A stretch of 37,535 nt of DNA from contig CAKULN010000028.1 in the NCBI GenBank assembly GCA_934667175.1, positions 1 to 37,535 of the forward strand, read 5' to 3'. The position numbers were made by a program, and so were the translations under genes. How positions within the stretch are numbered: the first letter of the stretch is position 1; each line of letters opens with the position of its first letter. The notes beneath the pieces are model-generated. The model was not told the DNA's origin. It saw nothing but the letters and a program-made list of their open reading frames with translations, and did not search any database. Below are positions 1 to 37,535 of the stretch, one piece after another. Source of the DNA: an uncultured Bacteroidales bacterium. Its GTDB lineage: Bacteria; Bacteroidota; Bacteroidia; Bacteroidales; UBA932.

Positions 1-2
1 CA

Positions 3-44
3 GAGGTCACCGAGTTGCTTGACATCATCTCGGCTAACTGCTAA
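3..44 (+). CDS. C-terminal end of an unidentified gene cut by the window edge
   Basis: Reading from base 3, the plus strand is open for 13 codons (EVTELLDIISANC) and stops at TAA (42-44). The residue mix looks like a normal protein tail, but there is far too little to name a family. The inverted-repeat structure just downstream makes the end of a transposase one possibility; that is inference only. Confidence 0.3.
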   Translation, partial: EVTELLDIISANC

Positions 45-217
45 AATGGGTGTCCCTTTGCGGAAAACAGGACAAGTGAGATAAACGTTTCCCAAGAGTG
101 TGGGATGCACTTTTGAGGAGCGAAAAAGGTCGAAAGTGTTACCTAAGGGATTAGGCCAAGCCTAAAGTGCATAATCCCGTAAAATTTTACCTATCTCAAA
201 GAAAGGGGACATAGACA
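45..217. other. Intergenic stretch with inverted-repeat structure
   Basis: No gene is seen here. TGTCC (52-56) and GGACA, about 13 bp further on, form a small hairpin. A looser inverted pair joins GTGTCCCTTTG near 50-60 to the CAAAGAAAGGGGACA segment near 197-212. This could be the terminal region of an insertion sequence belonging to the gene that ends at 44, or a terminator shared with the converging fecR-like gene. Neither can be decided from this sequence. Confidence 0.3.
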
Positions 218-1237
218 TTAACGAGTTGGTTGGCTTTCAATCCGGATATCTGTGCCAAGGGCGGAGTTGACAAGGGAAAGGATGTCGGGGAGGGAGGCTG
301 TGGAGAATTCTCCGCTTAGGCGGCGGGATTCCGGGTCCGACACTTCAAGAGTCACACCGTAATATTCAGAGAGTTCGGAGAGGACTTCCGGCAGCGGGGT
401 GTTGTCGTAGATGAACTCGCCGGTGGCCCATGCGGCGGGGTTGGGATGTTTCGGGGTGAGCCGCACCGGAGCGGTGGAGCCTTGCCGCAGGACGGCAGAC
501 TGGCCTTTTGTCAGGGCCAGACCTTCTTCGCCGGACCGGGCGACCGAGAACAGGACTTTGCCGGAGACGACGCTCACGCTGATGGAGTCAATTCCTTGGT
601 CACTGAGTTTGCCGAAGTGACGGTATGATGAATTTCTGGCATGCTTCGGCGCTTCGACAAGCTCAGCGACCGAAGTGGGGTCGGAGACCAATGTAGGCTC
701 AGAGACCGAGGCGGCATGGGCGTCAACCTGAAAGCGGGTGCCGAGAACTTTGACGAAACCGGAGCCGGCGTCTATGCGGAAAGGAGCGCGGTCATCGTGT
801 CGGACGCTAAAGTAGATTTTGCCGGTCATCCGGACCAAACGGTTATCCTTGTGGCGTTGGAGGCGGAGGGTCGCTCCAGGGGCCAAGGTCACGGACGAGG
901 AGTCTGGAAGAGTGAATGTCTGGGCGACATCGTAGGCCGTGTAGTCCGTCCACGAGGTTTGCCACGATGTGTAGAGGAATATGCCGACCAAGGCTGCGGC
1001 GGCGATGCCGGCGACACTGGCAAGCAGATGTTTAAGCGACGGATTCCGGTCACTGAACTTGCCGAAGTGACGATGTGATGATTTTTCGGCATGCTTCGGC
1101 GCTTCGACAGGCTCAGCGACCGAAATGGAATCTGCGACCGAGCGGAGAGCTTTGTCAGGGTCAAAGCGGTTCTCTTCGTAGGATTTGGCCACGAAGTCTA
1201 TCATTCTGTCTTCCTTGTTCTTCATAACAATCATCAT
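218..1237 (-). CDS. FecR-like anti-sigma factor with two in-frame repeat insertions
   Basis: This is a 339-residue inner-membrane anti-sigma factor of the FecR/DUF4974 type, expected to hold the ECF sigma factor of the same operon and to read the N-terminal STN domain of the receptor. A short N-terminal cytoplasmic part (about 1-69) is followed by one membrane span (about 70-90), a periplasmic FecR domain (about 100-262, with FTLPDSSSVTLAPGATLRL) and a C-terminal DUF4974-like domain (about 273-335). Two segments, residues about 38-65 (VAEPVEAPKHAEKSSHRHFG) and 178-214 (VAELVEAPKHARNSSYRHFG), are translations of two near-identical 76-bp DNA repeats and are foreign to the family. The first sits just before the membrane span and the second inside the FecR domain. 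The start ATG follows the TAA of the preceding gene directly, so translation is probably coupled. Unusually, it is the last gene of the operon rather than lying next to the sigma gene. Confidence 0.85.
   Translation of the reverse strand: MMIVMKNKEDRMIDFVAKSYEENRFDPDKALRSVADSISVAEPVEAPKHAEKSSHRHFGKFSDRNPSLKHLLASVAGIAAAALVGIFLYTSWQTSWTDYTAYDVAQTFTLPDSSSVTLAPGATLRLQRHKDNRLVRMTGKIYFSVRHDDRAPFRIDAGSGFVKVLGTRFQVDAHAASVSEPTLVSDPTSVAELVEAPKHARNSSYRHFGKLSDQGIDSISVSVVSGKVLFSVARSGEEGLALTKGQSAVLRQGSTAPVRLTPKHPNPAAWATGEFIYDNTPLPEVLSELSEYYGVTLEVSDPESRRLSGEFSTASLPDILSLVNSALGTDIRIESQPTR
598..673. repeat. 76-bp paired hairpin module inside fecR, copy 1
   Basis: One arm, GGTCACTGAGTTTGCCGAAG, and an opposite arm, CGCTTCGACAAGCTCAGCG, flank a central spacer, giving a BIME-like pair of hairpins. 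It is read in frame by the FecR gene as residues around 185-212. It is about 89% identical (8 differences in 76 by hand alignment) to the copy at 1048-1123. Confidence 0.85.
1048..1123. repeat. 76-bp paired hairpin module inside fecR, copy 2
   Basis: Same arrangement and length as the module at 598-673, also read in frame by the FecR gene, here as the segment just before its membrane span. The arms GGTCACTGAACTTGCCGAAG and CGCTTCGACAGGCTCAGCG are each imperfect palindromes. Confidence 0.85.
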
Positions 1238-1939
1238 TTATACGGGCGCTTCGACAGGCTCAGCGACCGAGCCGTCCGGTTGGTGAGCTTGCCGAACCAC
1301 GGTTGGTGAGCTCTGCCGAACCATTCCTTTACCGGAGACGCATTTGAATGAATATGTCACCTCTCCCCTCAACACAGAATCAGAGGCATAGTCAAAAACC
1401 GCGGTCTCCGCCTTGAATATCAGACGGCCGTTGTCCTCAAATGAATATTCCGCATTCCTCAGGTAGCAAACCTCCTCCTGGCGTCCGTTGACATTATCGT
1501 AGTCGATGAAAGAGTTATAAGGGAAAGACACAATATTACCGTCCTCGTCAAGTTCAATCTCTCCACCGACCGGAAAAGTCCTCCAGTTCATCATCTGGTA
1601 TGACCTGCCGGCACGATAGTCAATGTCCTCAACAAGGCAGCATGACCAGTTAACCTTAACCTTATAACGCTCCTGTCCATCCATGTCGACAGTCAATCTG
1701 GAATACTCATCGTAGCGGTAAGGATACGCCGCGAACAGTTCCTTGGCAAAGTCCGCATACGCCATCCCGTCACCGTCAAGGTCGACAGGTCCAAGGCTCC
1801 AGCCAATGGATTCAAGGACATATTCACCGACAATCCGGTCCATCGTGGCTGTGGCCGCGTCGGTCATCCAATAATCGATCTTTTCCTGACAGGAGCAAAG
1901 TAGCAGGAGACCTGCGAGGATATATTCAATTCTTTTCAT
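1238..1939 (-). CDS. Small hypothetical lipoprotein with a repeat-derived C-terminal tail
   Basis: I do not recognise the family. From the chosen start the protein has 233 residues, with a lipoprotein signal (MKRIEYILAGLLLLCSC), so it is probably lipid-anchored in the envelope. The ATG at 1939 is preferred over the one at 1954 because it follows the TGA of the DUF4249 gene by a single base, suggesting coupled translation. The body is acidic and rich in beta-type segments, with pairs such as DLDGDG and ELDEDG. The final 25 or so residues (VRQSSPT, VRQAHQP, VAEPVEAP) are pure repeat DNA, so the native stop has apparently been replaced by read-through into repeats. Its place between the DUF4249 gene and fecR suggests an accessory role in the same uptake system. 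Confidence 0.75.
   Translation of the reverse strand: MKRIEYILAGLLLLCSCQEKIDYWMTDAATATMDRIVGEYVLESIGWSLGPVDLDGDGMAYADFAKELFAAYPYRYDEYSRLTVDMDGQERYKVKVNWSCCLVEDIDYRAGRSYQMMNWRTFPVGGEIELDEDGNIVSFPYNSFIDYDNVNGRQEEVCYLRNAEYSFEDNGRLIFKAETAVFDYASDSVLRGEVTYSFKCVSGKGMVRQSSPTVVRQAHQPDGSVAEPVEAPV
1247..1324. repeat. Repeat cluster forming the 3' end of the small lipoprotein gene
   Basis: A CGCTTCGACAGGCTCAGCG-type unit (1247-1270) is followed by two GGTTGGTGAGC-type units (1278-1300 and 1301-1324). Together they encode the last 25 or so residues of the upstream gene, in the minus-strand frame, as MVRQSSPT, VVRQAHQP and VAEPVEAP. Confidence 0.85.
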
Positions 1940-1940
1940 A

Positions 1941-2849
1941 TCAGTCGATTTCATGGTCAGTGGATGTCATCAGGGAGACGAAGCCTATGCCGTCGCCGGT
2001 CACATTGGTAGGGTAAGGCTTGCCAGGAAAGAAAGCCAATGCGGAAAGATCCGTTTCCTCGAACCAGGCGGCATTGATGTAGTTGTAGGTCTTGCGGTCG
2101 AGAGCCAGAAGACGCACCGCCACCTTTGCCGGAAGACTTCTGTTCAAAGAGACCTTGAACACGTGAATACCGCCCTCAAAACCCTTATCTGTAAATATGT
2201 TGTACTTGTTGGCAAAATAATTGACCGGGGAAGGATCCTCACTGTCATAGTTAAGATTCATACCAGTGTTCAGAAAGGGTTCGCTGGAATTGTCAATGTC
2301 CAGCAAACGGGAGTAAGAGCCACCGAAGTCCCAGACCTGAAGCATATAGTAGTTTTTCTCGTCCGGCTTGTCTTTAACACGTACGCCCATTCCCAATGCT
2401 TTATACGAATTGCCGCTTTTGTTCTTCTTATAAATGTGAATGGTGTCCACACCGGCAAGAACAGGAGCCTCCAAGGCCACGGTCGTCGCCTCTGCCCTCA
2501 TCCCTTCAGACTCCACGACAATCCTGACCTCATCTCCGGCCTTGAAATCAGCCCTGAATCTGAACACGTTATGGTACAATAAACCATCAGCCTGCTCAAC
2601 ATTGTCCGAGGCCGCCGCCAACTCACCGTTGATCCAACATTCAAGATGCCCGGACTTCAATTCTTCCGCCTTTTCATGAGTGCTGACACCGACACAGACC
2701 GTGTGCGACGTGTTGCCCGTAGACATCAAGGCATTGACCAGCAGCATTCTTTCAGGACCTGGCAGATCCACGGGAATATATTCCTCACAAGAGAAAAAAG
2801 CCATCAAGGCAACAAGGAAAAGTATGAATATCTTCGTTCGCATATTCAT
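1941..2849 (-). CDS. DUF4249 domain-containing lipoprotein
   Basis: This 302-residue protein has a lipoprotein signal peptide (MRTKIFILFLVALMAFFSC, Cys as lipid-anchor residue) and the DUF4249 body, seen in EEYIPVDLPGPERMLLVNAL, CWINGE and later TNVTGDGIGFVS near the C terminus. DUF4249 proteins are regularly encoded directly after a TonB-dependent receptor in Bacteroidota and are thought to be its partner at the outer membrane, by analogy with SusD; substrate unknown. The start overlaps the receptor stop (TAATG), indicating translational coupling. A second ATG two codons in (2843) is equally possible. Unlike its neighbours, it carries no copy of the hairpin repeat. Confidence 0.9.
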   Translation of the reverse strand: MNMRTKIFILFLVALMAFFSCEEYIPVDLPGPERMLLVNALMSTGNTSHTVCVGVSTHEKAEELKSGHLECWINGELAAASDNVEQADGLLYHNVFRFRADFKAGDEVRIVVESEGMRAEATTVALEAPVLAGVDTIHIYKKNKSGNSYKALGMGVRVKDKPDEKNYYMLQVWDFGGSYSRLLDIDNSSEPFLNTGMNLNYDSEDPSPVNYFANKYNIFTDKGFEGGIHVFKVSLNRSLPAKVAVRLLALDRKTYNYINAAWFEETDLSALAFFPGKPYPTNVTGDGIGFVSLMTSTDHEID

Positions 2850-5758
2850 TAGAACTTAAAAGTGTAACTGAACGACGGCAGGAACGTGAGGAAGGAGCGC
2901 TTCGAGATCGCTGGCTTCCACTCCCCCTCCTTCTCGTAGGCATCATAGACGCACCAGGAAGGGTTCTGCGCGCAGTAGAGGTTGTATATTCCGAAATTCC
3001 AGATCCGCTCTCCGTGGCGCTTTTGCCTCCGGAAGTTGACGCTGACATCCAAATGGTGCGTCGGAGGCAGACGGTAATTGTTGCGCCCGCTGACATAGTC
3101 AACAGCCACGTCATCGCCGGAAGGGGTGATGAACGCCGAGCCTCTGGACGGGATGGTCATGCAGTTTCCGCTGAGGAACGCCCAAGACGCTGTGAGATCG
3201 ATCCGAGAGTTGAATTTATGATTCACAGTTGCGTTGATGACGTGTCTCCGGTCGAACTGCGCAGGAAACCAACGACCGTCGTTGATACTGCCGTCACGAA
3301 ATATTCTCTCCGCTTTGGAAAGCGTGTAAGCCAAGGTGCCGGTGGTCTTGCCGACTACTTTGCGGGCGAAGAGTTCCAGTCCGTAGGCACGCCCCTCCCC
3401 CATCGAGACGTTGTCCTCCCAATTGACTGAAGACGAGAAGGCGAGGCGGCCATCCTTATATTCAAGGACATTCTCAGTTCTCTTGCAGTAGCCTTCAAGA
3501 GAGAACTCCCAGCCTTTCAGGCCGATGTAATACGCTCCGGCGGAGACGAGGTCAGATGTAACGGGGCGGATCTCGGCGGTGATCGGCACCCAAAGGTCGG
3601 TCGGGATGTCCAAAGTCCCGGAGGTCAACTGATGGACGTACTGGGACATTCTTGAATATGCCGCCTTCATCGACCAGTCATCACTGATGTCGAATTTCGC
3701 CGAGACTCTCGGCTCCGGGCAGAAATAGAAGCGGCCTCTCACACTGAAAAGGCTGAGGTGAAGGCCCGGATTCACAGTCAAGCGGTTGCCGACGGAGATG
3801 TCGTCCTCCACATAAAGGGACATCTCATTGCCGTTCACCCGTCGGCTGGCCGCGTCACTGTATGTCGTGTCGGCGAAGACACGATTGTCGTTCAGTTCCT
3901 TGATTCTGGATTTAGTGATTTCCGGACGATAACCGTGACGGACATATTCTCCGCCGAACTTGATCAAATGGTTGGTTGAAGGAGTGTAATCGAAATCAGC
4001 CTTGAGACCGGCGTCAATGATTCCGGAAGAGTAGTCGCTGACGCTCTGGAAAGAAGTCTCACCAAGCTCGGACTTCTCCAGATTCTCTGCGACCGAATGT
4101 ATTCCCATCCTGTAGAGGTTGCCGTAAGCCGTGAAATCAGCGAACAGTTTGTTACTGAATATATAAGTCCATCTTGCGGACAGGACATTGTTGCCCCAGC
4201 TCAGGTTAAGATTCGAGCCGTCCTCGGTCAGCATAGTGTAAGGTTCATAGTCCGGGCCGTAGAACCGCTTGCTGGACTTGGATTTGTCCTCGTACCGGAA
4301 ATAGTCCCGTCCGCTGTAGAGTCCGATCCAGCCACGGCTCCGGTCGGAGAATTTGTGCGAGACCTTGGCGTTGACATCGTAGAAGGCATAGTTCAGCGGG
4401 CTGCCCGCCCATTTGATGACGCGGTCGAAAAGGAAAGTGTGCATTCCTCTGGCGCTCAGCGAGAAAGTCGTGTTCTCGTTCATCAGCGGGCCTTCCAGAT
4501 GGAATTTCTCAGCAAGGAAACCGGCGGTGACGCTTCCGGAAAGTTTCTTGGAGTTGCCGTCATTGGTACGCACGTCTACCACGCTGGAAACCCTTCCGCC
4601 GTATCGCGCCGGAAACGAGCCTTTGTAGACAGTGACTTTCTTGACGGCCTCGGGAGTAAAAACGGACAACAGTCCGAAAAGATGGCTGACATTGTAAAGC
4701 GAAGTTCCGTCCAGCAGCATCAGATTCTCGTCTGCACCGCCTCCACGGACGTATATTCCCGAGAATCCTTCGTTTCCGCCTTGCACTCCAGGCATCATCT
4801 GGAGGGTTTTCAAGACATCTTTCTCGCCCAGGACGACCGGAGTGTTGTCGATGAGTTCATTAGGGACTTCAATCGCCCCCATATATGTGGAACGGATTCC
4901 GGCATCCTTGCGGGCGGTTATCCGAGCCTCCTTGAGTTCGGCGGATGGCGCCAAGGCGACATTGATCGTCAAATCCTTTCTCAGAGAGATTCTCTTTGTC
5001 TTGGCGGCGCAGCCTATGTAGGAATATGTCAGCTCGACCTCGCCCTCCGGCAGTGTCAAAGAGTAGAAGCCGAAGTTGTTGGTGGATGCGCCGGTCGCTG
5101 AGCGGATTTCCCCGGTCGCTGAGCCTGTCGAAGCGGCCGTGACTCCACTCACTTCGGCATGCTCAGTGACCGAAACCGTGACCCCAGCCCCGATCAGCGT
5201 CTCCCCCGTAGCCTCGTCCGTAACATAGCCACAAACCGCAAAACGTTTCCTGCCAGGAACGTCACGTGTCAGAACCACATAGCCGCCACGAACCTTCCAC
5301 TTGATTTCCATGCCTTCCAGAAGCATGTCCAAGGCCTTTTCAAGCGACAATCCCTCAACAGACGTTCCTTCATAGTTCTTTTCCAGAAGTTTTTCAAGTT
5401 CCGAATCATAGACTAACCGTACTCCATATCGTTCTCTGATCACGTCCAATTCCTCACGGACCGTCCGTTGCAACAACATGATTTCAGCCGGTTGGTGAGC
5501 TTGCCGAACCATGGTTGGTGAGCTACGTCGAACCACCGGTTGGTGAGCTTGCCGAACCATGGTTGGTGAGCTACGTCGAACCACCGATTGGTGAGCCTGT
5601 CGAACCACTGGTTGGTGAGCCTGTCGAACCACTGGTTGGTGAGCCTGTCGAACCACCGGTTGGTGAGCCTGTCGAACCACCAGTTCCGCCCCCTCCACCC
5701 ATGTCAAAGGCACTGCGGCGAGAAAACACGCCAATAACAAATTCAATCGCATAGTCAT
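2849..5758 (-). CDS. STN-type TonB-dependent outer-membrane receptor with N-terminal VRQAHQP repeat array
   Basis: This 969-residue transducing receptor would import an unknown ligand and signal to the FecR/sigma pair. It has a signal peptide (about 1-24), a repeat array (about 27-90), an STN secretin/TonB short N-terminal domain (about 93-165), a carboxypeptidase-regulatory-like domain (about 173-262), a plug with MPGVQGGNEGFSGIYVRGGG, and a 22-strand-type barrel to the C-terminal FLPSFSYTFKF. The array lies exactly between the signal peptide and STN. It is made of eight 23-25 bp hairpin units translated as VVRQAHQP or VVRRSSPTM. A second, 60-bp paired module (5114-5173) is inserted in the regulatory-like domain as SVTEHAEVSGVTAASTGSAT. 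Both leave the frame intact. No SusD-like gene follows; a DUF4249 partner does. Start ATG at 5758 or 5752. Confidence 0.9.
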   Translation of the reverse strand: MTMRLNLLLACFLAAVPLTWVEGAELVVRQAHQPVVRQAHQPVVRQAHQPVVRQAHQSVVRRSSPTMVRQAHQPVVRRSSPTMVRQAHQPAEIMLLQRTVREELDVIRERYGVRLVYDSELEKLLEKNYEGTSVEGLSLEKALDMLLEGMEIKWKVRGGYVVLTRDVPGRKRFAVCGYVTDEATGETLIGAGVTVSVTEHAEVSGVTAASTGSATGEIRSATGASTNNFGFYSLTLPEGEVELTYSYIGCAAKTKRISLRKDLTINVALAPSAELKEARITARKDAGIRSTYMGAIEVPNELIDNTPVVLGEKDVLKTLQMMPGVQGGNEGFSGIYVRGGGADENLMLLDGTSLYNVSHLFGLLSVFTPEAVKKVTVYKGSFPARYGGRVSSVVDVRTNDGNSKKLSGSVTAGFLAEKFHLEGPLMNENTTFSLSARGMHTFLFDRVIKWAGSPLNYAFYDVNAKVSHKFSDRSRGWIGLYSGRDYFRYEDKSKSSKRFYGPDYEPYTMLTEDGSNLNLSWGNNVLSARWTYIFSNKLFADFTAYGNLYRMGIHSVAENLEKSELGETSFQSVSDYSSGIIDAGLKADFDYTPSTNHLIKFGGEYVRHGYRPEITKSRIKELNDNRVFADTTYSDAASRRVNGNEMSLYVEDDISVGNRLTVNPGLHLSLFSVRGRFYFCPEPRVSAKFDISDDWSMKAAYSRMSQYVHQLTSGTLDIPTDLWVPITAEIRPVTSDLVSAGAYYIGLKGWEFSLEGYCKRTENVLEYKDGRLAFSSSVNWEDNVSMGEGRAYGLELFARKVVGKTTGTLAYTLSKAERIFRDGSINDGRWFPAQFDRRHVINATVNHKFNSRIDLTASWAFLSGNCMTIPSRGSAFITPSGDDVAVDYVSGRNNYRLPPTHHLDVSVNFRRQKRHGERIWNFGIYNLYCAQNPSWCVYDAYEKEGEWKPAISKRSFLTFLPSFSYTFKF
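5114..5173. repeat. 60-bp paired hairpin module inside the receptor gene
   Basis: GGTCGCTGAGCCTGTCGAAG and CACTTCGGCATGCTCAGTG flank a 14-16 bp centre. This is the reverse orientation of the fecR modules with a shorter centre; 60 bp equals 20 codons, so the frame is preserved. A partial repeat of the first arm (CCGGTCGCTGAG) lies directly next to it. Confidence 0.8.
5490..5681. repeat. Tandem array of eight GGTTGGTGAGCYTGYCGAACC units in coding sequence
   Basis: Eight head-to-tail units of 23, 25, 23, 25, 24, 24, 24 and 24 bp total 192 bp, or 64 codons. The 23- and 25-bp forms alternate, so each pair adds 48 bp and keeps the frame. On the minus strand it encodes the VRQAHQP/VRRSSPTM stretch right after the receptor signal peptide. 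Confidence 0.9.
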
Positions 5759-5779
5759 CGTACATTACTTGGACATCGG

Positions 5780-5803
5780 CGCTTCGGCAAGCTCAGCGAC
5801 CGA
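5780..5803. repeat. Single CGCTTCGGCAAGCTCAGCG hairpin unit
   Basis: One unit of the hairpin family in the gap between the sigma-factor gene and the receptor gene. The flanks CGCT and AGCG pair around the TCGGCAAGCTC loop. Confidence 0.75.
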
Positions 5804-5823
5804 GACATACCATGCACTTCGAT

Positions 5824-5894
5824 GGTTGGTGAGCCTGTCGAACCATGGTTGGTGAGCCTGTCGAACCATGGTTGGTGAGCTACGTCGAACCACC
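5824..5894. repeat. Three tandem GGTTGGTGAGC units between sigma and receptor genes
   Basis: Three units of about 23-25 bp lie in the 222-bp sigma-receptor gap, upstream of the receptor start on the minus strand. They would be transcribed as part of the operon mRNA and could fold as small hairpins, influencing relative expression of the regulator and the receptor. That role is inference. Confidence 0.8.
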
Positions 5895-5980
5895 CCGACA
5901 TCCATAATAATGACGCAGTGGATCTAAAAAGTACCATCTTTTTTCGGGAATATTTTCAAAAAATTCGCAAATCACCTCAG

Positions 5981-6511
5981 CTACAGCGACATCAAGAACA
6001 AGATGACCTTCTTGACACCCTGACGGATAGCCTCCAACGCCCTGCTGACCTGATTGCGGACGGTGTTCTCCGAGAGCCCGAGAGCGCCGGCGATCTCGCT
6101 GTACTTCATCCCGTCCCTGCGGCTCATCAGGAATATTCTCCGTCTTTTGGCCGGAAGGCGGTCGATAGCAGACCAGATCCGCGCCTCACGAAGCGAATTG
6201 TCCACAGCCTCCTCGTCAGAAATCACCACATCATCCTCAACCGGAAGTGTTTCCTCCTCAATACGGTCCAGTTCCACGTCCTGACGCCGCCGTCTTATGG
6301 CATCAACGCACCGGTTCCTCACTGCCGCATAGAGATAAGCTCTTGGACTATCAATCCCGCCATCGTTCGTCTGTTTCATCCAATATGCCATGAAAGTCTC
6401 CTGCACAAGATCCTCGATCAGATCCTTATCTCTGAGATAGTGCAACGCATAGACACACAAAGGCCTGTAGTAAAGCCTGAACAAAGACTCTATGCCATTT
6501 GCCTGCACCAT
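5981..6511 (-). CDS. ECF-family RNA polymerase sigma-70 factor
   Basis: This 176-residue extracytoplasmic-function sigma factor presumably directs transcription of the receptor operon when released by the FecR protein. Region 2 includes IESLFRLYYRPLCVYALHYL, DLVQETFMAYW and SPRAYLYAAVRNRCVDAIRR (about 8-78). Region 4 is a helix-turn-helix, about 115-168, with RLPAKRRRIFLMSRRDGMKY and GLSENTVRNQVSRALEAIRQ. The length is typical for Bacteroidota ECF factors. It is the first gene of the operon. A consensus promoter lies so close to the ATG that the mRNA should have almost no leader. The stop is followed by 222 bp of repeat-bearing spacer before the receptor gene. Confidence 0.92.
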   Translation of the reverse strand: MVQANGIESLFRLYYRPLCVYALHYLRDKDLIEDLVQETFMAYWMKQTNDGGIDSPRAYLYAAVRNRCVDAIRRRRQDVELDRIEEETLPVEDDVVISDEEAVDNSLREARIWSAIDRLPAKRRRIFLMSRRDGMKYSEIAGALGLSENTVRNQVSRALEAIRQGVKKVILFLMSL

Positions 6512-6518
6512 AACACCG

Positions 6519-6550
6519 CAAAGTTAACCACTCTCCGGCAGATTGTCAAA
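6519..6550 (-). promoter_or_regulatory. Promoter of the sigma-receptor-fecR operon
   Basis: On the minus strand TTTG (6547-6550) is separated by exactly 20 bp from TAACTTTG (6519-6526), a full match to the Bacteroides -33/-7 consensus. Only 7 bp separate the -7 box from the ATG at 6511, so transcription should start a few bases before or at the start codon. Confidence 0.75.
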
Positions 6551-6641
6551 TTCCTGCCTTGACAAGGCAACAAGGCAACAACAAGGCTCCTCGTATCGGC
6601 TTTCAGGAAGCAGGGAATAAGACGTTCCTAATAAACAAAAT

Positions 6642-6674
6642 ATAACGCACGGTCAGACGGTTTCCGTGCGTTAT
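6642..6674 (-). terminator. Rho-independent terminator of the second receptor gene
   Basis: A perfect 11-bp inverted repeat (ATAACGCACGG / CCGTGCGTTAT) has an 11-nt loop. On the minus strand it is followed by the T-rich run ATTTTGTTTATT. It lies about 50 bp after the receptor stop at 6727. Confidence 0.8.
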
Positions 6675-6726
6675 TCCATGCATAAATGACTCCGGGCACC
6701 GACCGTAATGCGATGCCGGAATAGCG

Positions 6727-9696
6727 CTACATCCTTGGTGGCGGTGGACCCATCGGGCCGCGACCCATGCCTGGGCCGCCACGACGTCCGTCTCTGCCAC
6801 CGAAGTTGCCGAAGCGGTAGGTCAGGGAAACGACTATGTAACGACCGAGGGTGTTGTTCAAGGTCTCGGTGTGATAGTTCGAGGAGTCGGAGATCGAGAG
6901 GTTCTTGGCCTGGTCGAGGATGTCGTAGGCGTTCAGGGCAAGGGTGAACTTGTCCTTGAACAGGAGCTTGGTGATCTTGGCGTTCAGAATCAACTGGGTT
7001 CCCTGGTCGGTCGTGTAGCCGTTGTACCAGTTGTAGTTGCCGTCGGCGACGATTCCGAAGCCGCCCGGAACAGTCCAGTTCATCGAAGCTGTGACCTGAT
7101 TGCTCCATGTCATGTTCGTGGACTGGTTGGCGATTGTGTACCAAGACTTTGACATTCGGGTGCGGCCGCCTGCGGTGAGTTCCACGATGTCGTTGCGGTA
7201 GGTTATGCGGAGACGCTCGGTGAGACCTACAGTCTGAAGTTTGTTCAGAGTGAAGTCAAGATTATGAAAATCCGCAAGGAATTTGTCAGCGAGGAAGTTC
7301 TCAGCACTGAAATTATCTCCTTCATAATAACTGCTCATGTCGAAATTCGATGAGCCAACATAAGATGATGACCTGGAATAACTTGCCCTAGTCATATTGA
7401 ATATGCTGAAGTTTGACTTCGCAATCGGGGTGTTCAGCATCACACGGAAGCCACCGTTGTAGGAGTCCTTACCGTTGACGGGAATGGAGTACTGCACACC
7501 GTTTGTGCCGTACCACTGAGCGTTGACAATCGGGTTCTTGACGATTCCACCATCGATTCCGGCACGGACGGAGAGGAACGTAGTCTTGTTTGTGTGACCG
7601 AAATCGCTTCTGAAATCGTGGTTGAAATATGGCTCAAGGTACATGTTACCGAATGAGACATTGAGAGGATTCGTGTTGTCCGGTACCCTCATCAATTGAC
7701 TCACGGAAGGCTGTTGGGAGCGACCGAAATAGAAACCGCGCACATTGGTGTTGTCATCGATGTCGTACCACAGCATAGCCTGCGGTGACCAGTTGAGGAC
7801 GTGGCTGTCGTAGGTGTCATAGCCGCTTGTCTCGTTGTGGGTGTCGGTAGGGTTGGCGCTCACTCCGGCCTGAGCACGGAATTTATCTTTCTGGTAAACA
7901 AAGTTTGCTCCGATTGTTTGATTGACATAACGATTGACAATCTCACTGGAATAGACGCTGTTAGCGACCTCGCCAAGTGGATTGTAAATCAGATTTGACG
8001 CACTGAAATCCTCAACAACACCGCTGTCATAAGTGTTCTTCTTTGATGTTGTCCTGTTCCATGACATCTCGTAGTTGGCCTCGACAAAGAATCCCTTACC
8101 CAATGGTTCTGTGTAAGTGAGACGCCCACTCAAAGACTTTGTGTCCTGATTCTGGTTGTAGCGCTGGTTGATGATGGAGTCCGCCGCCGTCTCAAACTCA
8201 TCGTAAGTCCTTGTCAAAGATTGATTGAAACCGTTGGTTTCATTACCGCTGAAATTGTAGCGGGCGTTGAACGAGAGAGTTCTGCCGGCCTTGCCGAGTT
8301 TCTGGCGGAAGAGGAAGAAGCCATTGGTCTTCCAGTTATTGTTGGAGCCGGTGTTACTGGTGAAACCGTCATTCGTTCTGGATGTCGCACCATCCCTCTC
8401 GGTCAATGTCGAGAATTCAGAAATCTCGTTGAAGTCTCCGTTGCCGAAACTAACCTGCGGCTGGAAAAGAATCGAAGTGTTCTCTGAGAACTTATGCTCC
8501 AGACGGACTCCGAAACGATGCCCGTCAGAATTTGTGGTGTTCGAACCTTTATTGTTGTAGATAAGGTTGTAGTTGTCAAGATATGTGATCTTCTTGCTCT
8601 CCTCCTCGACGTAAGTCTCGTTGTTGTTGTAGAGGTAGTTGCCGCCGAGATCCATCTTGCCGTCAAAAAGGCTGGTATTGCCGTTCAGACCACCCATCCA
8701 GGATGTCGTGATACCGTTGCCGGGGCCCCATCCACGACTTCCTCGGCCCATTCCGCCGCCACCTCCGCGCATCCCTTGCATCATGCTTCCTGCCAAGTCG
8801 TTAAAGCCTCGGTTGTTGGTGTTGTTGCCGTTGATGATGACGCTGAGTTGGTTCTTGTCAGTGAACCGTCCAAGAAATCCGGCTCCTTGATAGCGCCAGT
8901 CACCGTTGCCTGAAGACAGTTCGGATCCCGAAACCTGCTTGCGGACATCATGTCCCACCCCGGCCATAACGTTTCCGAAAAGACCGTTCATCATGCCTTT
9001 CTGGATGGACAAGTCAATGATCGTCTCGTCATTACCGTCATCAATTCCGGTGAACTCAGCCTGCTCGGACTTTTTCTCCACGACTTTCACCTTCTCGATG
9101 ATCTTCGCGGGGATATTCTTGGACGCAAGTTGCGGGTCGTCAAGGAAGAATGTCTTGCCATCGATCGTTATCTTACTGATTGTCTGACCGTTCGCAGTGA
9201 CGGTTCCGTCCTCGGAAACCTCCACGCCCGGAAGCTTTTTCAACAGGTCCTCCAGGACATCATTCTCGGTCGTCTTGAATGACGAGGCGTTATATTCAAT
9301 AGTATCTTTCTTGATCACGATCGGGTTGCCGGTAGCGGAAACACTTGCGGCATCCAGAACCTGCTTGTCAGGATCCATTTTCAGGACACCGAGATCCAGT
9401 TTCCCTTTGACCTCCACATCCTTGGTAAGAGTTTTATAGCCAAGAAGTTCAGCCTTAAGGACATATTTCCCTGCCGCAACTTTCTCAAAAGTCGTCTTGC
9501 CCTTGTCGTCACTGAGGGCATACTTGTAGGGTTTAGTGCCCCCCGGCTTCGTGATGGAAACGGTGGCGAATCCTACCGCCTCTCCGGTGGTAGAGTCTGT
9601 GAGTGACAATGTGACCGTGCCGCCGCCCTGGGCAAAGGCCAAAGAAAAAGCCGACATGATGCCGGCTACAAAAGTGATGAATTTCTTTAAGTTCAT
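6727..9696 (-). CDS. Outer-membrane beta-barrel protein, TonB-dependent receptor-like
   Basis: A 989-residue outer-membrane protein with a signal peptide (MNLKKFITFVAGIMSAFSLA, cleavage near AFA-Q). A carboxypeptidase-regulatory-like domain (about 25-110) includes VGFATVSITKPG and LLGYKTLTKDVEVKG, and a plug-like region (about 120-235) includes LEDLLKKLPGVEVSEDGTVT and ITIDGKTFFLDDPQLASKNI. A long barrel follows, of the outer-membrane beta-barrel family found next to such plugs. It differs from classical SusC receptors in having no obvious partner lipoprotein. Odd features are a glycine/methionine-rich loop (GMRGGGGGMGRGSRGWGPG) and a C terminus ending in GRGPMGPPPPRM beyond the last strand (VSLTYRFGNF). 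It is monocistronic, with its own terminator. Ligand unknown. Confidence 0.88.
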   Translation of the reverse strand: MNLKKFITFVAGIMSAFSLAFAQGGGTVTLSLTDSTTGEAVGFATVSITKPGGTKPYKYALSDDKGKTTFEKVAAGKYVLKAELLGYKTLTKDVEVKGKLDLGVLKMDPDKQVLDAASVSATGNPIVIKKDTIEYNASSFKTTENDVLEDLLKKLPGVEVSEDGTVTANGQTISKITIDGKTFFLDDPQLASKNIPAKIIEKVKVVEKKSEQAEFTGIDDGNDETIIDLSIQKGMMNGLFGNVMAGVGHDVRKQVSGSELSSGNGDWRYQGAGFLGRFTDKNQLSVIINGNNTNNRGFNDLAGSMMQGMRGGGGGMGRGSRGWGPGNGITTSWMGGLNGNTSLFDGKMDLGGNYLYNNNETYVEEESKKITYLDNYNLIYNNKGSNTTNSDGHRFGVRLEHKFSENTSILFQPQVSFGNGDFNEISEFSTLTERDGATSRTNDGFTSNTGSNNNWKTNGFFLFRQKLGKAGRTLSFNARYNFSGNETNGFNQSLTRTYDEFETAADSIINQRYNQNQDTKSLSGRLTYTEPLGKGFFVEANYEMSWNRTTSKKNTYDSGVVEDFSASNLIYNPLGEVANSVYSSEIVNRYVNQTIGANFVYQKDKFRAQAGVSANPTDTHNETSGYDTYDSHVLNWSPQAMLWYDIDDNTNVRGFYFGRSQQPSVSQLMRVPDNTNPLNVSFGNMYLEPYFNHDFRSDFGHTNKTTFLSVRAGIDGGIVKNPIVNAQWYGTNGVQYSIPVNGKDSYNGGFRVMLNTPIAKSNFSIFNMTRASYSRSSSYVGSSNFDMSSYYEGDNFSAENFLADKFLADFHNLDFTLNKLQTVGLTERLRITYRNDIVELTAGGRTRMSKSWYTIANQSTNMTWSNQVTASMNWTVPGGFGIVADGNYNWYNGYTTDQGTQLILNAKITKLLFKDKFTLALNAYDILDQAKNLSISDSSNYHTETLNNTLGRYIVVSLTYRFGNFGGRDGRRGGPGMGRGPMGPPPPRM

Positions 9697-9821
9697 AAGG
9701 AATGCTCAACTAATCAACCTAACGCTTCTTTTGACAGAAAAACGCAGTGATGGTTTAATCCAGCTGCTCAAAAAAAACGTCATTCCGAATTGGTCCCGTT
9801 GAAGCGCAAAGGGACACGAAT

Positions 9822-9839
9822 GAATATTCATGAATATTC
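9822..9839. repeat. 18-bp perfect palindrome of two GAATATTC units
   Basis: GAATATTCATGAATATTC lies directly after the ruvC stop codon on the minus strand. It is the densest local instance of the over-represented GAATAT word discussed in the findings. It has no T-run and so is not an ordinary terminator. Confidence 0.8.
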
Positions 9840-9844
9840 CAACT

Positions 9845-10399
9845 TCATTTCACCCTCTCCGGATGATCCTTGATGAATTTCTCCCAGCCGCCAGAGCCTT
9901 TGACCTTCGCCAAAGGGCTGGAAATATTGTAGTAATGACAAAGCGCTATCGCAAGCGCATCAGATGCATCCAGATGCTCAGGTTGGAAATCCACGCCCAA
10001 CGTCTTGCGCAGCATCACGCTCACCTGCTCCTTGGAGGCGGCTCCATTGCCGGTGATCGCCTGCTTGGCCTCGCGGGGAGCATATTCATGAATCTCGGTG
10101 ATGCCATATTCAAGAGCGGCGAGCATGGCGGCTCCCTGCGCGCGCCCCAATTTCAGGATGACCTGGGCGTTCTTGCCGTAGAATGGCGACTCCAGCGCCA
10201 TCTCGGTGCCGTGGTAGGTCTTGCAGACTTCGGTGACGGTGTCGTAGATCTGCCGGAGTTTTGAATATGCGTCCGTCTCTTTCCGCAGGTCCAGCACGCC
10301 CATGTCCACGAACACGGGTTTGCCGCCAATGACATCAATGACCCCGAAACCAAGGAGATTGGTTCCGGGGTCTATTCCAATTATCGTTGTCTTGTCCAT
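9845..10399 (-). CDS. ruvC: Crossover junction endodeoxyribonuclease RuvC
   Basis: This 184-residue Holliday-junction resolvase cuts four-way junctions as a dimer with RuvAB at the end of recombination. The RNase H-like fold and its acidic residues are visible: IGIDPGTNLLGFGVID (first Asp, about residue 9), MALESPFYGKNAQVILKLGR (Glu, about 70) and HLDASDALAIALCHYY (the two last Asp residues, about 143 and 146). The length is normal for the family, with a short extra C-terminal tail (GGWEKFIKDHPERVK). It starts 34 bp after serS and is probably co-transcribed with it. Confidence 0.96.
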   Translation of the reverse strand: MDKTTIIGIDPGTNLLGFGVIDVIGGKPVFVDMGVLDLRKETDAYSKLRQIYDTVTEVCKTYHGTEMALESPFYGKNAQVILKLGRAQGAAMLAALEYGITEIHEYAPREAKQAITGNGAASKEQVSVMLRKTLGVDFQPEHLDASDALAIALCHYYNISSPLAKVKGSGGWEKFIKDHPERVK

Positions 10400-10433
10400 A
10401 ACTATTCAGAGCAAGGACCCAACCCTTGACAGG

Positions 10434-11705
10434 TTAGTCAATGCAGTCGAATCCGGTGTAAGGACGGAGAACCTCAGGGATGACGATCTTATCCTCCTTC
10501 TGGTTGTCCTCAAGCAGGGCGGCCACCACACGTGGGAGAGCCAGTGAGCTTCCGTTCAAGGTGTGGCAGAGCTGCATCTTGCCCTCTGCGTCACGGTAGC
10601 GCAGGTGCAGTCGGTTCGCCTGATAGGTCTCGAAGTTGGATACTGAGGAGATCTCAAGCCAACGTCCCTGAGCCGCTGACCACAGCTCAAAATCGTAGGT
10701 GATGGCGGATGTGAAGCTCAGGTCGCCACCGCACAGACGGAGTATCCTGTACTTCAAGCCGAGCTTGTTGACGATGCCCTCGACGTGGGCAACCATCTCG
10801 TCCAAAGCGGCATAGGAGTTCTCCGGCTTCTCGATGCGCACGATCTCGACCTTGTCGAACTGATGCAGGCGGTTCAGGCCTCTCACGTCCTTGCCGTAGG
10901 AACCGGCCTCACGACGGAAGCACGGAGTGTAGGCGGTCATCTTCTGCGGGAAGTCATCGTTGCCGAGGATGACATCTCTGAATATGTTGGTGACCGGGAC
11001 CTCAGCGGTCGGGATGAGATAGAAGTCATCCAGACCCACGTAGTACATCTGGGCCTCTTTGTCAGGCAGCTGGCCGGTACCGAAACCGGAAGCGGCGTTG
11101 ACCATAATAGGTGGCTCGACCTCCTTGTAGCCGGCGGCTGTGTTGATGTCAAGGAAGAAGTTGATGAGGGCTCTCTGGAGTTTCGCGCCCTTGCCCTTAT
11201 AGACAGGAAATCCTGCTCCGGTGAGCTTCACACCAAGGTCAAAGTCGATGATGTCGTATTTCTTAGCGAGTTCCCAGTGAGGAAGAGCGTGCTCAGGAAG
11301 GTTGACCTCAGGGCCTCCCATCTTCACTACCTGGTTGTCCTCGGCTCCCTTTCCAGGGATAACGAGGTCGCAAGGCATATTCGGAAGGAGAACCAACTGG
11401 GCGTTGAGTTCCTTGTTGTTCTCGTCAGCCTTGGCGAGGAGTTCGGATGACTTCTCCTTGAGTTCAGCGACCTCTTTCTTTACCTCTTCGGCCTCGGCAT
11501 TCTTGCCGTCTTTCATCAGACCGCCAATCTGCTTGGTGAGCTGATTCTGCTTGGCCACGATGGCGTCGCTCTCTGTCTGGAGAGCCCTTCTGTTGGTGTC
11601 CAGTTCGAGGACTTTTTCCACGATGGCCCTCGCATCGAAATTCTTTACTGCCAGCTTCTCGATCACGTGCTGCGGATCGTCACGAAGCGTCTTGAGTGTA
11701 AGCAT
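10434..11705 (-). CDS. serS: Serine-tRNA ligase
   Basis: A 423-residue class II aminoacyl-tRNA synthetase that charges tRNA-Ser (and the selenocysteine tRNA where present). The N-terminal long antiparallel coiled coil that binds the tRNA variable arm spans about 28-105 (KNAEAEEVKKEVAELKEKSS). Class II motif 2 is seen in CFRREAGSYGKDVRGLNRLH, and motif 3 in NGSSLALPRVVAALLEDNQK near the C terminus. The serine-binding TAEVPVTN segment (about 225-232) is present. The length is standard. It is the first gene of a likely serS-ruvC pair, separated from the ribosomal-protein pair upstream by a terminator. Confidence 0.97.
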   Translation of the reverse strand: MLTLKTLRDDPQHVIEKLAVKNFDARAIVEKVLELDTNRRALQTESDAIVAKQNQLTKQIGGLMKDGKNAEAEEVKKEVAELKEKSSELLAKADENNKELNAQLVLLPNMPCDLVIPGKGAEDNQVVKMGGPEVNLPEHALPHWELAKKYDIIDFDLGVKLTGAGFPVYKGKGAKLQRALINFFLDINTAAGYKEVEPPIMVNAASGFGTGQLPDKEAQMYYVGLDDFYLIPTAEVPVTNIFRDVILGNDDFPQKMTAYTPCFRREAGSYGKDVRGLNRLHQFDKVEIVRIEKPENSYAALDEMVAHVEGIVNKLGLKYRILRLCGGDLSFTSAITYDFELWSAAQGRWLEISSVSNFETYQANRLHLRYRDAEGKMQLCHTLNGSSLALPRVVAALLEDNQKEDKIVIPEVLRPYTGFDCID

Positions 11706-11815
11706 AGTATATGAATAGTTTAATTACCGATAAAAATAAAATCACCCATTTTACGCCAGAAGTTCTCCGGCACAGTCTCATGCATGCAAGCATGAAGCGG
11801 GTGGTTTCAAACAAA

Positions 11816-11854
11816 AAAGAGGACAGGCACGATAACTCGAAGCCAGCCCTCTTT
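11816..11854 (-). terminator. Terminator of rplU-rpmA
   Basis: On the minus strand AAAGAGGGCTGGC pairs with GCCTGTCCTCTTT (one small internal mismatch patch). The pairing runs straight into a T-run, 20 bp after the rpmA stop. Confidence 0.75.
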
Positions 11855-11874
11855 CATTATCAATCCTCCGAGTC

Positions 11875-12135
11875 TTAGTTCTCAAAAGGGATAACCGAGA
11901 CGTAGGATTTGTCCTCTCTCTTCCTTGTGAACTTTACGGTTCCGTCAACGAGAGCGTAGAGAGTGTGATCCTTGCCCATTCCGACATTCTTGTCAGGATT
12001 GTGGACTGTGCCTCTCTGCCTTACGATGATGTTGCCGGCCTTTACGACCTCACCGCCGAATTTCTTGAGTCCAAGCCTTTTGGAATGAGACTCACGACCG
12101 TTCTTTGAACTTGATTGTCCTTTCTTGTGTGCCAT
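11875..12135 (-). CDS. rpmA: 50S ribosomal protein L27 (bL27)
   Basis: An 86-residue large-subunit ribosomal protein whose N-terminal tail reaches the peptidyl-transferase centre. It starts [20 protein letters not shown] and keeps the signature [10 protein letters not shown] (about 35-44) and [13 protein letters not shown] (about 50-62). There is no N-terminal extension, so it does not need the protease trimming known in Firmicutes. It lies 20 bp after rplU in the conserved rplU-rpmA order. Confidence 0.97.
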
Positions 12136-12155
12136 AATCTGTTACTCTTTAGAAA

Positions 12156-12467
12156 TTAAGCGATTTCATCGATACGGATCTTGGAAAGCTTCTGGCGGTG
12201 GCCATTGAGCTTCTGGAATCCCTTGCGACGGATCTTCTTGAACACGAGCACCTTGTCGGCCTTTGCCTCGTCATCGAGAACGGTGGCCTTGACGACTGCG
12301 CCCTTTACATAAGGATTACCGAGCTTGATCTGCCCTTCGGAGTCAACGAGCAGCACCTTGTCGAACTCGACTGAAGAATCCTTGGCCGCCGCGAGACGGT
12401 TAACAAAGATCTCTTTTCCAGCCTCAACCTTGAACTGCTGTCCTGCAATGTCAACAATTGCGTACAT
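12156..12467 (-). CDS. rplU: 50S ribosomal protein L21 (bL21)
   Basis: A 103-residue large-subunit protein binding 23S rRNA. The start MYAIVDIAGQQFKVEAGKEI at 12467 is chosen over an in-frame upstream ATG (12500) because family members begin at this point. The C-terminal part (KKIRRKGFQKLNGHRQKLSK) is the conserved RNA-binding stretch. It is the first gene of the rplU-rpmA pair. The mRNA leader upstream may fold (see the adjoining entry). Confidence 0.96.
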   Translation of the reverse strand: MYAIVDIAGQQFKVEAGKEIFVNRLAAAKDSSVEFDKVLLVDSEGQIKLGNPYVKGAVVKATVLDDEAKADKVLVFKKIRRKGFQKLNGHRQKLSKIRIDEIA

Positions 12468-12762
12468 AAAAAACAAAACTTTATTAAGTTTCAGCCGCAA
12501 GCGCCCGTACCCTCGGCACGGAACTTCTGGAGCTCCACGGCCATCAAACAGACCGCTAATTTACGCAAAATCCCCCAATCCGCAAAATATTTCGCAGCCC
12601 CTCGCAAACCGGCCCCTCGCAAACCACCTTCCCTCGGTAGAAATCCAAAGGCAGGCATCTTAAAAAGGGATCAGACACCTGCCTTGTTTGTCCAACGGTC
12701 ATTACAAATGACAGTCATAAAGATAGCGAATAATTTTTTTTACTGACAAAATAAAGATAACA
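12468..12762. other. Intergenic region upstream of rplU
   Basis: No gene is seen. On the minus strand the presumed rplU leader contains GGAGCTCC and a CCGT/ACGG hairpin near 12505-12530, which could be an autoregulatory r-protein leader, but I cannot match it to a known class. There is a 15-bp tandem duplication (CCCCTCGCAAACC at 12598-12610 and 12613-12625). A hairpin, AAGGCAGG/CCTGCCTT, spans 12648-12685. Confidence 0.4.
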
Positions 12763-12798
12763 CCTAAAATCCGCATCCTATAGGTTGCGGATTTTAGG
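12763..12798 (-). terminator. Terminator of the glycosyltransferase gene
   Basis: A perfect 13-bp inverted repeat (CCTAAAATCCGCA / TGCGGATTTTAGG) with a 10-nt loop begins 6 bp after the stop at 12804. The following minus-strand sequence is T-rich. Confidence 0.7.
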
Positions 12799-12803
12799 AT
12801 ATT

Positions 12804-13649
12804 TTAGTATTTGATATATCTGTCACTTAATGGATTATGATAATAATCCCTAAATATGGACGATGCGATGATTATACAATATTTTCGGATGATGTAGAGT
12901 ATTATGCCGGGATCCCAAGGAAGACCAGGAGCGGAGATGCTATGCTCTCTGGCGAATTCCTTAATGATGTCATCTGAATGGGAATAATCATTCTTCATCT
13001 TTCGCTTCCATTGTTTATCTTTGATGTTCAGGACTGAACCCGCCGTATCGCAATACGTGTAAACAGCACCGGGGACAGTAACAACTCTGTCTGCGTAATA
13101 GAGGGCAGTGAAAGAAAAATAACGGTCTTCTATGAAGCGCCCGACTTCAAACCTGAGATTATGCTCAACCAGAAATGACCGTTTGAATATATAACGCCAT
13201 ACAAATCCCCACTTGACCACCCAAGTAACAGACAACTTTTCTCTCGTGGATGTGTACACTTTAATTTTATGGAATATTTGACTCTTGTAAGCCTTTCTCT
13301 CACTGAGTATCCCACAGCATGCGATATCCGCTCCGGTTTCAAACAACGCTACGGCCATATTGGCGTAAAAGTCCTCATTAACCTTGTCATCCACATCCAT
13401 GAAATGGACATAGTCGCCTGTCGCAGCGTCAAATCCGACATTCCTTGCCATCGATATGCCTTGGTTTTTCTCCAAAACTATCACTTTCACGGGATACCGC
13501 CTTGCTATTGAAGCGGAATTGTCAATGTCGCCGTCAATCACCACAATGATTTCCAATTTAATTTTATATTTCTGTCCCAATAGGTTCTCAAGACAATTCG
13601 CAATATGTCGCTCACCTTTGTAACAAGGTATTATTACAGATATGGTCAT
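12804..13649 (-). CDS. Family 2 glycosyltransferase
   Basis: A 281-residue GT-A-fold glycosyltransferase, expected to move a sugar from a nucleotide donor to a cell-surface polysaccharide or lipid carrier. Visible are the N-terminal nucleotide-binding strand (MTISVIIPCYKGERHIANCL), the IVVIDGDIDNSA segment (about 33-45), NQGISMARNVGFDAATGDYV (about 61-80) and the metal-binding DXD-type motif DVDD (about 84-87). The acceptor side carries FIEDRYF (about 170-176), like the ED motif of this group. The C terminus is short and basic with aromatic residues and no clear membrane helix. It stands alone, with no sugar-nucleotide or flippase genes nearby, so its target cannot be inferred. Base composition is more AT-rich than the housekeeping genes to its left. 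Confidence 0.9.
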   Translation of the reverse strand: MTISVIIPCYKGERHIANCLENLLGQKYKIKLEIIVVIDGDIDNSASIARRYPVKVIVLEKNQGISMARNVGFDAATGDYVHFMDVDDKVNEDFYANMAVALFETGADIACCGILSERKAYKSQIFHKIKVYTSTREKLSVTWVVKWGFVWRYIFKRSFLVEHNLRFEVGRFIEDRYFSFTALYYADRVVTVPGAVYTYCDTAGSVLNIKDKQWKRKMKNDYSHSDDIIKEFAREHSISAPGLPWDPGIILYIIRKYCIIIASSIFRDYYHNPLSDRYIKY

Positions 13650-14119
13650 ACCGTTAAATTACATCGCGACCCCAAAACGATTATTATTTGGTTGTTAATA
13701 AAATAGAAAGTGTGGAGTCGATTTCGTAACTTCTTCTGGACGTTCTGGACAAACGCTGCAAGAAAGGCACAATTCGTACTCCACACCTGTCGGATATGAA
13801 GTACGAAATGAGCAGAAGCCCACCTACAACATAATCACAAAACAGGCGGAGTGCTTCGTTGCCAACCCTTGCAGTTAGAAATTGTCCAGATTTCCAGAAG
13901 GTGGCGAAAAACACTTTCGCTGATATGTATGTCACGCCCAAACTTGTTGGCCATGACGGTGCAAATATAGCGATTAAATTCGCAAAACGATATTAAAAAG
14001 GTAAATGTTTTACATAAAAAATCAGGCACTTGAGACGGGTGTCGATCTCAAGATTCCGCACCCGCTTATTAATGAATTGACTTACTCGAGGGCAGTATCT
14101 GCCTGTTCGCACCCGATGG
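13650..14119. other. Gene-poor stretch with a possible gene remnant
   Basis: No convincing gene. On the minus strand a -7 box (TATATTTG, near 13965-13972) precedes an ATG at 13954, which opens a 39-codon frame beginning MANKFGRDIHISESVFRHLL. After this the reading continues only by changing frame, as expected of a decayed coding region. An inverted repeat GTGTGGAGT / ACTCCACAC lies near 13708-13790. The N-terminal segment reminds me weakly of small transposase openings, but I would not name it. Confidence 0.3.
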
Positions 14120-14129
14120 AAAAAAAAGA

Positions 14130-14162
14130 CCCGTGCGCAAGATGGGCGAATCTGCACACGGG
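14130..14162 (-). terminator. Terminator of the Sir2-family gene
   Basis: On the minus strand CCCGTGTGCAGAT pairs with ATCTTGCGCACGGG, one base bulged. A run of eight or more T follows (14120-14129 on the plus strand is nearly all A). It lies about 100 bp after the sir2 stop. Confidence 0.8.
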
Positions 14163-14179
14163 AGGCAAGTATAGGCTGG

Positions 14180-14212
14180 CTCGTGCGCAGGATGGGAGGA
14201 TCCGCTCACGAG
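14180..14212. repeat. Second hairpin resembling the adjacent terminator
   Basis: CTCGTGCGCAGGATGGGAGG and the downstream ATCCGCTCACGAG form a hairpin with the same length and layout as the terminator 18 bp away, including the GTGCGCA.GATGGG core. It has no T-run. It looks like a diverged duplicate of the terminator hairpin. Confidence 0.6.
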
Positions 14213-14257
14213 ACGGAACTGGGTACGGGATGGGAGGCTGGTCCGGCAGCGAAACGG

Positions 14258-14986
14258 TTACCGCTCCAGCAACTTGCGGAATGTCTCCATGCCTTTCGTG
14301 GCGACCTCGCGGATGTGGGTTATGCGGGGATCGTTGACCGCCACATCCTCGGGGTCAATGAGATAGATCGGAGCGGCGTTCGGGGCGTAGCGATAGAGGC
14401 CGGCGGCGGGGTAGACGTTCAGGGACGTGCCGACGATCAGCATGATGTCTGCGGCGGCTACAATGTCAATCGCCTTCTCGATGTTCGGGACGGCCTCACC
14501 GAAGAAGACGATATGCGGACGCAACTGGCTGCCGTTCGGAGCGTTGTCACCAAGATGGACCTCACCGTAGCCGATGTCGATGACCTCTTTCTCTGAATAT
14601 GTACGGTCATATTCACCCTCCTCAGGGCGCACCTTTGTCGCCTCGCCGTGGAGGTGCAGCACTTTGGTGCTCCCGGCCCTTTCGTGCAGATTGTCAACGT
14701 TCTGGGTGATGACCGTCACTGAATATTCCTTCTCAAGGTCGGCGATGGCGTAGTGGGCGGCGTTAGGCTTCACCTCGCCAAGCCTTTTGCGCAGGCCGTT
14801 GTAGAAATTCAAGACCAGTTCCCGGTTGCGGTACCAGCCCTGGATCGACGCGACCTCCTCGGGATCATATTCACCCCAAAGGCCGTTGTTGCCCCTGAAT
14901 GTGCTGAGTCCGCTCTCGGCACTCACCCCGGCGCCTGTCAGAACGGCGATTTTCTTTTTCGCTGAGTTCATATATTCATTCTCCAT
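14258..14986 (-). CDS. Sir2-family NAD-dependent protein deacylase without zinc-binding cysteines
   Basis: A 242-residue sirtuin that would remove acyl groups from lysines using NAD+. NAD-binding elements are GAGVSAESGLSTFRG (about 18-32) and TQNVDNLHERAG (about 93-104). The catalytic histidine is in LHLHGEATK (about 112). Later nucleotide-contact parts are VGTSLNVYPAAGL and LIDPEDVAVN. There is no cysteine anywhere, so the usual four-Cys zinc ribbon is missing. From memory, Bacteroides relatives also lack it, so this is probably a clade trait. In CobB-type enzymes Tyr and Arg in FYNARR set the preference for succinyl-lysine; here the segment reads FYNGLRKR, keeping Tyr but placing Leu at the Arg position. 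Start at 14986 or at an ATG five codons in. Confidence 0.92.
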   Translation of the reverse strand: MENEYMNSAKKKIAVLTGAGVSAESGLSTFRGNNGLWGEYDPEEVASIQGWYRNRELVLNFYNGLRKRLGEVKPNAAHYAIADLEKEYSVTVITQNVDNLHERAGSTKVLHLHGEATKVRPEEGEYDRTYSEKEVIDIGYGEVHLGDNAPNGSQLRPHIVFFGEAVPNIEKAIDIVAAADIMLIVGTSLNVYPAAGLYRYAPNAAPIYLIDPEDVAVNDPRITHIREVATKGMETFRKLLER

Positions 14987-15045
14987 TTCATCTTGCCGAC
15001 GCCCACCAAACAGATGCGGCCAGCGGCAGACGGTATATTCGTAAA

Positions 15046-16203
15046 TTATTGATTCTTCTTGAAATAATAGTTTCTGAGCCAGTACTCAAAGAGGGGGTCG
15101 AGAATCACCGGCTTGGCGTCCTCTCCTGCAAAGGTAAGGATTTCCTTCTTCATCAGAGCGTCCTTGAGTCGGCGCACATTGGCGGACGAGTTCAGGGAAT
15201 ATTTCCGGATGACCTCCGCTGTGCTGAACTTGGTGTAGCCGTCGATGATCGCCTTCAGCAGGCTCACCTGGAATGTGGTGAGGTCGTTCATCATCGAGAT
15301 GAAGCGGCCGCGGTTTATCGCCATCACTGTCGCAAGAGCCTCAAGCAGCACAGGCTCCATTATGTAGCCTTTCGACAAAGAATCGCAGATGGACGTGAAA
15401 TGATTGATGTAAAAAAGGTTGCATTTAAAGAGGCGGCACGCTCCGCTGATTAGGTCCCGGTCGATGACCTTTCCGCTCGCGAGGAAGCCCTTGATGATGT
15501 GCTCGACGATCTCCCTTTCATCCACCCTGCTGAGCTTCAAGCGGATGGCGCGGCGATAGAAGAAATGACGCTTTATGAATATGTCCTCCATCGCATTGAC
15601 CTGAGAGCCTAAGAATATATAGGAGAATATCTTCAGCCCCTCGGCCTTGGCCTCGTCCATCACCCCTTCCATCAGCTTGAATATCCGCTCGCCGTCGTCG
15701 GCGAGGTCCACGTTCTGGAACTCATCCACAATCATGAACATCTTCTCCCCCTTCTCGGCAGCAAGCGCGTAAGGCAGGCGCAGAACGGCCTTAAGATCCG
15801 CCTCATCCAAATCCCAGTTGGTGGAGAGGATGGTGTCCGTGTCCGAGAACGCCTTACGGTCGAATACCCAATGTGTCCCTTCAAGATGCACCGAGACAAT
15901 CTTTTCATATTCATCGGGAGTAGAGGCCACAAGCCTAATGACAGCAGCCCCGAGCCTTTTGACAAAGGTCTCACCTTGCCGGATGTCCAGGGCGGTCATC
16001 TCGCCTACCGTGAAAGATGCGCCATCCACCTTAAGTTTCGTCAGAACCTGATGGACGAGAGACTTCTTACCCGTCCCAAAGGGCTCCCAAATCACAACGT
16101 TCTCATTTTGGGCCAACAGATTAGCCAAAATCGAGCAATCCTCTTTCCGGCCGATGAAATGTTGTCCGGTCACATATCGGTTGTACAAAAACGGGCTGTC
16201 CAT
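15046..16203 (-). CDS. AAA-type ATP-binding protein with C-terminal winged helix
   Basis: A 385-residue cytoplasmic P-loop ATPase resembling the archaeal-ATPase/STAND-like group common in Bacteroidota. An N-terminal FIGRKEDCSILANLL segment is the usual lead-in. The Walker A stretch reads WEPFGTGKKSL (about 39-49), with Glu in place of the first Gly and Lys in place of the usual Ser/Thr after GK. Walker B is MFMIVDEFQNV (about 155-165). A sensor-like SYIFLGSQVNAM follows (about 195). The C-terminal 100 residues form a winged-helix-like domain (YTKFSTAEVIRKYSLNSSAN) ending in a LFEYWLRNYYF motif typical of these proteins. The function is not established; roles in surface polysaccharide or stress biology have been guessed for relatives. 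It shares an intergenic promoter region with rpsU, which is divergent. Confidence 0.8.
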   Translation of the reverse strand: MDSPFLYNRYVTGQHFIGRKEDCSILANLLAQNENVVIWEPFGTGKKSLVHQVLTKLKVDGASFTVGEMTALDIRQGETFVKRLGAAVIRLVASTPDEYEKIVSVHLEGTHWVFDRKAFSDTDTILSTNWDLDEADLKAVLRLPYALAAEKGEKMFMIVDEFQNVDLADDGERIFKLMEGVMDEAKAEGLKIFSYIFLGSQVNAMEDIFIKRHFFYRRAIRLKLSRVDEREIVEHIIKGFLASGKVIDRDLISGACRLFKCNLFYINHFTSICDSLSKGYIMEPVLLEALATVMAINRGRFISMMNDLTTFQVSLLKAIIDGYTKFSTAEVIRKYSLNSSANVRRLKDALMKKEILTFAGEDAKPVILDPLFEYWLRNYYFKKNQ

Positions 16204-16225
16204 CGAAATAACATTTTTGTTTTTA

Positions 16226-16253
16226 CAAAATTAACATTTTTTTCCTATCTTTG
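16226..16253. promoter_or_regulatory. Divergent -7 boxes for rpsU (plus) and the ATPase gene (minus)
   Basis: On the plus strand TATCTTTG (16246-16253) is preceded 20 bp upstream by TTTA (16222-16225), giving a good promoter for rpsU. On the minus strand TAATTTTG (16226-16233) fits the -7 box of the ATPase gene 22 bp before its ATG. The two overlap head to head, so their polymerases would compete. Confidence 0.6.
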
Positions 16254-16323
16254 CACCCGCTTTAGAGAGAGCTTGGGAATTTACCGGTGAAAGTTGCCGG
16301 AATATTCCAAAGTTTTAGAAAAA

Positions 16324-16331
16324 AAGGAGGT
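16324..16331 (+). promoter_or_regulatory. Strong Shine-Dalgarno site of rpsU
   Basis: AAGGAGGT lies in the run AAAAAAAGGAGGTGG, a full complement to the 3' end of 16S rRNA, 12 bp before the ATG at 16344. Most genes in this window have nothing comparable. In Flavobacterium, bS21 is known to help hide the anti-Shine-Dalgarno, and a strong site on rpsU fits feedback on bS21 levels. Confidence 0.8.
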
Positions 16332-16343
16332 GGTAACAGCATT

Positions 16344-16538
16344 ATGATCATAGTTCCTATCAAGGAAGGCGAGAACATCGAAAGGGCTCTGAAGAAATTC
16401 AAGAGGAAATTCGAGAAGACCGGTGCCATCCGCGAGCTTCGCGCCCGTAAGAACTTCGAAAAGCCTTCTGTAAAGAGAAGAGCGGCGAAGATGAAGGCCA
16501 TCTACGTTCAGCACCTCCAGCTGCTTGAGGAGCAGTAA
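16344..16538 (+). CDS. rpsU: 30S ribosomal protein S21 (bS21)
   Basis: A 64-residue, highly basic small-subunit protein. It begins MIIVPIKEGENIERALKKFK and continues KFEKTGAIRELRARKNFEKP, both characteristic of bacteroidotal bS21, and has a long C-terminal helix (RRAAKMKAIYVQHLQLLEEQ). The start at 16344 is fixed by the family's N terminus and by the strong ribosome-binding site just upstream; an earlier in-frame ATG at 16287 is rejected. It is monocistronic, with a terminator 27 bp after the stop. In Bacteroidota, bS21 sits by the anti-Shine-Dalgarno and affects which mRNAs are initiated. Confidence 0.95.
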   Translation: MIIVPIKEGENIERALKKFKRKFEKTGAIRELRARKNFEKPSVKRRAAKMKAIYVQHLQLLEEQ

Positions 16539-16564
16539 TCCGCTCACTCCAATTTTGAATTCAC

Positions 16565-16598
16565 AATCGGACCGCTTCGTGGCGGCCCGATTTTTTTT
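16565..16598 (+). terminator. Terminator of rpsU
   Basis: ATCGGACCGC and GGCGGCCCGAT pair around a TTCGT loop with one mismatch. They are followed by eight T residues. Confidence 0.85.
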
Positions 16599-16852
16599 CA
16601 TTCCTATGACCCAAAAAACGGGGCAAGATACGTCCACGAGGTCGTGCAGCGTTATGTGGCTGTACCCTCTATCGGAGAACGCGGGTCAAGTCCAAACCCC
16701 GTGTTAAAGAAAGGACTCTGCCTTGTTAACTGAATTTGTTATTTCGCGCCAACGCCAAAGTCAACACTGTCGGCCAAAGAGGTTGTTTGCTGACGACTTG
16801 CCACCGGTTTGTTCAACATTTTGTCCGGCGAAAGGCTTGTTGGCCGGAGGGA

Positions 16853-16886
16853 TTGAACGACATTCTTTGACTATAATGTCGTTCAA
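16853..16886. repeat. 12-bp perfect inverted repeat
   Basis: TTGAACGACATT and AATGTCGTTCAA are separated by 10 nt (CTTTGACTAT). A further half-copy (AAAATGTCGTTC) lies about 40 bp downstream. There is no T-run, so it could be a protein-binding operator or a decayed repeat element rather than a terminator. Confidence 0.7.
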
Positions 16887-17181
16887 AACCGACAAATGGA
16901 GGGGTTCGACGGCACTTCGCTGCAAAAATGTCGTTCTGACTCTCAACTTTTAGTCTGCTCCATGACCGGAGGTCGATGAAGCGGCTCAATGTCTAGCCAC
17001 AAGCAGAACGGACTTCTTGGCGTGATTTGTAAATCATTGTTAATAAATAGTTTAAGCATTAGCCTTTCGCGATCTAACACTCAAGGTGATGCGTTAACTA
17101 TATGATAATTAATGCATTTTATACCACTCGTTGACACTGAGTGTGTTGCGTTTAGACATAGAGAGGGAGATATTAATTCTT

Positions 17182-17274
17182 ATGAAAATGAATCAGACAA
17201 TGATTTACCTTGCGTTGGCCCCGTTGCTTGGAGGGCATGGCGGCCTACGCGCTTCGCGCGCCCTGTCCGGGTAA
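17182..17274 (+). CDS. Doubtful 30-codon frame with a hydrophobic N terminus
   Basis: ATG at 17182 opens MKMNQTMIYLALAPLLGGHG, which looks like a short signal or membrane segment, and closes at TAA 17272-17274. Its second half is the left arm of the palindrome at 17221-17301. No ribosome-binding feature or relative is recognised. It may be fortuitous. Confidence 0.2.
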   Translation: MKMNQTMIYLALAPLLGGHGGLRASRALSG

Positions 17275-17301
17275 AGGGTCGCCATGGCCTCCAAGCAACG
17301 G
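17221..17301. repeat. Large imperfect palindrome with 25-bp arms
   Basis: The left arm (17221-17245) begins CCGTTGCTTGGAGG and the right arm (17277-17301) ends CCTCCAAGCAACGG. By hand the 25-bp arms differ at two positions. The 31-nt loop contains a further GCGC-rich hairpin. There is no T-run. It is much more GC-rich than its surroundings, so it may be an inserted element or an RNA structure. Confidence 0.75.
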
Positions 17302-17457
17302 TACTCCTGACCGAAGATAGCCCTGTGGCAGCCTCCAGCAACACTATGCTTTGTAAGAAAACTTTCGAGGTACAACTCAGTGGTGTTTCAGATATTAAGT
17401 ATTTCTTGTACAGGCTATCTAAGATATATGCCTGAACACATACTTTTGGACTTGATC

Positions 17458-17539
17458 AAAAAAACAGCACAGCAAGTCCTCAAAAAAACGTCAAAAAGTT
17501 TGTAAAAAACTTGCATATATATATATATATATATATTTG
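17458..17539 (+). promoter_or_regulatory. Promoter with phased A-tracts and an (AT)11 spacer
   Basis: A-tracts at 17458-17464, 17482-17488, 17493-17497 and 17504-17509 are spaced about one or two helical turns apart, suggesting curved DNA. They are followed by CTTGC, then eleven AT dinucleotides (17515-17536) that run into the -7 box TATATTTG (17532-17539). The putative -33 element (CTTG, 17510-17513) and -7 box are held apart only by the dinucleotide tract, so changes in repeat number would change the spacing. The leader to the peptide gene is about 160 nt, with an ACTTTTCTTTA/TAAAGAAAAGT stem. Confidence 0.6.
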
Positions 17540-17705
17540 CCCCACTTTTCTTTATAGCTCATAAAAGCGGCGAACCAATACCTAAAGAAAAGTTGGCGAT
17601 TAGTATGAGTGTCTCATATACGTGTTGGCTCCCTCTTGTACTTTTTGTCATTCCTTTGTATAATTTTATTGACTGGTCAGGAGCCTCGCCAGTATGTGAA
17701 TCTTT

Positions 17706-17837
17706 ATGAAAAAAATTAACGAAAATCACTATGTGAAACCAGAAGTCGAGGAGATTGACCTGACTCTTTCCGCAAGCGTTTTGGACGGAAGCGGCTCCGT
17801 ATTCGGCGAGCAACCAGATAATGAAGATGATTATTAG
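17706..17837 (+). CDS. 43-residue acidic peptide gene preceding the lipoprotein
   Basis: ATG at 17706 opens MKKINENHYVKPEVEEIDLT, followed by a small-residue segment (LSASVLDGSGS) and an acidic tail (EQPDNEDDY), stopping at TAG 17835-17837. Many Bacteroidales genomes carry short genes with this layout: a basic start, KPxxExI(D/E)L, a Gly/Ser-rich middle and an acidic end. They often lie directly upstream of a surface lipoprotein, as here (15 bp gap). No function is known to me. The resemblance to leader-plus-core precursor peptides is suggestive but unproven. There is no signal peptide and no cysteine. It is the first gene after the (AT)11 promoter. Confidence 0.75.
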   Translation: MKKINENHYVKPEVEEIDLTLSASVLDGSGSVFGEQPDNEDDY

Positions 17838-17852
17838 TAATCAAGCGGCATT

Positions 17853-20345
17853 ATGAAAAGAATCTGTCTTTTAGCCATCACTACATCTACGCTCATCGCC
17901 GGCTGCGAAAATGCCAAAGAAATCACCCCGGCCATGGAACATCGTGATGGTGTGTATGCGACTATCGAGCAACCAGACGGTTTCTCTACCAAAGGTTTGT
18001 CCTTCAACGATGGCAAGGTGTCTTTCGTTTGGGAAAACGGCGAGAGACTTGCTGTTTATGGTTCCTCCACATATTCAGTGCTGACAATCAATGACGGAGG
18101 TAGTTCTGTCACCAAGCTCGACAGTCCGGACTTCAAACTTGACACAGAGGTGGACTACTATGTATTCTCTCCCGTGTCCGGCACTCTGTCAGACGCATCC
18201 AAGGAAGCGATAAACGTGTCGTTCAGCGACCAGCGACAGACCGCCAACACTGACACAAAACATCTCCGTCTTAACCAATACGCATGCGCCACAGGCACAG
18301 TTGACGGCAATTCCATCAATTTCCAGCTTTATAATCAGGTCGCATGGATCAGGTATTCCCACACCTTCACAGAAGCCGTGAGCGAAGCGAAGACCATCAC
18401 CATCAGCGCATCCGAAGGAAAACCTTTCGTCCTGAACGGAACCATTGACGCGACAAAACCTGTGTCAGAGAAAGGTTTCACCACATCAATCACAGCCTCC
18501 CAGACTGCGTCTGAAATCACCCTCAACCTCGGAGAGGAATCCGGCAATGGAATTGACATCGCCTCCGGAGAGGTTTTGAATGCGTTCTTCACGATTCATC
18601 CAGTCGATCTTACCGGAAAGACTATCACATTCACAGTCAAAGACGCTGACGGGAAAACCGTCTCCATTGACAAGTGCACGGGCCGAGCCATCAAAAGGAA
18701 TGCGGTCGTTCCTTTCACGGACAATTCCTCCAAACCAACTGTGGCGACCATTGACGGAAAAGAATACTCAACATTGAACGCCGCCATCGCGGCAGCTGCC
18801 GACGGCGCCACAATCAAGCTGGTAAGCGATGTCACCACGGTTAAGGTTTCTATTGACAAGAGCGTCACTTTCGACCTTGACGGCAACACTGTAACAGCTG
18901 ACGACGATGTCTTCTTCGTAGCGGAAGACGGACTTACCGTCAATTTCACGAACGGCAACATTGTTTCTACCAAATACAGTGGACTCTTCTTCAAACAAGG
19001 ACTTAAGGATGAGAACATCACATTCGACAACTGCAATATAACCGCTGTTGAGGGGGCAATAGCCACAAGCACGTTGACTGGATCTTCGATAACAATCAAC
19101 GGAGGCTCATTCGTGTCCTCGAACAATGCGGTGATCCTGACCAACGGCAATTCCCGTGAGGGCGAGGCCAACACCATCACCATCAATGGAGGAACCTTCA
19201 AAGGCCAAATGTCGGATGAAGCTTATAATGACAGAAATTCGATCGCCTGTGGAATCTATGCCGCTTGGAAGGACAACATCATCGTCAATGACGGCACATT
19301 CAATATAGAAAGAGGTGTAGGTGTGCTCTGCCGCGGAGGTAAGGTTACCATCAACGGTGGCACGTTCACCACAACAGACCCGGATGACAAGACAGGCTGC
19401 GTGGGCGACAGCCGTGTCGTAGTGCCATGCCAGACAGTTTACGTTGACAAGGACTCCCGGTACTCAGATTATGAGAACGCAACGATCGAAATCTCAGGAG
19501 GTTCGTTCTCAGATTATACTTGTCAGAATTACATCGCCAATGGTTATGGTGTTGCGAAAAAAGAAGATTTGTACAGAGTATTAAAAGCACAAGAGGCAAC
19601 GGACCAAAAGACTTTAAAAGCAGCGATAGAAGGTGCTGACACTGAAAGTCCTGCTTTGGTCAACAGCACCATTAAAATCACGAATCAAATTGGGCTAGCC
19701 AGCAACAACACGCTTATAATTGGAGAAAATGGAAAAATAATGCCATCCTCATCCAATAATGTCACAAACATTATCACAACTGTGATATCTAAAGGCACTA
19801 TGAATCTTTGTGGAAGCGGATATATAGAAGCAACAACTACTACCAGAACTGAGGGTTCAGCAGCCGTGCTTTTGCGTGGAGGGAAGAGTGCTAATAATGA
19901 TGTCACAATGAATATTTATGGAAACCTTACCATTAATGGTGGAAGCGGAAGTATAAAAGGTAATAGAGCAGTACGCATAGACAGAGGTATCCTTAACATC
20001 TTTGGAGGGCATTTCTATTCCGGTCTTGACAAAAACAATGACCCAACTCAAAAAGTAAAAGTAATTCAGGTAAGCCCTGCCCAAAGCGACTATACTGCAA
20101 CCCTGAATATTTACGATGGAGTATTTGAATGTGCCGGAGACCCTTCCGCCATGATTAGTCACGGGAATGCTTCTCAAATCAGCCAAAGTTATATCAACAT
20201 AATGGGTGGAATATTCGTAGGATTCAACCCTGCCAACGTCACCCAGATTGACGATACAACCACCAGCTATGTTCCCGACGGCTACGAATCCGTTGAAATC
20301 ACCTACAACGGAAAACAAGCCTGGAAAGTGTCCAAGAAACGATAA
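17853..20345 (+). CDS. Fimbrillin-like N-terminal domain plus right-handed beta-helix surface lipoprotein
   Basis: An 830-residue lipoprotein. The signal MKRICLLAITTSTLIAGC has a clear lipobox, so it is lipid-anchored and likely surface-exposed. Residues about 30-290 resemble the N-terminal domain of Bacteroidales fimbrillin-type proteins (VSFVWENGERLAVYG, YYVFSPVSGTL, then LNAFFTIHPVDLTGKTITF). Residues about 300-570 and 600-810 form a parallel beta-helix, with repeated turns of the form INGGTF, ISGGSF, IYDGVF and IMGGIF about every 20-30 residues. Such helices act as adhesins or polysaccharide-binding or -cleaving domains; no catalytic residues are evident. It is co-transcribed with the small peptide gene 15 bp upstream and ends in a strong terminator. 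The last third is visibly more AT-rich than the first. Confidence 0.82.
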   Translation: MKRICLLAITTSTLIAGCENAKEITPAMEHRDGVYATIEQPDGFSTKGLSFNDGKVSFVWENGERLAVYGSSTYSVLTINDGGSSVTKLDSPDFKLDTEVDYYVFSPVSGTLSDASKEAINVSFSDQRQTANTDTKHLRLNQYACATGTVDGNSINFQLYNQVAWIRYSHTFTEAVSEAKTITISASEGKPFVLNGTIDATKPVSEKGFTTSITASQTASEITLNLGEESGNGIDIASGEVLNAFFTIHPVDLTGKTITFTVKDADGKTVSIDKCTGRAIKRNAVVPFTDNSSKPTVATIDGKEYSTLNAAIAAAADGATIKLVSDVTTVKVSIDKSVTFDLDGNTVTADDDVFFVAEDGLTVNFTNGNIVSTKYSGLFFKQGLKDENITFDNCNITAVEGAIATSTLTGSSITINGGSFVSSNNAVILTNGNSREGEANTITINGGTFKGQMSDEAYNDRNSIACGIYAAWKDNIIVNDGTFNIERGVGVLCRGGKVTINGGTFTTTDPDDKTGCVGDSRVVVPCQTVYVDKDSRYSDYENATIEISGGSFSDYTCQNYIANGYGVAKKEDLYRVLKAQEATDQKTLKAAIEGADTESPALVNSTIKITNQIGLASNNTLIIGENGKIMPSSSNNVTNIITTVISKGTMNLCGSGYIEATTTTRTEGSAAVLLRGGKSANNDVTMNIYGNLTINGGSGSIKGNRAVRIDRGILNIFGGHFYSGLDKNNDPTQKVKVIQVSPAQSDYTATLNIYDGVFECAGDPSAMISHGNASQISQSYINIMGGIFVGFNPANVTQIDDTTTSYVPDGYESVEITYNGKQAWKVSKKR

Positions 20346-20367
20346 GTGATTTTCGCATACTATAATC

Positions 20368-20398
20368 AAAGGCCGCCTCCCACAAAGAAGCGGCCTTT
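20368..20398 (+). terminator. Terminator of the peptide-lipoprotein operon
   Basis: A perfect 9-bp stem, AAAGGCCGC / GCGGCCTTT, with a 13-nt loop starts 23 bp after the stop. Confidence 0.85.
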
Positions 20399-20594
20399 AA
20401 TTATCCACCACATAATAGCAAGCCAAATGTCACACGAAAAAGCAAAAGTGCTTAAACAGCTATATTGTCCGATGGCAAAAACTTACGACGGTGGCATTTT
20501 AAGGCATATTCGCCGCCGACATGGAGCAAAAGGATGCAGACGGGAGCGTTTGGTGTCATATTCGTGGCCAAGAATGACAATAGTCACTTAAAAT
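20399..20594. other. Intergenic stretch with no gene seen
   Basis: Short frames only. A CGGTGGC / GCCGCCG pair near 20490-20520 may be another degenerate hairpin related to the array that follows. Confidence 0.4.
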
Positions 20595-20739
20595 GTTGTC
20601 AGCGGGCATCATCCGGAACTATTGGGCGACAAATAGGGCCGAAAACGTCGCCGTAGAGTGATCCGGAGCACCGTAGGGCGACGAAAATGGGCAGAAGTGT
20701 CGCCGTAGAGGATAATTTCGCTTCGAAAAGCTCAGCGAC
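20595..20739. repeat. 52-bp-period hairpin array, locus A
   Basis: Units of 36 nt at 20595-20630 and 20647-20682, and a third starting at 20699, are separated by exactly 16 nt. The second unit starts GTCGCCGTAGAG and ends GGGCGAC, so its ends pair. The third starts with the same 12 bases but ends in CTTCGAAAAGCTCAGCGAC, close to the hairpin repeat seen in the receptor operon. The 16-nt spacers are A-rich (GAAAATGGGCAGAAGT). A matching array lies at 37149-37307. Confidence 0.7.
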
Positions 20740-20971
20740 TTGTTTTATTTCACCTGAAATAGATCACGTATGGTTCGCCGACGATTTCGTAGAGGGAAAC
20801 GAAACGGAAGATTTTGTCTTGGTTCAGGCCACGCCAGTGAAAAGGTCATAAAGTGCCACAGACATGTGTCTGCCGCTCATTCGTCAATGCCTCAAGTTTC
20901 AGCCACGACCAAGGGTCAGTCCGTCAAAGATAGCCATTTTACAGACATGTACACTCTGAACTTATTTTAAT

Positions 20972-20979
20972 TATCTTTG
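20972..20979 (+). promoter_or_regulatory. -7 box of the AsmA-family gene
   Basis: TATCTTTG matches the Bacteroides -7 consensus and ends 6 bp before the first usable ATG (20986). No clear TTTG is seen 19-20 bp upstream. The 230 bp between the array and this box show nothing else. Confidence 0.55.
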
Positions 20980-20985
20980 CGTTCT

Positions 20986-23900
20986 ATGGAAAATGGAGTC
21001 AAGGTCATGGGGAAAAGAGCATGGCGCTGGCTGAGGCCGGTACTGTGGGTGCTTCTGGGAATATGGGCGGTCGTCGTGATCGTCCTGCAGGTGGCGCTGA
21101 ACACCAAAGTGTTGACACGCATTGTGGACAAGGTCGCTGATGAATATGTTGATGGAGACATCACCTTTTCCGGCATCAAGGCCTCCATGTTCAGAAGTTT
21201 CCCGAATCTCAAAGTCACTATAGACAACTTCTCCATCACATACCCGCACGACAGGTTCACGAAGTTCGATTCCCTGGAAGTTTCCGGGAGCCATCTGCTC
21301 AAGGCCGGACGCGGAGAGACGGAGGACACTCTGGCTCATTTCAGGAAGCTCTCCGTCTCCGTGAACTATCTGGCCGCCGCTACAGGCAGGATACGAATCC
21401 GGAAGGCTTCCCTGGAACACCCAAGAATCTTCGCGCACCAATATGATTCGACCCGGGCGAACTGGAACATTTTCGGAGACGGGTCGGCGAAGGAGGACGG
21501 GGACACGACCGCCTCTACCCTGCCACCGATCTCAATCGGCAAGGTGAGTCTTGAAGGACGGCCGTTCGTGGTCTACACAAATCCGGCGGACACCATATTC
21601 GGATGTATATTCCTAAAAAGTCTCACAGCGAAAGGGCATTACGACGCAAGAAAAGGGAAGATTGAGAATGTCAGCGTCACCTTGGACTCCTTGTTTGCCG
21701 CAGGTAGGATGCCGTCGGACACAGTAGCTTTCGGACTTGAGAGCCTTGACATCAAAGAGAGGTCAGGGCATTTTGATGTCAACATGACATCCCGCCTGTT
21801 CCTCGGCCTGAAGTCATCGGGGAGGATGTCCATTCCGGTGGAAATAAGAGGAGACATATTCCCGGAGCTTGACAAGAAGGTTGTCAGCGTGGAAAGGATG
21901 AAAGCAAGGATAGCGACCGTCGGGCTCGACGCCAGCGGGAAAGCCGACTTCTCGGGTAAGAATATTCATTTAAAGGCGGAGGCTGGAATCGACAAGGCTT
22001 CCGTCAGCGATGTCGCCGAGTTTTTCGGGAAGAATTTTCCCTTTTTGACGAAACTCAGCACCGATGCGCTCCTGACCGTAGACGCCTCTTGCGACGGCTA
22101 CTACGACAAAAGTTCCGGAAGTCTGCCGCCACTTTCCGTGAGGGTACAGGTGCCGGATTCGCGGATCGGCTGGGAAGGGATTGACGGGAAGGGGCGATTC
22201 GATCTCGACATCACAGCAAAGAGCCATGAAGGCAGACTTACCGCCGAAGTTCCGGATTTCTGCTTCAGTGTCAATGGGATGAAAGTGACACTCAGCGGGA
22301 CCGCCGAGGACCTGCTTGGCAACGATCCGAGGTTCGACATCAACTCCGGCCTTCATTTCGTTCTGGATTCTTTAGCCACATACCTGCCTGACAGCCTCGG
22401 AATCTCCCTTCACGGTGACCTTGAGGGCCATGTCGAGGGTGGATTCCGGCTCTCACAGCTGGACTTGTTCAACTTCTCCGGAATCGGACTGGAAGGGCGA
22501 CTTGAAAGCAACGGTATAAAGGTCAGCGTGCCAAAGGACTCGCTCATCGCATACATCGGCCACACGGACATCAGCCTCGGGGAATTCAACCATGACGAGG
22601 ATGGGCAGGCCGCCCACACCAAGCGAGAACACCGCCACTGCGGACTTTCCATCACAATCGACAGCCTGTTCAGTGAATATGGCTCCTCAACTTTCATCCG
22701 CGGCACCGACCTGAGACTTTCCGCCCACAATGCGGAAGAAAAAATGGACGGAGACCCGTCCAGACATCCGGTCCACGGGCATCTTGACATAGCCTCGATC
22801 GGAATGAGGGATATGGACTCATGTTTCGTCGGAGCCTTGCGTTCGGCCAACACGTTCAAACTCACGCAGAATCTGATCGGCCGGCAGATCGTTCCGTTCT
22901 TGAGTCTTTCCAGCGACAACAACAGGATCACTATCCGCGATGACGCCGACCGGTTTTCCGTCCGGGACGCACGGCTTGCCGTGGAAGCTCACCCGAACTC
23001 GGTTGAAAGGCAGTCTCGACGGAAGCATATTCTTGACTCATTGCAAAGGGTTTACCCTGGGGTGAGGCGGGATTCCCTTTTCAGGAAGGCTTTCAGGAGG
23101 TACAGATCCGGAGTCGCCCTGCCAGACTTTCTGTCAGAAAAAGATTTCGAGAAGAGTGATATCAAGATCCAGCTGGGCGAATCGATTTCAAAGTACATCA
23201 AGGACTGGGATATTACCGGGAGCATCGATGTGGCTGAGGGCCTTGTCATCACACCGTCCTACCCTCTTGACAACAGGATCACCGGATTCAGCGGCAAGTT
23301 CTCAAACAATGTGATTGAGTTGAAAGAGCTTTCTCTCAAGTCGGGTGTTTCTGACATCACGGCGAAAGGAAGACTCTCCGGACTGAAAAGACTCCTGACT
23401 TCAGGCAAGGGACGGTTAGATCTGGATTTGCGAATCACCTCCAATGAGGTTGATGCCAACGAGATACTTCTGGCTCTCAACGCCGGGAAAAAGTTCGAGG
23501 CACCCAGACACAACACCTATCTCTCCGGATTGGACGATGATGACTATCTGAACACCATCAAGGAATCAGCGGCAGCCGACACAACCATCACAACTTCCTT
23601 GATAGTGCTGCCGGCGAATCTAAACGCGAAAATCTCACTTCAGGCCAACAAGATAAGGTACTCGAATCTTGAGACTTCCCGGGCAGCCTCCGACCTCGTG
23701 CTAAAGGAGCGTTGCCTTCAGGCCACAAACACAGTGGCCACCACCAACATGGGCGATGTCTACCTTGAAGGCTTCTACTCGACCCGGACGAAGAAAGACC
23801 TCAAGGCCGGTTTCGATCTGACCCTCTCCGGAATCACCACAGAAAAAGTGATCCAGCTATTCCCGGCCGTGGACAGCATAGCACCGATGATCAAAGCTTT

Positions 23901-24567
23901 AAAAGGGCGGCTCGACTGCGAGATCGCGGCGACAAGCTCTATCGACACGTCCATGAACATCGTGCTTCCATCCTTGAACGGTATTGTCAAGATAGACGGA
24001 AAAAATCTATCCCTGTCCGAGAGCGAAGATCTGAATAAGTTACGCAGGACACTGATGTTCAAAGACAAGGACTCAAGCAATATCGAATCGCTCTCAATCC
24101 GAGGCATCATCAAGGACAACCAATTGGAGATATTCCCTTTCCTGCTGAAGATCGATCGCTATTCGATTGCGGCCAGCGGTCTCCAGAATTTTGACCAGAG
24201 GTTCAAATACCACTTATCCGCCTTGAAATCCCCTATCCCGTTCAAATTCGGCGTGAATCTGAACGGAACATTTGACGATTGGCGGTGGAAACTCGGCAAG
24301 ACCAAGTACAGGAGTCGCAGCATCCCACTGTTCGACGAGCAGGTCAACAGTCTGAAGTTCAACCTCACAACCGCCATCCACAACATATTCGAGAAAGGTG
24401 TGGAGCAGGCCATCAAACAGACCGAACAGTCCCAAGAGGCAATCGAACAGAGAAAAAAGGCTCTCGAATATTCCTCCGCTCTGACCGGGGACCTTTCCGA
24501 GGAGGAGAAGAAAACCATCGATGCCCTCGAGAAAGTCACAACCAGCGCCAACAATGCCGGGCAATAA
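20986..24567 (+). CDS. AsmA-family inner-membrane-anchored protein
   Basis: A 1193-residue protein of the AsmA/TamB/YhdP superfamily, whose members form long hydrophobic beta-grooves across the periplasm and are implicated in phospholipid transport to, or homeostasis of, the outer membrane. One N-terminal membrane helix (WLRPVLWVLLGIWAVVVIVL) is followed by the typical AsmA opening (DITFSGIKASMFRSFPNLKV) and a long beta-rich body. The conserved AsmA C-terminal region is seen around KSGVSDITAKGRLSGL and in the final third (FNLTTAIHNIFEKGVEQAIK). A coiled, charged tail follows (QEAIEQRKKALEY). The start could be ATG 20986 (almost leaderless from the adjacent -7 box) or the ATG at 21007, which gives the more usual short basic N terminus (MGKRAWRW). 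It stands alone in the window. Confidence 0.88.
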   Translation: MENGVKVMGKRAWRWLRPVLWVLLGIWAVVVIVLQVALNTKVLTRIVDKVADEYVDGDITFSGIKASMFRSFPNLKVTIDNFSITYPHDRFTKFDSLEVSGSHLLKAGRGETEDTLAHFRKLSVSVNYLAAATGRIRIRKASLEHPRIFAHQYDSTRANWNIFGDGSAKEDGDTTASTLPPISIGKVSLEGRPFVVYTNPADTIFGCIFLKSLTAKGHYDARKGKIENVSVTLDSLFAAGRMPSDTVAFGLESLDIKERSGHFDVNMTSRLFLGLKSSGRMSIPVEIRGDIFPELDKKVVSVERMKARIATVGLDASGKADFSGKNIHLKAEAGIDKASVSDVAEFFGKNFPFLTKLSTDALLTVDASCDGYYDKSSGSLPPLSVRVQVPDSRIGWEGIDGKGRFDLDITAKSHEGRLTAEVPDFCFSVNGMKVTLSGTAEDLLGNDPRFDINSGLHFVLDSLATYLPDSLGISLHGDLEGHVEGGFRLSQLDLFNFSGIGLEGRLESNGIKVSVPKDSLIAYIGHTDISLGEFNHDEDGQAAHTKREHRHCGLSITIDSLFSEYGSSTFIRGTDLRLSAHNAEEKMDGDPSRHPVHGHLDIASIGMRDMDSCFVGALRSANTFKLTQNLIGRQIVPFLSLSSDNNRITIRDDADRFSVRDARLAVEAHPNSVERQSRRKHILDSLQRVYPGVRRDSLFRKAFRRYRSGVALPDFLSEKDFEKSDIKIQLGESISKYIKDWDITGSIDVAEGLVITPSYPLDNRITGFSGKFSNNVIELKELSLKSGVSDITAKGRLSGLKRLLTSGKGRLDLDLRITSNEVDANEILLALNAGKKFEAPRHNTYLSGLDDDDYLNTIKESAAADTTITTSLIVLPANLNAKISLQANKIRYSNLETSRAASDLVLKERCLQATNTVATTNMGDVYLEGFYSTRTKKDLKAGFDLTLSGITTEKVIQLFPAVDSIAPMIKALKGRLDCEIAATSSIDTSMNIVLPSLNGIVKIDGKNLSLSESEDLNKLRRTLMFKDKDSSNIESLSIRGIIKDNQLEIFPFLLKIDRYSIAASGLQNFDQRFKYHLSALKSPIPFKFGVNLNGTFDDWRWKLGKTKYRSRSIPLFDEQVNSLKFNLTTAIHNIFEKGVEQAIKQTEQSQEAIEQRKKALEYSSALTGDLSEEEKKTIDALEKVTTSANNAGQ

Positions 24568-24649
24568 TCACATTGACGCCATCTTATACAATCTCCGTAG
24601 CAAGAAACCAGTCACAATTCCTGCCAAGACGGTAGTAGGAAAAATAATA

Positions 24650-24680
24650 TTTGAATATTAACAGATTTCGATTATCTTTG
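24650..24680 (+). promoter_or_regulatory. Promoter of tRNA-Leu
   Basis: TTTG (24650-24653), 19 bp, then TATCTTTG (24673-24680): a full match to the consensus. It lies about 95 bp before the tRNA. Confidence 0.75.
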
Positions 24681-24775
24681 CAATCCTTTCGGACTCGGAG
24701 CGAGGGCAGCTTCCAATCGCCCGACCTCCCCGCGGAATCCCTATCATCATCTAGATTCCTCCGCCGAAAGGCCTT

Positions 24776-24855
24776 GCGGGTGTGTTGAAATTGGTAGACA
24801 AGCCAGACTTAGGATCTGGTGCGCAAGCGTATGGGTTCGAGTCCCTTCACCCGCA
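24776..24855 (+). tRNA. tRNA-Leu (anticodon UAG)
   Basis: The acceptor arms GCGGGTG and CACCCGC pair over 7 bp. The anticodon stem CCAGA/TCTGG holds the loop CTTAGGA (anticodon TAG, reading CUN leucine codons). The T arm contains GGTTCGAGTCC. A class II variable arm (TGCGCAAGCGTA) is present, and the discriminator base is A, as needed for leucine. CCA is not encoded. Confidence 0.95.
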
Positions 24856-24856
24856 C

Positions 24857-24889
24857 AAGGGGACAGCTTCATCAGAGGCTGCCCTTTTT
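24857..24889 (+). terminator. Terminator of tRNA-Leu
   Basis: AAGGGGACAGC pairs with GGCTGCCCTT (one bulge), followed by five T, directly after the tRNA. Confidence 0.8.
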
Positions 24890-25206
24890 CTATTCCCATA
24901 ACCCGCTGAAAATCCATCCAGTAAATCAAAGACAGAGTTCCTGTTTTCGGTTCGATAACTGCGGTTTTTCTTGTCCCAGAATATTCCGTTCGGATATTGC
25001 AGAGCAAATAAAAAACCAAGGGGTGAAGCAGAGAGCCTTACGGCTCAGAGTGGCGGTCAGGCACAGACATCACCCTAATAACGTCTGTAATGGCTGCGCA
25101 CTCTCTCAACCTTGCCGAAACGTACTCGCTTGTAAGCTCGCACTTTGACAAGTCTGATAATCTCCACCTCAATGGCGACTATCACAAAGTGGTTCTTTGT
25201 TCTCAA

Positions 25207-25352
25207 AATTCTAAGGATTAACTAAAATGTCATAAGTGAGCGAAAGAACAAGAGACCCTTTCGTAGTACCCCCTCGGTAAAACAGCAAAAAAGCAAGTGT
25301 TCCCTTTAGGGAAAGAACACTTGCTTTTTAACTCACTTAATTCCTTAGAATT
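25207..25352. repeat. 146-bp element with terminal inverted repeats around a strong hairpin
   Basis: The outer arms AATTCTAAGGATTAA (25207-25221) and TTAATTCCTTAGAATT (25337-25352) are complementary apart from one inserted base. Inside, AAGTGAG (25234-25240) pairs with CTCACTT (25332-25338). At the centre lies a 15-bp perfect hairpin AAAAAGCAAGTGTTC / GAACACTTGCTTTTT (25288-25302 and 25315-25329). It could be a MITE-like non-autonomous element or a structured RNA with an intrinsic terminator. Confidence 0.65.
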
Positions 25353-25504
25353 GTTGCAAATTTAGTCATAATTTTCAAATAATCAAGACCACATGATATC
25401 CTTTTGTATTTTTGGGGAAACAGTACTAATCCTCCTCCAACCACTCCACAAACTCCAACACCCTCTTGAAATCCTCGGCAAAGGTTCGATAATCTTCCAC
25501 GATT

Positions 25505-25543
25505 CCGCACAAGGGGACAGCCTCGTTTGAGGCTGTCCTTTTT
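25505..25543 (+). terminator. Orphan terminator copied from the tRNA-Leu flank
   Basis: CCGCACAAGGGGACAGC (25505-25521) is identical to the tRNA 3' end plus flank at 24851-24867. The perfect stem GGACAGCCTC / GAGGCTGTCC and T-run follow, as after the tRNA, and similarity goes on with AAATCAAAGAC and CCTGTT. No tRNA body precedes it, so this is a leftover of a duplicated or deleted tRNA locus, or an attachment-site scar. Confidence 0.65.
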
Positions 25544-25690
25544 CTATTGCCCACGGAGGGCCCAACCCATAAAATCAAAGACGAGGTGCCTGTTGATTAT
25601 CATTTTCAGATTACCAAGAACCAATTCCGGCATTCATCATTCCGAGGAGACAAAATCCAGATATAACGCATATATTATCAAATAAAATTA

Positions 25691-25698
25691 TAACTTTG
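25691..25698 (+). promoter_or_regulatory. Possible -7 box of the secreted endonuclease-fold gene
   Basis: TAACTTTG fits the -7 consensus 51 bp before the ATG at 25750. No good -33 element is seen. Confidence 0.4.
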
Positions 25699-25749
25699 AA
25701 GAGGGAAACCTTTTCCGGTAATCTGACAAAACACATAATTTATCGAATA

Positions 25750-26718
25750 ATGAACAAAATTGTACGAATTATCACGGCTACGGCATTGACACTAGGGATT
25801 TTTGCCAACGGGTCAGCCGCCTACGCGCAGAAGAGCCCGGCTTTCGACGCCAAGTTCAAGATCGCGGAAGGTGCTGATCTCCGCATCCTTGACGACAACA
25901 TCTGGGACTACAGCAAAGACACCATCCCGCCCAAATGGCAGGAAATCGGAGAAGACCCACGAGACCGCAACAGGGCCCCGCAATTCGCCAGACTCATAAA
26001 TGACTACCTTCCAGATGTTTTCGCCCTCCAGGAATATTCCACCCACATGCATAATGAGTTCTATCCGTTGGTGCAAAAAAGCGGCTATGTCATCGCTTGG
26101 GAATCTAAGAAGGACTGGAACAATACCCCAATATTCTACAACAGCACGACGCTAGAGCCTCTGTATGTCAACTACAACAAGTACACTCCGGAGCAGTGGT
26201 GCAACCGCGGCACAAAATCTTTCACCTCAGCCGTGCTGAAAAGGAAGGCCGACGGGAAGATATTCGCATTGATCGGCACCCATCTTTGGTGGAAGAGCGA
26301 GAAGACGAAGCCTGGAAGCACGATGGCCAGAGCGTCCCAGCTACGTCTGGTGATGGCCGAGACCGACATCATCAGGGCAAAGTTCGGGGATATTCCTGTG
26401 TTTGTGGTGGGAGACATGAACTGCGAGGAGGAAACTGTTCCTATACAACAACTCATTCAGGGAGGATATGTCCCATGCTACAAGGCCGCCACGGTCTACG
26501 GAGACAATCACAACGGACATCACATCTGCAGTCCCGGGGACGGGTATTCCGTAGAAAGCCGCAGACGTGGCCCGGACAGAGCCTCAGGGGCAATTGACCA
26601 CTGTCTGATCTACGACCCGAGCGGGAAGACCGAAGTCAAGGTCTTCGACTGCATCATGGAGAAATACACCATCAAGCTTACTGACCATTATCCAAATCTC
26701 ATAGACGTGAGATTGTAG
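25750..26718 (+). CDS. Secreted endonuclease/exonuclease/phosphatase-family protein
   Basis: A 322-residue exported protein of the DNase I-like metal-dependent phosphoesterase superfamily. The start MNKIVRIITATALTLGIFAN (signal peptide to about AYA-Q, residue 27) is chosen over an upstream in-frame ATG at 25696, which would put a charged stretch before the signal. Fold motifs in order are LRILDDNIWDY (Asn), VFALQEYSTHMH (metal-binding Glu), FALIGTHLWWKS (His), FVVGDMNCEEE (Asp-x-Asn), SGAIDHCLIYD and KLTDHYPNLID (Asp-His pair). The full catalytic set is therefore present. The substrate could be nucleic acid, a phospho-sugar or a lipid; nothing nearby decides. It is probably monocistronic, followed by a terminator. 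Confidence 0.88.
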   Translation: MNKIVRIITATALTLGIFANGSAAYAQKSPAFDAKFKIAEGADLRILDDNIWDYSKDTIPPKWQEIGEDPRDRNRAPQFARLINDYLPDVFALQEYSTHMHNEFYPLVQKSGYVIAWESKKDWNNTPIFYNSTTLEPLYVNYNKYTPEQWCNRGTKSFTSAVLKRKADGKIFALIGTHLWWKSEKTKPGSTMARASQLRLVMAETDIIRAKFGDIPVFVVGDMNCEEETVPIQQLIQGGYVPCYKAATVYGDNHNGHHICSPGDGYSVESRRRGPDRASGAIDHCLIYDPSGKTEVKVFDCIMEKYTIKLTDHYPNLIDVRL

Positions 26719-26747
26719 GGGAACATTAATCCAGACAATCAAAAAGT

Positions 26748-26777
26748 CCGGGCAGAGTCGATTTCTGCCTGGATTAT
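26748..26777 (+). terminator. Terminator of the endonuclease-fold gene
   Basis: CCGGGCAGA pairs with TCTGCCTGG around GTCGATT, followed by ATTATTTTT. Confidence 0.75.
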
Positions 26778-26821
26778 TTTTATGAGAGTGCCCCTTTATC
26801 GAATTAGATATTCTTAGACTC

Positions 26822-27796
26822 ATGCAAAGACAAAAGAACATTAAGGTGCAGATGTTACGGGGAATCGCCATCGTTGCTGTCATCCTGATCCATACTCTTC
26901 CAGCTAAAGGAGACTGGCAATTTATCTGCCGTCCACCAATCAATTTCGCCGTGGCTTTATTCATATTCCTTTCTGGATATTTGACGAAATTCGATAATAA
27001 TGATTGGGGACTTTTTTGCAGGAAAAGGATCATCAGGGTCATCATCCCGTACATAATATGGACAGTCATATACACTCTTCCGCTCACAGATCCCAAACGC
27101 CTGCTATCCTTTCTTGTCTCCACAAAGGCGGCCTCCCAGTTATACTACATCTTTGTCTATATCCAATTTGTTCTTCTGACACCATTGCTTGGCAAACTCG
27201 CGAAATCCAGATACAGATGGGCAGGATGGCTGATAGCACCCATTGCTATCATCTCATACAAATACACGACCATCATCTTAAACATCACCCCGCCTTCGTA
27301 CATATCCACCCTATGGGGGATATCGTGCTTAGGATGGTTCACCTATTACTATTTAGGACTGCTACTCGGCAATGGAGCACTTCATGTCACATCCAATTGG
27401 AAACGGATAACCACTCTGTATGCATTGTCAATTATACTACAAATAGCTGAAGGTTATGTATGGTATCACGTGTTCGACGAGAAAAATTGTGGCACGCAAG
27501 TGAAACTCTCCTGCATCATAACCAGCACAATTTTCCTGCTCATGTCATATTTCTACATATCAGACGACAAGATTCAACTCAAAAGCAAGGCCTTGCTGAC
27601 TTTAGGCGAGTACTCTTTCGGAATATACCTCTCGCATATTCTTGTCATAAGGTTATTTTATCATTTCGCAGCCTGGTACCCAAAGCTACCGTTCCTTATC
27701 AACTCATCAGTTATCATTTTAGCAAGTCTGGCCTTAGTGTATTCGGGTAGATTGATTTGCGGGAAAACCGTAAGCAGATGGATAGGTTTAGAATAG
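26822..27796 (+). CDS. Acyltransferase 3 family membrane protein
   Basis: A 324-residue integral membrane protein of the acyltransferase-3 family, which typically O-acetylates or otherwise acylates surface polysaccharides or small molecules. The N terminus has the usual KNIKVQMLRGIAIVAVILIH, containing the RG-I-AI start and the conserved His at the end of helix 1. About nine to ten hydrophobic helices follow, including FIFLSGYLTKF (about 48), VIIPYIIWTVIYTLPL (about 73), FVYIQFVLLTPLLGKL and the late SFGIYLSHILVIRLF. The length is normal. Codon use is visibly more AT-rich than its neighbours; for example it uses GAGTAC for Glu-Tyr where most genes here use GAATAT. This hints at more recent acquisition. 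Confidence 0.88.
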   Translation: MQRQKNIKVQMLRGIAIVAVILIHTLPAKGDWQFICRPPINFAVALFIFLSGYLTKFDNNDWGLFCRKRIIRVIIPYIIWTVIYTLPLTDPKRLLSFLVSTKAASQLYYIFVYIQFVLLTPLLGKLAKSRYRWAGWLIAPIAIISYKYTTIILNITPPSYISTLWGISCLGWFTYYYLGLLLGNGALHVTSNWKRITTLYALSIILQIAEGYVWYHVFDEKNCGTQVKLSCIITSTIFLLMSYFYISDDKIQLKSKALLTLGEYSFGIYLSHILVIRLFYHFAAWYPKLPFLINSSVIILASLALVYSGRLICGKTVSRWIGLE

Positions 27797-27848
27797 CCAG
27801 CAAAGCGGCATGGACCATCATAGCCTAAAGTGGATATTTTCCTTTTCA

Positions 27849-27880
27849 TTTGTCACAGCGAAATAGATTTCGTACCTTTG
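27849..27880 (+). promoter_or_regulatory. Promoter of the DUF1846 gene
   Basis: TTTG (27849-27852), 20 bp, then TACCTTTG (27873-27880). The ATG at 27890 is only 9 bp after the -7 box, so the mRNA should be nearly leaderless. Confidence 0.75.
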
Positions 27881-27889
27881 TTATCCGTT

Positions 27890-29356
27890 ATGAAGTACGG
27901 ATTCGACAACGAAAAGTATCTGCGGATACAATCAGAACACATCAAGGAACGCATAGCCCAGTTCGGAGACAAGCTATATCTTGAGCTTGGGGGCAAATTG
28001 TTTGACGACTATCATGCGAGCAGGGTTCTGCCAGGATTCCAGCCGGACAGCAAACTGCGTATGCTCCAGCAGCTTAGCGACTGTGCGGAAATCGTCATAG
28101 TCATCAGCGCCAACGACATAGAGAAGAACAAGATGCGCGCCGACTACGGCATCACCTACGACATGGACGTGCTGCGTCTGCGCACGGAGTTCCAAAACAG
28201 GGGTTTTCTCGTCAGCAGTGTGGTGATCACCCATTTCAACGGCCAGTCCAGCGCCAAGGCGTACAAGGCCAAGCTCAAGAAAATGGGCATCAAGGCCTAC
28301 TACCACTACACGATAGAAGGCTATCCGAATAATGTTGCTCTGATCGACTCCGAGGAAGGGTACGGCAAGAACGACTACGTCCAGACAACCCGCCCGCTCG
28401 TCATCGTGACGGCCCCGGGACCTGGAAGCGGGAAGATGGCCGTCTGCCTTAGCCAGCTCTATCACGAGCACAAGAAAGGAATCGCGGCCGGCTACGCCAA
28501 GTTCGAGACTTTCCCGGTCTGGAACCTGCCTCTGAAGCATCCGGTCAACATCGCCTACGAGGCCGCCACGGCAGACCTTAATGATGTGAATATGATCGAT
28601 CCCTTCCATCTGGAGGCCTACGGCAAGACGGCGATCAACTACAACAGGGACATCGAGATATTCCCGGTGCTGAACGCCCTCTTCGAGGGTATCTACGGAG
28701 AGAACCCGTACAAGTCCCCTACCGACATGGGTGTGAATATGGTGGGGTACTGCATCAGTGATGACGATGTCTGCTGCAAGGCCGCCAACGACGAGATCAT
28801 CAGGCGGTACTACTCCGCCCTCGATCAAATGGCCGACGGAAAGGACAATGAGAGCGAGGTGGGAAAAATCGCGCTTCTGCTCAAGCAGGCCAGAATCACC
28901 ACTGAATATCGTCGTGTCACAGTCGCGGCGAAGCAACGTGAGGCTACGGTCGGCAATCCGTCAGCGGCCATCGAGCTCTCCGACGGCACGATCCTCAGCG
29001 CCGAGACCTCCGATCTTCTCGGTCCATGCGCAGCCCTTCTCCTGAAAGCTACAAAATATCTCGCCGGAATCGACCACAGCGTAAAACTCATTCCGGGAAG
29101 ACTTATCGAACCGATCCAGAAGACAAAAGTGACCTATCTGCACGGCAACAACCCACGCCTGCACACAGACGAGGTTCTGATCGCTCTCTCCGTCCTAAGC
29201 CCGGACGATGAGAACTGCCGGAAGGCTATTGACACCCTTCCGCTTCTGAAAGGCTGCCAGGTTCACTCAACGGTTCTGCTGAGCGACATCGACAAGAAAG
29301 TCTTCAAGAAACTCGGCGTAGACCTCACCTGCGAACCGGTGCACGAGCGGCACTGA
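27890..29356 (+). CDS. DUF1846 domain-containing protein
   Basis: A 488-residue cytoplasmic protein that is almost entirely a DUF1846 domain. Conserved stretches include GFDNEKYLRIQSEHIKERI (about 4-22), KLYLELGGKLFDDYHASRVL (about 28-47), EIVIVISANDIEKNKMRADY, PLVIVTAPGPGSGKMAVCLS (about 170-190, P-loop-like GPGSGK), AGYAKFETFPVWNLPLKHPV and ATADLNDVNMIDPFHLEAYG. Family function is not established; structures suggest a nucleotide-binding enzyme. The start at 27890 is chosen because homologues begin MKYGFDNEKY and the promoter's -7 box lies just upstream; an earlier ATG at 27830 would lie before the promoter. The last 70 residues also look family-typical (LHGNNPRLHTDEVLIALSVL). Confidence 0.92.
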   Translation: MKYGFDNEKYLRIQSEHIKERIAQFGDKLYLELGGKLFDDYHASRVLPGFQPDSKLRMLQQLSDCAEIVIVISANDIEKNKMRADYGITYDMDVLRLRTEFQNRGFLVSSVVITHFNGQSSAKAYKAKLKKMGIKAYYHYTIEGYPNNVALIDSEEGYGKNDYVQTTRPLVIVTAPGPGSGKMAVCLSQLYHEHKKGIAAGYAKFETFPVWNLPLKHPVNIAYEAATADLNDVNMIDPFHLEAYGKTAINYNRDIEIFPVLNALFEGIYGENPYKSPTDMGVNMVGYCISDDDVCCKAANDEIIRRYYSALDQMADGKDNESEVGKIALLLKQARITTEYRRVTVAAKQREATVGNPSAAIELSDGTILSAETSDLLGPCAALLLKATKYLAGIDHSVKLIPGRLIEPIQKTKVTYLHGNNPRLHTDEVLIALSVLSPDDENCRKAIDTLPLLKGCQVHSTVLLSDIDKKVFKKLGVDLTCEPVHERH

Positions 29357-29394
29357 TTTCCTTACCAAGGCCACGGTTCCTAATAATCACATAA

Positions 29395-29402
29395 TAGATT
29401 TG
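29395..29402 (+). promoter_or_regulatory. Possible -7 box of the M64 peptidase gene
   Basis: TAGATTTG ends 6 bp before the ATG at 29409. The -33 element is not clear. If used, the mRNA is nearly leaderless; otherwise the gene is read through from the DUF1846 gene 52 bp upstream. Confidence 0.35.
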
Positions 29403-29408
29403 ACACGG

Positions 29409-30665
29409 ATGAGAAGAATATTCATGATTGTCTTGGCGGCGGCGCTGCCGGGACTGATGAACGGGATCAACGCTGAATCGTTTTCCGGCGGAAGGCTTCT
29501 GGACAAAACCTTGAGGATTGACTACATATTCAGTGGATCGGACAAGGATTGTGACATCGCTGTCGCTGAGTTGCTTAGCCTCGACGGATGGTATGGAAGG
29601 CGTACCAACCTGAAGGAGGTTCCTCTTCGAGGCAACGGACAGCTCACGATGACGGACAAGGCCACGGGAGACACGCTCTACAGGATGTCGTTCTGTACGC
29701 TGTTCCAAGAGTGGCAGGCGACAGAAGAGGCCACGAGAGTTCGTAGGAGTTTCGAGAACGTGTTCCTTGTTCCGATGCCTGCCGCTCCGGCTGAAATCAC
29801 GGTGCAACTCTATGATTTCCATGCAAATGTGTCCGCAAGTCTCAAGCATCCTGTCAATCCGAAAGACATTCTTATAAGGCCCGTGGATGGCGAACCGCAG
29901 ACAAAGACGCTTCTGTCCAGCGGAGATCCTAAAGAGAAAATTGATGTTGTCATCCTGGCAGAAGGCTACACCGAGAACGAGATGGACATATTCTTCAAGG
30001 ATGCCGAGAGCACCGTCGAGAATCTCCTGAGACACGAGCCGTTCAAATCAATGAGCGACCGGTTCAACATTGTGGCCGTGGCATCGCCGTCGCAGGACAG
30101 CGGAGTCAGCGTGCCGCGCGAAGGCCTTTGGAAAAAGACTGCCGTGGACTCGCACTTCGACACGTTCTATTCTGACCGCTACCTCACGACCCTGCACCTG
30201 TTCAAGATGCACGACGCGCTTGCCGGAATCCCCTATGAGCACATCATAATCCTAGCCAACACCGACACTTACGGAGGAGGCGGCATCTACAATTCCTACA
30301 CTCTCACAACGGCCCACCACAAACTATTCGGCCCGGTGGTGGTCCACGAGTTCGGCCACAGCTTCGGCGGTCTGACAGATGAATATGCCTACGACGACCA
30401 GTACGTTGAATATTACTACCCGGACATCGAGCCTTGGGAGCAAAACATCACCACGAAGGCCAACTTCGAGAGCAAGTGGAAGGACCTTTACGACCAAGGT
30501 ATCGTAGGTCTTGTCGAAGGCGGTGGCTACCAAACAAAAGGTGTCTGGCGTCCGTGCGAGGACTGCCGCATGAGGACCAACACAGCAGAAGCCTTCTGCC
30601 CGGTCTGCCAGCGCGCCATCGAGCGCATCATCCGCTTCTACACCGAAGAATCTAATGATCAATGA
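29409..30665 (+). CDS. M64-family (IgA-peptidase type) secreted metallopeptidase
   Basis: A 418-residue exported zinc metallopeptidase. The signal peptide is MRRIFMIVLAAALPGLMNGI to about NAE (residue 24). The N-terminal M64_N-like beta domain spans about 25-170 (LRIDYIFSGSDKDCDIAVAE). The catalytic domain begins at KIDVVILAEGYTENEMDIFF and contains the zinc site VVHEFGHSFGGLTDEYAY, an HExxH with third ligand in the Asp-Glu-Tyr region, as in family M64. A C-terminal CxxC pair (WRPCEDCRMRTN, FCPVCQRAIE) may form a disulfide or a small zinc site. The start ATG 29409 is used rather than the TTG nine bases earlier. The stop overlaps the next gene by ATGA. Confidence 0.92.
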   Translation: MRRIFMIVLAAALPGLMNGINAESFSGGRLLDKTLRIDYIFSGSDKDCDIAVAELLSLDGWYGRRTNLKEVPLRGNGQLTMTDKATGDTLYRMSFCTLFQEWQATEEATRVRRSFENVFLVPMPAAPAEITVQLYDFHANVSASLKHPVNPKDILIRPVDGEPQTKTLLSSGDPKEKIDVVILAEGYTENEMDIFFKDAESTVENLLRHEPFKSMSDRFNIVAVASPSQDSGVSVPREGLWKKTAVDSHFDTFYSDRYLTTLHLFKMHDALAGIPYEHIIILANTDTYGGGGIYNSYTLTTAHHKLFGPVVVHEFGHSFGGLTDEYAYDDQYVEYYYPDIEPWEQNITTKANFESKWKDLYDQGIVGLVEGGGYQTKGVWRPCEDCRMRTNTAEAFCPVCQRAIERIIRFYTEESNDQ

Positions 30666-31573
30666 ATATGTTGAAACGGAAAATCGAAGCGTCAGCGGAC
30701 GGACTACAGATCGCGATGCTGATCAGTGAGCCGGTGGGCGAGCCTAAGGGAATCGTACAAATTGTACACGGAATGTGTGAGCACAAGGAAAGATACGTTC
30801 CTTTCATGGAATATCTTTCCGCTCATGGCTACATCTGTGCAGTACACGATCATCGGGGACATGGCGAGACAGTTCTAGCCGAGGAAGATCTGGGCTACAT
30901 GTACAAAGGTGGCTGGAAGGCGTTGGTTGAGGACATCCGGGCAGTGCAGAACGAGATCAAGGCTTCTTACCCAGCTCTGCCTTATACCATGTTCGGGCAC
31001 AGCATGGGATCAATGGCCGTACGCTCATTCACAAAGCGTTACGATGACAGCATCGACACACTATTCGTTTGTGGATGCCCAAGCTATAACCCTGCAGGAG
31101 GAGCAGGACGATTTCTGGCAAGCGTGATCGGAATGTTCAAGGGGGAACACTACCGCTCACCTCTCCTCCAGAAACTGTCTTTTGGCTCATTCAACAAACC
31201 GTTCGAGTCCGAGGGCTACCCTTCAGCTTGGGTCTGCTCCGACAAGGACACCTTGGAAGCCTACCACAACGACCCTCACTGCACATTCATCTTCACTGTC
31301 AACGGGTTCAAGAACCTTTTGGATCTAATGCAGGACTGCTACAGCCCTAAAGGTTGGAAAATGGCCAATCCAGATCTACCGATCCACTTCATCTCCGGAG
31401 CGGAGGATCCTTGCCGGATTTCCGACAAAGCAATCGGCAAGGCGGCAAATCTGATGAAGCAAGTAGGTTACAGCCACACAGACCTACATCTCTACCCAGG
31501 AATGCGCCACGAAATTCTCAACGAGACAAACAGAATCCAAGTCTGGGAGGACGTCCTCGCCAGACTGGCATAA
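30662..31573 (+). CDS. Alpha/beta hydrolase, monoacylglycerol-lipase/lysophospholipase type
   Basis: A 303-residue serine hydrolase of the alpha/beta fold, likely cleaving monoacylglycerols, lysophospholipids or similar esters. The oxyanion region is IVQIVHGMCEHKERYVPFME (about 31-50), then AVHDHRGHGET. The nucleophile elbow is MFGHSMGSMAVR (Ser about 117). The acid is in FISGAEDPCRIS (Asp about 250) and the histidine in YPGMRHEILNE (about 282). There is no signal peptide, so it is cytoplasmic. The first ATG overlaps the M64 stop (ATGA), so the two are translationally coupled despite acting in different compartments. A second ATG two codons in is possible. Confidence 0.92.
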   Translation: MNMLKRKIEASADGLQIAMLISEPVGEPKGIVQIVHGMCEHKERYVPFMEYLSAHGYICAVHDHRGHGETVLAEEDLGYMYKGGWKALVEDIRAVQNEIKASYPALPYTMFGHSMGSMAVRSFTKRYDDSIDTLFVCGCPSYNPAGGAGRFLASVIGMFKGEHYRSPLLQKLSFGSFNKPFESEGYPSAWVCSDKDTLEAYHNDPHCTFIFTVNGFKNLLDLMQDCYSPKGWKMANPDLPIHFISGAEDPCRISDKAIGKAANLMKQVGYSHTDLHLYPGMRHEILNETNRIQVWEDVLARLA

Positions 31574-31599
31574 AAAGCGCTTACTCTGCCGGAATATTC

Positions 31600-32784
31600 C
31601 TAATAAACCTTGACCTTGAGTTTTGAATATGCCCTCTCTACCTTCTGAAGGGCTTTCTCCACAGTCTCGTCAGTGGCAAGGATGACACCGACCCTGCGAT
31701 GGCCTCTGATTTCAGGCTTTCCGAAGAACCGAACCTGAACGCCCGGTTCCTCAAGAACCTTGTCAACATCTTGGAACTCATATTCATTGGTATTTCCCTC
31801 GACAACGATCGCCTTCGAGGCTGACGGCCCATAAAAACGGACTTCAGGAATCGGCAGTCCAAGTACAGCGCGCGCATGAAGGGCGAACTCGGACATGTCC
31901 TGCGAGATCATCGTCACCATTCCGGTGTCATGCGGTCTTGGAGACACTTCACTGAATATCACATCCTCTCCTTTGACGAAGAGTTCGACTCCGAATATTC
32001 CGTAGCCGCCCAGCGCCGCGGTGATTTTCCCCGCTATCTCCTGAGCCTTCTTCTCAGCGGCTACGCTCATGCCCTGAGGCTGCCAAGACTCACGATAATC
32101 CCCATCGACCTGATGATGGCCCACTGGTTTGAGGAAAGTAGTTCCGGCACAATGACGTACAGTCAAAAGAGTGATCTCGTAGTCAAAATCCACGAAGCCC
32201 TCAACGATGACCTTTCCGCCTCCGGCACGTCCGCCCTCCTGAGAGATCTTCCACGCCTTAGCGACCTGAGACTCATCCCGCACCACACTCTGGCCATGGC
32301 CGGAAGAGCTCATCACAGGCTTCACCACACACGGGAAGCCAATCCGAGCCACAGCGGCCTTGAACTCATCCTCTGTCTGGGCGAACTCGTATCTTGAGGT
32401 TGGAATGCCAAGTTCCTCGGCAGCCAGACGCCTGATCCCCTCCCTGTTCATTGTCAGGTAAGTGGCATTGGCGGTCGGGATTACCTTATAGCCCTTCTTT
32501 TCGAGCTCAACAAGTTTCGGAGTAGCAATAGCCTCGACCTCTGGGATGATCAGATCAGGTTTTTCTTCCTCTATCATGGAAGCAAGTGCTTCTCCGTCAA
32601 GCATCGACAGAACATGAGACGACTGAGCAACCTGCATCGCCGGAGCGTTCGGATATTTATCCACAGCCACGACATGCACACCGTAGCGCTCAAGTTCAAT
32701 AGCGATTTCTTTTCCAAGTTCTCCAGATCCGCAGAGAACGGCCTTTTCCCCGACAGGAGTGAAAGGATTACCAATGTTTGCCAT
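31600..32784 (-). CDS. purT: Formate-dependent phosphoribosylglycinamide formyltransferase
   Basis: A 394-residue ATP-grasp enzyme of purine synthesis that forms formyl-GAR from GAR, formate and ATP, bypassing folate-dependent PurN. The N-terminal substrate-binding part is seen in [20 protein letters not shown] and [20 protein letters not shown] (about 13-60). ATP-grasp elements include [20 protein letters not shown] (about 150-170) and [17 protein letters not shown]. The metal-binding region is [20 protein letters not shown] and [13 protein letters not shown] (about 262-296). The length is standard. It is monocistronic and converges with the hydrolase gene, with 26 bp between stops. It has its own promoter with a leader of about 20 nt. 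Confidence 0.97.
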
Positions 32785-32806
32785 ACCGAAAATGTGTTTG
32801 AATCCT

Positions 32807-32838
32807 CAAATTTACGAATATTCACCCACAGGGACAAG
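32807..32838 (-). promoter_or_regulatory. Promoter of purT
   Basis: On the minus strand CTTG (32835-32838), 20 bp, then TAAATTTG (32807-32814), 22 bp before the ATG. Confidence 0.6.
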
Positions 32839-32875
32839 GTTTTTTAAGATCTGCTGACACCTGTTCCTTACGTTC

Positions 32876-32937
32876 AAAGAACAAAGACATTCCCGAATTT
32901 TGGTAACGTGCAAAATTCGGGAATGTCTTTGTTCTTT
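32876..32937. terminator. 27-bp perfect inverted repeat downstream of malQ
   Basis: The arms (32876-32902 and 32911-32937) are fully complementary over 27 bp, with an 8-nt loop (GTAACGTG). The inner stem contains CATTCCCGAATTTTG. The arms begin and end in AAAGAACAAAG/CTTTGTTCTTT, giving A/T-rich ends on both strands. Its place 18 bp after the malQ stop suggests a terminator, though the stem is far longer than needed. Confidence 0.75.
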
Positions 32938-32955
32938 AACGTCTCAACCTGATGT

Positions 32956-35535
32956 CTAACCTCTTCCTGAATCGGAAATAAGGTCGTGCAGATTGCGGTT
33001 GAAGTCGGAGCGGGACAGGAGATCCTCAAGGGTGAGGTGCATCCTCCAGCGCCAATAGTGACGGGAAATGGCCGGGATGTTGATGCGCTCGTCTTCCGGT
33101 TTGCCTTGATAGCGGACCTCTCCGTCTATGGACATCCAGTCCTGAAGCGGGAGGATACACAGCATCGAAGGAGAGTTTAGGTGCTGGTTCACAATCCGTT
33201 CGCAGATCCACGGCTCGCAGAAGTACGGGGCCTGCCCTTCACAATGGAGGATTTCATGATAGAACCTTTCGGACATGGCACGGTCTTCCTCCCACCAACC
33301 ACGCAAGGTAGAGGTGTCATGGGTTCCGGTAGCGCAGACCGAAAGATATGGATAGGTCCACGGCTCGTCAAATGTCTTCTCTGGAGACTTAGGCATCCTC
33401 TGGATCTCAAGCGACAGGATGTGCAGATCCTTCATCACCTCAGGAACACAGGCCGGAATCATGCCGAGATCCTCTCCGCAGGCTAGCATTCCGGTGGAAT
33501 CCAGAAGGGCAGGCAACTTTCTCATGGCGCACTCCTTCCAGAAACCGTTGTGACGATGGTAGAAGAAATCATTGTAGAGATCGTTGTAGGCGTTCTTGAA
33601 GTAATCGTTAAGTGCCCGGAAGTCCTCTGTGTTCTGGGCTGCGATTCTAGGATGATACCATCCGTCACGATGAGGATCCGGGACAAACAACTGAGAGTTA
33701 GGGTCAAATCCCCTGCCTCTCAGTTCATCAGCCGAGTAAGGAAGCGCAGGATTGAAATGGCCAAGCAAGCCCGACTTCACCCCGACCGGAATCTCCCAAA
33801 TGCGGAAGAATCCAAGAATATGATCGATTCGGAAGGTGTCGAAATATTCACTCATCTTCTTCAGACGAGCCTTCCACCAAGCGTAGCCGTCCTTGGCCAT
33901 CTCCTCCCAATTGTAGGTCGGAAAACCCCAGTTCTGACCATCCGCAGAGAAAGCGTCAGGTGGTGCTCCAGCCTGAGAATCAAGGTTAAACAGGTGCGGA
34001 TACTGCCAGGCATCAACGCTCGTTCGGCTGATTCCGATCGGAAGGTCCCCCTTGATCGCCACGCCCTTCGAATGGGCATATTCAACAGTATCTTTCAGCT
34101 GCGAATCAAGGCAGAACTGGACGTAGCAGTAGAAGTCCGTCTCGCTCTTGTGCCTGCGGCAGAATGACTTGACCTTGGTTTCTGAATATTCAGAAAGAGA
34201 CTTCCATTTCCCGAACTCAGGAGTACCGTTGATGTCTCTCAAGACACAAAAAGCGGCATAAGGGATGAGCCAATCTTTGTTGGCGGAATAGAATTTCTTG
34301 TAGCTTTCCCCCGACATCACTTCCTGACCGACTTTCTCGAAAGCCTCTTTCAGAAGGCGGATCTTCTCATTATTAACTCTCTCGTAGTCAACGGCCGGGA
34401 GTGCGTTGAGTTCTTTCTGGAGAGTATTGTATTTCTTGTCGGCCTTGACCCCGGCATCAGGCAGATGGATGAACTGAGGGTGCAGGGCGAACGTCGAGTT
34501 CGCATTGTAAGGGTAAGAATCTGTCCACGTCCCGGTCATCGTGGTGTCGTTTATCGGCAGGAGCTGGATGATGCTCTGGCCTGTCTTTGCGGCCCAATCC
34601 ACCAGTTTTTTGAGGTCTTTGAACTCACCGACTCCGAAACTGGTCTCGCTGCGGAGGGAAAAGACAGGGATCGCGGTGCCTGCCCCGCGCCAAGGCCTAA
34701 TCTCGAACTCCGGAACGGCATCTCTTATCTCCAGCAGACGGCCCTTGGCCGGAACTTCCGCGAAGAAATGGTTGGGGCCGGACTCCCAGACTTTAGGTTT
34801 CTTCGTCTTTGTGTCCAGAATAACGAATTTATACTCAAACGGTTCCTTCACATTAAGGGATACGTTCCAAAGCGGAGCGGCTATAGGCGTCAACGGTACG
34901 GATTTTTTCCAGTCATCGAACATTTTGCCACTACCGGTTATGGCCAGCACCTCATCCTTACGGATACGAGCTCCCGGAACGGTAAAGGTCACATTACCGG
35001 AACGCTTGGGCGAAGCCGACTTCCTTTTGAATATCACATCGGTGAAGGCCTTGGTCCAGAACGGTGAGTCTTCCGGACGGTCCTGCCACCGGTCGCGGAT
35101 TTCAAGAGACTCGGTCGCTGAGCCTGTCGAAGCGACTGAGCTTGCCGAAGCAACTGAGCCTGCCGAAGCGACCAGTGTTTTGATGGTCGCTGAGCTTGTC
35201 GAAGCGTCGGTCCCTTCGACAAGCTCAGGGACCGACGTTTCCACGGTTGGTGAGCCCTGCCGAACCACGGTTGGTGAGCCCTGTCGAACCATGGTTGGTG
35301 AGCCCTGTCGAACCACAGCGACCGTATGCCTTCCCCACTCACGCCGCACACACCGCCCGTCACGGCAAAGTTCAAAGGAATATTCAAGGGCATCCGTCGT
35401 GTCCGGAACTTCCAAAGAAGCCTCCCAGCGCCCTCCGGCGACATATTCCATAGCTATTGATTGACCATCGGAGAGGTTCAGAAAAAGTTCCTCCCCAGGC
35501 GAAGTGAAATATTCAAGGGTAATTTTAAGTCGCAT
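32956..35535 (-). CDS. malQ: 4-alpha-glucanotransferase (GH77) with two N-terminal CBM20-like domains
   Basis: An 859-residue cytoplasmic amylomaltase/disproportionating enzyme that transfers glucan chains in maltodextrin or glycogen use. The start MRLKITLEYFTSPGEELFLN at 35535 begins the first CBM20-like domain (about 1-74). A repeat-encoded linker follows (about 75-145). The second CBM20-like domain spans about 165-265 (AITGSGKMFDDWKKSVPLTP, then PFEYKFVILD). The GH77 catalytic domain has SLRSETSFGVGEFKDLKKLV, GDLPIGISRTSVDAWQYPHL, the nucleophile Asp in FDTFRIDHILGFF, the acid/base Glu in ACGEDLGMIPACVPEV, and ATGTHDTSTLRGWWEED. The linker reads VRQGSPTMVRQGSPTVVRQG, VPELVEGTD and ASTGSATES, all translated hairpin repeats, inserted where relatives have a short loop. 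An ATG at 35607 is rejected because it adds an unrelated lead. Confidence 0.93.
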   Translation of the reverse strand: MRLKITLEYFTSPGEELFLNLSDGQSIAMEYVAGGRWEASLEVPDTTDALEYSFELCRDGRCVRREWGRHTVAVVRQGSPTMVRQGSPTVVRQGSPTVETSVPELVEGTDASTSSATIKTLVASAGSVASASSVASTGSATESLEIRDRWQDRPEDSPFWTKAFTDVIFKRKSASPKRSGNVTFTVPGARIRKDEVLAITGSGKMFDDWKKSVPLTPIAAPLWNVSLNVKEPFEYKFVILDTKTKKPKVWESGPNHFFAEVPAKGRLLEIRDAVPEFEIRPWRGAGTAIPVFSLRSETSFGVGEFKDLKKLVDWAAKTGQSIIQLLPINDTTMTGTWTDSYPYNANSTFALHPQFIHLPDAGVKADKKYNTLQKELNALPAVDYERVNNEKIRLLKEAFEKVGQEVMSGESYKKFYSANKDWLIPYAAFCVLRDINGTPEFGKWKSLSEYSETKVKSFCRRHKSETDFYCYVQFCLDSQLKDTVEYAHSKGVAIKGDLPIGISRTSVDAWQYPHLFNLDSQAGAPPDAFSADGQNWGFPTYNWEEMAKDGYAWWKARLKKMSEYFDTFRIDHILGFFRIWEIPVGVKSGLLGHFNPALPYSADELRGRGFDPNSQLFVPDPHRDGWYHPRIAAQNTEDFRALNDYFKNAYNDLYNDFFYHRHNGFWKECAMRKLPALLDSTGMLACGEDLGMIPACVPEVMKDLHILSLEIQRMPKSPEKTFDEPWTYPYLSVCATGTHDTSTLRGWWEEDRAMSERFYHEILHCEGQAPYFCEPWICERIVNQHLNSPSMLCILPLQDWMSIDGEVRYQGKPEDERINIPAISRHYWRWRMHLTLEDLLSRSDFNRNLHDLISDSGRG
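35112..35316. repeat. Hairpin repeat cluster encoding the malQ linker
   Basis: At least five GGTCGCTGAGCYTGYCGAAGCG-type arms are present, one of them paired as CCCTTCGACAAGCTCAGGG. They are followed by three GGTTGGTGAGCCCTGYCGAACC units. All are read in frame on the minus strand. Confidence 0.85.
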
Positions 35536-35797
35536 ATTGTCTTCATCGGCGGAATTTGTCCGCTCGCAATCTGCAATATTAGCGAAAATATCTGAATTTA
35601 GTAACATGAAAAAAATAAGTTGCTTCAGATTAAGAGAATATTTTCGAGGATAGACCTATTTTCGAAGAAGGAGTGTGCCGGTGGCACATGACTGATGAGA
35701 AAAGAGATATAGACCGAAAAGATTCCTTAAGGTGATGCAGGTTACTTTTTGAAGGTTACTTATTAAATACGGTTTTGAGAACAAACCAAACCGGAAA
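35536..35797. other. Intergenic region between malQ and the U32 gene
   Basis: No gene is seen. A small hairpin TGTGCC/GGCACA lies near 35674-35688, and a short direct repeat (AGGTTACTT twice) near 35738-35762. No clear malQ promoter could be placed. Confidence 0.45.
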
Positions 35798-35829
35798 TTT
35801 GTGATTGGCGATTTTATGGATTAATTTTG
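35798..35829 (+). promoter_or_regulatory. Promoter of the U32-family gene
   Basis: TTTG (35798-35801), 20 bp, then TAATTTTG (35822-35829), 20 bp before the ATG: a full consensus match. Confidence 0.75.
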
Positions 35830-35849
35830 AGGGATAATATTCAGAGACA

Positions 35850-37118
35850 ATGGACAAGAAAGAACTTGAGATAATGGCGCCGGCGGGCAATTTCGAATGC
35901 CTGCACGCTGCGATTCAGGGTGGAGCGGACTCCGTCTATTTCGGGGTGGGCAACCTCAACATGCGCTCGCACTCGGCGAACAACTTCACGCCGGATGACC
36001 TGCCGAAGATTGTGGAGATCTGCCGGGAATATGGCGTCAAGACCTACATGACTCTGAATATAGTCCTTTACGGAGAGGATCTCGCTCCTATGCGGGAGGC
36101 TCTGGACGCGGCCAAGGCGGCTGGGGTGAACGCAATCATCGCCTCGGACATGGCTGCGATAACATATTGCCGTAAAATAGGGCTGGAAGTGCACATCTCA
36201 ACCCAGCTCAACGTGTCGAATGTCGAGGCGCTGCGATTCTACTCGCAGTTCGCGGACGTGATAGTGCTGGCAAGGGAACTTAACCTGCGCCAGGTCAAGG
36301 ATATTCATGAAGCCATCGTACGGGAAGGGATCAAGGGGCCGTCCGGGAATCTGGTGCGGATCGAGATGTTCGCACACGGGGCGCTCTGCATGGCGGTGTC
36401 CGGGAAGTGCTACCTCAGCCTCCAGACCTACGGAGCATCAGCGAACCGGGGAGCATGCTACCAGCTTTGCCGCAGGGGGTACGAGGTCACGGACCTTGAG
36501 ACAGGCACGAAACTGAACATCGACAACAAGTACATCATGTCACCCAAGGATTTGTGTACCATCGAGTTCATGGACAAGATCATCGACGCAGGGGTAAAAG
36601 TCTTCAAGATCGAGGGACGGGCAAGAAGCGCTGAATATGTCAAAAAGACTGCTGAGTGCTATCGTCGGGCAGCGGACGCTGTCTGCGAGGGACGTTACAC
36701 GCCTGAGCTGGCAGCCTCATTGAAAGAGGAACTGTCCGAAGTCTTCAACAGAGGCTTCTGGGACGGTTACTATCAAGGTGCGAAACTCGGGGAATGGAGC
36801 GACGTCTATGGCAGCCACGCCACCCGCAAGAAGATCTACTGCGGAAAGATCACGAACTGGTTCGACAGGATCTCAGTGGCGGAAGTCTTGGTGGAATCCG
36901 AGGCCTTACGCAAAGGTGACGACATCCTGATCATCGGAGAGACCACCGGAGTCATCGAACAGAATGTCAGCGAGATCCGTGTTGACCTAAAGCCAAGCGG
37001 GAAGGCCGCAAAAGGCACCCTCTGCTCTATTCCGATATTATTCCCAGCCGACATCCGCACCCCCGGTGGCAAAAAGCTCCGCCGAGGCGACAAAGTTTAC
37101 ATCTGGCGGCAGGTCTGA
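35850..37118 (+). CDS. U32 peptidase-family protein (TrhP/YegQ-like)
   Basis: A 422-residue cytoplasmic protein of the U32 family. It opens with ELEIMAPAGNFECLHAAIQG and ADSVYFGVGNLNMRSHSANN (about 5-45) and carries the family signature FAHGALCMAVSGKCYLS (about 174-190). It then has RGACYQLCRRGYEV with two cysteines and KDLCTIEFMDKIIDAGVKVF. The cysteines around these motifs are those that bind an iron-sulfur cluster in the TrhP group, which makes 5-hydroxyuridine at the tRNA wobble position from prephenate; some relatives were described as collagenases. The length and the C-terminal beta domain (ending KLRRGDKVYIWRQV) fit the tRNA-modification branch, but this cannot be settled here. It is monocistronic with a consensus promoter. 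Confidence 0.9.
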   Translation: MDKKELEIMAPAGNFECLHAAIQGGADSVYFGVGNLNMRSHSANNFTPDDLPKIVEICREYGVKTYMTLNIVLYGEDLAPMREALDAAKAAGVNAIIASDMAAITYCRKIGLEVHISTQLNVSNVEALRFYSQFADVIVLARELNLRQVKDIHEAIVREGIKGPSGNLVRIEMFAHGALCMAVSGKCYLSLQTYGASANRGACYQLCRRGYEVTDLETGTKLNIDNKYIMSPKDLCTIEFMDKIIDAGVKVFKIEGRARSAEYVKKTAECYRRAADAVCEGRYTPELAASLKEELSEVFNRGFWDGYYQGAKLGEWSDVYGSHATRKKIYCGKITNWFDRISVAEVLVESEALRKGDDILIIGETTGVIEQNVSEIRVDLKPSGKAAKGTLCSIPILFPADIRTPGGKKLRRGDKVYIWRQV

Positions 37119-37148
37119 GACTCCTCCTCTTTAGCTCTCAATAACGAT

Positions 37149-37307
37149 GCAACTTTCGGCAACGTTTTTGGTCGAAAATGCTGCCGTGGAGGGTCCTGAA
37201 GCACCTTTCAGCAGCATTAAAAGGTTTAAATGCTGCCGTAGGTGGTCAAACAGCACCCTTCGGCGACATTAAAAGGATAAAATGCGCTTGTTCAGTGCAA
37301 AGGCGAC
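37149..37307. repeat. 52-bp-period hairpin array, locus B
   Basis: Full 36-nt units lie at 37180-37215 and 37232-37267. Both start GCTGCCGT and carry AGCACC at the same place. A partial unit ends at 37163 and a shortened one runs 37284-37307. All are separated by exactly 16 nt. The 16-nt spacers are nearly identical to each other (ATTAAAAGGTTTAAAT and ATTAAAAGGATAAAAT). Confidence 0.75.
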
Positions 37308-37319
37308 ATGACATGACGG

Positions 37320-37340
37320 CCACCTCGATAGGCTCAGTGG
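37320..37340. repeat. Degenerate single hairpin unit
   Basis: CCAC and GTGG pair around CTCGATAGGCTCA, which matches the loop of the receptor-operon repeat with yet another flank pair. Confidence 0.5.
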
Positions 37341-37399
37341 TCCTAAAAAGTATTTCTAACCGGATTCAAGCACCTTCCCCTCGGCTGGATGACAAAAAT

Positions 37400-37438
37400 A
37401 AAAGCAGGCCTCCATTTAACGGATGGATACCTGCTTTT
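37400..37438 (+). terminator. Hairpin terminator downstream of the U32 gene
   Basis: AAAAGCAGG pairs with CCTGCTTTT, with an inner TCCAT/ATGGA pairing, followed by a pyrimidine-rich tail. The last 97 bases of the window hold nothing recognisable. Confidence 0.65.
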
Positions 37439-37535
37439 CTCTTCAATCGCCATATTATTATGACTTGGACAAAGATACCCTAATCTTATGAATTGTCAAA
37501 ATATTATCAACAAAATCTCTCAAATCTCAAATACC

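Follow-up and report, generated by a model that had tools for sequence, protein, structure and literature searches.

The density of the 6-mer GAATAT (with ATATTC) in the analyzed stretch of DNA, a window of 37,535 nt from an uncultured gut bacterium of the order Bacteroidales, is several-fold above what its proteins and codon habits demand, and relatives within the genus to which Candidatus Cryptobacteroides belongs have genomes dominated by the same word. Preferred codons are displaced by the word, word sites show fewer synonymous differences than expected among close species, and sister lineages use other words (CATATG; GGCCGATG). Our tentative reading is that GAATAT, at its best flanked by T or G on either side, is a 'self' word of its clade that may be kept by molecular drive in DNA uptake or recombination.

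To our knowledge, words of such strength occur in few lineages, mainly Neisseriaceae and Pasteurellaceae, with their uptake sequences, and cyanobacteria, with HIP1, and we know of no earlier dialect system of this kind in Bacteroidota; if true, the present one would be the first. New here are the different words, GGCCGAT(G) and CATATG, in other lineages of the same genus. The genus comprises 400 or more sequenced species; many have one of two mutually exclusive words, one genome has a third, and some species have neither. This provides a natural experiment on the birth, switching and death of words, and on whether words wall off gene exchange. Should the words serve in uptake or recombination, they may also aid the transformation of uncultured gut Bacteroidales.

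Word frequency in the window

The forward strand of the window (1..37535) contains 59 GAATAT and 62 ATATTC matches, 121 in total or approximately 3.2 per kb, and base composition alone predicts about 17 (arithmetic from base frequencies). As 17 pairs of matches overlap as GAATATTC, the number of separate places is 104, in agreement with the first-pass annotation, where the word was described as over-represented, with about 100 separate sites against 15-20 by chance. In a third-order Markov model it is the most enriched 6-mer of the window (121 versus 47.2 expected, z 10.7). A codon-preserving shuffle, which had been named beforehand as a possible refutation, did not reproduce the counts. We performed 500 synonymous shuffles of 22 genes covering 30.9 kb of the window, which gave 26.5 matches on average (sd 4.9, maximum 42) as compared with 101 observed in the genes; the z of 15.3 was the top value among all 6-mers. 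All three codon phases are affected (observed/expected 61/13.7, 16/3.8 and 24/9.0), and GAATAT sites are also present outside the genes of the window.

The displacement of codons is visible in two dipeptides. Glu-Tyr is written GAA TAT in 32 of 37 cases and Ile-Phe is written ATA TTC in 29 of 42, while the products of codon frequencies predict fractions of 0.17 and 0.16, respectively. Thus the earlier wording that these pairs 'nearly always' take the codons of the word suits Glu-Tyr but overstates the case of Ile-Phe. The palindromic 8-mer GAATATTC was reported earlier at about 17 copies with fewer than one expected; the count of 17 holds, with 1.1 expected in a second-order model, but another 8-mer, TGAATATG/CATATTCA, is the strongest of the window (26 versus 1.9 in a model of the same order). 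The palindrome is secondary, and the unit is GAATAT with T or G favoured on either side. The positions of GAATATTC and the word content of individual genes are given in Table 1. The low-GC genes lie close to expectation. One is the AT-rich acyltransferase gene, previously pointed out as an exception, whose sole Glu-Tyr pair is GAG TAC; the other is the glycosyltransferase gene.

Table 1. Positions of the palindromic 8-mer and word content of individual genes in the window
Feature	Coordinates	Strand	Words observed	Words expected	Remarks	Basis
Overlapping word pair GAATATTC	1443..1450	.			starts two bases apart	site list
Other 16 GAATATTC (starts)	6131, 9822, 9832, 14721, 16300, 20209, 21960, 24466, 24979, 26032, 29416, 31592, 31993, 32816, 34184, 35378	.				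site list
Gene	20977..24567	+	13	3.0		own-codon shuffle
TonB-dependent receptor gene	2849..5758	-	8	1.2		codon shuffle
Gene	32956..35607	-	10	2.6		codon shuffle
Acyltransferase gene	26822..27796	+	3	2.2	GC 0.42; excess not clear	codon shuffle
Glycosyltransferase gene	12804..13649	-	2	1.2	GC 0.41; excess not clear	codon shuffle
Ribosomal protein L21 gene	12156..12500	-	0	0	expectation from codons	codon shuffle

Words in related genomes

Genomes with the core GAATAT and T/G flanks are labeled A below, and those with the core GCCGAT are labeled B. The suggestion that the word is chromosome-wide and overrides codon choice is backed by two related whole genomes, G001 and G002, in both of which the word count is far above the control. 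These relatives were also used for the second refutation named beforehand, a normal frequency of the word elsewhere in the genome. In G001 (2.7 Mb) we counted 488 copies of GAATATTC (26 of the reversed control) and, on both strands, 1445 copies of TGAATATG (control 32); its word density is 1.5 per kb in intergenic versus 2.7 per kb in genic DNA. In G048, chosen as A by its GAATATTC count (272, control 11), GAATAT was found just 18 times versus 12.2 expected in 18 kb of CDS. In G205, with 6.4 kb of CDS only, the core was found 10 times versus 7.5 expected and the 8-mer 4 times versus 0.4.

A second word, GGCCGAT(G), is present in other clades of the genus at a density similar to that of GAATAT. 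Nine genomes of the second clade, read over 367 kb of CDS, contain ATCGGCC 588 times versus 121 expected. One genome, G004, has a word of its own at a similar density, the palindrome CATATG (328 versus 78 expected in 182 kb of CDS). Among 400 genomes, the 22 rich in GAATATTC and the 70 rich in GGCCGATG have zero overlap. Some further species of the genus carry neither the GAATAT nor the GGCCGATG word, and no strong word was found in G003, where the best 7-mers were ATAGACC (54 versus 16.7) and GGAAATC (107 versus 48.9). The B genomes have no clear rise in the dipeptides Ala-Asp (1.07x) and Ile-Gly (1.01x).

For the word-bearing clades, the dialects follow the tree of the group. The word groups agree with the branching of a ComEC tree, built with stops inside the matched stretch set to X. 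On a SerRS tree A forms one group and B forms three supported groups, the joining of which the tree leaves unsettled. Two loci without the B label, L008 and L019, sit in B groups on the SerRS tree, and GGCCGATG is raised in the genomes of both (313 versus 132 and 220 versus 89, both strands). L015 and L016 were given the B label by whole-genome counts (879 versus 236 and 454 versus 97); in the codon-shuffle test the B word was outside the top five in the L016 locus and likewise in L015. The literature searched contained no account of such a word in this group of Bacteroidales; the matches listed for GAATATTC were mainly about plant transcription factors, with one about colibactin, and had nothing on the word.

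Conservation and origin of the sites

Four close A genomes have 46 synonymous differences in word codons versus 131.8 expected. Among close A genomes, retention of GAATAT ranks 6 of 871 in a comparison that included all 6-mers and not just permutations of its letters; four of the five 6-mers that outrank it include ATG. TTC codons have the same retention in words as outside them (0.955 and 0.954). In B no site conservation was seen at the available distances, with retention of GCCGAT at 0.295 versus 0.279 in word-less genomes. The word losses among close genomes consist of 12 different single changes and cover all six positions, so that conversion from one precursor cannot account for the word.

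The abundance of the word points the same way. GAATAT exceeds the second-order model 4.5-fold, and the lowest neighbour word is still at 0.53 of its expectation. By calculation, a bias from one precursor would at most approximately double the word and would empty the precursor, while three strong precursors jointly could give 4.6x with all of them emptied. We therefore rejected single-precursor (VSR-like) conversion. Protecting the finished word alone enriches it, by calculation, without emptying its neighbours, as is observed. A mutation or repair bias of this kind, in which the word once made would be shielded from mutation or preferred by mismatch repair, also agrees with the lower divergence of word codons; it would, however, still require a sequence-specific protector, and we regard it as very unlikely. 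Of the repair bias that was among the first options proposed for this DNA, only the protection of the finished word thus remains.

Orientation, spacing and gene classes

As in DNA uptake sequences (DUS), the word has no strand preference; it acts as double-stranded DNA, being distributed in both orientations and all reading frames. The orientation of the clade words relative to genes and to GC skew, respectively, is 292/316 and 153/139 in A and 292/296 and 148/141 in B, as compared with 147/87 for a control word counted alongside; the direction of replication is approximated here by local GC skew only. A signal oriented by replication or transcription was rejected on the absence of orientation bias. 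The gaps between words are near exponential (CV 1.16 and 1.11), which led us to reject regular spacing, and the number of words per kb is somewhat uneven (variance/mean 1.4).

These data also bear on a codon-pair or translation effect. Moderate codon-shuffle excesses of CCGGAA, CGGCAA and similar 6-mers (z up to about 10) are found in many species and would be in line with it. They are outweighed by the involvement of all three codon phases, the equality of strands and the sites outside genes, as well as by the clade-specific identity of the words and by z values of 13 to 46. Codon or codon-pair bias was rejected on the phases and strand equality, and we find such an effect hardly credible.

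In restriction-modification genes the word excess is x1.44 and x0.71, versus x2.67 and x2.24 in core loci. The GC content of these genes is 0.44-0.46, versus 0.52-0.57 in core loci.

Alternative readings: Chi-like, chromosome-organising or methylation-linked words

Known Chi motifs are 5-8 bp long. A Chi-like word would be recognized by a putative AddAB/RecBCD-type helicase-nuclease of each clade, would spare self DNA and start recombination, and would be kept by selection and biased recombination. The words studied here are similarly short (6-8 bp), abundant, clade-specific and, in A and B, non-palindromic; they are weak in restriction-modification genes, and Chi motifs vary between bacterial families (PMC8022716). 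In contrast to Chi sites, no orientation bias was found relative to genes or local GC skew, even though the control word gives one; moreover, the word of G004 is palindromic, and an important word would have been lost or switched between sister species. We thus consider this explanation unlikely. That the word is bound by an abundant chromosome-organising protein, with selection maintaining very many weak sites, is distinctly unlikely in our judgement. Such a protein would fit the even spread over genes of both strands, the double-stranded symmetry and the conservation of sites. However, the gaps lack regular spacing, and sister lineages have replacement words while other members of the genus have none; a function that depends on thousands of sites would pay a high price for such replacement or loss.

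A HIP1-like word, produced by or used with a resident DNA methyltransferase of matching specificity, appears highly improbable. In cyanobacteria HIP1 and alternative HIPs, which are GC-rich palindromes, accompany matching methyltransferases, lie genome-wide inside genes and are swapped for others in some relatives (PMC4390886). Here the words are also genome-wide, and methyltransferases occur in several A genomes. However, of 20 genomes selected for carrying a word, seven, namely three of ten A (G121, G179, G076) and four of ten B (G125, G221, G191, G370), had no above-cut-off match in five Pfam families of DNA methyltransferases (PF01555, PF07669, PF02086, PF00145, PF02384), in assemblies that may be incomplete. 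This disfavours the methylation option raised in the first-pass annotation, and a HIP1-type palindrome with a resident methyltransferase was rejected on this count. The stress laid there on the palindrome and on the HIP1 parallel also has to be dropped, as the core in this clade is a 6-mer flanked by T/G that is not a palindrome, and the words differ in other clades of the genus; the B core GCCGAT is non-palindromic too, and only CATATG of G004 is a palindrome.

Proposed molecular drive of self words

Of the four options named at the outset, uptake-like drive provides the best fit. A putative sequence-reading protein of DNA exchange, either a receptor for DNA uptake or a helicase-nuclease acting in recombination, would favour fragments that carry the word. 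Alleles with the word would then be copied into other cells at a higher rate, and the word would build up by molecular drive resembling that of the DUS of Neisseriaceae and Pasteurellaceae. A shift of reader specificity in a lineage would let a new dialect spread and the old one decay. For the genus as a whole we propose, with equal caution, a methylation-independent self-recognition code in which each clade may write its own 6-8 bp word into the chromosome in thousands of copies, by biased uptake or recombination of DNA; changes of dialect could conceivably partition gene exchange between clades.

The self-word reading draws on the codon override in all phases with equal strand use, on mutually exclusive words whose groups track the ComEC tree, on lowered synonymous divergence with losses at all six positions, and on the weak or absent excess in restriction-modification genes. 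We count against it the palindromic word of G004, the lower intergenic density in G001, the GC gap of restriction-modification genes, the lack of conservation signal in B and the weak excess in G048. ComEC, counted among the points in favour, is present in 30 of 30 genomes searched; these include genomes without the word, and hence it does not discriminate. A further objection is that the core has only 6 bp and recurs every ~350 bp, so that most DNA would have the word by chance or repeatedly in a fragment of one kilobase.

Known DUS are 10-mers or longer. As with DUS, one short word is strongly enriched here genome-wide, genes included, according to the whole-genome counts from relatives. A study of Neisseriaceae gives 5918 copies of kingDUS in 2.4 Mb (PMC3630211), a density similar to that of the present words. 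There, too, a short word is very abundant in genes on either strand, related species have different versions, and their distribution tracks the tree. Unlike the 10-mer DUS, the present core has 6 bp with soft flanks, and the clade words differ more from one another, one being palindromic. In Riemerella columbina, uptake is competed by its own DNA and not by that of R. anatipestifer or E. coli, which suggests a self signal (PMC7965970). This species belongs to Flavobacteriaceae, a different group of Bacteroidota, and the part consulted names no uptake word; its self-preferring uptake within the same phylum was counted in favour of the uptake model.

Over-representation of GAATAT and the unit of the word

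The most over-represented 6-mer of the window (37,535 bp, GC 0.51) is GAATAT/ATATTC, here called word 1, with 59 and 62 occurrences, respectively (121 observed vs 47.2 expected under a third-order Markov model, z 10.7). In a stricter test, synonymous codons were permuted within each of 22 window genes (30.9 kb), retaining the proteins and the per-gene codon usage. These genes contain 101 sites, compared with 26.5±4.9 after shuffling, and none of the 500 shuffles exceeded 42. This test had been named beforehand in the first-pass annotation, whose site counts and reasoning are borne out. The excess is present in every codon phase (4.5x, 4.2x, and 2.7x over codon shuffles), and another 20 sites lie entirely outside the shuffled genes, in 6.7 kb. 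GAA TAT encodes 32 of the 37 Glu-Tyr pairs and ATA TTC encodes 29 of the 42 Ile-Phe pairs, where codon use predicts fractions of 0.17 and 0.16, respectively. The scaled preference strength for Glu-Tyr is about 3.4 in the window, calculated as ln[(32/5)/(0.17/0.83)], and about 1.9 in the related genome G001.

The base 5' of GAATAT is T or G in 78% of the window sites and the base 3' in 76%. Among related genomes rich in word 1 (A genomes), the degree of enrichment over codon shuffles varies with the 5' flank (T 3.2-3.6, G 2.6-3.1, A/C 1.4-1.7) and with the 3' flank (G/T 2.6-3.2, A/C 1.8-2.0), and cores with one mismatch are never enriched above 1.4x. Therefore, the unit is the non-palindromic K-GAATAT-K and not the palindrome GAATATTC; the latter is an overlap of two words, GAATAT and ATATTC, found 17 times in the window.

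Distribution of words within the genus

Among the best 80 relatives of the window's seryl-tRNA synthetase (SerRS) gene, the closest belong to uncultured Bacteroidales, the first being RUG142 (88% identity; locus L001 of genome G001). Since the SerRS tree groups the window with L001 and L002, the window probably belongs to the same genus as G001, whose genome set also includes G347 and G057 with the Candidatus Cryptobacteroides loci L025 and L030. In G001 (2.7 Mb), GAATATTC occurs 488 times (26 for the reversed control), and the count of TGAATATG over both strands is 1445 (control 32); the respective numbers in G002 are 373 (control 38) and 509 (control 18). GAATAT is the top 6-mer in 294 kb of G001 as well (749 vs 303, second-order Markov model). 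The alignments scoring above 500 bits when the window is compared with ten genus genomes (eight A genomes, G003, and G004) show 66-78% nucleotide identity, thus the word has survived much synonymous change.

Elsewhere in the genus, most of the loci from other species lack word 1, and some of these have another word. In the B genomes it is GGCCGAT(G), or word 2: in 367 kb of coding sequence from nine genomes, we counted 588 ATCGGCC (121 expected, z 45.6) and 311 CATCGGCC (51.5 expected, z 41.5). Ala-Asp is written GCC GAT in 370 of 731 cases (0.23 expected) and Ile-Gly is written ATC GGC in 326 of 609 (0.28 expected), and ATA TTC of word 1 falls under expectation for Ile-Phe (17 of 279, or 0.06 vs 0.13). 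The word of G004, sister of the window's group in the SerRS tree (support 88/91), is CATATG (328 vs 78 in 182 kb of coding sequence, z 33.9). CATATG does not occur in the window (10.9 expected by the second-order model or 3.6 by codon shuffle), and it is scarce in G001 (41 vs 123) and G002 (1 vs 20), although enriched in their sister.

In a codon-shuffle panel of ten A, ten B, and ten other genomes, GAATAT exceeds the shuffles in nine A genomes (z 5.2 to 20.7; G048, z 1.9) and ATCGGC in nine B genomes (z 5.2 to 12.9; G205, with 6.4 kb only, z 1.0), and the ten others have z of at most 3.0 for both. Using forward-strand cut-offs set by eye (at least 180 GAATATTC or at least 300 GGCCGATG), 22 of 400 genus genomes are rich in GAATATTC and 70 in GGCCGATG, with an overlap of 0 (3.9 expected if independent), to which base composition contributes. 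The former have at most 124 GGCCGATG and the latter at most 49 GAATATTC. A single change divides A from B in 200 of 200 bootstrap trees of ComEC from 30 genomes; in the SerRS tree, the A genomes form a single group and the B genomes three supported ones, with no resolved node joining these three.

Aligned as TGAATATG and GGCCGATG, the two words agree in K-G-M-M-K-A-T-G, and CATATG has ATATG in common with word 1; either likeness could be coincidence. Weaker candidate words (CGGCAA, 60 vs 22; CATAAA, 31 vs 10; CTCTGC, 36 vs 13; GCCATA, 76 vs 33) were observed in G401 (L005, L261), G327 (L267, L054), L016, and L051/L053, and could represent either additional dialects or effects of codon pairing.

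Conservation, orientation, and gene content

Conservation was assessed in 111 reciprocal-best gene pairs of four close A genomes (median 96% protein identity). Of 1305 comparisons of codons wholly inside the word, 46 show a synonymous difference, while 131.8 are expected from the same codons elsewhere; these are pairs among the four genomes counted in both directions, hence not independent. Word 1 is retained in 822 of 933 comparisons (0.881, vs 0.730 for its letter permutations), ranking 6 of 871 among 6-mers with at least 120 comparisons, and four of the five ranked higher contain ATG. At larger distances, A genomes keep 190 of 563 sites (0.337 vs 0.172 on average), and retention of word 2 in B (0.295) is hardly better than in genomes with neither word (0.279). 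Protein sequences may be slightly bent by the word as well; Glu-Tyr dipeptides stand at 1.34x and 1.25x in A genomes, compared with 1.09x in those having neither word and 0.85x in B, and Ala-Asp and Ile-Gly show no clear rise in B.

The coding strand of G001 contains 334 GAATAT and 333 ATATTC. TGAATAT in A has 292 sense and 316 antisense copies and GGCCGAT in B has 292 and 296, and the G-rich and other strands have 153/139 and 148/141, respectively. An orientation bias would have been detectable, since a control word from these A data shows a skew of 147/87. Given this lack of orientation, the reader of the word should act on double-stranded DNA and not on mRNA. Gaps between sites are near exponential (CV 1.11-1.16), and the density in G001 is 2.7 per kb in genes and 1.5 per kb between genes. 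Restriction-modification genes have a word excess of 1.44-fold in A (33 genes, vs 2.67-fold in 150 genes of core loci) and none in B (0.71-fold in 11 genes, vs 2.24-fold in 132); their GC is also lower than that of core loci.

Possible mechanisms

Conversion bias from one neighbouring sequence would, by calculation, produce at most a 2x excess and an emptied neighbour. The observed excess is 4.5x relative to a second-order model, the lowest neighbour stands at 0.53 of expectation, and losses of word 1 proceed through 12 different single changes that hit all six positions, which also contradicts such a bias. This leaves a process by which the completed word is favoured or protected. Methylation, suggested in the first-pass annotation beside uptake, nucleoid binding, and repair bias, is disfavoured, since three A genomes (G121, G179, G076) and four B genomes (G125, G221, G191, G370), in assemblies that may be incomplete, bear the words with no match over the cut-off in five methyltransferase families (PF01555, PF07669, PF02086, PF00145, PF02384). 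The nearest rival is Chi-like recognition, for which the expected orientation bias is not seen.

We favour a model in which DNA exchange, by uptake or by recombination, would include a sequence-reading step that gives preference to fragments with the word. The word, its dialects, the strand symmetry, the conservation in A, and the occurrence in genomes with no match in the five methyltransferase families are demonstrated. We infer a reader protein, an exchange route, and a drive, which fits better than an essential function because sisters have swapped very many sites and other lineages live without either word. A switch of dialect would cost little, because a new word would build up as a by-product of exchange. 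Against this model, the word is short and dense, that of G004 is palindromic, and we know of no receptor or transformation. In its favour, ComEC is present in 30 of 30 genomes, word-less ones included, and passages of a Riemerella columbina study describe uptake that prefers self DNA, naming no word (PMC7965970). The model resembles the DUS dialects of Neisseriaceae (PMC3630211).

Our literature search, whose scope excluded preprints and most subscription journals, did not turn up any such word described for these bacteria, therefore its novelty in print is not certain.

Other sequence features

In G003 (L003, L139, L140, L296-L300), GTCGAC and GTATAC are absent (67 and 32 expected by codon shuffle), a strong site avoidance of the kind expected from restriction. 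In pooled B loci, CTCGAC and the 6-mers containing GATC are strongly depleted (GATCGC 47 vs 227, CTCGAC 36 vs 224). The imperfect repeats of the window, partly tandem and including GGTTGGTGAGCCTGTCGAACCA and CTTCGACAAGCTCAGCGACCGA, traverse coding genes in frame (peptides such as VVRQAHQP) and explain several enriched 8-mers. The two 47-nt copies look like terminators.

Features of the window
Feature	Position	Remark
Sigma factor, FecR, TonB-dependent receptor, DUF4249 protein gene set	218-6511	
Short imperfect repeat families, 23 to 76 nt	597-1139, 1243-1324, 5113-5173, 5461-5893, 20715-20742, 35112-35316	
Low-GC glycosyltransferase gene	12804-13649	Word 1 close to expected number (codon shuffle)
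tRNA gene	24776-24855	Adjoins 47-nt copies
Two 47-nt copies, 87% alike	24851-24897, 25505-25551	Each copy closes with a T-rich run
Low-GC acyltransferase gene	26822-27796	Word 1 close to expected number (codon shuffle)
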